Below, one piece after another: positions 1-64,000 of a stretch of DNA of 64,000 nucleotides. The notes under the pieces were generated by a model. The model was given only the letters and a program-made list of their open reading frames with translations, was not told the DNA's origin and did no database searches. The position numbers and the translations under genes were made by a program. Position 1 is the stretch's first letter; each line of letters begins with the position of its first letter. Origin of the DNA: Macrolepiota albuminosa (lineage: Eukaryota > Basidiomycota > Agaricomycetes > Agaricales > Agaricaceae); NCBI GenBank assembly GCA_027475525.1, contig JAMWFC010000117.1, positions 3,458,183-3,522,182 of the forward strand, in the 5' to 3' direction.

Positions 1-1552
1 GGCTATGGACAGTTCTACAGGCGAAAGTGTGGCCAGACGATGGACCCGGAGGAAAGGCAGAGAGGGTAAAGAGGCGGATGGAGAACAGGCAGCGGATAAA
101 AGATAGGAACTTCATGTCTACTCAATGATTTTCGGAGGCTTTAGCTATCTTACGTTTTAGTGAGTGGACCGTATTCTTTCTATCCGCTTCGACATTGATG
201 TATTTCCTTCGCCACTGATAGGATAATGTTTTCTTATCTCTATCATCCCTGAAACAAAGATTTTCTTTTGAACTACAGCCGAGATACATAGGAAGAAGTG
301 AATGAAGTGCCTGTACGAGTATGGACCGAATCGCTTTACATCCTGCGTGGCTTGAACAACGAATCAACTTTTGCCTTTAAATCAGATTCATGACGAGATA
401 CTGTCGAGTGCCCTTCCTAATATGTATCTCAGGAACTTCCTGGGCATACCGACTCTTTATTCCAGCGAGCTTTCATACCAAACGTCTGGAAGAAGCTGCT
501 TTACAAATATCATGTAGAGCTTCTTGACAAAATTATCCTCCTGGTACAGTTTTGACGGCTCTATGCATTCAATCTACTGCTGGAGTCCGTGTTTAACATT
601 GATGGCGTGCCCCTCTGAGGTTGGCTCAATTGAACAACTGATACGTCGACGTGACCTTACTTGACGTGAGTCCCATCGTAAGGACATTTAACACCTCTCA
701 TGTTTTGCTCAGTGGGATAAAAGGATTCCTCGACGTACGGGTAACCTGTCCTGTTTGAACACATTTCTCATTAAATCTTATGGTACTTGATGTTCCTCCC
801 CCATCATATTGTCTCTTGACTAAGAAAAATTTCTGTCATTCCCTTCTTTAATGGTCCCAACCGAGCAGTGATCTATCAGAATAGACAACAGCTCAGGTTT
901 TGGACCTGAAATATAAACATGCTCTTGGATACTCCCTTCACTCCTCCAGCCTAACATAATTTTGCCTTTCAAGTCATAAACACTGGTTGTTCTTTACTCC
1001 AAAGACTGCAGATTCATGATCCTGGTTACGAAAAAACCTCTACTGAATATGACTGCGAGGACAGCTGGATAAGGAGATTTTTATTTTGGCGTTCCAAAGC
1101 TTCCTGATGCCATTACTCCAGCTTCTCGTCAGTTAAATAGATTCTCTGGCTAACCAAGGAGATGTGTTACTGTATGGCTACAAGAGGGAACGACAGAGGG
1201 GTTGTTGTATTCAGGCATATCTGCGGAAAGGGCTGGTATGAATGTAGGTGACAAGGCTACTGTCCTAAACGACAGCTGTAATGATCTATAACTAGCTTGT
1301 TGTCACTCATATATCTTCGAGTGATAAACCCAAAATCTAGCTGAAATGGAGCAAAATCAGCCCTTGGTGGTATAGGACAGGTTTGCTGCCGGCAGACATG
1401 TCTGAATGAGTTTTGTGCCCTGATACACACTACTATCACAGATCATTTTTGAATAGTTTGTGGGGCACGGAAATTGTACCGAAAGAGGGACCTGTTCCGA
1501 CCTTATGATTTAACAGATTGTCATACATATGGATACATGCCTTTCGGAAGGT
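1..1552. other. gene-poor left flank
   Basis: I see no convincing gene here. Open frames are short and none shows a recognisable domain or a plausible chain of exons. The stretch ends where the left 97-bp repeat of the retrotransposon begins. It may contain decayed gene fragments, but none is clear enough to name. Confidence 0.5.
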
Positions 1553-1649
1553 TCGTTCGAACAGAATTCTTGCCTTGCGGTTCATTCCGCGAGACGGTCT
1601 TTTATTTACTGCCTTCGTAGTTGCAGTTTTATTCGTATCGTACTGTACT
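1553..1649 (+). repeat. left 97-bp direct repeat of the retrotransposon (A1)
   Basis: These 97 bases recur without mismatch at 7453-7549, 5,900 bp downstream. Similarity stops abruptly on both sides. It lies just upstream of gag and probably includes promoter and 5' untranslated sequence of the element. Confidence 0.9.
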
Positions 1650-1788
1650 TGCATTACTCGCATAGGCACTCTCTCTGTTCAATTCGTTTTCGTTCCCCCC
1701 GCAGCTACTCGTGTCCGGTTGCTTGCCCTGTTGTTTTTCTCCCTTCTCGACTTTCACGTTTTTCCCCCCTTTCGTCGGTTTTCTTGTC

Positions 1789-3880
1789 ATGTCTAACCCT
1801 TCCACTTCCAGGACACGCGGGGGGAGGTCGGGCCCGGCTTCTGCAGCTCGTACCCTTAAGCCCTCCTCTGTGATTCCGCGTGAGGTATCCCAGCCAGTTG
1901 ACTCGCCGGCTCCTTTGGAGTCGGCGGGTGCTGTTGCTGACAGCGCTGCGACGGACCACGATGGTCCTGCGCCGGACACGGGCCTGGGCTCCCGGAGGGA
2001 GAGATCTCCTTCGCCCTTGTTTGCGCCTGCTGTCCCTCCTTCGAAGCGCGCGAAGCGCCGCGCATCGCGTGACGCGGACGATGAGGTGGAAATTATTGTG
2101 TCGCCTTCGGCGGCCGACGCATATATGCGCGACTCCGTTCCTGTTTTCGTCGAAAGTGGCACAGTTCGCACCCCTGGGCCTGCCCCTCGTGAACGCGCCC
2201 CCTCCCCAGGCGATGTCTTGTCTGCCGGGGATGACGTTTATCGGCAACCGTCCCCTGGTTTGGGGGCACCCCCCGCCGCCGATTCAGATGAGCAATGTGT
2301 AATTACTCTGACAGACTCGGGGTTGTTGCAGCTTTTCCGTGCACATGGTCTTGACTTCAATCGCAGAGGTATGTTCCTGCATCCTTCGTATTTTTGCCCC
2401 ATGTATGCGCCGTTTTGTGGCTGAAGGTGTCAGCGCTGCGTGCCATTGTGACTTTGTTGGCCTGCTGGCACAGCTTTTCCTTGCCTATTGGGCGGGGACT
2501 TTGCTTGCTCTATGTTTCCGGAGGGTCGCACATTTTGTCATGCTTGCCCTGTAACACGTGTGCTTTTCGATGCCTACTTTTGTCTTACTTGCCCTGCGCC
2601 TTCGTGCGCACTTGCACTTCGATGCCTTTTCCGATAATCTTGTGGGTTAACTTGGGGGCGACGTTATAGTTGTAGTAGCCTTTCTTTTGTGGCTTGTTTT
2701 GGATGGTTTTTTGACATTGTGTTTTGGCCGTGTATGCGCCGACGATGCTGATTCATCCCTTGTAGTTTTGCTGCAGCATTTACATGTCGTGCATGATCGT
2801 CTAAGCAATGGTACTGCCCCTCCCACGTTTCCGTTCGCAGACAATAATCTGCCTGCTGATCCTGCTTCGAGCGCCATGCCGGCGAGCTCTGTTCCGGCGG
2901 CTTCACATGCTCCCGTTGAGCAGGTGTTGCCCAATAGGCGGGCTCCAGGCCTGCTGGTGGGAAATTCCGGACATCTTGCGCCGCCTATCTCCCCTCCGCC
3001 CACTGTCCCTTCTCGCATGCTGCATGGTCTGCCTCCCCAGGTAGGCCGTCTATTGTCATCAGCGGACAAGGTGTATCCCCATAAAGTTGTGAAAGCCTTG
3101 GAGCAGGGAATGTTCGAGTATATTCCTCTTGATCTCTTGACGGATGACGCGTGTCGGCGCGCTGCTCGTGAACCGCCTCCACCGGAGTCATCCTTCGTTA
3201 TTGCGAACGGAAAGCTTCGGCTTCCTGGTGCCTTGTTCGATACTTCGCATGAGTCCAGGTTGACCTTTGATGAGTGGTCAGCTGCTTCGGACAACCTTGT
3301 AGGCACAATGCGTGTCCATTTACGCGCTGACTCGGATGAGGGCTCAGGGGGCCATGTCGCCAATGCCATTGCCGATTCGTTTGCTGCTCACTTTCGACGA
3401 CTGAAATCGCGCCCAAACGCCCATTTGGATTTTGGCTTGATCTTGGATTACGATCAGCGTTTGCGTGCATTGTATTTACGTGAATCCCATTCCTTTCGGA
3501 TGGACACGTTCCAACTGGATATTTGGCAGGAATGTGTGGCTACGTTACATGCCAGTAGGGTCAAAACCTTGGACGGTAGGCTCGCAGAAATGGAGTCCTT
3601 TCTTGCGCGTGGGAAATCCTCCACGTCCAAGTCTTGCGACGCAGCGCCGCGCTCCAAATGTTTGTCTTGTGGGTCCCTCGACCACAAGCTCTTGGCCTGC
3701 CGTACGCTCCCGCGGTTTCTCAAACGGGAGGGATGCTCATACCGAGCTCCAACCGGAGGCTCGGTCTGCTTCGCCTTCAACGGATTCTCTTCCTGTGATC
3801 GAGGCACCAAGTGCGTGCATGCCCATGTTTGCTCCCTGTGCGGCAATACAGGCCATGGGCCTCAGGCCTGTTCCGCTTGA
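1789..3880 (+). CDS. gag-like protein of the retrotransposon, probably spliced
   Basis: This is the presumed nucleocapsid ORF. The first part (1789-2368) begins MSNPSTSRTRGG and is rich in Pro, Ser and charged residues. A GTATGT donor at 2369 and a TAG acceptor ending at 2765 join it in phase to the second part (2766-3880), giving 564 codons plus stop. The C-terminus has a CCHC knuckle (CLSCGSLDHKLLAC), a CCCH-type cluster (C-x8-C-x5-C-x3-H) and a second CCHC knuckle (CSLCGNTGHGPQAC), which suit nucleic-acid binding. Without splicing, the 1789-2424 frame ends early and the downstream frame would start near 2687. The intron is inferred from splice signals and phase only. The 3' end overlaps the pol frame. 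Confidence 0.7.
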
Positions 3881-5534
3881 ACGCGTCTTTCCTGTTTCCA
3901 CGCCTCTGATTGCCAATCGTTGGGAAAATGCCTTGCGTGCGGCTGGGTTGTTGGATCGCTTCGTGGAGGTGCCGAAAGGCCTTCGCACTGGTTTTGATAT
4001 CGGCATTGATTCTTTGTTTCTTTCTCACTCTTTTTCTCCCCGTAATCACTATAGAACTGTTGAGGCTCATGACTTCGTTATCTCCAAGTATAGCTCCGAG
4101 GTAGCCCTCAGCAGGGTCTCACCTGGCTTTGACCCCGTTTTTGTAGCAAATTTCTTCGGTCCTTTCAGAACGGCTCCTCTGAACGTCATCTCAAATTCCT
4201 CCGGAAAGTTACGTGTTACTCTAGACTTGTCCTTCCCTCGCAATGATCCCGACTGCCCCTTCATAAATTCCTTTATTAACTCGGATGATTTTCCTTGCGA
4301 TTGGGGGACCTTCGCAGCCTGTTGGTTGCTTGTCGCAAACTCCCCATTGGGTACTGAAGTCGCCGTCTTCAATGTTGACTCCGCTTTCCGAAACATTCCC
4401 ACTCACCCTCAGGATTGGTTGAAACTGGCTGTCTCCATCGACGGCATGATTCATTTTGATTTCCGCTTGAATTTTGGCGCAGCCTCATCTCCTGGCGTCT
4501 TCGGTCACGTTGCTGATGCAATCGTCGCAATATACTATCATCGAGGAGTAGATGATGTTCTCAAGTGGGTTGATGATTTTATTTTCTTCCGCTATCCCCA
4601 GTTTCAAGACGCAGCTCCCGTGTATTCCTACAACGAAACTCTCATTTGCGACGTGGCAGACGATCTCGGTTGGCCATGGTCCCCGGATAAGTGTTCGCCT
4701 TTTGCATCCACCTTTATGTATATCGGATTCTTGTGGTCACTTGAGGCCAAAACGGTGGAGTTGCCCGATAAAAAACGCGCTAAATACCTTGCAAAGCTAC
4801 GTGAATGGTCTCACTCTTCAAAAGTTTCCCTTAAGACGACAGAATCCCTCATCGGTACTTTAAATCATGTTTGTCTTGTTCTGCCTAATGGCCGCTCGCA
4901 CCTCCCTTCTCTCTTCGCTTTCCGTGCTCGTTTTCCCACAAATTGCAGTCGTTTCGTTTCTCTTTTTCCTTCCAACGCTGCCATGGAAGATATAATCTGG
5001 TGGAAGGACACCCTGGAACATGGTTGGTGCGGTTCCCACGTAATCCGACCCCCAGACCCTATTGGTCTCGATGTTTACGTCGACGCATCTACGACATGGA
5101 GCATTGGTTTTGTTGCCGGCGATAAGTGGTTAGCTTGGGAATTATGCCCAGGTTGGAAGTCGGACGGTCGTGATATTGGATGGGCGGAAATGGTCGTGGT
5201 TGACCTATCTGTACGGGCTCTCGTCACTGCTGGTTTCCACAATTGTCACATCATCCTCAAATCCGATAACTCGGGCATTGTGGGGGCATTGGCTGCCGGC
5301 AGATCTAGGAGTGCGCAACAGAATGCCATTCTTCGTCGCATCACCGACACCTTCCAATCAAATTCGATCTGGCTCACCATAACATGGGTACCTTTGGCGG
5401 CTAACAAAGCTGACGCTCCATCTCGTGGAGTTTTTCCCTCGAAATGCATGTTGTTTCCTTTCCCACCCCGCGTTCCTCCCTATTTGACGCCCTTTGTCCA
5501 TGGCTCGGCAAAGCATTCTCGACTTGTCGATTGA
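3465..5534 (+). CDS. reverse transcriptase-RNase H polyprotein of the retrotransposon
   Basis: This open frame of 689 codons is intact. Reverse transcriptase motifs appear in order: LRVTLDLSFPRND, then VFNVDSAFRNIP (catalytic Asp), LNFGAASSPGVFG, and KWVDDFIFF, where VDD replaces the usual Y-x-DD. RNase H follows, with DVYVDASTTWSIGF (first Asp), a Glu in GWAEMVVVDL, an Asp in LKSDNSG and a final Asp in NKADAPSRG. No protease or integrase core is present. Real translation probably starts nearer 3800-3900, because up to 3880 this frame overlaps gag in the +1 frame. It could be expressed by frameshifting or re-initiation. The recombinase ORF lies about 0.28 kb downstream. Confidence 0.88.
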   Translation: MHCIYVNPIPFGWTRSNWIFGRNVWLRYMPVGSKPWTVGSQKWSPFLRVGNPPRPSLATQRRAPNVCLVGPSTTSSWPAVRSRGFSNGRDAHTELQPEARSASPSTDSLPVIEAPSACMPMFAPCAAIQAMGLRPVPLERVFPVSTPLIANRWENALRAAGLLDRFVEVPKGLRTGFDIGIDSLFLSHSFSPRNHYRTVEAHDFVISKYSSEVALSRVSPGFDPVFVANFFGPFRTAPLNVISNSSGKLRVTLDLSFPRNDPDCPFINSFINSDDFPCDWGTFAACWLLVANSPLGTEVAVFNVDSAFRNIPTHPQDWLKLAVSIDGMIHFDFRLNFGAASSPGVFGHVADAIVAIYYHRGVDDVLKWVDDFIFFRYPQFQDAAPVYSYNETLICDVADDLGWPWSPDKCSPFASTFMYIGFLWSLEAKTVELPDKKRAKYLAKLREWSHSSKVSLKTTESLIGTLNHVCLVLPNGRSHLPSLFAFRARFPTNCSRFVSLFPSNAAMEDIIWWKDTLEHGWCGSHVIRPPDPIGLDVYVDASTTWSIGFVAGDKWLAWELCPGWKSDGRDIGWAEMVVVDLSVRALVTAGFHNCHIILKSDNSGIVGALAAGRSRSAQQNAILRRITDTFQSNSIWLTITWVPLAANKADAPSRGVFPSKCMLFPFPPRVPPYLTPFVHGSAKHSRLVD

Positions 5535-5811
5535 TCGCACTCCCTTTGTCTCACTGTCGGGTGTCTGAATATCTGGACAGTCCTTACAACCTTTTCCGTG
5601 TCTTTGGTCCTTAGCAAACTTTAGTATTGCATTCATACGCGTCCACAAAGTCTTCTACGTGTAATAATAGTTTTTGTTAACAGCATTTGCAGTTGTATGC
5701 GTCCTCGCTGTTTTATAATATAATAATAGACAGATTTGTCAATGTTTACGATGAAAGCAGGTTTGCGAGGTGATTTAGGAATGACTTAAGTTGAACGCCT
5801 CTACCCTACAA

Positions 5812-7049
5812 ATGCCCATTTACCTGTCCTTGCTGCCAAAAGATACAGCGATCTCCTCTTCAAGTATTCTTCTTCCCACAAATCACCTGGTCTCTGCTTC
5901 TGTGACACATGCTCGCAACACGGGTCGCTCTCAAAACGCAGTGCATTCAATGACGAACCCTCAGGTTTCGAGCACGGGTGATGAATTGCGTGCAATATCA
6001 AGAAGGGCGATTGTGGATAGAGTTATTGCACACTCGTGGGCCCCGTCCACAGCTAAGAGATACTCATCAGCCATAGCGGATTTCGTCAAGTTTTGCAACC
6101 TTCACGACATCCCACGCAATTCCATTTGGCCGGCTTCAGATGATTTACTCTGCTTCTATGCAGCTTCGATGGCCGGAACGGTTGCGGGTAGCACCGTCTT
6201 AAATAAAATCTCTGGTTTGCGCTCCTTTCACATTCAGCACGGCATGCCTTGGGAAGACTCTATGAGACTTAGACATACTGTAAAGGGGGTTGAAAATCTC
6301 CGGCCAGAATCTTCCTTCCAAAAGGAGCGACCTCCCGTGACCTTGGAGATCCTGCAGGCCATTAAGGCGAACCTTGAGTTGTCTAATCCGCGTGATGCTT
6401 GTATCTGGGCGATGGCTACTACCGCATTCTGGGGCCAGATCCGTATGGGTGAATGTCTTCCCACGCGGGAACAAAACTTCGATCCAACCATTCTGCCGGC
6501 ATGGTGCAACTTCGGTACACCTAACGACACAGGTACTAGATCTTTGTTTCTACCGTGGACAAAAAAGGCTGGTAGGAAGGGCGAAACGGTGGTCATTACA
6601 TGTCAAGCCAATGGTTGTGATCCTATAGCGGCACTCACTAACCACACTCGTGTGAATAAGGTTACTTCGGATATGCCCATTTGCTGCTACTCCAACGGAA
6701 AAGGACACGTCGTTGCGCTGACCACGTGCAAATTACTCCTGGTTATCAACCCAATTTTGGAACGTCACTCTTTACCAACCGTCAGTGGGCACTGTCTTCG
6801 CATTGGAGGAACGACGGCCTTGCTGCTTAAATTTTGGAACGTCACTCTTTACCAACCGTCAGTGGGCACTGTCTTCGCATTGGAGGAACGACGGCCTTGC
6901 TGCTTAAAGGAGTACCGCCTGACGTTGTCAAGGCCATGGGTCGTTGGACTTCTGACGCCTTTCTACAATATTGGCGGAATTTGCAACTGATTGCTCCAAT
7001 CTATGTGGAACTGCTTCATCCTGTAATGTCGTATCTGGACAGACAATAG
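5812..7049 (+). pseudogene. tyrosine recombinase of the retrotransposon, frame broken by a 77-bp tandem duplication
   Basis: Tyrosine-recombinase family protein expected to integrate the circular element DNA. The N-terminal SAM-like core-binding region begins around HSWAPSTAKRYSSAIADF. The catalytic region shows the first Arg in WGQIRMGE, the H-x-x-R box in HCLRIGG, and the tyrosine nucleophile in SDAFLQYWR. The assembled sequence carries a 77-bp tandem duplication (6753-6908) across the H-x-x-R box. Since 77 is not a multiple of three, the second copy is out of frame and the Tyr is separated from the rest. Removing one copy leaves an uninterrupted 386-codon frame from ATG 5812 to the stop at 7049. 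The break is therefore probably an assembly artefact rather than decay. Confidence 0.85.
6753..6908. repeat. exact 77-bp tandem duplication 1
   Basis: Positions 6753-6831 are repeated at 6830-6908 without mismatch, a period of 77. It lies inside the recombinase ORF and shifts its frame. First of 15 such duplications in this window. Confidence 0.97.
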
Positions 7050-7452
7050 TCTTCGGCGGGGGATTCATCAACTGCGTCCTGAGCTACCTTCGTCTCCCGG
7101 GGTGGGGTCAGTTTTCCTTGCACTGACTTGTGGATGTATCCCAGTCCTTCTGCTTGAGTGTACTCCCCCTCGTTTCGACTCCTATTTCTAGGTGGAATAC
7201 CCTTCAAGCAGTGAGACTCTCGCCCATCGTAGGGACATCGTGTTCAGGAAGTTTAGAGCTTCGCCTTATACCTTATCCTAGTTTACCTCTGTAGTTTCTT
7301 ATCATTATTGCCATGCGCTCAGTTTTAGGCCACGCCCGGAACTAACGCGAAATAGCACCCTTCCAAATGGAGGCACGTCATGCAGGAGGGGTGTATTTTG
7401 ACGTGTGACCTTAGCGTGACCGCAAGTCGTTTGTCTCTCTCCCTCTAATTAG

Positions 7453-7549
7453 TCGTTCGAACAGAATTCTTGCCTTGCGGTTCATTCCGCGAGACGGTCT
7501 TTTATTTACTGCCTTCGTAGTTGCAGTTTTATTCGTATCGTACTGTACT
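7453..7549 (+). repeat. right 97-bp direct repeat of the retrotransposon (A2)
   Basis: Identical to 1553-1649. It follows about 400 bp of non-coding sequence after the recombinase stop. The non-element flank starts immediately downstream. Confidence 0.9.
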
Positions 7550-7888
7550 AGTTTTTATACCTATAAATTCTGGCGTACGTGGCTCACCAGTGTTGAACGA
7601 CAAGGCATTCACTTTCATTTATCTAGATAATCCAACGACTCTATAAAGGACCTCTAATGTAACCTATCGTAATCCATGGATTACGACTTTCACCGAATGC
7701 TATGGGTTACGACATATTTCCGCCTATCGCGTATCCTCTACAAAGAATCCACAATCAATCCCGAAAATCACGCACGGGACCGGGGCTGATCACCTGATTG
7801 ATTAAAATCCCACAATCTTTGCTACAAGTTTATCGCTCCACCTCTGCCTCCTTTGTGATCACTTTCGTATACTTACTTCCTCGGATCT

Positions 7889-10474
7889 ATGTCTTCTACC
7901 ACTAGCAACACTCTGAATCGGAAGTCGTCGCTTGGAACTAAAGAGAGAAGTGGCAAGCACCGTATGGGAGGCAATCGTGGCCGAGGCGGACGTCCAAGTG
8001 GCAAGACATCTGCAGCCGCGCCACTCTCAGACCTTGAAACAAAGGGGAAAGAACCAAAGAAATCTTCAGAAGAGGATATTGAGGCTAGTGAGGACACGGA
8101 CGTATGCTGGATCTGTGCAGAACCTGTCAAGTACTACTCCGTCTCGGAATGTAATCACCGCACCTGCCATGTCTGTGCACTACGTCTTAGAGCACTTTAC
8201 AAAAAACTAGATTGTACTTTTTGCAAGGTCGGATATCTACTTCTTTCGACAAGCTGATATCATATCGTGATATATAATTTCCAGGAACCTCAGCCAACCG
8301 TGATGTTTACCGCCTCCGCCAAAGAGCCTTTCTCATCGTATACTCCTGATTCAGTAATCTTCAAGGACATCAAGCTTTTGATTTCTTTTGAGACACAAGA
8401 AATGATGGAAGAAACGTTGTTACTCCTTCGATTCAACTGTCCTGACTCTGATTGTCCTTATATTGGGAGTGGGTGGGGCGATCTCAAACTACACGTACGA
8501 GCCACTCATGGAAAGCTCATGTGGTTAGTAGTATTCTTATCTATGTCTTGGGTAACTTTAAACGGGCTTTTGCGATAGTGATCTGTGTATAAGGTCAAAA
8601 AAGGTCTTCGCCCATGAACATGCTTTGTATCCACCTAACATTCTCCCTCTGCATCTTCCCTCAATGTATCACCGTCCATATGGAAAATCGATAGCAAAAG
8701 AACAAATTGATGGCGGGATTCACCCACTTTGTGAATTTTGCCGCGAATGTTTCTTCAGCGATGACGAATTGTACTCTCACATGAGGGAAAGGCACGAAGA
8801 ATGCTTCATCTGCAAGCGAAATGGTATCAGAGATCAATAGTGAGCAATACCTTTGACTGCCCGAAAATCTCGGCCTGACTTGTCGCTCAAGCTTTCAGAA
8901 CTATGAAAGCCTGGTAGGACATTTCCGCGCCTCACAACTCTTGGAGTATAGCTCAAGAATGTATAGGAAAATCATTTCCACACGGCACACCATCCGTGCA
9001 ATCAATCTCAATGCCTTGCACGAAAATTTGTCGTGTTTAATACTCCACTCGATCTTCAGGCGCACATGGTAGAAGAACATGGTAGCGATATGTCTTCGCG
9101 CGTAAAAAAGGATGCACGACGTGTACAAGCGGACTTCGAGTTCGAGGAAGTAGGACGTCGTGGACGCCGGGATCGCGGTAGTCATAGGGACCGCGAAACT
9201 GAGCCTCCACCGCATCATAGACAAGGACAGCAGGATCCAGGGCCCTCTTCGACGCCCACCGTCCTCAAGCCCCCGGGACCGGGACGCCGCAGGGAGGGTT
9301 TTGGTGCCAACTTGACTTCTGAAGGGGCGAGTAGTGGCACACCTAACCCAAGCCGCCCACCTTCTCCACCTCGTGGTGATTTAGATCCTGCGGTGTTAGA
9401 GTAAGTGTCCAAGAGCTGAGAATGAGAGGTTTGGTTTGACGGTGCCTCTACTCTTGTAGGAAACATGAAATGTTCGTTGGACGATTGCAATCCCTTGTGG
9501 CGAACCCAACGACTGCAGTTCCTGTGGCCAAGGCCGCTATTCGAGGCTACCGTGCCTCTGAATCCAGTGCCAAGGATCTCATATCAACAATATGGAACGT
9601 CCTTGATCAAAACTTGGAACATACTGCTAGTATAATCAACGCCTTCGTCGATCTTCTCGATCAAGAAGAAAAGAAACAAGATCTTTTAAGCTCTTGGAAG
9701 GGTTTTGAGATTGAGGTTAGTTGCTCGCTGCCAGACTCTTAATAAAGACAAGCTCATACAATGTATATTCCTCAGCAACGTCGTCAATTTCCTGATTTGT
9801 GTCCGACTGCAATCGCACCTTCAGGAACTGCTGGATACGCAGCGATCACTACTGGACGAGTCTTGAATGCTAAGCACGCTACTGCCACGCGCTCTGCTCA
9901 ACGTTCCTCTCGACAAGTCTGGGACCGTGTTGCCCAAGCTGCCAACGCAACCAAACCCGTTGATCGATTCCCTGTCCTGTCTTCGTCGACCGCCGTTCCC
10001 TCCGCTGCCCCTGCGCACCGACAAAATCAGCGTACAACAGCCTGGTCAGCAAACGGCAATAGCAATCCTAATTCGAGCTCTAGTTCACACCCAATGTTCA
10101 TGCCTACACCAGCTCAAGCGTCTTCGTCTCACATTACGGTCATTCCTGATCCTCGTTCGTCGAGACCACCATCAGGACGAAATACACCTCAGGCTCCACC
10201 GCCTAAGCTTTCAAATGCGTTGTTCCCAGAATTACCCTCTTCCGCTCCAGCAAGACCTAAAGCGCCTGTAAAGGGAAACGTCTCGCTGCAGAATATCCTT
10301 GGTAACCCGACGCCACCAGCGGTATCGGCTTGGGGTGGTGGGCTTAGTTCTTCCACTGCAGTCGGGGAAGGTGGGGGTGTTAGTCACAACGACGCACCAA
10401 GTAGTGGCAAAGGAAAGAAGGGGAAAGGAAAACAGAAACAGACATTGTTCACGTTGGGTTCATTCCCATCTTAG
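7889..10474 (+). CDS. HEL2: HEL2/ZNF598-type RING E3 ubiquitin ligase
   Basis: Ribosome-associated E3 ligase that senses collided ribosomes and ubiquitinates small-subunit proteins to start ribosome quality control (known for the family). Seven exons: 7889-8227, 8285-8523, 8579-8839, 8892-8913, 8967-9400, 9460-9715 and 9776-10474, giving 749 aa. An N-terminal RING is visible (CWICAEPVKYYSVSECNHRT, then CHVCALR and CTFCK). After it come C2H2/Cys-rich fingers (NCPDSDCPYIG with HVRATH; CDLC; CEFCRECFFSDDELYSHMR; CFICKR). A basic, Pro-rich middle and a Ser/Pro-rich tail ending in a Lys-rich run (GKGKKGKGKQKQ) complete it. Exon 4 is only 22 nt. The next gene is convergent. Confidence 0.93.
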
Positions 10475-11050
10475 ACAGGGTTTATGCAAGTTCCATCATG
10501 CGAAGTCTCACCGAAGCAGCAATCTTGAATGCTTCGGATTTATGGATTTACCTCAGCTAGGGCTTAAAATTGGGTTCATGAGCCCTGACGTACGATAATG
10601 GATCGCTTGGGTATAAAACTAATGGTTGTGAAAGCAAGTACATCATCTTCACACCCGATGCCTCCCAGAAAACGTCCAAAATTCAATCACATTTTTTGCT
10701 TATCTACGTGTGTCCATGTTGAGAAGTCATGTCACTGAATTGATGACGTCTATTTTGCTTATTGTAGTAACGACAGCGAAAGATCTATCTGAGAAACGGA
10801 AACAGTGGATGCAAGCCTAAATATAGTATATTAACAGTGTAGACATAAGTGATATTTGTATACATCATAACGAAGACAGCAAAAAGTCATTAAAGGGTCC
10901 GAAAGCGCCACAAATGGATTACCAAAAAGACTAGAGGGTTAATACTTCAGTACTTCCTGAGAACATTGTTCAAAAAAAGCATGAATCCATGATAGATAAC
11001 AACAGTAGACCTCGACAATCTCGACAAGCACAGATGAAAGGGTAGCCAAT
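10475..11050. other. intergenic, convergent 3' ends
   Basis: Lies between the stop of HEL2 and the stop of the minus-strand membrane-protein gene. It is AT-rich and I see no gene. It probably holds both 3' untranslated regions. Confidence 0.6.
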
Positions 11051-12025
11051 TCATTGACGCACATGTGCAACAGCTGGTATCGCCAGACTCTCAGGCTGTC
11101 GGATTGCATCTCCACTACCCTGACCGGAGCCTGAGAGTAAGAGAGGATCTCGTGGCCCACGAGCATCATCCGTACCATGCACAGGCGGACGAAAATCTTC
11201 CACATTCCCAGGACCAAAGTCGTTTGCGGAAGTACCATTGCCACGTCGTGTGGGGGGCATCACGTTGAGTTCCAAAGCCACTTCCCTGTACTGAGGCGGC
11301 CCCCCGCAATTGTCATATGCTGGAAGTACATCTTTGTCACCGACGTAACCATCGTGGTCGGAGATATTAACGGAGTCTAGGACACGACGACCGGCTACAT
11401 CCGTGTCAAGTGCACGTGTGCGTCGTGAATATGGATATGGAGGGACCTCTGTTAAGCCGGTGGTACGTGGGAAGCGTCGGGGGAGAGCAGGGACATCAGT
11501 GTCCGGGGAAGAAGCACTCTGCCTAGACGACCAAAGAGATGTCCTGTTTCTTCTTCCAAAAACAAGTCTGATTGCAAGTGATGAAGCAAGTGAGAAGTAG
11601 GAGAAAATGGAGTATAGTTTCGTCAATAGGGGTAGACGGTGATATGACTATATGTACCTTTGAATCAAGAGCCCTCCAAAGATCACAGCCAATGCCGCAA
11701 CGAGAACGTATTCTAGAGCAACCTTCCAACGTTGATTTACTTTACACTCTGACGACAAAAAATATGAACACACCTTGGATATTGTCTGACTCTGACTGCT
11801 ACTGGATGACACTGGTGTGACCGAGGTCGGATCTTGAAAAAGCGGTTTATTGCTCGTTGTTGTAGTGGTCAAGCTAGTCGGTGTTGTCGAACTATGCGGC
11901 TGGTTCAGACTCGACTCAGAAGTTGTTTGCGATTCCGACGTCTGGAAAGCACGTCGCCAGACAGGCGTGGTACCTGGGAACTCTGTAGGAAATGCGTAAC
12001 TCATCGCACCTCGTCGAAGGTCCAT
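11051..12025 (-). CDS. single-pass membrane protein of unknown function
   Basis: Three exons on the minus strand (12025-11774, 11722-11658, 11567-11051) give 277 aa. The N-terminal ~80 residues are rich in Ser and Thr, as in an exposed glycosylated region. One hydrophobic segment follows, around VALEYVLVAALAVIFGGLLI. The C-terminal ~170 residues are hydrophilic and contain proline-tyrosine motifs (LPAYDNCGGPPQY) of the kind bound by WW domains of Rsp5-type ligases. I do not recognise a named family, but the layout is common among agaricomycete membrane proteins. The start is uncertain; an inner ATG (MSYAFPTEF) lies seven codons in and no signal peptide is seen, so an upstream exon is possible. 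About 200 bp separate it from the divergent uS19m gene. Confidence 0.65.
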
Positions 12026-12226
12026 GCTACAAGTGTGTCGATGACATGTACCACGATATATTCACGTTTTCGAAAGTCGACGAAGACGTCCGAGTCGGTC
12101 ACCAGACGTCATCTTTGCTTTTTCCTCTTAAGCGAAATGTGGTTTACTTAATCGTTACCGATCACGTGGGTGAGTATTTCCCGAAGTCCATAACAGCCGG
12201 TTTTGTCCAGTTTTCCAATCGCCAAA

Positions 12227-12671
12227 ATGCGGCCAACTATGCAACTTTTCAAGTCTGGGCGGTCAGCGTGGAAGGGTCAGTTCCGTCTCGACTTTCTTCT
12301 GAATCGTCATCAAATCTACGACTATAGGTCCATATTTTGTTGCTTTTCCAAACCTTCGTGAAGCTATTGCCAACCATCAAGCAATAAAGACCCAGGCGCG
12401 ATCATGTACAATATTACCTAACTTCGTTGGGTAAGTCAACCCCACAGGTCGCATGGTCTCTCAGCAATGCTCATGCTCTTCAGGGTTAAATTTATGGTCC
12501 ACAACGGCAAAGATTATCTCCCGGTAATGGTGACACAGGACATGGTCGGTCATAAGTTGGGAGAGTTTGCGCACACAAGGAAGAAATTTACCTACAAGTG
12601 CGTAATCCATCCTCTATCTTGGTTTATTGGGCTCTAACCGGCTCATGTGCAGGGCGACCAAAAACAAATAA
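12227..12671 (+). CDS. RSM19: mitochondrial small-subunit ribosomal protein uS19m
   Basis: Protein of the mitochondrial ribosome small subunit head, homologous to bacterial RpsS. Four exons (12227-12275, 12328-12430, 12484-12597, 12653-12671) give 94 aa. Family hallmarks are visible: SAWKGPYF near the N-terminus, then [20 protein letters not shown], the signature [16 protein letters not shown], and a basic end. The introns are 52-55 nt with GT..AG ends, and the phases close exactly. The length is usual for the family. It is easily missed because every exon is short. It shares a ~200-bp divergent upstream region with the membrane-protein gene. Confidence 0.92.
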
Positions 12672-12689
12672 CCTCGGTCGACTTCGTTC

Positions 12690-12942
12690 TTCGTTACTTC
12701 TATTTCGCTGTGTTACTATTTTGTCAAATTTACTATTGATGCTAATCCAGAAGGTTTGAACCTGGGTCCACTTCGTCTTTCATTGCTTCGATTGAAGCCT
12801 GTGTTACTATTTCGTGTGCTAATACAAAAGGGTTGCACCCGGGTCCACTTTACTTCGTCTTTCATTGCTTCTATTTCGAACCCTGTGCTACTATTTCGTC
12901 AAATTTACGATTGGATGATAATCCAGAAGGTTTGATCGTCGA
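12690..12942. repeat. degenerate tandem repeat, about three units of ~85 bp
   Basis: Three imperfect copies of a unit containing TCATTGCTTCTATTTCG, CTGTGTTACTATTTCGTCAA, AATCCAGAAGGTTTGA and GGGTCCACTT follow one another directly after the uS19m stop. The copies differ by substitutions and small indels, unlike the exact 77-bp duplications elsewhere, so these look like genuine old repeats. No function is evident. Confidence 0.75.
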
Positions 12943-14207
12943 CCGGTAGATAACAAGTAGCCAAATTCAACGCACCACTTGAACGAGGCCTCGAACTTCC
13001 CTGCTGTTCTGCTCTGGAGGATCCATGGTAACTAGGCAACCCTCGGAATCATCCTATTGGTATCATTACGTGCTTTAGTGTGAAAACTAGCCACCGAAGC
13101 GACCTCCTTTTATTCGGTGAAGCGTCGAATGGTAGCTGTAGATGGGTGATGAGAGTGGAGGGAAAGGGGGACGTGAATAGATGTAAAACAAGAGAAGGAA
13201 GAAAGGAATGGTGCGTTAACGACGCTTCTCGAGTGTGATCAATTGCAACGCTACTGCAGTGCAGGCGGCGTACAAACAAAGTTCCACTGGGACAATTACA
13301 GATAGTAGGTGTGAAGGTTCCAGCCTGTCAGAATCCAACTAGGTAGATGAATGGAAATATATAATGATGTAAGCAATGAGATAGCTTAAACAATTTAGAG
13401 TGAAGCAGGGTTTTGGAACTAAACATTGTGTTAATTCCACCTAGTTTGTAGACAAATACATAGTGATTGTATAGGAAAAGTCATAGGAGAAGAGAAATGA
13501 GAAGACTGCAGAATAGGGTGAGTCTATGGAGAAATCAACTCGTGAAATTGAAGGGAGAGAGAAAAGGAGAATCATGATGAAGATATGAGATAAGGATAAT
13601 TGAGTACAGAGATGTATGGAAGCTAGGTCGGAAATCGGAAGGGATTTTCCTTGACACAGCCCCAGTCCCTCCCCATGTCTGCTTCAATGTGGCAGCCTTT
13701 CTTTTAGGGTTAGACAGTTCCCTGCCCAGGTCCGCTCCGTGTGATCTCTTCCACAACTGGGTGGGCAATCACCTTCTTGTATAACTCTCTCGCATCTATC
13801 TCAGTACCCAAACGCACTGTTCGTTCCCCAGTTGGACAGTCCACTTGACTCTGATAATATTAGTCACTATCTATGTTCGTTGAGAGTGAAATAACTATCC
13901 CTTGGGTATTGCCGGTGCAGGTAGAGTCTCATTCTATGATATAGTCATCTGTTGTGAGGGTCGGGTGCCGACCCTCCCTTGGTTGTCCTGTCCTAAAGAA
14001 GGTTACTTACTATACACTCTACTGCTTCGGCTTAAACGGCATCTTGAACCTTGATGGATCTTTGATTCCAAGTTAAGTGTGAATGACTGCGGCTCTCTGA
14101 TTCGAAGGGACTTTGGCCGGCTCCTTTCATCTTCCATAGCTCTTCACTCACTGAAACTGCCTTCATACTAGTGCTCGGGTTATAACGCTAAGTTTTCTTT
14201 CCACACC
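12943..14207. other. intergenic region upstream of the P450
   Basis: No convincing coding sequence. Only short open frames without recognisable domains are present, and no clear LTR pair was seen. The last few hundred bases should contain the P450 promoter. Confidence 0.5.
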
Positions 14208-16479
14208 ATGCTGTCCTACTGGCAAATCATTGTAATCACTGCAGCCTCCATTGTAGCTACTCTCCACTTCACAAGGCGCTTTACAAGGTTTCCTCTTCCT
14301 CCTGGTCCCAGAGGATTGCCCGTGGTTGGTAACCTCTTCGGATTGCCAAGTTCCTTCGAATGGATAGCTTACGCACACTGGGGACGATATTTCAGTGAGC
14401 CATAAAGTCGTTGAATAGTTTAGTTTCTCTCAATCCAAGTCCGTTACTCCAGACTCCAATATCATATGTTTCAGCACACTTGGACGGAGTATCGTCGTCG
14501 TCAATACATTAGAAGCCACAAATGAGCTTTTCGAAAACAGATCCGCAAACTACTCCAGCAGGTACCTACCCGCGCTCGACTATTGGATTCTCGTACATCT
14601 ACTGACAGAAATCATCCAAGACCGCGGTTCGTCATGCTGAACGAGCTGTAAGAAGCTTGAATATTCCCGTTTGTATACGCATACTTGAAGTCCATAGAAT
14701 GCAGTGGAATTGGCTGTTTACATTTATGCCCTACGGTGATGCTTGGAGAACTCGCAGACGATTATTTCATCGAGGTCATCGAAAAATTATGAGTTGTAAT
14801 TAATACCTCTGACGATGGATTTTTTCCCAGAATTCAATCCTACCATGATCGACAGATACCAACCACAGGAACTCAAATGCACACGACGTATGCTTCGACG
14901 TCTTCTAGATAAGCCGGATGATTTTGCAAAGCATTTACGAGAGTAAGACATAGTTTTCTCTTGACCCTAATCCTTCTAATTGATGCCTCTTCGACAAAGC
15001 CTCGCGGGGGCTATTATCATGTCCGTTGCATATGGTATTGATGTCCTGCCGGAGAATGATCCATACATCGCGGTTGCAGAAACTGCAATGCATGGAATGA
15101 GCGAGGCCACAATTCCAGGAACTTTCCTAGTTGATTTTATCCCTCTGCTTAAATATATACCTGAGTGGATGCCTGGTGCAGATTTCAAGAGGAAGGCCAA
15201 GATGTGGCGGGAGTTTACCGCACAAGTTGTTGAAAAACCATTTGCCGTTGTACAGCAGAGTTTGGTTCGTACCTCTTTCTCTCTTTTGTCCTATTCCTCA
15301 CCATGTACTTCAAGGCCAAGGGAGAAGCCTTGCAGCCTTCCTTTGTCTCGTATTGTCTGGGAAGTATGGAATCATCAGTAGAGGATACCCACACCCAACA
15401 ACGCATCGTACAAGAAACCGCAGCAGGTTTATATGAAGGTTATTCAATCCCCAACAGTAAACTCCGTTGATACTTCCTGATTTCATCCACAGGCGGTTCA
15501 GACACAACAGTGTCGGCTATGAACACCTTTATTCTAGCAATGGTCTGTCACCCAGAAGTACAAAAGAAAGCACAAGAGGAACTCGACCGTGTTCTGCCTC
15601 CTGGGCATCTACCTGATTTCGGCGACGAACAAGCACTCCCATATATTTCCGCCATTGTGAAAGAAGTCCTCAGGTACGTGCTAAAAAGTCGGGCAGAAGT
15701 ATAACAAGAAAACCAATTATTTGTCCTTCAGATGGCAACCTCCAGTCCCACTCGGTCAGTCTCGTTCCTGGAAGATCATTTTCTTAGAGTCTAAAGTGTG
15801 ACGTCGAGCAGCGGTCCCGCATTCTGCTACCGATAACGATGTTTATAACAATTACCTTATTCCTGCAGGTTCTACTGTCATCGGGAATGCGTGGTAAGAG
15901 GATGATGGTTTCACTATTCCAGTACTTCGACGTGTATTCTGACAACGTGATTCTGAAGGGCCATCCTTCATGACGAGTGCGTTGATACCATTTCAATGTG
16001 AGCTCCAACACGGCTCTTATCATTGTTAGGACAATGTATCCTGATCCTAACACCTTCAATCCGGATCGCTTCATGAAAGACGGAAAGCTCAACCCAGAAA
16101 TCCGCGACCCCAGCGTAGTATTCGGGTTTGGAAGACGGTGAGAACAAAACGAAGCGAAATCAATCTTCATCTTTTTAGTGATAGTTTTTGAAAGAATCTG
16201 TCCTGCTCGTCACATGGCCAATTCATCGATCTGGATTGCGGCAGCATCCATACTCAGGACGTTCACCCTGTCCAAGGCTATTGATGACAACGGTCGTACA
16301 ATAGAGCCCTCTCAGGAATATAACTCGGGTCTTATCTCGTGAGTAATCCGCCTTCCTTGCAAACTATCAATAACAGTGTATTGACAACTTCGAGTAGTCA
16401 TCCACTGCCTTTTAGATGTACTATTCGTCCGCGCTCCCCGGAAGCAGTGTCCCTCATTCACCTTGCCACCGAGTTATGA
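14208..16479 (+). CDS. cytochrome P450 monooxygenase (agaricomycete type)
   Basis: Membrane-anchored heme monooxygenase. Fourteen exons (14208-14394, 14453-14561, 14609-14647, 14698-14774, 14831-14942, 15000-15264, 15315-15426, 15493-15673, 15732-15754, 15812-15893, 15959-15976, 16030-16137, 16195-16338, 16398-16479) give 512 aa, full length for the class. Visible landmarks: an N-terminal hydrophobic anchor, the Pro-rich hinge PLPPGPRGLPVVGN, an I-helix AGGSDTT, a K-helix ExxR (KEVLR), a PERF-type NPDRF, and the heme loop FGFGRRICPA, where Ala replaces the usual final Gly. Exon 11 is only 18 nt. The type resembles proteins often labelled O-methylsterigmatocystin oxidoreductase; the substrate cannot be told. 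No biosynthetic cluster surrounds it. Confidence 0.93.
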
Positions 16480-16771
16480 CCAGACTTACGACCGATACTT
16501 TTTCCATATGATATGTAAACCTTACCAACGACCCAGAGAACATGTCACAAATTATGCCCCTCATATATCCATATCGTTTCCTCATTTGTGCGTTAGTTCC
16601 AAGATCATAGGTCATTGCTTGCTACGTGTATGTATACATCATTGAGCACTGAAAGCATATCAGTAAGCCCTTGACTAGCAAGTATCAAACAGTCCACAAG
16701 AATTCCTTCAATGCTTTCCTGAAGAGAGAGTGCGCACAACTGAAATGTCAAACCGCTCACTACGCCTACGC

Positions 16772-19430
16772 CTACCGAACCCTGCGATAGAACAGCAAAT
16801 ACGCAGCCTTGTTCTCATCCTCATACTGAGGCACGAACACATCCTCCAAACGGACATCAGAAACAAGCTCATCATCGATGCGCATCCATCCTTCGGCCGC
16901 ATTCCGCCCTGGATGTAGAACGTCCAACGTGTAATGTCCACCGGACGCAGACTGGCCGTGGTGGTACAGAGCTATGTAGTAAATTGAATTTCGTTAAAGC
17001 AGGAATCAACCCCAAGTAAATGAGAGCTACGTACCTCCAAACAGCTTATACTGGGCTGCTGGTCCCCGCCGCAGTGCCGGCGCCATAACTTCGTCGCCGA
17101 CCTCCAACTCCCCACCCCACTGCACAGCCTTCCCAACTTTGACAACGCCACCTACATCTTTATCATAGAAGAACCGCTTGAATGCAACAACCAGCACAGG
17201 CGGAAGCGCTTCCAACAAATGCTGGATCGACGCTTGACGCGCGGAATCAAGTTCAAGAAGCTGCGGCGCAGCCATATGCGCGAGAGCGTCTTGAACAGTA
17301 TGTATTGAGTCTGTTTGTATGTCGAGACGAAGTGCTCGCCACGCTTCGATTGTTGTTGAGTCTTTTTGGCCAAGTGATTTGAGCATTGAGCGGACTTTAC
17401 CGCCGAATATGCGGGTGATGGGTGTTTCGACTGCTTTTATCTACATCCAGGTAATGAGCATCCGCGTACATGGGGTAAGAGAAAGGGGGGGAAAAGGGAA
17501 CGTACTGTGCGTGTAATAACCGTCCTATTCCGCTTCCCAACCTCCAACCAACCTTCCTCCTTCTCCTCCTCTACCTCTCTCTCCTCCACACCACTATCTG
17601 CCTTCTTCGCTTTCACTTTCGCCTTCTTCGCAGGTGGCGGTGACCCCGAAAGCGCCTGGACAACAGCAACCAATTCCTCCTCCAACGCATCGAGGAAAAA
17701 CCCAAGGAACTCCTCCGCGTCTTCTTGCTGTCCACTACGCATTCCATCAAATACCGTCTTCTCCTTCATCGCGTCGTAGACATAGCTAGGCAAAAATGCT
17801 GCCTCGCCATCGTCATCTATCTCGCCACCACTCTCGTCGCGTTCTTTCCCCTTTCCTTTTCCATTCATAGGGCCACTGACCTTCGCACCACGCTCCGCTT
17901 TCCTTGGAGCCGGTGAAAACTCGCGTATGAACTCGACCATGGCGTCAACAAGCGGCGTTGGTCCCTTGACCTCCTTCTCGCCGCCTGCACGGAACCCAAA
18001 TCCGTACCGCCCAAGCTCGGTGAACAGGCGATGGAACGGTGGGCAGAAGAGAAGGACCTGCAGGACGGAGTTTGCAAAGCACATATTGCCGGAGTTGATT
18101 AGACCACGGGGACGAATGACGGGGACACTGCCGATTTCCGGTACAGACATAAGGAGGGCTAGAAGCTCCTGACGTTTTGTGTGTGGGAGAGAGAGAACAG
18201 GATGGGCAAATGATGTTTGTTGTTGGAGATTCGAGCTTGAGTTCGCAGGTATTGACAAAAATTGTTGAGGAGTTGAAGCGGGAACGGAGATACCGACGAC
18301 GTTGGAAGTAGGAAGACGCTTATGGCCGGGGGCAGGAGGAACTGAAGAGCTAGGTTGAAAGAGAGAAGCCCATGATTGTTTTGGAGCAGATTGTACAGGA
18401 GTGGGTGTGGGTACAGGTTCTGGTGGCGGTAAAGACGAAGAAGGTACTACAGTGGCAGGGCAGGTCATTGGAATGGAAACAGTCTTGGATGCATTATAAT
18501 CCGGAGAAACTGAAAGTGATGTAACAGAAGTGGCGGGAGAGGCAGCCGCTGGTGTGTCCAGGTCTGTCACGCTGGATGATGGAACAGTAGAGGACGGCGC
18601 AGCTTCGGATCCGCCTATAGGCGATTCATAAGTGTGTTCGTGTTCAGGTTCAGGTTCAAAATCAGGTTGAGGTTCAATGTGTAGCGGAGGGTATGATGAG
18701 TCTGGTTCAAGCTCTTCTATCAACAGAACTGGAGTCATTGGTGGAGTGGGTAGTTCCAAAGCGTGTTGTACAACATAAGGTGGTGGCATAGCACCTGGGG
18801 AAATAATGATTCCGGGAGCCTGAGATGGATCCTGCGGCCTTCGAGACCACACTGCCCATTCTATGACCGGATTTTGAACTTTAGGTTGAGGTGGTGGTGA
18901 AGGAGGTGAAGGGGGAGGAGGAGAATGGACTGGCTGTGGCTGCGGTGGCGGTGGTGCAGGTGCAGGTGGCGGATGAGCGGGAGTAGGAGCAGGAGAATGA
19001 GATGCAGATGAGTGGTGTGAATTTGGAACTTTCTGGTGATGCATAGAATAAGGATCCGGTGGCGGCATGAAAAGCTGTTTTGGAAGCGGCGAAAGCGGTG
19101 TCATTCCATTTGGATATACATAACCATGCGTTGGAAAGTGCGTTGCGAACGTCGTCGCCGTCGACGACGACGGGTCGGGATACATGGCCTGAATGTTTTT
19201 TGTCAGTTTTTTATGAAGCATTCAATAGTGAACTATGATAGTACTTACGGTATAGCTTTTCCAATCAGCTGTAATCGCTGATTTTCCAGTTTTTTTTTGG
19301 GTTGTATGTGGTTCCAATCGATGGCAACGGGCACAGCGGAAACTTTTTGTTGAGCTATCGTCAGCAATTGCTTCAACCGCCAAATATGCACAAACACAAA
19401 ACCGGCATCAATTGTCCTTAGATCTGTTGT
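16772..19430 (-). CDS. UBP3: ubiquitin carboxyl-terminal hydrolase, UBP3/USP10 type
   Basis: Cysteine-type deubiquitinase. Exons supported on the minus strand: about 19430-19249, 19188-17506, 17440-17035 and 16971-16772. The N-terminal ~350 residues are low-complexity (Pro, Ser, Thr). The catalytic Cys box is RPRGLINSGNMCFANSVLQV. A QQEDAEEFL motif follows at the usual spacing, and the His box reads YHHGQSASGGHYTLDVLH, with the protein ending YLLFYRRVR. An acidic, Lys-rich insert separates the Cys box from the rest. Upstream of 19188 an open exon continues in phase to about 19430 with no clear initiator ATG, so the start is unresolved and a further 5' exon is likely. It is convergent with the P450 (292 bp between stops). 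UBP3 acts with Bre5 in vesicle traffic and ribophagy in yeast. Confidence 0.9.
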
Positions 19431-20608
19431 GGAAAGCTAACAATTCCGAATGAGATGTATTATCAGACTCTCTTTGGTAGACTGAAACGCTTCGGGGATC
19501 TGGGGCTATCACGCTGAAACCAGACTCAACGTCCAAAGAATCAAGTGACCCTTACGTGGATCCAAGTCCTCTTCTATCTTGATTAAAAGATTGACATACT
19601 ACAGCATTCACAGGACAAGTACGTATCATGTTACATGTAGCTGTGTGTACGCTCATCTGCGCAAAAGGGATTCTTAGCATAAACAGTGAACATAGAACGT
19701 CTCCACCTGTGTTCTGTCCGTCCCGATCATGTAGTCCTGAAGCTCGTGTGGATTCAGCGCAGGGCAGCCAGCGTTAAGCACGTCAAGAATAGCATGTCTC
19801 GATATTGATTGGCCCCGTGACTCAGCCTATCAATGAGAAAATTCCAGAAATGAATTTTGGAATCCCATATATTCAATAGTTCGCACTCCAGATATGTTTC
19901 AGCGTATTCTGCAGGAATTGGGTCCCAGTGATCGACTTCTTTGATGCTCTTGAAACCGGATAGCTACTGTGGGTACATCTGGTTGAATTCACTAGTACTG
20001 TCATTCTCTCGGCGGTGCATTCCAGAATGTCGTGCCGCGATTATACTTCTCGCACTTGCCGTCTGTCCATCATGGAGCTCTACGCCAGGGTGCGATACTG
20101 TTCAATTTTTATTAATTGTCCCCATCATTATGTGCATTATCACTATCTCGAAGAATGAGAACCGAAAAGAACCTTAATTTCCACTCACCTGCACATGATA
20201 TGGTGTAATTCTTGACGAGACCAACTTTATAAACCCGAAAATGGGTCTCTGGAATCCACGCTCTCAAACACATGACATTCTTACCTTTTCTTTTTCTTGC
20301 GGCTATCGCTTCACATCTGATGATAGGATCCAAGAAGAATCTACCTCGGTTTCGCATGTTCTCAGCCAATAGCCGCGCAGGACATCGCGTGGTTGACCTA
20401 TACATCCACACCAATAGGTGTTATATTTGTGAATCAATACATATGGAACCAATCTGTATTGCGCGTCTTCTTCGGGGGATTTAGAAGGACAGTTAATATA
20501 CTCTCGGTCGACTGCAAGATCAAGTCTCATCCTGAGTCTACTTCCGCCACTTATTTCAGGCATATAAAAGGCCCCATTGACACGACATCGATAGCAAGTC
20601 CACTCCCA
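19431..20608. other. intergenic region between divergent genes
   Basis: Probably holds the 5' end of the deubiquitinase gene and the promoter of the S28 peptidase gene. A TATA-like box (ATATAAAAG) lies about 40 bp upstream of the peptidase ATG. No other gene is recognised. Confidence 0.55.
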
Positions 20609-22967
20609 ATGCTCTTCTCTCTTTCTCTGGGCACGCTCGTGCTGGCGCAGCTCGTAGGCGCCGTGCTCCCCGATGGGCGGATGCACGGTAACATGATAAG
20701 CCGACCTTTCATCCCGAAAGTGGCCTTCGAGAAATCCAGCGTTCCTGTCACGAGTCGCAATGGGACGGTACTTCCTCCCTATGACACGACGTACGAATTT
20801 GACCAACTCATCGATCACAACAATCCCTCACTCGGGACGTTCAAACAACGCTTCTGGCACACCTATGAATTTTACGAACCCGGTGCGCCTTGTGATCTTC
20901 ATACAGTGCGACTGAAAATCTAACCTTGGCAAAATTGTAGGCGGGCCAATCATCCTTATGACACCTGGAGAAACCAACGCAGATGGTATCCTCTCTCCAC
21001 CTCTTTGCTTTCTTTTCGCTGCTCACTTCGACAACTTCAAGGCTACTTCACCTACCTAACTAACAGCACCATCAACGGACTAATCGCGCAACAGCAAAAC
21101 GCCAGCGTGGTCGTAATGGAACACCGATTCTACGGCCTCAGTAATCCCCGCCCGGATTTGACAGTAGAGAGTCTGAAATTACACACCCTGCAACAGGCGA
21201 TTGATGATTTAGTCTATTTTGCTGAAAATGTGAACTTGCCGATGCCTGGAGGTGATAACCTAGGACCGGATGTGGCACCATGGATCTTGACTGGGGGAAG
21301 TTACTCAGGTATCCATCGACCTAATTCTGATAAGAAGATGCATATTGACGTGTTGTAGGTGCTCTCACGAGCTGGACAATGGTCAAGTGTGTCTTTCTTT
21401 GCGGAAATTCGTACATGGTGTTCATTTGTGATTCATAGCAAACCTGGTGTCTTCTGGGCAGGTTACTCCTCTTCCGGTGTAGTCGAAGCTATCCTGTCAG
21501 TTTCCCAGCTATCGTTCAGCTTTTCCCTCGCTGAGTTCGTTCATGGTGTTACAGGGACTTCTGGGAATATTTCGAGCCGGTCCGTCTCAACATGCCACAG
21601 AACTGCTCCGCTGATATCCAGGCGGTGATCGCACACATCGACGAAGTTTTCACTGGGACTAACGAGACAGCTATTCAAGCCATCAAAGACAACTTCGGTC
21701 TAGGTGCAATGACACATCTGGATGATGTCGCCGGTGCTCGTAAGTTTGCCATGATTAGAGAAGTCATAATGATGCCTGATGCTCGTTAGTGCGCAACAAC
21801 TTATGGGACTGGCAATCCCTGCAAGTTTACTCAGGACCTGGGACACGGTTCTACCAGTCCTGCGATGCGTTGGAAGTCAAGAACGGCGAGGTTGCGCCTG
21901 AGTCTGGTTGGGGCTTGGATCACGCTCTGGATGCTTGGGGTACTTATTGGAGGGAAACGTATTATCAGCAAAGTGAGTATACACCTCCTGCTTGCCTTTC
22001 ATAATTTGATCCCGTTCCTTAACAACAACTCTCAGTTTGTGGTAGTCTGGATGCTGTGTGAGTCATCATAATGTGCCTGTAACATACAAATGAGTTGATT
22101 TGTCCTCCATCTAGTGACTGCTTGGGGACGTATGACGGGACTCAAGCTTATTACACCGATACGGAGGTCGATAATGCAAATAGGTCCTGGTTCTGGATTG
22201 TGTAAGCACCCTTTTACGTGACAGATATTGTCTCAAACACCTAACTCGTGAACAGGTGCAATGAAGTTGGATATCTTCAGGCTCGTCCTGTTTCTGCGTA
22301 CTAAAATAATTGATAATTCATCGATTATCTTCTAATAGGAAGGCGCACCTGAAGGACACCCCACGCTCGTAACACGTATCGTCCAACCTCCCTATGACTT
22401 GGTGAGCCGTCATCGATCGTCCCAGTGTTGTAGATATTAACAAGTTCCAATTCCAGCGTCAATGCAAGATGATGTTCCCCGGTGCCTTCCCGGAAGAAGT
22501 CAATGTACAGGTCAATCGCACCAACGAACTCTACGAAGGCTGGGACGTCAGAATCGAACGTCTCTTCTTCGCCACTGGAACGCGTATGATTATTTCTAAA
22601 GCACAATGGCTGGCATATCTTTAATTAAAAACGCATCTTCTCTACAGGTGATCCATGGAAGGATGCCACAGTATCTGCAACAGACGCCAACGTGCCGAGC
22701 ACAGCCTTGCAGCCCATTGGACTAGGCGACGGGTTCCATTGCTCGGACTTGCTCACTAGGTCTGGACAGCTTGACGCCACTGTACTCAAGGTTCAAACAG
22801 ACGCCCTCGCTTCTATGAAGACGTGGCTTGCGTCTTGGGAGCCAAAAAGCAAGGGCAAAGCAACGTCTGCCAAGAAGAGTGTCCCCGTTTCCGACAACCA
22901 GACGCCTAGAGCACACCCTGTCAAACCTATCAACGCTTTCAACAGGGGAATAGGTTCTGCACAATAG
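20609..22967 (+). CDS. secreted serine peptidase, family S28 (prolyl Xaa carboxypeptidase-like)
   Basis: Alpha/beta-hydrolase peptidase of the S28 family (lysosomal Pro-X carboxypeptidase/DPP7 relatives), which cleaves next to proline. The start MLFSLSLGTLVLAQLVGAV is a signal peptide, so the protein is secreted or vacuolar. About a dozen exons can be followed; the first is 20609-20882 and the second 20941-20985. Landmarks: QRFWHTYEFYEPGGPI, VVVMEHRFYG, the nucleophile elbow GGSYSGA (split by an intron after SG), FWAGYSSSGVVEA, an Asp in DPWKDAT, and the His in GDGFHCSDL. All three catalytic residues are present and no stop interrupts the chain. Several Asn-x-Ser/Thr sites fit secretion. The tail is Lys-rich. 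A role in protein degradation outside the cell is inferred. Confidence 0.9.
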
Positions 22968-25900
22968 GCGTGGTTTTGCGATCCGTTTGAGTGACAATTG
23001 AAAGTAAACAGTGTCCGTATACATATAAAGATGAACGGTAGATACTATGATATGTTTACCATGTACATCTAAGACAAAGATCACTATCCTTCCGATGCAA
23101 CGTAGCACATAACGGACGTGTTGTGAATTCTAAAAAATATCAGAAGAATCTGCAGCAAGCTCCGAGAGTCCTAGCGCTTAAAGATCGAGTTTGGAGAAGA
23201 ATACATTGGTGTGAATGGGATTTCAATTTTCAGTATCCATGGACCTAGTAGTTTCGTTGCTAGCTTTGCAATCCAAGTGGTACGAAGTCGCCTCACAAAG
23301 CTCAAGATTTCCATCCAGAAAGATTCTCGAACAGATCGAACAGATTCTGCAGCTGCTGCTCAGCTCCTTCAGAACAAGGATTAGATCCATGAGTCATCGA
23401 AACGTTAAAACGTCCTTGGCTCTTGGTTAATACCGTCGACTGCCCGCTTGCTTTACAGTGGCTATTTTCGTAGAGTTGTAAGTTAACGTGCAATGACAAG
23501 GAAAATTTCCTTTGATAGGAGTTTTAAGTCGAGACTTTTATCTGAGTATTGGGTGGCTTTCTGCGACCAGAGAGTCACCGTTGACTTACATCCCGACTGC
23601 ACTTCTTCATGATAAGCCTGATTTGGGCAATAATCAAGTTGTGAAACTGCGCTCAAGTAAATTTGGCGATCCATTGATTCCTTTCCCTTTCAACTTGCGG
23701 CAGAAGTCTCCGACGGAATATCTTCAGTGAATTTCACAGAGATGGTCAAACCTACCATTAATTCATCTAATATCACCTTAAGTTGATAAGTTCAGAGAGA
23801 ACCATGGTCTGATATGAGGATTCTTCGAGACATTGGACCATGGCGTCAAGGCCACCTTGATATTTTCCTGCCATGAATCGATCCTGCCGGGCATTAGATG
23901 AAGCAGGTCTGAAACCCTAGGAAGAGCATACCTGAGGCTTGCTCTTAGAAGATGGCAATGCATTATAAAATTTGCCACATATACTGCTGAAATTATCGAG
24001 TCAATCCTCATTTACCTCGATATTGATATACATGTTGCTATCAAAGGCGCACTACATCACCAATAGGCAAGATGAGAAATGACCATTCTCCACATCGATA
24101 AAAGCCGCCATAGCAAGTTCTACTCATTTTGTATTCTCATGAGCAGAAAACTAGATTTTAAGTTCTAAGACAAGTAAAACTTCGTTCGCAAGGCAGTCAG
24201 AAGATCGCACGAACACAAATAAAAGAACTTACTGTTTCCATGTCGACAAAGAGACCAAAACGCTTCACGAAATTGCGCCTAAAAAGGTGAAAGAGTTATT
24301 TATATCAATGAAACCTCTTCCAATTGTGACTTGTGCGATATTTCTATTATTACAATCTTGTTAGATAATAAGAATATACTCATTGTGACCACCATAGTGA
24401 CTGAGGTGAGGGTGCGAAACTTGTACCATTCAGTGAGTGAACACATACGAATAAGGAAAGCAAGCTGTTGCCATAAGCTATCGAGTCCGAAATCGCAAGA
24501 AGTTTCAGACATTAGCTTGAGATTGGCACGAAGAATGGCCATCCTGAGACTAAACCTCCAGCCCGGTTCATTGAGAAGATAGCAAGCGAACACTTTATAC
24601 ATCCGATATGGAGAGACCGTAAACGAAGATCCCGTAAGCAACCACCAGTCAAAAAAAATACCCGGTTATCATGCCGTGAGTTACCGACTAACAAGATTAC
24701 GACTTTGCGTAATCACCCGTTGAAACACCGGGCATCTATTATTAATCCGCTTCGAGCAATTTGTAGAGACGAATCGAGCAAGATACAAGTTGTGCTCATT
24801 GGTGACGGTTTCCTAGACTGATCGTTTTGACCGCTATTATGTGATAGCAACGTGCCTTTCGGTATTAAGATGAAGAAACAGGAGACACCAGTTGAACCGT
24901 CTTACCCCTAAGTGAATCCTCGGAATGCGCCTAAGGCATACGTGAGAGATGTCTTCCGGGATAGATGTCCTTGCGGCAGGTGTTCATAAGCGCTATAGAT
25001 ATTAAGACCCCGTTATCGGCGTGGGCTAAGTCTACTAGATATGGAAAGTGAGCAAGATATGACGAAGCTTCGTGAACTATTGATGCGGATTGGTATGAGA
25101 ACGGGGGGCAGAAAATGTCACATATGCTGCGGATTATGGAGAGCCGTGCCGTTGAACCGGAGTACCTTCACATGTTGAGCAACCTTAAGCGCTAAAGTAC
25201 TTGTTCAGATATCTTCAAAAGTCAGAAGTCGCCTATTGCTTCCCGCAAGATATCCTGGTGGAGCTCATGTCGTACCAGTCGTGATCAAGAAAATCAGAAA
25301 GAACAGATGTTTTGTAGAAGCGACGTGCTTCATAACCAGAAAAGTTAGCTTGAAGTGCAATCGTGATTGGTTAGATAACGTGTGGGGGAAAAGCGAAGTT
25401 AGCGCTGGTATTTGAACTCCGTGAGTGGCTCATCAGCAAAAGTCTATATTTTTCCACGTGATTGTTTTAAACATTCAGGTGTCCGATAGTCGAGGCATTC
25501 CAGCAGGGTTGCTGACTAGGCGCCGCATATCTCCACAAGACTCTGTCGAGACACTTGAGGACTAGCTGAAATTGCAGCATGTGAGTTTATCAAATGACAA
25601 GTACACGACTTTACCAGACCTCCGTTGAGTCCGCTTGAACTGGTTCATCCTGATGAAGGTCTGTCGGCAGTGTTTCTCTTCCGATGTCCTTCCTTTCTGT
25701 TATTGGTAGATTGGTGGATTCTCCCCAGGCGCTTAGTCTATGTCGAAGTTCCCTTGCCAAGTTTTTTCGGATTCGTTCGGCGACTTTCTTCCTGCGCTAG
25801 GGTGTGGGTTCAGAGAACTTCGCAATTGCCGTGGAGCGCCCGGCTTGGCTTCAGCTTCGTCGTCGTCTTCTTTGATTCGTGTCCTCCAGCCGAGGAAAGA

Positions 25901-26683
25901 CTTTCCCATCCTCGTCAGGACCGGCGACAGCATCTGAGCGATGAGCTGGAGGATGACGAATCGCCCCGGCTACTTGCGCATTGGTCATTTGCATCATCAT
26001 ACCGCGGCAGGATTCGCGGACTCGTAAGCTGCGCTGGAAATAGCTGATTAATACTTTCCGTCCTACTTTGACTTCTCCCTTTGTCATCCCCTCACTCTTG
26101 AGCGCTTCTTATGGGAATGCTTATCAATATCTTTTGAAGCATTGCACCTTTTGACGTCTTTAGTTCCAGTGGTAGAACATCATCTTACTTTTTCTTCTGA
26201 GATAGAGAAAAACTTCGCTCATTGGAAGGTGGTAGCAATTCCGGTGGAAATAGGTAGCTTATGTCTCTTGATAATCATTAACAATTCTTCGACTACATTC
26301 TTTCGGTCCTGGTTGCCTTGCTTCTAGCGTAATCGAAGTCGATCGATATTTTCTATGCCTGTCTTCGCGTCTGGAGCTGACTGTCAACTAATTGCTACCG
26401 GCTCCTCATGCGGCCGGCTCGTGCGAGCGAGATATGCCCCATTTCCATCCCGGTTCTAAGTATAACTATGAGATCCTCTACACAGTATACCGGCATTGCA
26501 TAACACGTGGTCTTTGAGCGCAAAGCAAAGTCATATAGAATGTTCAAAAAGCACACTTTTACAACCCTAGATCAATATTGTATATTTACGCTTTTGACAG
26601 TGACAATAGTTCACTACGGCGCATGATCATTCTGTCATCCGAACTGGCGTGGATCAGCCATTCAGAGATACTGTACATTCCCG
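22968..26683. other. gene-poor region
   Basis: Only short open frames occur and none has a recognisable domain. A 140-codon plus-strand frame at 25625-26047 overlaps others in a GC-rich patch and cannot be assigned. Low-level decay of mobile elements is possible but I cannot identify a family. Confidence 0.45.
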
Positions 26684-27399
26684 AACGAGGATTAAGAATG
26701 GTATCTCCAAAGCCCAATATCATCTGACGCATTCCTCTAGAAACACCAGGCAATCCACGACTTTACAGGGTCGCAGACGCTATCTACACAGCGACATTTG
26801 TGAGGTTACCATATCAGGAAAGTCACAGTTCGGCCTCGTGCGAAGCCCTGAGGGCCGCTTTCCAGCCCATCCACCACCTTCCTTTGTTCAAAAAAGTGCG
26901 CCTCTCGCCTCGTGCGCACAGTCCTTAGCATGATCGTCCTATCTTGGCCGACGAACGAGGGTATTACCCAAATACCCACCCCTGCATCGCGCGCAGCTGC
27001 AGCGTTACGCTGGGCTGCGGGCCCTCGGCATCCTCTTTCGTTGGAGAAGCTACACTTACAACCGCAGGTGCTCAGAGTCGCCTTACCTGAGGATCACCTG
27101 TTTTTGCTGTACGGGCCGTGGCTTCCGCTTGGTGTATTCGTGCCATGACTGCAAAGAGGGATCGTTGACGTGACAGCGGAAATTAATTCAAGGATGAGAA
27201 AATTCGCAAAGATGGTACTTTCTATACAGATATGTCTGTATTGCCTATTGTACTAGCGGGCGCGTAAAATCGCGCGTTCCAAGCCTGCGAGCGTTACCTG
27301 AGCTCAGATCCAGAAGCCTGCACAGTTTCCGGTGCGCACCGCCTCAGATTTGGTTATTCCCCATGCACCTGTCCTGGGCAGGAAGTCGCCATTCACGGA
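26684..27399. repeat. ~0.72-kb dispersed repeat, copy 1
   Basis: Similar over its whole length to 30358-31083, in the same orientation, with scattered substitutions and small indels (roughly 85% by eye). Both copies begin GAACGAGGATTAAGA and end near a shared CATTCACGG. On the minus strand copy 2 keeps an open frame that is interrupted in this copy, so this one looks more decayed. The family is not recognised. Confidence 0.8.
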
Positions 27400-27429
27400 A
27401 ATCTCTCTATTCTATCACTCGAGGACCTT

Positions 27430-27750
27430 TCATCGTGTTCCTGACTCTTTGCTTTGCTTCATAGCAACTACATGTCCTCCAGTCCCTGGCAAACCCGTCT
27501 TCTCACTGCACTCCTCGTCCGTTATAGGTCCCCTCATGAGTTGATAAAAGCTCTGCCATAGCTCATCAATCGTTTCGTACTCCTTTGTCATTCCCAGTAC
27601 CTCTTCGAGTTTGCGATTAAACATTTGTAGATGAAAGGAGTTCCTCAAAGCCCTGGCAATATTTGAAGAGATAAGTATCTGTCGCTGGTCGCATCGCGAG
27701 TATACTTCCAGTTGTGATTTCACGTGCAAGCCTCTCACGTTCGCGTTCAA
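27430..27750 (-). other. unassigned open frame of 106 codons
   Basis: A minus-strand open frame just beyond copy 1 of the dispersed repeat. It contains a plausible amphipathic stretch (MFNRKLEEVLGMTKEYETID) but no domain I recognise. It may be a fragment of a gene or chance. It is not joined to the F-box-like gene, whose stop lies upstream at 28313. Confidence 0.25.
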
Positions 27751-28312
27751 AAAACGTAATCTCTTGGTCTGCTTGGGACATATTTCCCCCTGCAGCTTTT
27801 GAATGAGGACACTAAGCTCAGTGTGCCTTGAAAGTCACATCAAACAGTTACATAACGGGGAGCACTCGTGTCCGTCACGTTCCTTGGCGCAACATCATTT
27901 CAGTATCTCCGTGTCGGTAGACGTTCAGTTCAACTTCAGTCGCATGAACGATGACTGAAAAATGATATCATTTTCAAGAAGAAAGACTAACTATCTGAAC
28001 AACTATTTAAATGCATATCCATATGTAAGACCTCGTATATGTAATGACCTCTCGAAAGAGAAAGAAATGCATTTTTGTAAAGATCTCCTGAAACATAGTT
28101 GTAGTAAGCAGTAAGCAGTAGGCTTCTATGGACAAAACTACTAGGACAATTTAAATGACAGGAAGTGAAAAATGCCCGACGTATGGTGGAGGTTTTGTCG
28201 GACATGTTAGATTTCATTTGAAAGCAGTTGAATCGTGATGGATCATCCAAAAGTTCTTGTCAATCTTAGGCTCGCAGAGGTGCTGATGCATCACTTGATC
28301 AGAAAAGATTCA

Positions 28313-29998
28313 TCACTTGTAAGGATACTGATATACGTTGACAAGTCCTGCATGACGAGGGTTGTAACTCTGTGCCTCGCAGTCATATCCAAACCTGCAG
28401 TGAGATTCCAGCATCAGCATCAAAGCTCCAACCTCGGCGCAGACGTAAAGACACTCACCAACAATCTTCCTTGATTTCTTCTCCTCCTGAAAGAAATATG
28501 AGTAATTGAAACAAGCACGAGCCAAGATTCACCTTCTCGTTTCATTTTGAGGAGCCAAAGGTGAAGGTGAGCTCTGAATAAATCAATGATGCATCCTTCA
28601 CATAGCCAATCGCCATTTTCCCAAGTGGCCCAAATACCTGTTTTTACTTGATGCATTTGCTCGAGAAGATTTGTACACGGCGATAAATACGCGTGAAGGA
28701 GCTGATGTCTCAAACTGTCGCCATCGATGACATTGTCAATAAGGTACCCCTTAACAAGTCTTATAACACCACGAGGCCCAAGACGGTAGGAGAAGCGCGA
28801 TAGATGGTCCCAGTCTGGTATTTTGTTTGTTCGAGAAACCACAATGTTGCTTTGACGGAACTCACTTACTTGACTCGTTAAATAATTCTATGCCACAGAT
28901 GGTTTTACATCTCTCACCTGTTGAATGGTATGAGTATACACAACAACGAAAGACGGAGGAACTTGCAAGCTTCATTGCTTTCTCGAACGTTGTCAAGTAA
29001 GGATCTCCAATGAAAGGAATTGTAGAAAAATTTTGTCTCGCGTTCCTCCAAAATCCTATGCAAGGGATCACAAAGATACCCCAACAGGGATGATGGGACG
29101 AGGTCCATGTTCAAAGCTCCGCACAGAAAATGTGCCGTTACTAAGCGGTACGCCTGTAGTATCAATACTGGACCTCGTGCTAGTGCCACATCTCCAGACA
29201 TCTGGGGAGCTGTCGTGAACGAGGCAGTTGATTAATCACACTAGAACGAGTTTCAAAAGGTTTATGATGACAAACGTTGACAGGTCTTTCCAGTGTACAT
29301 CCCCTCAGCAACTTCAATCAAAAACAATGAAGCACTACGCAGCTCGAATAATTCAGAGGTAGCAAAGTCATCTAACAGCTTCTTCCGCGCAAGCCTATCA
29401 TGTTCAAGAACAACTGGATCAAGATCCTCATCTTTATCGTATTCGTAGTCGGCTGCCGGGAATATCTTTGCAAGTAACATTAGGCGATAAATTGCCCTTC
29501 GAAAACGTAGGGATTCCATATAGTTCAGGACGCTGCTGTTAGAAGTGCGATCTTTATGCCTGGCCACGTTGCAGGAAGATTATACACTGAACAGTTCTGT
29601 TTATTGAAGACGACCTACATGAGGCTGAAAAGGTCTTCCAGACCTTTGACCGTTGCGGCATCTTTCACCAACTGACAGCACTCTTCACTGGTTATCAAGC
29701 CAATGTCACTGTCCTCTGACCAAGAGTCCATTTGGAGAATTCTATGTGCACTTGTCCGATTTGTGGCCTCAGAATTTGTAGGGGTTTTGCAACGAAGTAG
29801 TCTTATAGCTTGAGGCAAGGATGGCCCAGTGATGTTGTAAGAAATGGCGCGTATGATTGACTTAGGGTGTGCCTTGAAAACCTTGTAAAAGAATTTGGAT
29901 GACAGTAAGGCTACTAGAAGAGTTGCATAGTCAGGCAGGGCGGCCAAGACAGAAACTATAATGTCGTAGTCCAGAGGCAGCGAACTCATACTTCGCAT
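28313..29998 (-). CDS. F-box-like protein with a C-terminal Cys/Trp motif, unknown substrate
   Basis: Multi-exon minus-strand gene. Exon 1 (29998-29619) encodes an F-box-like start, SSLPLDYDIIVSVLAALPDY, then FYKVFKAHPKSIIRAISYN, a pattern seen in many agaricomycete F-box-type proteins. Exon 2 starts at 29559 in phase. Later exons encode MSGDVALARGPVLILQAYRL, a helical region, then WENGDWLCEGCIIDLFRAHL and finally RFGYDCEAQSYNPRHAGL. The paired Cys and the GYDC...NPRHA end resemble the paired C-terminal motifs of this family and could bind a metal; that is inference. Boundaries of exons 3 to 6 are approximate. If functional, it would bridge a substrate to an SCF ubiquitin ligase. It sits between two copies of a 0.72-kb repeat. 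Confidence 0.65.
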
Positions 29999-30357
29999 GT
30001 ATTGCTGAAAGATAATGATTGAGTACAGAGACTCGGTATAGTAGGAGTCGAATCTTTGTGATATACGGGTAGTCGAAGTGGTTCAACGCCGTCATGCACG
30101 GCGGGGACCAAATTTTAATTTAGCACGTGAGGCTTTATTTTTTTTTGACGCGTGACCATGCGTGACGTGAACCCACTTCAGTGAGAACCGCCTCTGAGTC
30201 GCATAATCTGGAGAGCAAGCACGACAAGAGATAGACAACGTAGTCTCGTCTCCTTTTCTGTCTCATACTCACCAATTACTTGCGTTTGTACCTTACTACC
30301 TAAATCATCTGGTGAATACCATTTCCACTTCCAGATACACCACATTTGATATTCAAA

Positions 30358-31083
30358 GAACGAGGATTAAGATTAATACTTCAAAGCCCAACATCATCTG
30401 ACCCACTCCTCTAAAAACACCAGCAATCCACGACTTTACAGGGTTGCAGGCGCTATCTCCAATACACAGCGACATCTGTGAGATTACCATATCAGGAAAG
30501 TCACAGTTTGGCCTCGTGAGGCCGCTTTCAAGCCCATCCGCCACCTCCCTTTGCTCAAACAAGCGCGCCTCCCGCCTCGTGCGCACAGCCTTTAGCATCA
30601 CGATTGTCCTATCTTGGCCGATGAACCAGGTCAATTCCCCTACATCACGCGCAGCTGCAGCGTCCATCCACACTAGTTGCAAGCCCTCGGCATTCTCTTT
30701 CGGTGGAGAAGGTGCATATTACCCACTTACAACCGCAGGCACCCAGAGTCGCATTACCTGAGGGATCACCTGTTTTTGCTACGGGCCATGGCTTCCGCTT
30801 GGTGTATTCATGGCACGACTGCACAGTGCAAACAGCGGGGTCAGTGACGTGACAGCGGAAATTAATCCAAGCATGAGAAAGGGAAGATTCGCAAAGATGG
30901 TACGTTATGTACAGATATGTCTGTATTGCCTATTGTATTGGCGGGCGCGTACGATCACGTATCTCAAGTTCGTGAGCGTTCCCTGAGCTCAGCTCCAGAG
31001 AAGCCTGCGCAGTTTCCGCTATGCACCGCCTCAGATTTGGTTGTTCCCCACGCACCTGTCCTGGCAGGAAGTCACCATTCACG
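30358..31083. repeat. ~0.72-kb dispersed repeat, copy 2
   Basis: Direct-orientation partner of 26684-27399. On the minus strand it keeps a 109-codon open frame (30682-30353) containing GLTRPNCDFPDMVISQ and DSACNPVKSWIAGVF, which is disrupted in copy 1. It may therefore be a duplicated exon-bearing fragment rather than a non-coding transposon. No family is recognised. Confidence 0.8.
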
Positions 31084-32999
31084 GCCATTTTTCTCCTGCT
31101 GTCATAAATTTAGACTAGTGCATGTCGAGGAACCTTCCTCAAAATGGAGTATGTAGGTACAACCGACCTGGTTCGCAGAAGTCTAGAATTCCGATGAAGC
31201 CCACTCTTACCACAATTAGAGGACATTAGCTGTAGGAGCATGACTTTTCCAGATTCCTACCTGGGTGCTTTGTTCCTTTCGACTGTCCTTTTCAAGTTCC
31301 GGATATCTCTTTGTCGTTGATACGCTTTTTGCAGTGTTTGATCATATCTTATCAGGTGGTACAATCTGTGATCTCGTGGTCCCTGTCTGTCATTCCGAGT
31401 CTTTTGTTTCTGGATCCTGCTCAGGAGCCCCCCAACTTTGGCAAGTTCCATTGATGTGCCATCGATTGGGAAATTCTTTGTCTGACCTTGAGGCAAGTTT
31501 TATTGTGAGTAGTGCATCACGAGACTGCCCCGTGTGTACTTTCTGCTGTTGATAATCCGGCTTTTAATTTCCGTCCGTGTGCGTTATTGATCATGATGGT
31601 TCTTTATCTGGAAATGCGTTCATCAATACGGTGACTGATATCTGGTCGCTCCAACGTTTGAGCTATCAGTTTATACTGACTATCGATATCAAGGAGAACA
31701 TACATCTTTCTTATGGTGTTGAACTCGAAACGTCAATATCATGTTCAATGGCCTTTCGTCTGACATAGAAATGGATCAGTTCAACTTTTAAGATTTATGC
31801 TCAGGATGATGTCGCAGCTGCAGAGCCTGGATCATGCATGTGTGTGTATGAAATTAAAGACCGAAGCACAATCCATCTTTTCTTTTATGTATGATTACTC
31901 TTTTGTTGTTCATCGTACAGAAAATGTGTTTCGAAGACACGTACTCGAGCTTTCTCTTTCGAAACCTTTTTCCAATTTAGTCATTACCAGCTTCCTACAC
32001 AACAACAACAGAAGGTAAGCTAGTTCATATCCTCATAGCGCATACCCATCCAAACAAACCAGACCACTCAACGAACATACCGCTGTCCAACCAGAGGCTT
32101 CCCCAAACCGCACCAGCTCATCCGAACCTTTCAAACCGCGACATCCTCAGCCTTCCGCCCACGACGCCGCAACGCCGCATCAATCGGGCGCCTCTCCGCT
32201 CCCACCTCGACGCCGTCTGAGACGAGAGCGAGCCGCCTACATACTTATCTTACTGAGAGGGCCGGGCTCAAAACAATCCCGAGCGTGGCGCTATGTCATT
32301 GCGGATTCAGATTTGCTTCCGCTGTCGGGCCTCGACTTAGGTTTGGGAGGTGGCAGTGTCTCGGTGTTTTGTGTGTGAAGTTGCCACTTACGATCGTTTG
32401 GAAGGATCTAATGGATACAATGAACTTTCCTTGTCTAATGCCCTGAAAGAAAAGTAGTTGAATTGTGCATTTATTCTTGCTTCTATATAATACAAAGGTC
32501 AAATTATGAGACCCTCAGAACAAGTCCAAAGCAATTTGAAAAGTCAGCGGGAAAACCCATTCAAGAAAATCCACTTGGGGTACGTCAAAGACATGTCAAA
32601 GTTTGTGGAAATGTAACCCATTAAGCAATGGTTCCAAAACACAAGACATTACTAAAACAAAAGGGACCAGGACCAGGACCAGGAAACAAAATGAAATAAA
32701 AACCCACCCACCAACGACGAAATCGCAAAACAAGATCTAATACAAATAGTCTTTAGCGTCCCCGCAGAATGAAAAGAACCATGACCTGGATCTGCTCCGC
32801 TTCGTACCTTATCCGTAGCCGCGTAATTCTACGTGATACATAGGCAGCTCGAATCATTGCCCTTGGTCCTGAAATCACAAACCAGGATCTAATACAAAAA
32901 CGTCTTTAATAATCGATCGCGATCCATTCGTGGGTTTATCACTGTATAACGCGTATCTATGTATATATATCCGAGGGCCCAGTTCATTCATTCATTCTA
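31084..32999. other. gene-poor region with a possible short spliced tail at 31984-32220
   Basis: Mostly without recognisable genes. At 32000-32220 on the plus strand there is a good donor (AAG followed by GTAAGC), an 80-nt intron ending TCCAACCAG, and an open continuation reading RDILSLPPTTPQRR before a stop. This looks like the C-terminus of a real protein, but no upstream exons were found and the family is unknown. A different frame through the same exon is also open, so the call is weak. Confidence 0.3.
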
Positions 33000-34036
33000 G
33001 AATGTGTGTGAGGTAGAGGGACGCTCACACTGATCGCGCGCTTGGCGGGGACGCACAAAATGAAAGTCTGGTATCTGTTGTGTCTGTGTCTGTGGTCATG
33101 GGTGGGGTAGTTTCGGCTACGATTACACGTAACATAAACACGAAACTACAACCGAAAAAAGCGCAGCCGTGCCATGGGTGGTTCGTTTCAATTGAAATGG
33201 AAACCATGCTGGAATCCCGTCTATCTGCTCCCATCTACAAACGGGAGAGAGAGACAGAGAGAGAGAGTTCCGGGAATCGTGGGGACCGTGGATGATTTGT
33301 GCGGGTGTTCTGCAGGGTTTCACCCGCGTTCCTCCGCGTGCGTGAGTACTTCAGAGTGCGGGCGGGGGGAGATGGTGTGCACGTGATTCAGAGTCCCATG
33401 GGTTTTGGATGGGGTTTTCGGCGTTTCCCCAAGGCCGGCCGCTGTTTCGTTTCAGAGTGATCACAAGGACCATAGAGACATACCACGGGCTCTGGTGACC
33501 ATACACACCGCCCCATCCTTCGAACCCGTGAAACCAACAAAGGACCACACCACGGAAGCGTAAGGCACAAAAGTATTTATATATGTAATGTATGTAATCT
33601 AGTATTAATATTAATAATTGATATTAATGCGGGGGTGGCGTCGCGGTTCTGAAGGGTGTGTGTCTGATTATGGGTTTCTCGGGGAAGAAATCAGTGTGAG
33701 GTTCCAATTCAATGTTTTAGTCAATACGAGGGATCACGAGCACTGGAACCACCGTGTCTGAGAAAGATAGTGTGAGTGTGTGAGTGAATGAGAGTCTGCC
33801 TGTGTGAGATATACGCGGGGGTGATATGAGACGCGGGAAGTTCAGGCATCGATGCACCCTCCAAACTCCAATACCTGCACTGTATGTACTCCGTGCTCCG
33901 CCTCTCAACACTCGATCAAACCAAAACGACTCACCTCTGATTCTTTTCATTTTTCCATCCCCCAAGTTCCGGGATCGAAAGTTCAAACTCCATCATCCAC
34001 GCCTATCTATCACCCACTACCTCCCCTTTAGTTCCT

Positions 34037-34940
34037 CGGCGTTCCGTGGTCTGAGGAGGGAGAGCGCGCACAAAGAGAGAGAGGGGGGGGTAGAGTGATT
34101 ATTCTCTGAAGTCCCGGCCCTCATTAGAATAGAACAGGATAAATACGCAGAACACACTCCAAAACCTCTCTATCTATTCGATAGCATCACAAGTCATCGC
34201 AATAGACCTACCGTGACCGTGCTTCACAACACCCCGTCTCGATCGGCGTACCGGGATCAGGCAAGAAACGATAAACGTTAAACGTTGAAACCCCTGTGTC
34301 GAAAATGACCAAAAAAAAAAAAACACAAAAACCAAAAACCAAAAAGGTCCAAGTCAAAAAAAAAGCCTAAATGACGTATGTACGTACGTACGTTTTCCGC
34401 CGGCGGGCGTTCCGTGGTCTGAGGAGAGAAAGCAGCCTATACAAAAATGGGTGAGCTATTCAGAGAGGGGAGAAGACTGATTATTCTCTGAAAATCCCGC
34501 TCCCCCCCCTCATTAGAATAGAACAGAACAGAAAAGAATACGCAGAACACACTCCGAAACCTCTCTATCCTATCTATCTATCTATCTATTCGATAGCATC
34601 ACAAAGTCATCGCATCGCAATAGACCGACCGTGACCGTGCTTCACCGTCGAATCGAACAACCCACCCACCCCACCCCTCACACACAACACACAACACACA
34701 CACAGCACCCCGTCTCGATCGGCGTACGACAAACGAGAGACGGTAAACGTTAAACATTAAACATTAAAGCTAAAGGTTGAACCCCCACCCCCTATGTCGA
34801 AAATGACCAAAAACCCAAAACCCAAAACCCAAAAACAAGAAAACAAGAAAAAACCGAGCTGCAAAAAAACACATACAAAAACTATAAAAGGTCCAAGCTT
34901 ACGTACATACGTACGTACGTACGTTTTCCGCCGGCGGGGA
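34037..34940. repeat. two diverged direct copies of a 0.4-0.5-kb segment
   Basis: 34037-34406 and 34407-34940 follow one another and share an ordered series of blocks: TTCCGTGGTCTGAGGAG, GATTATTCTCTGAA, CTCATTAGAATAGAAC, TACGCAGAACACACTCC, TCGATAGCATCACAA, GACCGTGCTTCAC, GTCTCGATCGGCGTAC, TATGTCGAAAATGACCAAAA-type runs, then ACGTACGTTTTCCGCCGGCG. The second copy is longer because of expanded simple repeats. This is an old tandem duplication, distinct from the exact 77-bp series. Confidence 0.8.
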
Positions 34941-36211
34941 GGAGAACAGCGCGGGGGCGGTGCGGTGCGGGGACCGGGGGCGGTGCGGGGCGGAGGGAGG
35001 GTGAGGGGTGAGGGGCGAGTGTGGGGGGGTTACGTTTTCGAAAAAGGTACGGGTTTAACGTTTACGTTTTGACGTATAGTAATTACATTACCATTACCAT
35101 TACCATTACCATACGTTATGCGTTATGCGTTATGCGTTACCCTAGCCGTACGTAGTGCGTATGTAGTGCGTAATCATAAATCAACGATTATTTTTCAAAG
35201 GCGCCCAACGTTCAAACTCCCAAGGACGGACGGACGCGTGCGAACACGAAAAACGAAAGACGAAAAACGAAAGACGAAAAACGAACTCAAAAAACGAAAA
35301 CGAAAGAAAAAGAGCGCGCGCGCGCGCGCGAGAAAGAGAAAGAGAGAGAGAGACACACACACACACACATACTTATAACGATCCAGATCCAAAGAAGAAG
35401 AAACGCGCGGGAGGTTTATCGCCGTGGAACCCGGGGGGGCGTGCGCGTGGGCGTGAGGGGGCGTGTGAGTAAGTGAGTGAGCGCAGTAAATCAATCAGTC
35501 AGTCAGTCAGGATCAAAGGATTCCGGAGACGCGTTTTTCGAATTCGAAGGAACCCCACTTTCACATTCCTTCTTCCCTTCGTTCCTTCCTTCCTTCGTTC
35601 CTTCCTTCCCGGCCGTCCGGCGCCGGCGTCTTTTTCAATTTACAAAAGACGTTTGTTTTCTCATGAATTGTAGACGCCCTCAGTGGTTTATCTCAAATTG
35701 CACATTCGAGCATACAAAAAAAATATCATTCAATGGTCAGAAAAGAAAGAAAAGAAAAAGTACAACAGAGAAGATCGGGAGGCCAGGCCCGTCGAGGGCT
35801 TGCTTGCTTGGTTGGTTGTTCGTCGAATCGAATCGAATCGAATCGTAGATACGTAATACATACATAGATCAGTGAGTAGATTGGAGCATGGGGCAAAGGA
35901 AAGGCTGAAAAAAGGGAAAACCACGAAAAAGCAAAAGCAAAAAGGGTGTGAGCCCAAGCGAAAAAGATACAAAAATGATGAAAAGAAAATGCGGCATAAT
36001 GATAAAAAGACATGTGTTGTTGTTGGTAGGTTCGGGGTATCCAGGACGAAAGAAATGTGTGCTGTGCTGTGCTGTGCTGTGCTTGCGAGTCAAGTCGTTA
36101 TTGGTACAGATACAGATGCAGAGATGCAGATGCAATGCAAAAGCCAAGAAATGCAAAAGTCGGAAGCCAGGGGGGGTGGAATTGCAAAAAAAGAAGAAGA
36201 AAGAAAAAACG

Positions 36212-37248
36212 CTATAGCATCGCAAGGCGGCTCTTCATCCGGCGCTGTGCGCGAAACAGGCCGAATCGTATGCGGAGGGACACGGCCTGCCACTGTCTGC
36301 GGAGGGCCTGGGCACACGTCGGGGTCCACGGCTGCTCGCGCTCGGGTTCCTGGGAGGGTGTGTAGTCTGGCGGGGGGGAGGTTGAGCGCTGGTGCTCGCG
36401 CTCGAGGGAGAGACGGGGACGGGAGGAGTGAATGGGTGTGGCAGAGTGGTACGAGAAGCGCGAGAGGGTGTGGGAGAGGGGGTGGCAGTGGGACGGGGCG
36501 TGGAGGGACGCAGTGTCTGGCTCGGGCTCTTCTGAGACAACGGTGGCCGTGGTGGTGGTGGGCGTGTCTGGGGTGAGGAGGGTGGAGGTGTAGTATGGGG
36601 AGGAGCTGGAAGGAGATGCGCCGTCTAGGGAACGGCGCTTGCGAGAGAACTCGCGCTTTGTGCGTGAGATGATGCGTGAGACGCCGCTTGGACGCGGAGA
36701 GTCTTCGTCGTTGGCGTCGAGGACTGAGTCCTGGGAGTCGAACGAGTCCGGGACGACGATGGTGGGGACGTAGGAGTACGAGTAGACGGGGCGTCTTGGT
36801 TGGTAAGACGAGAAGGAGGTGCGACGGGGATTGAAGTGGTCGTCTTCGGGCTCGGCGGCGTCGTCGTCGTCAAAGGACTCCCAGCGCGGGCGCGTGGAGA
36901 CGGTGATGTTGGAGGCGCGGCGGCGTGGCTGGGCGACGGGGAAGTGGCGGTAGTCTGGGTCGTGGAGCTCGCCGTGGCGGTCGACATAGGCAGAGTTTGG
37001 GGCAAATGCAGCACGGGGAAGTGGCGGTAGTCTGGGTCGTGGAGCTCGCCGTGGCGGTCGACATAGGCAGAGTTTGGGGCAAATGCAGCGAGGAGTAGGC
37101 GGGGTCGAGGAGGCGGGAGATGTCCTGGGCCTTGGAGGCCGGGGAGTGGCGGGCAAAGAAGATGGGAGACGTGGAACGCTGGAGCATGTCTGCGTGCTTC
37201 GTCTTGGCTTTCTTTCCTTCTTATATCTGTCCACCCATCCGTCTCCAT
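36212..37248 (-). CDS. low-complexity protein, unknown function, frame disturbed by a 77-bp duplication
   Basis: A minus-strand reading frame rich in Ser, Pro, Arg and Asp/Glu. Its core contains AYVDRHGELHDPDYRHFP, RWESFDDDDAAEPEDDHFNP and IISRTKREFSRKRRSLDG, and it ends RRMKSRLAML at the stop at 36212. The balanced acidic and basic content marks this frame as the real one over its Pro/Ser-only shadows. A 77-bp duplication (36936-37089) repeats the codons for AYVDRHGELHDP and shifts the frame. With one copy removed a single frame runs from ATG 37248. However, the most natural N-terminus (MLQRSTSPIFFARHSPASKA, ATG near 37187) is in another frame, so sequence may also be missing at the junction. 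The family is not named; cytoplasmic location is a guess. Confidence 0.6.
36936..37089. repeat. exact 77-bp tandem duplication 2
   Basis: 36936-37012 is repeated without mismatch at 37013-37089. It falls inside the coding frame of the low-complexity gene. Confidence 0.97.
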
Positions 37249-38220
37249 ATCGGTCTCAGATCTGAACCAGCTCGTCTTGCCTCGCCAGAGCCGCGTTGTC
37301 CCGGCTATCTAACCGTCTCACCCGACTCGTCCCAGTTCGTCACCTGACAATTCAGTTACGACATTCAAAGCGCTCAACCTACAGGCGTCCTTCCTGTCTC
37401 TTCGGAGTCTCCTCTAGCGTCAACTGTTTTACCAGCCGAACACCACTCTGCCTACAACTTGGCTCACTCATCAGGAAAACTTCTGATACCACAATCATCT
37501 CAAGTACCCGTGCCGCCGCGGCACCATCCATTCCCTGCTCCAGCAGGTTGCGTTCTCGTCATGCCCCGACTCGGAATCATGGCGCAGGACGCGTGCTTTC
37601 CGCTCGTGGCTGCCACCGATCGCGACCTGTCAAATGACAGTAACCATGACCCACCTCAGAAATTCGACACCAGCCGAGGATCACCACAATACCACACCGT
37701 ACAGTCGACAACCGGTTCTTTCTTTATATTACTACCTTTTTTTAATTCACGCAGATGATCATGAACCTTTGTGTAACTTAGACTTGCGAGTACGAGTATC
37801 ATCATATTAACTAACACCCACACATGCCTGACGTCGACACCCAAGTCCGCGCTCTTCAAGAAGACCTAAGGTTTCACACACACACACACACGCGGGACTA
37901 ATCTAGATACCCTCTTTCCATCATCATCATCATTCAAGCTTCATCTGCACGAGATGAGAAAAAAAACACGAGAACAAAAAAAGCGCACATGAACGAGTTT
38001 CCACCGCGGCCGTGACCCCCACTCCCCGAGGCCTAGACGTGGGCGTAGCATAGCACGGGAACCATAACGCGCCTTCTCCAAGGGTCAGTCGACCCAGATA
38101 CATCGTCACGAGTGGGTTGGGGTAGGCGGGTATCCTTGATATAATACGACGAATATGTCAATACCATGTTTGTTTCCATGCATAATGGAAAACGAGGTCG
38201 CGCACGCAGGTGCGTCCTTG

Positions 38221-38250
38221 TGTGTCTGGAATTCCAGAATTCCAGACACA
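38221..38250. repeat. perfect 13-bp inverted repeat with a 4-base loop
   Basis: TGTGTCTGGAATT, then CCAG, then AATTCCAGACACA. The arms are perfectly complementary and could form a hairpin. It lies in non-coding sequence between simple repeats, and no adjacent gene suggests a terminator role. Confidence 0.85.
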
Positions 38251-39776
38251 GGGTGGGTGGGGGTCTAAGGGATCTTATGCATGTTTATTAATAAATATAT
38301 CGAGTCACCCCCCCCACCCCACCCCGTCTGGGGGTTAGTTTCGTGGGTACGTATACGTAGCTGTGAGACCACCCCTTCCGTTGGAGAGGATGGGTTTTGT
38401 CTCTTTTCCTCTTTCCTCTTTTTACTTTTTACACATATATCTTTGGAGACGGCATTACGCACTGCGGCTGTGTATGACACGACGGTCTAGATTGTCGATC
38501 GTCTCAAAGCCTCTTCTAGACACCTAGGTACCCACAGGTACCAGGGGATCACACTGTCTGTCTGTCTGTCCGTCCGTCTATCTGTCTATCTGTCTGTCTA
38601 TCTATACATACTAATACATACATACAACCAACCCAACAACGATGCGCCGTTCCTTTCTTTTCTGATTCGAACACAGACAAAGTGAGCTCAATTACTCTCC
38701 GCTCTCCGCTCATACTCTTTCCCATGGGGAGGGGGGGAGGGAGGGACCGGGGTCTGGACCCCCGGCGCGCGTAATCTCGTATCTCGTGATAAACGCAACC
38801 ATAGCATAGCCAGGTTGACAGACGACTGACTGACTAACTACCTACGGTAGAGAGTGTAGAGTGGAGAGTGGAGTAGAGGGTGGAGAATGGAGAGCGGAGT
38901 AGAGAGTGGGGCAGGCTGTTGCTGTTGCTGTTGCTGTCGGCATCCATGATGCGGAGCGCGTCGCGTCGCGTTGTCATAGTCATAGAGTTGTGCCAAGCAT
39001 GGCAACGCGTGCGGGGTTCCTGCAGTTCCTCAAAAAGTACTCGCAATTGCGTCTTTGTTTATTTTATTTTATTTTATTATTATCTGATTCAGATTCAGAT
39101 TCTGCACCCCCAAAAAAGGGGGCCCAATTCGTGGTTCTTCTTTTGGGTGGGTGAGGTGAGTGGTCTTTTTTTTTATCTTATCTAGATTCAGATATGTACT
39201 CAAGGCGACCCATTCCATGGGTCCGGCGAATATGAATGAATGATTTTATTTTATGTATGTTATTCTTTATCTTGATTTGATGTTCTTTCGGACCGACAGG
39301 TTACGTTTCTTGTTTCTTCGTTTTTTTGGGTGGGGCTTTGGACGGCGTGGGTATTTATAGATTATAGATTATGGATTATGGATTGTGGATTGTGTGTACC
39401 CCCATCGACTATCATCGATTCAGATGCGATGGGATGCGATGCGATGGGAATAAGATTTGGAGAGGTATCAATCCGAGGCGGATGGATAGATAGATGGATA
39501 TGGATATGGATATGGATGTGGATATGGATGGATGGATGGATGGGGAGATGGGGGAGATGATTCGGGGTTTCGTGAGGCCGGAAACGAAAAGTCGCGTTTC
39601 GAGGTATATACATACTCCTTGTATTATACGCCCGATACTCTTATTACGGCCAAAAAGTTGCATTTTTGGTCTAACCACATAAGAAGAAGAAGAAAAATTC
39701 CACTACAAACTTTCGAGCTGATCGGCGTGGCTAGGTGGTATTATCATCTAGATGTAAGAGGTGTGGATGTAAGAAG

Positions 39777-39932
39777 AAGGAAGAAAAGATAAGATGAAGG
39801 ACGTTTTTGGGGGTTTCGCCGGCATTCATAAGTCCCGGAGAAAAACACTAAAAAAGGAAGAAAAGATAAGATGAAGGACGTTTTTGGGGGTTTCGCCGGC
39901 ATTCATAAGTCCCGGAGAAAAACACTAAAAAA
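39777..39932. repeat. exact 77-bp tandem duplication 3
   Basis: Positions 39777-39855 match 39854-39932 exactly, period 77. Non-coding. Confidence 0.97.
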
Positions 39933-40220
39933 CATACATATGAATAACAAATGAATCGAGTCAGGTGGAAAAGTTTGTGAGCCGGTGCGGATTAGGGCGT
40001 CAATTCGTCCATTCCTTCGCCCACCCACACCAACCCAAAAGCGTCAGATACTACCAAGTAGCCGTTTCCCGGACGAGTCGGAACGCTGGTCCTACGACCA
40101 CAAAGCGCATGCACGCGCGCACTTGTCATATGACCCCTTTATGAAATCCCGAGAAACGAACGTGGTTAGTGGGTGGGTGGGTGGGTAATCGATATCACTG
40201 AGCTAGTCGAGTCGCGTGTG

Positions 40221-40375
40221 CGCGCGTCAAAAGTGAAGTTGAGGCTAGCGCTTTCTGATTAGCGTATACGTACGTACGCAACGATCTAGCCGTGGGTCGC
40301 GCGTCAAAAGTGAAGTTGAGGCTAGCGCTTTCTGATTAGCGTATACGTACGTACGCAACGATCTAGCCGTGGGTC
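40221..40375. repeat. exact 77-bp tandem duplication 4
   Basis: Positions 40221-40298 match 40298-40375 exactly, period 77. Non-coding. Confidence 0.97.
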
Positions 40376-40501
40376 ATAGTCATTCATATACGTGCGTGCG
40401 ATCTATATCGTCCGCCGACCGACCCCATGTGACCACACCTATGCCTCGAAGCAACAGACTGGCAAACGCATAACCTTTCGAAAACTTTAAGAGGTAGAAT
40501 G

Positions 40502-40656
40502 AAAGAAGTTGGAGGGCAGAGGGTGTGCGTCGTCGGTTCACCGGGGACACAATAAGTGATAGTGATGTATGCGTGGCTAAAGAAGTTGGAGGGCAGAGGG
40601 TGTGCGTCGTCGGTTCACCGGGGACACAATAAGTGATAGTGATGTATGCGTGGCTA
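40502..40656. repeat. exact 77-bp tandem duplication 5
   Basis: Positions 40502-40579 match 40579-40656 exactly, period 77. Non-coding. Confidence 0.97.
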
Positions 40657-41066
40657 CACGCTCTTCATGATGGATAGATGGTTAGATTATCGATAATCCA
40701 TCCACGATGCATGGATCCCCCAACTAGATACTACTTATGCTTATCATCTCAACACCTCTTCCTCGTTTTCATCACGCGTCTTTCGAGGCGTACTATACTA
40801 ATTACAAACACATACTTATCCTGTACGATAGCAAGAAACGCATCTGGGCTACGCTGGAAGGGGAGCAGACATAAGTAACTGAACCGGGCTCGATTCGATC
40901 ATGATCGTGCCGGCAAACGCACTCCGTCGATCGATAAGCAGCCATGGCTGGAAATGGGAAGGTGAAGAGTAATAGAGTTATATTAGTATACGATGGCATG
41001 GTTTGGGTCGGGATGGGAACCAGCTTTATCTGGGCATTGTGATTTTGGGCTGGTGCAGGTGTGGAC

Positions 41067-41222
41067 TGGCTGAGTACGCGTGGGTTTTATGCCGATGTGT
41101 GATGAGTAATCCCAGGGAATCGGGTGTCCTTTCTGCGAGTAAGTGGCTGAGTACGCGTGGGTTTTATGCCGATGTGTGATGAGTAATCCCAGGGAATCGG
41201 GTGTCCTTTCTGCGAGTAAGTG
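41067..41222. repeat. exact 77-bp tandem duplication 6
   Basis: Positions 41067-41145 match 41144-41222 exactly, period 77. Non-coding. Confidence 0.97.
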
Positions 41223-42365
41223 CGCTGAGTCAGTCGAATCGACTTAGAAGGTGTGCGTGTGTCTTTTTCTCTAGTGTCCTTGGGTTCTTTTTGGTATTTA
41301 CTCTTCTTTAAACGCCCAGACCATTTCTCTCTTCAGACTAGTGGGCCGTATAGATTACTCAAGCTTCCGGACCGGGTATATCTTGTACTTTGCATATCAC
41401 ACACCACACCTTCGCTGCAACGTAGCTTGAGTTTATCTATTTTCCACCCCTCCGAGATTAATCCAATGTGCGGATGTCTTTTGGCTTTTTCTTCTTTTCT
41501 TTTTTTCTTTATCAGATGGTCATTCGGGCCGGACGCGTGTACGTATCTGAGTTCTGCCCATGAGTAAGCACAAAGACCTCAGATATCTTGATTACGAACC
41601 TGACGGACATAAAGACCCTGATTACGACCTGATCATGACGATGGTTCTGGTCGATCGTCTGTCTGATGGGTTGCGCAGTAGAATCGCAAGTAAAATCATA
41701 TCCCGGGCATTCGACGGATTTCTGTCTGTCTTCGTGATCTATAAATGTCAATGTAAAACGTAAGTCGAAATTTCAAGCCTCATCAAAAAGAAAAAAGAGA
41801 AGAAAAGCGAAAAAAAAACTTGACGAAACGTTTTTTGGTCCATCAGATCAGGGCAATGGGCGCCAAAAAGTTACTATACGCAGAGATGCCGGCGGCATGA
41901 CAAATTCACCGGATTCACCGCACAAACGTGTACAAAACATGGGCACAGCAAAGCAACCCCTTGAAGCTCTTTGTGTGTTACGTGCTCATTATGAAAAAAC
42001 CGCATTGCATCAAGTCGACACAACCGGCATGGAGCTATCTAGATCAAGGAGGGTTTTCTTTAAACTTGACTCATACGGCTCTTGCGCAGCCAAGCCTGAC
42101 TCGATATGATTCCAGCCATCTGGATTTCGTCATCAAGATTCGACGTGTCATCTCGTCAGCTGGTCTACTTTCCCTCTCCCACCCGATGAAAATACGTCAG
42201 ACGCTACGCAACACGGCACAAAATCCATCGATGGCCTTTTCTCTTACTCAGTTCTTATGAATCACCAGTTACGTGGTCACCAGGCGAAGCTCCACCTAGG
42301 AGTCAGAATACTTTGGAACGCGTCCCTACATTAGGCCCATGTGCGTCACCACCCGGTTATACACC

Positions 42366-42522
42366 AGAACATGTGTTAATAAGGATACCGAACTGGTTTC
42401 CTTGATATACTTGGAATCGCCGCACGGGAACAGACGGTGGAAAGAACATGTGTTAATAAGGATACCGAACTGGTTTCCTTGATATACTTGGAATCGCCGC
42501 ACGGGAACAGACGGTGGAAAGA
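42366..42522. repeat. exact 77-bp tandem duplication 7
   Basis: Positions 42366-42445 match 42443-42522 exactly, period 77. It inflates a chance 201-codon minus-strand open frame. Confidence 0.97.
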
Positions 42523-43716
42523 CACGATACTTTCTGGACACATTTCGCCGATGGGCTAGCCACGGCGCGAAAATGCCCCCGCAATGGAAAGAAAGACACA
42601 GTACTTTATTTATTGTACAACGAATTGGCACATGCCCGTATTCGACCGGTTTCCCACTACCAATCGGAAGCATCCGGAAAGATATAGATACACTTTTTCG
42701 TTTGCAATTGGTCGACTTGTCACTGGGGACATTCGTTATCGCTTGACAAGATCCGCCCGTTTTCTGAGCACTGAGACACCCGGCCTTATCAGCTGAACAC
42801 TTGTGCTCTGGAAAACATATGTTACCCTCTGCTGCGTCTTGCGCTACGCTTCTCATACTATCTATCATACGTATCCGTTCGGTTGCCCTCCGCAGTATGA
42901 TCATGTGTGCCTCCAAGTAAGAGAGCACCATGCTCTTCCATGGACACGCGCGCCCAAAGAGAAGTCTCGAGTACGAGCTCCTCCTATTACAATATTAATG
43001 AAGGTGGATCCTCTCTACACTTGCTCGAAAGAGGCAGGAGGCTCAATTCGGGCATTCTGTCGTCATAATGTACGGATTCGACGAGTGGCGTCAGTACCTT
43101 GGCTTATCGCGATGGACGAGCCTCTTTTGCCTCAGATCGAACTACTTACACTGCGCCAGTTCGCAACTTAATCGAGGCGAAAGTCTCTGCACTTCTTTTC
43201 TGCGCACAGGATCCTCTTCCACTTTGCCCTGTCCATATTCACCTATATCCGGCACATCGAGGCTCACCCTATCGTCCAATAGACAAAAAAATGACATCAT
43301 AAAGTCAAAGTCTTGCTCACATGTTTTTATTTGCAACCGTATCTCCGCAGTACTCCCTGTTCATCTCTTGAGGTAGAAAAAACGGACATACTTTCCACAC
43401 AAGAACCCGGCGTCCGAACGCGTGTCTGAACTCTGTAAAGAAATTCCGGAACATTGTCGGGTATCCTATTGCTACGTGTACTCCTATGGGAAATGCAACG
43501 TATACTTGGAGAGAATGCGATTTTTCCGAGATATTGCGTTCCGCTCCTTGTAGTGTAGTTGTGGAAGTGTTTGTCCACACCTTTCTCAACTGCGCATGAC
43601 CGCTTGCATGAACATCGTGCCATCAACTTGTAACTCCTGAATGGTATTTGTCCCGTGAGTCTGTTAGCATGGACCCACCGGTAACTGGTACCGGAGAAGG
43701 CAAGAGGATAGGGATA

Positions 43717-43871
43717 GAAGCCTATTACGCCAAATTAACGCATCCCGGTTCGTGCCCGAGCAAGTATTGACTTTTACGAATCGGCAATGTCTCGAAGCCT
43801 ATTACGCCAAATTAACGCATCCCGGTTCGTGCCCGAGCAAGTATTGACTTTTACGAATCGGCAATGTCTCG
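43717..43871. repeat. exact 77-bp tandem duplication 8
   Basis: Positions 43717-43794 match 43794-43871 exactly, period 77. Non-coding. Confidence 0.97.
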
Positions 43872-44733
43872 CAAGCTCCAGACTATGAACTCTGCAGTTA
43901 AAAAAAGTTGCTCCCGATCGTCCAACTTCTGGTTCAATATGCTACGTTCGCGCACCGACACCATGTGCACGCCTTGGAACGAACCTCCTTATTAGAATGT
44001 TCTGAGCTAATAGGGTAAAGCTATCGACACATGATCGCATGTGGCGATTGTTTGTGACCGAAGATCAACGTCATTCTTTCATGCAGCCTCGTAATAGGTG
44101 CGTTTACTTTGAACCTTGAATCTTCTAATAACGTGTGGAATCATCAGGCCACTCGTAAGTACTTCGGTCTAGATGTAGGTTGGTCATGGGTAAACAAGTT
44201 CAGCAACTCAGTTTATTGTTGAAGATGTAACCCCTGATCATAGAAGTGGCCAGTTCGACCCATTCCAGAAAATGTGGCGCCATGTAAAAGCCCGATCTTA
44301 TCACCTCCAGTTCGACGTGTAGACTAGTCTTAATTGAGATTCGACCGTCGTTTGGACCTGGGTCAAATCCCGCCGAAGATATACTGTCCATCTGTACCAT
44401 TTATTCTTGGACCCATAGAGATCCTTTGTGAACCGGCCTGGTCATTACGCCAAGAAACGGAAACTTTCGATTCAGGTACAGTACGATATCTTATCTTATT
44501 TACCTTAGATTATCCACGTGGCAAGTCAATTTGATTAATCTATCTCCTTAATCTATCTACTGACTATATTGTTGTACAAACCCTTGGTCCAAACTCTGTA
44601 TATTTGTAGGTCATTGACACCGAACCGAATTAAGACATATTCTCGCATACGGATGTGATGCGTGTGAATAGATCAAGCGGGGTGGCGGTATTAGACATCA
44701 ATTCAATTAAAAGAATCTTGTCTTGGGGAATTT

Positions 44734-44887
44734 TTTCCGAATCGATTCAGTACCATTAATTCAAGTGGCGTGTGTCAAACTGTATTCAGACATCTTTAAA
44801 AGTGCAGTCATTTCCGAATCGATTCAGTACCATTAATTCAAGTGGCGTGTGTCAAACTGTATTCAGACATCTTTAAAAGTGCAGTCA
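44734..44887. repeat. exact 77-bp tandem duplication 9
   Basis: Positions 44734-44810 match 44811-44887 exactly, period 77. Non-coding. Confidence 0.97.
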
Positions 44888-46064
44888 GCTTCCACGATTT
44901 CATCGTCAGAAAACGTGCAATTTGCTGCTATTCAAGGTTCCCATTAAGGATTCACGGGAGGCCTCCGAACCCGGAAAGACAATCCTATTGAGGGTTTTGA
45001 GTTCATGAACGACATAAGAAAAGGATACATTCAGTTGTTGTTGAAACACGAAGTAGCCACAAATCCGTTCTCCGGACAAATGCAGGGTACGTATGTTGAT
45101 TACAGTCAAAGATCACAGTTGTTGTTCAGGTGGTCGGTAATATTTTAGGGTCTTAAAAAGACCTCTTCCTCGCGGCAGAGGTTAACGAGGACCTGGGAAG
45201 CACGGTAGGATGCTTCAAAAGAACCTTCGTGGCGAAGCAAACTAGCTCACCAGTGGCTCGGCCCAAACTCTTAGTCTGTAAGTATTGCTTTGATCGGGTA
45301 AGACGAACAGCCTGAACATCGTGAAAAGGACCATATGATGATGAAGCTACATACCCAACCCATGAGTTGCTGATCGGGAAGAAGACAATTGAAAATGTCT
45401 TAGTTAAATCCGTAGTCGAGTTGATACCTGCAGCTCAAAGCGTGCTGAAAGTACTTGCGAAGAGAAAAACAAGGGAAAGTCAAGGGTCAAACGCGGCGCG
45501 TTGTAGGATGTGCGCATGTGTGCTATGGTTCCAGGGACATGTTCCTTTGGGCTACAGCCTAAGAGCTGCTGTAAAGGGCTTCATCCTGTTCACAGAACAT
45601 TGTGATCATATAAACCAATTACTTCCATCTAGTAATATGCCATATACTAGGCATTGCTCAACAACTGATATTAGCATAATTGCTGATCAGTTGTCTTATG
45701 CGAGGCCAAGCAGAATGTAGAGCACCGTTCACGAGGTTTGGATGACAGTCAGGCTCGGCTTTGGACTCCGGTGGCGTTCGAGGTTCTGAATGTTTGATCA
45801 TGTCAATCCTTGCAAACGTGGTCAACGCGTTTTCGACAGTGTTCTTTACATGCGTTCACAGGGGTTGCATCAAGCAGAGCCAGTCTGGTGACTTGGGGTA
45901 TGTGTCTTAAAGTCCGATTGCAAGGTACAACGACGCGGGTACAACTACGCAGCTTACCCATGGTGCATGCGAAGCCTTTTTGATATTTCTCAGACTCATG
46001 CCTAAGGTTTGAGAACAGTTCCGAATCGGAGGTCTAGACATCAGGTGAAGGGCAAAGGGGATGA

Positions 46065-46218
46065 TTATCTCCATATCTCAAGCATCTGAACCGAATAATC
46101 AATACTTTGTTCTACATACGATTTCTTGTTCGTTCTTTGGCTTATCTCCATATCTCAAGCATCTGAACCGAATAATCAATACTTTGTTCTACATACGATT
46201 TCTTGTTCGTTCTTTGGC
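46065..46218. repeat. exact 77-bp tandem duplication 10
   Basis: Positions 46065-46141 match 46142-46218 exactly, period 77. It lies just downstream of the minus-strand gene that ends at 46355. Confidence 0.97.
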
Positions 46219-46354
46219 ATATGGTGCATAGCGATTCCATTGCATCAGACATGGTACTAAGAAGCTTTCCTTTCCCTGTTCAGAATTTCACAAACGGAAG
46301 AACGTAACTAACATCCAAGGTGTCTTCAAAAGAGTTCCACCACTTCGCATGCGC

Positions 46355-47320
46355 TCAAGCAATATCAACATCATCGTTCGAGCACGAGCAATGTTTGCTC
46401 CACATCTTACGTAGGTCTTCTGGGAGCGTAGTCTCATGCTCGTCAATGAGACTGAGAAATCTGATGCTAGGAGATATTCCTTTGTTGTCGAGGACGATGG
46501 CCTGTGCCTTGACAGAAGAACGAGATAGATGGTCTCTGATCATCTCTAGCACTCGAACGACCTTTTGAAGCGCTGCCGTGTTGTCCTGCTCCCACAGCTT
46601 GAGCGCTTCCTTGGTATTTGTTATTTCGACAGATGAAAACGAGCCGTGTCCATTGTGGTACCCGGTCACAAGAATCGGTGTCTGTGAGAACCAAAGCTGT
46701 TCCAACGTTCGAGAATGGAGACTACTGAATCCTTCGCGAAGCGTTTTGATTTCGACGATGGATTCCGGAGATATCATGGTTCCATTAAAACTAACGTTTA
46801 GGCCTGTAGGTGTCGTAAAGGTGGAACGTTGCATGGTCTGTGCTTCAGGTGTGGTCAAGGGGCCAATGCAGGCATCAACCTGATATTTTACCATGATTTT
46901 GAGGCCTCCAAAGCCATACGCAATAGCACGGTTATGCTGAATGATTCCTTCTGGAAGTGGGGCTGTGAACTTCCTCTCGAAATTAATTCCATAAGTCTTC
47001 CTCAGTGCAGATGGGTTGTAACCCCACTCCGACCAGCCCAGGTAAAGTAAAAGAGTATTTCCAATGAGCTCGGCGTCAATGCGGTAATATTGGCGGTTTT
47101 TATGATTGAAGAAATTAAGAAGTGCGCGAAGATTTTTTCGGTCTGTTATTACGTCGAAATCACGTAAGGATAGGTCTGGGGATGTAAGGCTGATCGCCCT
47201 GAGCGTGGCATCCAACGGGCAGGGTTGCAAGATGCTCCGTGGATCGATAGCAGGCTCGTCAGCAGAGATGACGATTGGGAGTTCATGTGGTCTCCAAACA
47301 GGAGGCGAGCCTTGAAACAT
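46355..47320 (-). CDS. conserved fungal protein, often labelled 'geranylgeranyl pyrophosphate synthetase'
   Basis: Single-exon frame of 321 aa. Early it reads GSPPVWRPHELPIVISADEP, followed by SLRDFDVITDRKNLRALLNF and YYRIDAELIGNTLLLYLGW. This matches a widespread fungal family with the pattern 'F-D-V-I/V-T-D-R-x-N-L-R-K-L' and a later 'I-D-x-E-x-x-x-x-T-L-L'. The family is often annotated as a geranylgeranyl pyrophosphate synthetase, yet I see no DDxxD prenyl-synthase motif here, so that label should not be used for function. The later half contains EIKTLREG, with a Glu and Lys arrangement, and AIAYGFGGLKIMVKYQVDAC. A nuclease-like or decapping-like fold is a speculative alternative. The gene is complete and starts MFQGSPPVW. 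The nearest rightward gene, NAA20, is divergent. Confidence 0.8.
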   Translation of the reverse strand: MFQGSPPVWRPHELPIVISADEPAIDPRSILQPCPLDATLRAISLTSPDLSLRDFDVITDRKNLRALLNFFNHKNRQYYRIDAELIGNTLLLYLGWSEWGYNPSALRKTYGINFERKFTAPLPEGIIQHNRAIAYGFGGLKIMVKYQVDACIGPLTTPEAQTMQRSTFTTPTGLNVSFNGTMISPESIVEIKTLREGFSSLHSRTLEQLWFSQTPILVTGYHNGHGSFSSVEITNTKEALKLWEQDNTAALQKVVRVLEMIRDHLSRSSVKAQAIVLDNKGISPSIRFLSLIDEHETTLPEDLRKMWSKHCSCSNDDVDIA

Positions 47321-47749
47321 GGTAAGGTTTGTTTTGAGGAGTACAAAGTTATACCGTACTAGGAACTACAACGCGCCCCGGGCCCAAATCGTAAGACGTC
47401 GGAAAAAAAAGATCTTCAGGCGATACCGAAAGACTATAATCGGCTACAATCGCGTCTCTGGAGATCTCGCCCAGAAAAATCTTGGTCCCTTCGTAAACTG
47501 AGTACTGAGGCATCACAACTTGACAAGTTTTGGTAATCAGAGTGGACTAGTCATCCTTTTATAAGCGTTGAGAAGCGCGTAGAGCGTCTACTCAACTTCT
47601 ATTCCGTCCTGACGCCGAGGATAAGCTTCCTTCCTATAACGAGGTGCTGCAACAGTCATGTGCACACTAAGTTTGCGGGGCACAGCAAGAAACCACAGAT
47701 ATAATGTGCAGATTTACCCACGGAAAGTTACCAGACGTAGGTGGTATCC

Positions 47750-47903
47750 CGCAATCAAGAGCTCCATCCAAAGGACAAGTTGTAAAATGATGCACCTTTG
47801 CCAGTACCAACCTAGGAATCGATCAACGCAATCAAGAGCTCCATCCAAAGGACAAGTTGTAAAATGATGCACCTTTGCCAGTACCAACCTAGGAATCGAT
47901 CAA
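47750..47903. repeat. exact 77-bp tandem duplication 11
   Basis: Positions 47750-47826 match 47827-47903 exactly, period 77. It lies in the intergenic region upstream of NAA20. Confidence 0.97.
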
Positions 47904-48306
47904 GATACCCCCGACAAATTCGTCCCAATAATTATCTTGCTAAGTGCAATTACAGTAGGAACCGATCCGACGATGAATTCTACTCTTCAGCTGACTTCCG
48001 TTGAATCAAGGACCTTGTAAGTAAGTATTGAAAGGGAGTTCGCTATGAATCGTGAAAGTCACATTTCGTACGAGTTAGTACGTTAGGCTCTGCATTTATT
48101 CCAATGCGACCGTAGTACCTAATCCTTTTGAACCGAAGCTGCTCCTAGTCAACCTACCAAACTTCAAAGCTTGAAGAGATGGAATATTATTTAGAGCCAT
48201 AGTCTGAGTTGTAAAATTTTATCACAAAATACCAAATTAATTAAACGGCTGCATCGCTTTTTACCGATTGTTTCTATCCTCAATCACCGACGGAATATTA
48301 CGAACC

Positions 48307-49089
48307 ATGAGCGTTCTCCGCCCCTTCAAGGCCACAGATATGTTCAAATTCAATAACATGTGAGGTCTATGTAATTTAGAAAAACTTTGTGAGCTGCTTT
48401 CTGACTGATTATTCAATCTTGTAGAAACTTGGACATTTGGACGGAGACTGTAAGCCCATAACTCTTCTAGTGTATTTGAACACTTGGATGGACATCAATG
48501 TAGTATGGAATTGGCTTTTACTTGAACTATTTGTCCCGTTGGCCGGACCTCTGTTCTGTACAAGAAGCACCCAGTGGGCGTATGATGGGCTATGGTGTGT
48601 AATAATAACCTCTTGGCGGCACGTCCATTCTATAGTCCTTTACCTTTCCAGTCATCGGAAAGGCCGAAGGAAGCAACACGGAATGGCACGGTCATGTCAC
48701 CGCGATCACTGTTGCCCCAGAATACCGGCGGCTAGGACTTGCACGTAAAATGATGGGCCTCCTCGAAATGGTTTCGGACGAAATTTACAAGGGCTTCTTC
48801 GTTGATCTATACGTGCGATGCGCGAATTCTGTTGCAATTGACATGTACGAGGGGATGGGGTACAGCGTGTATCGAAGGGTGCGGGGGTATTACGGTAATA
48901 TAGGTCTTGGAAAGGGAGGGCGAGACGAAGAGGATGCTTTCGGTGTGTCTCGCAACCTGCGGCTATGAACTACTGATGCTCAATAAATTGAACGCAGACA
49001 TGCGAAAGCCAATGTCTCGGGATCCCAGGCGTCGTTCCGTGCGTTCAAATGGACGAGACATGATTGTCAGTGCACACGATGTATCATAG
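48307..49089 (+). CDS. NAA20: N-alpha-acetyltransferase NatB catalytic subunit
   Basis: GNAT-fold acetyltransferase that acetylates N-termini starting Met-Asp, Met-Glu, Met-Asn or Met-Gln, on the ribosome with its partner NAA25. Five exons (48307-48359, 48425-48449, 48504-48594, 48652-48942, 48998-49089) give 183 aa, the usual length. The start MSVLRPFKATDMFKFNNINL matches the family. Other landmarks are YGIGFYLNYLSRWPD, WHGHVTAITVAPEYRRLGLA (acetyl-CoA loop R-x-x-G-x-A), FFVDLYVRCANSVAIDMYEG, GYSVYRRVRGYY and DMRKPMSRD. All introns are GT..AG and phases close. It is convergent with IML1, with only 86 bp between the stops. Confidence 0.95.
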
Positions 49090-49175
49090 TTCCGACTTGT
49101 CCCAAAAGTAGCATTAAAAATACCCTACTAATGTCCCACTAATAGATCACACTTGTTCACTAGAAAAACATCCCA

Positions 49176-52100
49176 TTAGATGACAAGCGGAGGTGGTTCC
49201 TCCGCTGGCTGGTACTGCATCAACATTGCGATCTCCGCCGCATAAAAGTCCTCGAGTGCCTTCTTGTCCGATACGAAACTGTATAGTTCAAACCTGATCG
49301 TCTCTACCGTCGGTGTCCTCCTCGAATCTTTGGTTTTCTCCATCCTCCCAGGACCCATCAAGCGGTTCGTCAGGAACAGGAAGCCTTGTGAACCTCCAAG
49401 GACCTGTATGAAACCCAGTCCAGACTTGTGAACGAACTGCGAGTACTTGTATGGTGAACGACGATACGAATAGACCACGTCTATGTGCTCTGGGTACAGT
49501 GCAGCGGCTTCCACGTCAAGGACATATCCGAACTTCTTGAGCAGTGCGTATTCGAAATAATGAGTTGTTTGTGTCCCCTCTGGCACGCGCTTCTCTATGT
49601 CCAGGACAATAGGAGGCTGGACGGCAAGCCTCATTGGGAAGCAGGATTGGAACGCGTTTCGCTCGCGAATGTCGCTTATTTGCGTTACGTAGGCTTCTAC
49701 CAGTTTCAATCCGTACCTATCAACAATTCGGCCCCACTGACGGATGAGGTCCTCGATGCAGCGAGCGGTGGTACCGATCCACTGGAGTTCAAAGTGAAAT
49801 ACAGTACCAGGGTTGTGAATAATATCGTGGTGCAGGACGACAGACTCTGCCTGATCGCTTTTCTGAAAATATTGTCCTGGTAAGTGACTGTGCCTGCTGA
49901 AAAGGCTCATGCGTGTACCTTATTGGGATCTATATCAATTACCATACTCTGACTGAGAATAATTCGCTTCTTGTGTCTCCGAGGGCTAGGATTTGTAGGT
50001 CGAACGTTGCTAGACGGATAATAGGTTGCCTTTGGGTTTTCATCCGTAGTGTACCGTCTAAACCAGCCCTTGGGTGTCATTGAAACACTGTGCTCCCCCT
50101 TCAAGCGGTAGAAATAGTGCCTAAGCATCAACATATATGAACGACGCGTGCAAAAAGTAAATTCATACGCACCCATCCAAGAAATTATGGAGTCCTCGAC
50201 AATGTTCGAAGAGACCCTTCTCTTGCAGTTTAACACCCCACTCCGCTGCTTGTGCTCTGGACGACACGTCCCTAAATTCCCTGACAAGCCACGATACCAT
50301 GTCATAGCCTGTGAACGAGTTCGGATAGAACGAGCGATGCCAATGATTATCCTTGATTGGTACACCGCCCTCTTCCCGCATCGCCTTCGCAATAGCAGCG
50401 AGGGACATATCTCCTATCTCCCTCTCACTCCTCATCTTCTTCTTTAATGGGCCTGCAGCATGAATCTGATCGAGCTGCTCCATCAACGCTGCATCACGAA
50501 TACACTGAGCAGGTCCAAGTGTCGTCGGCAGGAAGCGCACGGGTGGGGCCGAATACGCAGCCTTTTCCTCCAGGGGTTGCCATCGAAGTTTCGTAAATTG
50601 GTCTGCGAGCTTTTCAATCCCCATAATACGTATTTCTTCCTCGTTGAGCCTTTCTCCGTTCGGACCGGAGACTGGTTGGGGATCCTCAGAGGAAGGTATA
50701 ACGATGAATCGTGTGCGCCAATAACGAAGGGACTCGTTGAAATTGTGCTCATAACCTGCGACCAGCATGTCAAGCCTACATAGTAGCGATTAACGGCTTT
50801 CCTGTATGGGGCAGGGGAGTCCTTACCGATTCCAGCCATAGTTCTCCAGACCATGAGACTCAAACGCGGTCGATAATTCTGTGTACCCACCTACAATCTA
50901 AGTCATTTCAGAAAACCAAATATGGAGTCAGGAAAATGCACACCTCCGAGTTTCGGCCACATCAAACACTGGTATTCGAATGGCTTAGGAGTCAGCCTGC
51001 GCCGCACATACCGCCTAACCTGAATGGCCTCCCCAGTATACGAGATGTGATGAATCTCATTTGTCATGCTCAAATACACCGGATCATCCGGTGAATGTAA
51101 TACATCAGACGCTCCAATGCACTTGGGCGTATTATCCTGTGCCATCAATGACTTTGCTCTCCTCAACGCCATTCTTTCTTCCATCCCTCCACCTTTGAAA
51201 GGGCATCGTACCACGAATTGAAACCCTTGGGCAAGCCTGACCGCCGCCATACCCCTCATCACCACTAACGCCCATGCCCTCCGCCACTCTTCCAGATTCC
51301 CCTTCGCCATCGGGGGCTTCACCAGAAAACTCTTCATCTCTCCCGGGTCCACAACAAAATCATACGAAAACACGTCATACAATGACTCAAGCTCCGCGTT
51401 AGTGGGGAGGTACTCAACAGTGAGTGGAAGACACATCGGGACCGTTATGGGTGCCCATTTGATTTCGTATTTTGTAAGGACTTGCGGGAACATGTGCTGC
51501 CAACGCTTCGCGAGGCTCGATTGCGAGCGCAGAATAGAAGAGTGTGGTTGTGAGGGATTAACAATTACTCCAGGAGAAGATGAAGTGCCAGGCCCTCCGA
51601 AAGGGGGGGAATGGATGGAGGTGGCGCTACGGCGTTTGACAAAAATCGCCTCGTCGCGTGGAGGAGTGCCAACAGGGGAACGACGAGGAAAGGCGATACG
51701 TTGGGGGAGGAGCATATCGTCTTCAAAGGTGCGTCCTGTACTTGGGCGGGTAGAAGCAACGGATTTTCGAATGGCAACAGGCATAGGAGAATTGACGAGA
51801 GGGGAGCGGCTCAGACTAACTTGTGCAGCTAAAGGCTGGGAGAGGGGCATACGGATTGGGGATGAATGTACTGAACCTGAAGGGGGTTTTGGTGTTGACT
51901 TGTCCTTCTCCTTCTCTTGAGCAGGAGTATAAGTCGACGAGGCAGAGGCTGATATAGGTGATGTCTGTGCTTCGCTGGGTTGGCTTCGAAAAGGGTTGAA
52001 GAGCCATGAGGGGGCAAGTTTGGATGCCAAAGTGGCTTTAGGGGCAACAATTTGGGATGTACGTGTCTTTGAAGACGACGCGGAGAGATTAGAGCGCAGC

Positions 52101-54240
52101 GACAGGATGGAGGACTGAGAAGGCGATTTGCTAACTCCGCTGAAAGCGAACGTTCCAGATTTCGACTTGCTTGAGGAGTTTTCGGCTGGAAGGGTGACGA
52201 AAACTCGCTTCGGACTTTCTTCAATCGGATCTATTTTTCCGGTCGTAGAATTTCTCTGTAGAGGGCGCTTGTCGGGAAGTCGGTATGTCATTCCAGTTGA
52301 ACAATTACTTGTCAAGGAAGGGATGGAATCTCTAGGCATACCGACGACCTTCGATTCCGGCCGTAGAGCAAATATATCCATATCGAACTTATCAGCTTCT
52401 GCTTGCGATGGAAAGTTATCTTCAACAACTTCCTGAGGTGGGGTAGACGAAGACGTTTCGTTGTTATTCTCGGATAAGAAAGGAATTTCTATGCTTGAAA
52501 GCACGTCGAGTTCGAGCAGGCCGAGCATCTGAATTTGTCCCATTCGAGCGCATCCTATGAATCTGGACGCTTTCTTTAATCAATAACTCCATATCGAGTA
52601 GAGGATAACCTTTACCTGTCACTTCTAAAGGGCAAATCCAATTGCTTATCCCAAAATGTGATAGACGCCCAAAATGGCTCCCACCAGAATGTCTTCATCT
52701 CTCCCTCATTCTCTACAGTACCCCAAAGGGGATCGAGCACTTGGGCAACACTTTTTCCATCAAGCATTGTTTCCTGTTTCGGTTCAGTGCTGCGGAAACT
52801 GAAGACAGGACTCTGGTGTAATGGCGGCTTCGTGAGCGACACGAGTTGGATCACAAACCCCTGGTCGAGTATGCGCGTGGTGGTCAACCGAAGGAGGTCC
52901 TTAGACACCTTGAAGTATCCAGAGCCAGGTGTGATGATGATCGTTGTTGTTCCAGTGAGTGACAGCGAGCGGTCGATGTAATGCGTCTCGGTTGGGTTTA
53001 GTGCGAGGTTGATCGCCTCAAGCACAGGTCCGTCATGGGCATACGAGATACGCCCAATCAAGCGCACCTGAGCAGGTGGACCGATTGTAGAGGCGTCTAG
53101 GGTTGACTGGTGATAATGGTGCGTGAGGAGGATGTCACGCTGAAAGTCCCAAAACGAGTCCTTGAGGCTCACGAGTGTGGGCTTCCATTCGTTTATCACC
53201 TCGAGATCAGTGATTACCTTGAAGAAATCCTTATACCACTTGCCGTGGTCGTCCTGACGCAAGGGACCCGCTGCATAATCGATTTCAGATTCCTCGTAGA
53301 AGACGCGTGAAATAAGAACGATGGTGACAGTATGGTTTGTTCCTGCTTCGCGCCATCTTTGGAAGAGGGCGGGCAGGAAAGAATGAACAATCTTTTCATA
53401 GTAGCGCTCTCCATCACCAGCAAATTCCCATAATTCACGGCAGACTTGTATAAAAATCGTCATTTTTGCAGAGAGGGACTTGTAGATAGCCTTCGTAGCA
53501 GACGTTACGCATGCGGATGATGCCTGTTATTTTGTTCATAAACAATTTGAATGGATTTGAGATATAGAGGCTCACGGGTTTTCCGCCAATGTAGATATTC
53601 TGTATTTTGGCAGCAATGCTACCCACAAAGGTAATATGTTGATCAGTATAGATGCACTGGCCAACAAGATCTTTTCCTAATCTCCACATATCATTGCGTC
53701 CAAGATATTGATCCTGGAAGACCAATTCGACGTATGCGGCACAACAGTCTTGCTTATCAACCTTCATAAAAGCTTTGAAATACTATGAGAATGACAGCTA
53801 AATATTTTTTACCTTGATTAAAGTCACTTCTGAATTGTTACGCAGCCCAAAAGTATCCGCAATGGGCTTTGGTATAGAGATCTTGACGCGATGTGTCAAA
53901 GTCTTTCCTTTCCCAAAATCACCAACAACGGTGTACTAACCTGCAGCTGAGGCTTTGCGCATCCATCGTCCTTGGGTACGCAGAAAAAAAATGCGGATTC
54001 TGGATCCTTCGTGCTGGAGCCAATTACGCGCAACAAGTCTCCTTCCGCCACGCCTAGCCACCATGACTGATTGAAAATGACTTTGGGGTCGTCCTTCGGG
54101 TCATGCACCCACGTGTTAAGCACCTTGGAGTCTCCAAACTTTAGAGGAGCAACGGGAGTTGGTCGTAAGATAGACTGTGCAGTATTAGAACGATTCCGAC
54201 GGGAAAACTGAGGCTGTTGTGACTCTGCCTTGGAGGTCAT
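49176..54240 (-). CDS. IML1: IML1/DEPDC5, GAP subunit of the SEACIT/GATOR1 complex
   Basis: Large vacuole/lysosome-associated protein that, with Npr2 and Npr3, inactivates Rag GTPases and restrains TORC1 when amino acids are scarce (known family role). The start is ATG at 54240 (MTSKAESQQPQFSRR). An N-terminal domain contains NQSWWLGVAEGDLLRV and VELVFQDQYLGRNDMWRLGK. The following exon contains FIQVCRELWEFAGDGERYYE and the conserved DYAAGPLRQDDHGKWYKDFF. A Ser-rich linker (about 52.3-51.5 kb) follows. A DEP domain is clear around SFTGYDMVSWLVREFRDVSS, and the C-terminal domain ends PAEEPPPLVI. About eight to nine exons; the main ones lie near 53463-52612, 52543-50903, 50768-50163 and 49910-49176, but exact splice sites are approximate. 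No break is seen. Confidence 0.92.
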
Positions 54241-55499
54241 ACTCAAAGAGATGGAGTCAAATCATAGAGACGTTGGGATGCTTTAGCAACGGTCTAACAA
54301 GTGCTGGAGTACTGCAGATTCAGATTCAGACGAAACCGACAATGTCAATAATATTCAACAACAATCAGACTCTTCACCCACAACCACCAACAAACAGGCA
54401 AACTACCTGCTTTCTATCTATTCCTCTTGTCTTGACATCATAACCATAAATGTCAGCACACACTTTGACTCGGTTCATCCGCTCGAGTGAATGCTGTCAA
54501 GCATTCTGGATATCTGAATCTCGTGGCCTTTGCTAGAAGCATCTTTAGAACATAATTCTCGGGGCCAACCGTATCCAATGCACATCTGCTGGATTTCGGG
54601 GAGCCTTTATCGGTAGCAAACTTCTACCAATAAGTATAGTAGCTGGGACTTCGGGTCTTTGATCTGAGCTGGGCGCACTCTCTCTAACTTACTTTTGATG
54701 CCTCTTTCGAACTGGTCTCCGTTCCAGTGTCATTGAGGTCATCTTGCGATGACACGAAAGAAAGCTTTAATAAGTAGTGTTGCTGTCGGTATTGTTATTT
54801 ACGCCACTGTCATGGCTCCACGACATCATGCTTTACTGTAAAAGGATCGTCGATTATGAGTATGTGTATGGAGTAGTGTTTTCGCTCTTTTTTGCTAAGG
54901 GAGAATTTGGAACCTCACCTCTATTTTGCGACCTTCGGCCATTTCTTTAAATTTACCACCATCTGGCAAATGAATAATTTGCTTAGCCGCGAACCGGATG
55001 TAACGGCTGATCTGTTTGCGAGTTGCTCATTTATGGAGCCTATTTCGTCCTCATGTGCACAACGGAAGTATGAGAAATACATATGTTGTATAAAGATTCT
55101 CAATGGACACATCATTCTTTGAGTTTTCTCAGCCTACGATGGGTGTCTTGAGTGGAGCAGCCTCGCTATTCTCACTATAATTCCGCTTTAACCGATGACG
55201 GCGAAATGAGCGATGGAAAGGAATGGTGTCGGTGTTAGGCAGTTTGGCAAAGTATTGCGTAAAGAATGATAGATATATCTTGAGTCAACTAGTTCTCAAG
55301 CCCTGTAAGTATGAGTGGTAGAGACTGTGGAGTGAAATGCAATATAATAGGGTGGTGTATGAACGCATGACGTAAAGTGAGATCTAATCGACGACGGTCT
55401 GTGAGGACAACGGGGGTTGACAACGTTGCAGAACTAGTGAAAGCGAGCTCGAATTGACCAAACCTGTACATGAGTTATGTTGGTTCCAGATAATTGTGT
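54241..55499. other. intergenic region upstream of IML1
   Basis: No gene recognised. Short frames only. The left part should hold the IML1 promoter. Confidence 0.55.
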
Positions 55500-55582
55500 G
55501 CCCGCCTAGCTCAATCGGATAGAGCGTCAGACTCTTAGCGGGATAGATCTGAAGGCTGCGAGTTCGACCCTCGCGGTGGGCT
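55500..55582 (+). tRNA. trnK-CTT: tRNA-Lys (anticodon CTT), with a 9-nt intron
   Basis: The acceptor stem GCCCGCC pairs with GGTGGGC (one G-T pair). The D-arm TAGCTCAATCGGATAGAGC and T-arm TGCGAGTTCGACCCTCGCG are canonical. The anticodon stem CAGA/TCTG encloses the loop CTCTTA-A, giving anticodon CTT. A 9-nt intron (GCGGGATAG) sits one base after the anticodon, the canonical eukaryotic position. The mature length is 74 nt including the discriminator. Confidence 0.93.
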
Positions 55583-56083
55583 ATAGAAGAGTAACGTGTT
55601 AAGAGAAACTTTTAGTTTATCATTGACTGAGGCTTTCTTCGGTCTGATTGAGCTTGCTTCCAACTTCTCCCTAGCGAATGCTCTTTCCCTACAGAAGCAT
55701 AATAAGTACCTGCATATTTTTGGCTTGATGGCAACTATTGTTTTCATGCGGCCAATGAAAGTGTTCGAGGAGGCAACCCCTAGAGAGAGGCCGCAGGGGG
55801 TGAGGCTTAGCCTCCAGGGAAGTCTCACCCCGACGACCACTCTCTAGGTAAGTCGCTCTATCTGAGGGCGGTATCATCCAAGATGACCCGAGCGTAGGTT
55901 GAACAAGGTAATATATTCCGTAGCTACCCACCACGCCACTCCCGAAAGAAAAATAGTACCATATACTATTAATACACCCCTCGGAGTTGAGACAGGCATA
56001 GTGGCCTCTCGAAATTACTCTTGCCCGGTAAAATAATATCACCTGAGTACGGTAGTGAACAAAAACCCAAGTATTCGATCTAC
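55583..56083. other. spacer between two facing tRNA genes
   Basis: A hydrophobic 83-codon open frame (55596-55847, plus) is present, but nothing supports it as a gene. A short imperfect hairpin (GGGGTGAGGC...CTCACCCC) occurs near 55798-55831. Confidence 0.4.
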
Positions 56084-56180
56084 AGCCCACCGCGAGGGTC
56101 GAACTCGCAGCCTTCAGATAATGAAAGAGATACAAGTCTCCTTAAAAGTCTGACGCTCTGGCCGATTGAGCTAGGCGGGC
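56084..56180 (-). tRNA. trnK-TTT: tRNA-Lys (anticodon TTT), with a 23-nt intron
   Basis: On the minus strand the acceptor stem GCCCGCC/GGTGGGC, D-arm and T-arm match the plus-strand tRNA-Lys at 55500 almost exactly. The anticodon loop is CTTTTA-A, giving TTT. A 23-nt intron follows position 37. The mature length is 74 nt. The two genes face each other across about 0.5 kb and so form an inverted repeat. Confidence 0.93.
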
Positions 56181-57546
56181 CTGTGATAATGTGCACACAT
56201 AGGTATATATGGAATAAAGTGAGGCCAGTACATCCCCAGACTTCTTTCCTAATGAGTTCACCACTGAAAAGAAGGAATAGCTCTTTGTCTGATTCACTTT
56301 ATACGTGATTCGTACGGGACGATTTATGCATGCAAAGTCTATTACTAGACAAGTAGTACTCGTTTCATGTTTCTTCTCAAGATCAGGACACTGACCTAGG
56401 TAAGGCAAGGGACAGTCCTTTATCGCCAACTATCATAATGGTTTCTCGGCAGATAGTTCGGTCAATGTTTAGATCACCGCCCAACTTGACGTTATGAAAC
56501 ATGGTCCACCGGCGCTTCAAGGGCCCGGATGCTTCCTATGTCGTCGCGTTGGCATAAGAGTAGTTACCGGAGGGAAGAGAAGAAAAATTATGAATACTGG
56601 AAGAATAAAACCACAAGGCAAAATCGACCTGGTCATTGCGGATAGACCATGATTAGGCACCGTGATACCCCCAATTGACACCATACAAAATACTAATGAG
56701 CGCGCACTGTCTCAATCTGTACTAGTCGTCGACTGTTGGGCCAAGCCAGTTGTCAACATGCAACGTAGATGTTTCATGGTCAACGACCTCATCTGTCGGA
56801 GCTGTTTGATGCGAATAAGTAGAGGAATCATCTCGACAACGTCGGAAAGACTGGTGTCGAGTAACATTTGAACCCTGAGGAGTCGACCAATGACAAGTTT
56901 TTCAGCCAATTATTTCACAGTTGACCGACTCGGGGTATCGAATATTCTTCGTTCCGCCCACCCCATTGGTAATCCAATCAAGTCTTCTAGATCAGACACC
57001 CCCTTGTGAAGTCTAATATAAGGTGGAAAGTCAGGCACGCAGAGGGGACCCGTGTTGTAATAACCACCTCGTCTAGGAAGCCTCAAAAAATACTACCCCG
57101 ACGTCAGCGCTGTGAAGTAGTAATCAGCCGGTGTAAAGTAAACGCAAGTCTAAATGAGTTTAACAGACAGAACAAAGCAACCTATTCATACAAGCCAAAT
57201 CTGAATGAACTGGGACTTGAAAATGATTCTGGACACCGATGGTGAAATAGAAGCGAGTCGTTGGGCCGTTGTGGGACCAATGCGGAGAAGGATAGCCAGT
57301 AAAGAGCTCAGATTAGGGCTTGGTACGAGTACGATGAAGTTGTTCTATGACATCTCTGACCCCGAGGAGCAATCACAAGCATCCAGGGGCTCTCCAATGC
57401 AACAAGGTTCAAGCGTTCAACTGCCTTTCGCCAAGGTATTCCTTCACAATTCACGTTTTTATCGCCAGTCGTTCGATCTAGATCGTAAGTGTCTACAATT
57501 ATCATGCGAATTTCCGGGCGAGCTGGAAAATCGTCACCGATTGCAC

Positions 57547-57700
57547 AAACTCCAAATATCACGGAGGTGTGAGTTAAATTTGAGATGTGGCGATACAGTC
57601 CGTCCCGATCAGCCGAATATATAAAACTCCAAATATCACGGAGGTGTGAGTTAAATTTGAGATGTGGCGATACAGTCCGTCCCGATCAGCCGAATATATA
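57547..57700. repeat. exact 77-bp tandem duplication 12
   Basis: Positions 57547-57623 match 57624-57700 exactly, period 77. The second copy runs into an AT dinucleotide run. Confidence 0.97.
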
Positions 57701-58457
57701 TATATATATTGGCTAGGCACAGGCCAAATAACAGCTGGCCCAAATTCGCTGGACCAGGTCCTGTTCGATCTTATCTTATCTCCATGGTGAAATCTGGCAC
57801 ATCTACTGCTACTAGAAATTGAACACCGGTTCGTAGATCATGAAAGCAAATCATAATTGAGGCGAACAGTGAGGGATATTTCGCGTAAACTTTCAAGAAT
57901 TGCCGATGGCTAATGCGATGCACATCATTGGATGTGAAGGCGGATGGTGCTACGGTCGTTGGGGCATTAGCGCACAAAAGGTAAAGCCACTGAGCAGCCG
58001 TGGGCAGTGGGTTTATTCATCAACGTATCAGCCCCTGACGTCCAAAAGCAGGCGTCTATCGTCACGTATGTATCAAAGAACTCTCGCCACATTCACACCT
58101 GTCATGAATCATCGACATCATGATGCAGCTGCCATGCGTTCCCTGATGAAAAACTCCCAGCGCCAAGGGTTCTGCAACGTACATGATTCCTACTCTCGCG
58201 CTGGGGACGGGACGGGATGAATAGAATGCCGGAATGGCGAAGACAAGTCGCCTGAAGCTAGTGAACATCTCGGTCCCTACTCCGAATGTCCCGAATGTCC
58301 GAGTCATTCTCATGCCACGGAAGGTGTGCGGGGCAGTTATCATGTCTGCATAAGGTCTAACCCAAAGCTAAAAAATTTCCAGAACTATACTTGAATGGAC
58401 GAACTTTAAGTTTAACAGCTTTTATCCACTTATATATTGGCAAAACACAAATGTGGA

Positions 58458-58611
58458 CAGAAGAAATGAAAATAGGAAAGCTCCACACAAATTGAACTTG
58501 GTATGCATCGGTAGGAAAGGTGTAATGTTGCGGGCAGAAGAAATGAAAATAGGAAAGCTCCACACAAATTGAACTTGGTATGCATCGGTAGGAAAGGTGT
58601 AATGTTGCGGG
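58458..58611. repeat. exact 77-bp tandem duplication 13
   Basis: Positions 58458-58534 match 58535-58611 exactly, period 77. Non-coding. Confidence 0.97.
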
Positions 58612-58663
58612 TCCTGAAGCCAAGGGCGTGGGGAAGCCGGACATTTATCATGATGTTCCTTAA

Positions 58664-58993
58664 TCAGCAGTCCCGCGACATGACATGGTCAAGTGATATT
58701 GATGTGATTCGCATTTCGTGGAAAATAAGAGACGGAAAGAGGCCAGATCCCATTCGACTCGAGAGGATAAATATGACATCGGCGGAGGAGGCCGGGACTC
58801 GGAGCATTCCCCCTGGCAGAGCTCCCCAATCGCTAAAGTTCGAAAGCATGTACGATGTAAATCTCGCACTAGCTATAGCTTGACCATTCGGTTTAAATGC
58901 ATGACGTAGAATGGATGAGCCGTCCGGAGTCACCATAGTTAGTTTACAGGTTTCCACGACAAGGGCGCATAGAAAAGCAAATCTCCATATCAT
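58664..58993 (-). other. possible small secreted protein exon
   Basis: A 109-codon open frame starting with a hydrophobic leader (MIWRFAFLCALVVETCKL) followed by a polar region. It could be the first exon of a secreted protein or a chance frame. Nothing downstream on the minus strand clearly continues it, and the 77-bp duplication at 58458-58611 lies in the way. Confidence 0.25.
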
Positions 58994-59686
58994 TTCACAT
59001 TCCTTGTGTGATCCATTCCTACCGTCGTCTCGTAATCTTCTAGATAACGTATTTGCTGCACTGAACTCGACGAATCAATCGAACAAAGGAGACGGACTAA
59101 GAAGTCCACGACTACACCATAACAGGGAAAATGTGGATGCTCTTGAAACCCAGCTTCCCAGATTGTCGTCCGACATTGAATGTGGGGCGTTATCCAGTGC
59201 AACCCACTTTAACTCGTACGATCTCCCAAGAAAAATATTGAAATCAAATGATCATGAACCAGAGCCATGATCGGGTCCGGCAAAAAATCATACATCCGCA
59301 GCCGGAATTCGGACGACTGGCTCAGTGGGTGCGATCGAGGGATTTTGCCCTACACAACATAAGGCTCATCTGGATGGGATAGCAAAGCTTCCGACTTCAT
59401 ATATAATCGCGTCTAGTGCGGGAAGTATCAGAGTGGCGACACCGGCGGGAATTCTAACACGTCCTATTATATCAATTGCTGAACCACCTGACCCCCACTT
59501 GGCTTATAGAGTCACTGAAGTGCCGGTTGTAATCGTTATACATGTGACACCGATGACGAGTCAAGGGTTCAATGCAACGGTAGCTACAGACGATCGTGTT
59601 CATAATTTCGATCTACGCGGGAATTCCTGGAATTCCTGGAACGCCGTTCGATTCATTCGTCCTTCGTTACCACTGTTGACTCCACT

Positions 59687-59840
59687 GGAGGTCCAGAATT
59701 ACCGGTGGCGGCATGTTTGTGGATGACGTGGTGTGACAACAGCGCCTCGTTGCAAGTCACCTAGGAGGTCCAGAATTACCGGTGGCGGCATGTTTGTGGA
59801 TGACGTGGTGTGACAACAGCGCCTCGTTGCAAGTCACCTA
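59687..59840. repeat. exact 77-bp tandem duplication 14
   Basis: Positions 59687-59763 match 59764-59840 exactly, period 77. Non-coding. Confidence 0.97.
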
Positions 59841-60296
59841 ACCGACGTGGCATTCATTTATCGCCCAATACGTGTCAACCTGTATCCACTTTGTTGAAAT
59901 TGGACGCCAACTCTCTGCATCACTCGGAATGATTTCACTTGAAACTTGTATCAGATTGAGCTTTTTAAAACTACGTATGTGAATTTTTTCAACTAATATG
60001 CTAGTATAGGTAAGAGTAGATGCGATGAATGGGATGATGCAAGTGCTGTTGGTGACAGTGATGATGTTGATGTGAAGTACAAAAAAGCAAATAAGATAAC
60101 CAGAGCCTTGAGTTATAACAGATGAAACGCGATGAGAAAAGAGACGCCAAGGACAAGAAGATGGATGGGAGTCGTTGATGCTGAGAACATAGGATAATTA
60201 TACTAGATGAAGATGTCCTCCCATTGTATATTCTAAGAGGGACCTCGTGGAAATCAGGATGATGATCGTCTTGGCCGAGATGGGCATCAGAAGACC

Positions 60297-61387
60297 TTAT
60301 GCTTGTAAGTGTATAGGCCGTTGTACATGCGCTGCCTGTGATGATGAGAATCGACCGTGGCTATGAGTCTGTTGTCCAGGTAGGGGAATGACAGGGAATG
60401 ATCTGAGGAGATCCAGCGTCGTAGAGGAGTACTGGAGCTGTGCTGCCTTGTCTGTAGGGGGGTGATCCGGCGATGAAGCCAACATTGACGGGGTGCGCGG
60501 CGAATCAGATCCTGGTGATGATGAAGACTCAGGGCTTGAAGGATCCAACTCGGGAACGGTTTGTACTTGTCGCGGATGTGACCGGCGAGTATGAGGATGA
60601 ACGAAGCCAGACAACAAACGGCGAGAGCGAGATGAGACAGCGATGGCGGAGAGACCATCGTGGTGTGCAAGGAGATCATCCTCTGTAATACCAAGTTGAA
60701 AATCGAGGACGTCGAGGAACTCGCGTTCAATGCGACCGACATCTCTCTTGCCGAAAACTCCAGTACAGAGTGCCCAATGAACATTCTTCAGAGTAGAATC
60801 GTTTAGATACTGAGTATCGAGTGAGCTGTGAAGATACATAATTAAAGGGAACAATGAACATTCTTCAGAGTAGAATCGTTTAGATACTGAGTATCGAGTG
60901 AGCTGTGAAGATACATAATTAAAGGGAAATAGACACACCTTTGACGCGACAATCAGAGCGCCAAGAAAGACTCTCTCGAGTGCCCACTCTTCCAGCGCGA
61001 TGTGTAGATGTGGCTTGGCACGGTCAATATATACAAGTGTGGCGAGAAGTGTTGCGGTGGAGACTTCAGCACGAGTTATGACGTTGTTGACGAAAGCTTT
61101 GAATTTGGCATGCTCTGGGCGATGAGACAATGGACGTCCACGGGTTGAGAAGGGGCGACCCATTGCAAAGTCTACTGTGTCAACTACGCAATCTACCACA
61201 TATTCTGATAGCAAAAATGAGCAAGATTGAACAAAAAATGTGAAGACTTGGACTAACCGACAATACCACGAGTGATCTTGAGGTCGATGAGCTCTAGGAG
61301 GGCAGGAGAGTGGCGAGAGGGGTCTACAAGACTGGCGTGGTGGACAGGAGACGAGGAGGAGGAGGACGAGTGCGGGGACAGGAGCAT
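60297..61387 (-). CDS. cyclin of the Pho80/Pcl (cyclin Y-like) type
   Basis: Cyclin-box protein expected to activate a Pho85/Cdk5-like kinase. Exons: 61387-61258, 61204-60939 and 60809-60297, giving 302 aa. The N-terminus is MLLSPHSSSSSSPVHHASL. The cyclin box includes KFKAFVNNVITRAEVSTATL, LVYIDRAKPHL, FLGALIVASK joined to YLNDSTLKNVHWALCTGVFG, and IEREFLDVLDFQLGITEDDL. The rest is a Ser/Pro-rich tail ending HLQA. As assembled, the second intron is 129 nt and contains part of a 77-bp duplication; with one copy removed it is 52 nt, the size of its neighbours. Reading through gives an open but false insertion of about 43 residues in the middle of the box. Confidence 0.88.
60775..60928. repeat. 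exact 77-bp tandem duplication 15
   Basis: Positions 60775-60851 match 60852-60928 exactly, period 77. It spans the end of cyclin intron 2 and the start of exon 3, so the splice acceptor appears twice. Confidence 0.97.
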
Positions 61388-63609
61388 GTTCGCAGATTGG
61401 GGCGGATGAGTGGCAACTTCATTGGAATTGAGGAGGATATATAAAGGATTCGGGAGCTACAGAGCCGGATGCGAAAAAGAAAATCGGAATTGCTCAAAAG
61501 ACACCTCCCAAACAGGAAGCGATGCGATCGGTTGACAAAGGATCCTGACAAACCATCCGGACGAACTGACTCGGTTCCTCCCAATCTGGAGCTGCCGCGG
61601 CAACAGGTGGCTCGGCACCCACCCAACCCACCGTCCTCAGCGCATGGCGGCCACTCAGTTGAACCCATATCATCATCCTAACAACCTGTTGCCCAGCACC
61701 TTAGCGCTGGCCGTGTCTTCTTGCATACTTCCTCCGCCTTCGCCGCAGTCGTGTCTGACCTGCAGGCCCTTCCCGTAACACCACCATGTCAATCATATTC
61801 CTTTTTCGAGACTCTTCCGACTGTATCGCCTCTCTTTCTACATTATCATACTACCGCTGCTACTCACTGCACTCCATTTCACTCCAATGTACAGCCTCAC
61901 CATTGCCGGGGCACAGTGGATAATTTATTTAATCGTAATTCATTTCACGCCAATTTACAAACGTCCTCTACCCATATCAGGCCAAACTGTAAATTCAGGT
62001 CGGCCATTTCCTCCGGACAAACATCAGTCTCTTACATGAATTTCCATGCATATGAATATTATATCACAAAGCCCGCATTTCCGTTCAGTCATCCTTTGCT
62101 GACAACTACAAACCTCTTTCCACAATCTCACCTGACAGACGTCCAACCTACAAGTGACCTTATAGCCGAAAACCATCGCTCATGTCACACAAACTTTCAC
62201 TTAATCAGGATATATGCACCACAATAATCCGGATTTATCACCCCATGTGTGGGCGTGTATCATGCATAAATTCCAACTCACTGTCATAATGGCTTGATTT
62301 CGCTGACCGCTCCCCTCCACCCGAGCCCGCGCGGACTTTTCTATCACATCTACCTCGGGATCCAGGATCAGTCCAGTTTACGATGTTGAATCTGTTGAAT
62401 TGTTTCCCATTTATAGTTTCAATACATCTGTGATCACAATGCGTCAAACATGATACTGAAAAGGTACTATCATAAACAGAAGGTCCAAAAACGATCGACT
62501 GTGAGATAAGTACTTACTTCATCTACCTTGGGACACATATATATGTCCTTGTCAGTCTGACTTCTGAACACTCCTACCCACGGGGGTGCTGCTACTTTGC
62601 CTTCATGCGGTGTGACTCATGGCTACTGCCGCAGCATACCCCATTCCTTTATCAGGGATCTTCGAAAACGGATGCTTGTCGGTAACAGCAGCTATATTCT
62701 TCCTATCATTGGATATCACCGCACTTCAGTCTCTGGAGTTTGACTCCCCACGTCTCCCCACGCCAAAAAACCTCCCAACAACATAACAGGTACGCTCAGT
62801 GACAGAAAGGACCTGGCTCTGCGAAGCGTTTGTCCACACATAAATGACTTTTCAGCCCAAAGTCCCTTCGTCCTCTTTTGTCGAGTCATTCCCGCCTCAA
62901 GAGTTCTTCCGCTGCGTGTCAACGAAAAAAAAATCAAAGCTCCTATATGCCCTCGTGAAATTGGCATACGCCAACCATGTTCGTCGGTACCGGTGCCCCG
63001 ACCTGGCTCGCTCTAGTCCAGACTAGATAGTTCTCCCCGCACAGGCGGGATGATCATAATCTATAATTAAGCTTCTTTCCCTCGATCCTCGCGAAAGATA
63101 GTGAGATTTGCTGTCCGCTGTCCTATAGTACTTCCACCTCCCCACAGCTTCTTAAGCGTAATTCTCAGGCTGTCCTGTGTCCTGCCTGTCGACCTACTCA
63201 GCCTGCTTTACTCACATTGCTCAAACGACTTGACACTGGTACATACCCCCACACAGGAAAGACACGTGAGGGTATCATCTGTTCCGGTTCGAGAAGCTGG
63301 AGCAGACGATGGATCATCCAGAGGCGTCGCAAACCGTCAGGAGAACTGATAAGGTGAACATTTGGATGGCTGGATTGGTGCCGAATTAATCAGGCGAATT
63401 TTGATTTGGCAGGCGGGACTCGGACACCTGTCGCCTGGCGTTACGCGTGATGCGTTCTCGTTCTTTATTCGCGCCCCCTTCTTCACATAAGTAAACTTCG
63501 CTTCTAGGCTGCTGCGTAGTAGCAGGCTACATGTGTAAGAGAAGGATCAACTCCACCTGTTTTCGATTTGGACAATTGGACGATGCTACTTACAGGATAG
63601 GAGACCCTA
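61388..63609. other. gene-poor region right of the cyclin
   Basis: Frames such as 61721-62227 (plus) have low-complexity, untypical composition and no domain. The part next to 61387 should hold the cyclin promoter, and the CT-rich sequence there fits a 5' untranslated leader. No other gene is seen. Confidence 0.45.
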
Positions 63610-64000
63610 TCAATTGCCACACACACACGGTTGATTCCGATTCGGATTCACGTAGACAGTGCTAGTGGGATTCTGGGCTTTGAGTTTGATTTCGTACACG
63701 GACAATGGAAAATAAGAACGGACCAGGACGTTCAGGGAAGAGATCATGAGGTATTTGCTTGAACACTGTTGACTTGGGCGGCGTATTCCCACCAACTCAT
63801 GTATCACAATTGTCATGAATGCACATGAGTTAATATGAATGAACGAATGATTACCATAAGTGCCTCGCGGAAGGAACTTAGAGGGTGTTTTTAATCTTAT
63901 CTATCAATAATGTTAATGTGAACTCTGGAAATCGAGGGTGGCGGCACAATCAGATGTTCAGGCTGGAACATGATTTCAGAATCATCTTCAATTTGGCCCT
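63610..64000 (-). CDS. possible 3' part of a gene running off the right edge
   Basis: Two minus-strand open pieces with protein-like composition: one near 63990-63890 containing EIMFQPEHLIVPPPSISR, and one at about 63816-63610 containing SLNVLVRSYFPLSVYEIKLK and ending QPCVCGN. An intron between them is likely but its borders are not fixed. The upstream part lies beyond the window. I do not recognise the family. Confidence 0.3.

What the first reader, a model, noticed from the sequence alone, without database searches (positions are those of the whole stretch)
6753..60928. Fifteen unrelated tandem duplications, all with a period of exactly 77 bp
Perfect two-copy tandem repeats occur at 6753, 36936, 39777, 40221, 40502, 41067, 42366, 43717, 44734, 46065, 47750, 57547, 58458, 59687 and 60775. 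The repeated sequences share nothing with each other, yet each pair is offset by exactly 77 bp with no mismatch; matches are 77 to 80 bp long. No known biological process makes single tandem duplications of one fixed length in unrelated sequence. 77 is a common k-mer size in de Bruijn assembly, so the likely cause is contigs joined end to end without collapsing their shared 77-base overlap. Thirteen of the 15 lie in 39.7-61 kb.
Basis: partly seen in the sequence, partly recalled or inferred. Interest (0 to 1): 0.92.

Follow-up and report, generated by a model that had tools for sequence, protein, structure and literature searches.

The report
Genome-assembly seams: uncollapsed 77-base overlaps
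The exact 77-base "tandem duplications" are almost certainly not biology but seams in a mushroom genome assembly, where neighbouring pieces that share a 77-base end were glued together without removing the shared piece; this matters only because it breaks gene models.

Summary
Observation confirmed: all 15 listed perfect two-copy repeats of period 77 are at the stated places. Interpretation supported. In 264 kb including the window, 39 of 40 exact tandem repeats of period 20-500 have period 77; in 75 kb from 15 other contigs, 18 of 18 do. The 57 repeated 77-mers are distinct. For the 54 of 57 runs that reach 77, the excess over 77 follows chance. Homologous proteins have one copy: at 36936 the same residues are read twice in two frames; at 60775 intron end plus exon is repeated. 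Eight junctions whose 77-mer also lies elsewhere in the genome were tested: single-copy loci exist for all 8, and at 8 of 8 one such locus diverges exactly at the base abutting the 77-mer (about 1.5 expected), as a branching vertex of a k=77 de Bruijn graph predicts. Only one of the 8 lies in the window. The 100-Mb genome (best protein hits: Termitomyces) would carry roughly 15,000-24,000 seams by extrapolation. Not a biological feature. No reads were available, the software is unknown, and for 14 of 15 window sites no full second copy of the 77-mer was found.

The parts
6753..6908 (.). junction 1 (run 79), inside a repeated element; copies at C62 and C110:4650820 run through with one copy of the stretch
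36936..37089 (.). junction 2 (run 77), inside a coding gene on the minus strand; frameshift, same residues encoded twice in two frames
39777..39932 (.). junction 3 (run 79)
40221..40375 (.). junction 4 (run 78)
40502..40656 (.). junction 5 (run 78)
41067..41222 (.). junction 6 (run 79)
42366..42522 (.). junction 7 (run 80)
43717..43871 (.). junction 8 (run 78)
44734..44887 (.). junction 9 (run 77)
46065..46218 (.). junction 10 (run 77)
47750..47903 (.). junction 11 (run 77)
57547..57700 (.). junction 12 (run 77)
58458..58611 (.). junction 13 (run 77)
59687..59840 (.). junction 14 (run 77)
60775..60928 (.). junction 15 (run 77), in a PHO85-type cyclin gene on the minus strand; repeats 42 nt of a 52-nt GT..AG intron plus 35 nt of the next exon

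Best explanation
The repeats are assembly seams. Sequence pieces (edges or contigs) of a de Bruijn graph were placed end to end in order. Neighbouring pieces share a 77-base vertex: the first ends with the 77-mer X and the second begins with X. The overlap was not trimmed, so the assembly reads ...X X... although the chromosome has one X. Shown here: exact fixed period, chance-like excess, spread over many contigs, single copies in homologs and same-genome repeats, and divergence exactly at the edge of X at the tested sites. Inferred: that the overlap length is the k of the assembler (77 is a usual top k of SPAdes, recalled), and that pieces were ordered from graph adjacency or long reads and written without trimming.
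For: Period 77 only: 15 sites in the window, 39 of 40 exact tandem repeats of period 20-500 in 264 kb including the window, 18 of 18 in 75 kb of 15 other contigs, found on 9 of the 15. Run length minus 77, for the 54 of 57 runs that reach 77, is 0/1/2/3 in 34/13/5/2 cases against 30.3/15.2/5.7/1.9 expected by chance extension. All 57 X are distinct on both strands; 3 of the pairs among them, none within the window, share a 15-mer. At 36936 the same homolog residues align twice in two frames in 5 of 5 homologs compared (alignments printed for P0121 and P0122). In 5 of 5 cyclin homologs compared, one reading frame runs across 60775; for P0001 it holds 43 extra residues = 129 nt = 77 + a 52-nt GT..AG intron. 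Two other copies of the element at 6753 run straight through. At 8 of 8 tested junctions at least one same-genome copy of X diverges at the base abutting X in an allowed phase; the sliding-window control expects 1.48, product of the per-site fractions 9e-10. A toy k=77 graph with naive joining gives period-77 runs with the same excess pattern.
Against: For 14 of the 15 window X no other full copy was found in the genome (13 with no match elsewhere, one with a partial 63-base match at 87%), so what made those vertices branch is not shown; alleles of a second nucleus or discarded pieces are guesses. None of the 38 junction spacings in 264 kb equals 155, the value for an isolated SNP bubble. Four junctions in the sample are not clean: runs of 76, 76, 70 (with one mismatch) and 59 (with one indel; not among the 57). 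Three 100-N runs in the neighbourhood show no shared flank, so not every join is of this kind. For one tested junction (L022:4834) 5 of 6 single-copy loci do not diverge at the edge. The control windows overlap and are few at some sites (5 to 121), so the product is not a strict probability. The toy also gave 2 repeats of other periods and longer runs from short pieces. No reads were examined.
Confidence: 0.985

Rival explanations
1. Real 77-bp tandem duplications made by a fixed-length process in the living fungus (for example a staggered double cut 77 bases apart that is filled in at both ends).
For: The length is fixed and nearly all copies are perfect, as a recent enzymatic process would give.
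Against: No common sequence among 57 distinct 77-mers; single copies in homologs and same-genome repeats; X ends exactly where another copy diverges at 8 of 8 tested sites, which a cutting process does not predict; a coding frame broken.
Confidence: 0.005
2. Ordinary minisatellites or short tandem duplications.
For: Ordinary tandem repeats do occur here, e.g. an imperfect one at 12740-12899.
Against: Ordinary repeats vary in period and carry mismatches; here one exact period in unrelated sequence.
Confidence: 0.003
3. A sub-variant of the best explanation (its confidence is a share within it): the same seams, but made by gap filling or polishing that closed a scaffold gap between two overlapping contigs to zero length, rather than by naive printing of graph paths.
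For: Runs of exactly 100 N remain in the assembly; a gap filler closing such gaps could leave abutting overlaps (inference).
Against: The same junctions recur with both copies at several places (C30 and C94), which suits repeated traversal of the same graph edges as well or better.
Confidence: 0.3

Closest known systems
k-base overlaps between neighbouring contigs of de Bruijn assemblies; position-k bias at contig ends (PMC5368935, 12 passages seen, not the whole paper)
   Same: The passages tie an excess of variant calls near contig ends to the k-mer length and to repeats that the assembler could not resolve; neighbouring contigs overlap.
   Different: The passages seen do not describe uncollapsed X X tandem copies inside scaffolds.
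SPAdes K=77 assembly-graph edges (recalled, not from a call)
   Same: Adjacent edges share exactly K = 77 bases.
   Different: SPAdes itself normally trims the overlap when it writes a path (recalled); here it was not trimmed, so a later step is suspected.

Membership tests
Uncollapsed de Bruijn overlap artefact | one fixed overlap length in unrelated sequence, on many contigs | tested here: met
   339 kb of 100 Mb sampled, seams on the window's contig and on 9 of 15 other contigs
Uncollapsed de Bruijn overlap artefact | match beyond the overlap only as long as chance allows | tested here: met
   34/13/5/2 observed, 30.3/15.2/5.7/1.9 expected, for the 54 of 57 runs of at least 77; 3 of 57 fall short (76, 76, 70)
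Uncollapsed de Bruijn overlap artefact | the k-mer is a branching vertex: another copy diverges at the abutting base | tested here: met
   8 of 8 tested junctions; only one of them is in the window, since for 14 of 15 window X no other full copy was found
Uncollapsed de Bruijn overlap artefact | single copy in reads of the same strain | not testable with these tools
   no reads available; homologs and same-genome repeats show single copies
Minisatellite / natural tandem duplication | variable period and mismatches between loci | tested here: not met
Target-site duplication of a mobile element | the two copies flank an insert | tested here: not met
   copies abut directly at all 15 window sites

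The most novel reading that the evidence does not exclude
Some of the tandem copies exist in the fungus's DNA, made by an unknown process that copies exactly 77 bp irrespective of sequence.
Probability: 0.004. Interest if true: 0.95.

Novelty: not a real feature. Interest (0 to 1): 0.08.

Why it matters
As biology it does not. As data quality it does: if the sampled density holds, roughly 1.1-1.9 Mb of the 100-Mb assembly is false duplicate sequence (my extrapolation from 39 in 264 kb, and 18 in 75 kb). Because 77 is not a multiple of three, a seam inside an exon shifts the reading frame, as seen at 36936. Gene models, intron lengths, repeat surveys and variant calls from this assembly would be affected. 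A plain scan for abutting exact repeats of one length is a cheap check for any assembly.

Tried and rejected
A biological fixed-length duplication, natural minisatellites and target-site duplications were considered and rejected (see rivals and membership test). Simple heterozygous-SNP bubbles as the sole cause of the branches: none of 38 spacings in 264 kb is 155, so not supported as the main cause. Shared flanks across the three 100-N runs: none. Naming the exact assembly from the literature: in the listings (15 of 675, 10 of 3,393 and 12 of 1,605 papers shown) I recognised no paper as this 100-Mb assembly. Of the T. cryptogamus paper (PMC10021994) only passages were seen: SPAdes for an Illumina assembly of a homokaryon, and a later assembly of 64 contigs and 70 Mb from PacBio reads with CANU, so not this one. 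Papers on this kind of seam: (listings only: 15 of 896, 11 of 11, 5 of 6 shown) gave none whose title or abstract start describes it; the related PMC5368935 came and was seen in passages.

Limits of the branch test. The 77-mers of 15 of 15 window sites and 28 of 42 other sites were searched in the genome; searches scored only 40 of 2,194 and 40 of 5,471 candidates, so copies are lower bounds. Seven of the 8 tested junctions were taken because a row at 100% over the whole 77-mer was listed elsewhere, the eighth (6753) with rows at 99% and 96%. Not every such row was fetched: for L022:4834 a row on C114 near 1546371 was left out. L022:3630, whose full 100% copy listed elsewhere (C30:10486) lies beside a second copy, and 77-mers with only 94-99% rows were not tested, though some of those rows may hold an exact copy. 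Two loci that carry the tandem themselves (L057, L058) were left out of the count. For 6753, L037 was included but matches X at 97%, so L036 decides. Locus L038 (C86, a partial match to the 36936 77-mer) was fetched and compared only with pieces of the 6753 site, without a match; it tells nothing.

Full report
Observation. An exhaustive scan of the window for exact tandem repeats of period 10-399 returns the 15 listed sites at period 77, with exact runs of 77-80 bases, and one unrelated short hit at period 14. Tandem Repeats Finder agrees. The finding's coordinates, period and clustering are right.

Where it is. The window is positions 3458183-3522182 of contig 110 in a genome of 100.1 Mb in 129 contigs. 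Among 9 reading frames scanned, Pfam finds ubiquitin hydrolase, DEP, IML1 and cyclin domains above cut-off in one frame each, a DEPDC5 C-terminal match below cut-off in another, and nothing in the other 4.

Spread. In 264 kb (window plus 100 kb on each side) 39 of 40 exact tandem repeats of period 20-500 have period 77. In 15 stretches of 5 kb from 15 other contigs, 18 of 18 do, on 9 of the 15 contigs. Periods 70-76 and 78-84 show no exact run above 21 bases in the 264 kb. The 57 repeated 77-mers are all distinct on both strands; 3 pairs, none of them within the window, share a 15-mer or more. Three of the 57 fall short of a clean run of 77 (76, 76, and 70 with one mismatch), and one more with a single indel escaped the exact scan. 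Extrapolation gives about 15,000 seams (from 39 in 264 kb, a region not chosen at random) to 24,000 (from 18 in 75 kb) in the genome; this is rough because the seams cluster.

Shape of the match. If two pieces overlap by exactly 77 bases, the repeat can look longer only by chance. Among the 54 of 57 runs that reach 77, the excess is 0, 1, 2, 3 in 34, 13, 5, 2 cases; chance predicts 30.3, 15.2, 5.7, 1.9. A toy genome cut at branching 77-mers and joined naively gives 1,643 period-77 runs with excess 0, 1, 2, 3 in 950, 407, 164, 70 cases, plus longer runs where pieces are short, and 2 repeats of other periods; its pieces are mostly shorter (1,233 of 1,680 under 155 bases) than those here.

Single copy in relatives. 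At 36936-37089 homolog residues align twice, in frames -2 and -1, in 5 of 5 homologs compared. For P0121, residues 3-46 align in frame -3, residues 47-72 in frame -2 over one copy, then residues 49 onward in frame -1 over the other: the same protein segment is written twice and the frame is lost. There is also a one-base frame discrepancy exactly at the outer edge of this 77-mer, where a graph variant could sit (inference). At 60775-60928 the cyclin homolog P0001 lacks 43 residues that the window reads through; 129 nt is 77 plus a 52-nt GT..AG stretch that has the form of an intron, and the repeated piece is 42 nt of its end plus 35 nt of exon. At 6753 two other copies of the same element in this genome run across without duplication.

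Branching vertex test. In a de Bruijn graph a piece ends at a k-mer because that k-mer has two different neighbours. So another copy of X in the genome should diverge at the very base next to X. I fetched same-genome loci holding X for 8 junctions, one of them in the window. All 8 have a single-copy locus, and at 8 of 8 at least one such locus diverges exactly at the edge of X in an allowed phase. Other 77-base windows in the same loci meet this more rarely: 1.48 of 8 expected, product of the per-site fractions 9e-10. The weight is uneven: for 6753 and C110:3453321 the fraction was 0.60 and 0.55 (on 5 and 11 control windows), for the other six 0.02-0.18; the control windows overlap, so the product is a guide and not a strict probability. 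Not every other copy diverges there: for the junction L022:4834, 5 of 6 single-copy loci do not; the model needs only one. How the 8 were chosen and what was left out is told under Tried and rejected.

What remains open. For 14 of the 15 window 77-mers the search of the genome found no other full copy (13 with none, one with a partial match of 63 bases at 87%), so the second neighbour of those vertices is not seen; it may be an allele of the second nucleus or a discarded piece. None of the 38 spacings in 264 kb is 155 bases, as a lone SNP bubble would give. The software at fault is unknown; 77 as a standard largest k of SPAdes is recalled. Some seams recur, with both copies, at other places (C30, C94), which suits repeated use of the same graph edges. 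Three runs of exactly 100 N share no flank; they look like scaffold gaps, though the tool also shows withheld stretches as N.

Verdict. It is an assembly artefact, of little biological interest but of practical weight for anyone using this genome.

Noticed in passing
window 12740-12899: An imperfect tandem repeat that TRF also assigns period 77, with several mismatches and indels; it looks like an ordinary aged repeat and not a seam.
   Followed up: partly
window 3441-6990: Two long frames resembling a retroelement with a tyrosine-recombinase-like end (resemblance recalled; Pfam gave no match); the part round 6753 has at least two other copies in the genome.
   Followed up: partly
G000:C30 and G000:C94: The same seams occur twice on each contig with both copies (about 13.1 kb apart on C30, 139.9 kb apart on C94), pointing to graph edges used more than once or to real segment repeats.
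   Followed up: partly
G000:C110 near positions 3433987, 3567610, 3591889: Runs of exactly 100 N without shared flanks, so a second kind of join probably exists in the assembly.
   Followed up: partly
window 37089-37090: One-base reading-frame discrepancy against homologs exactly at the outer edge of the 77-mer, apart from the duplication itself.
   Followed up: partly
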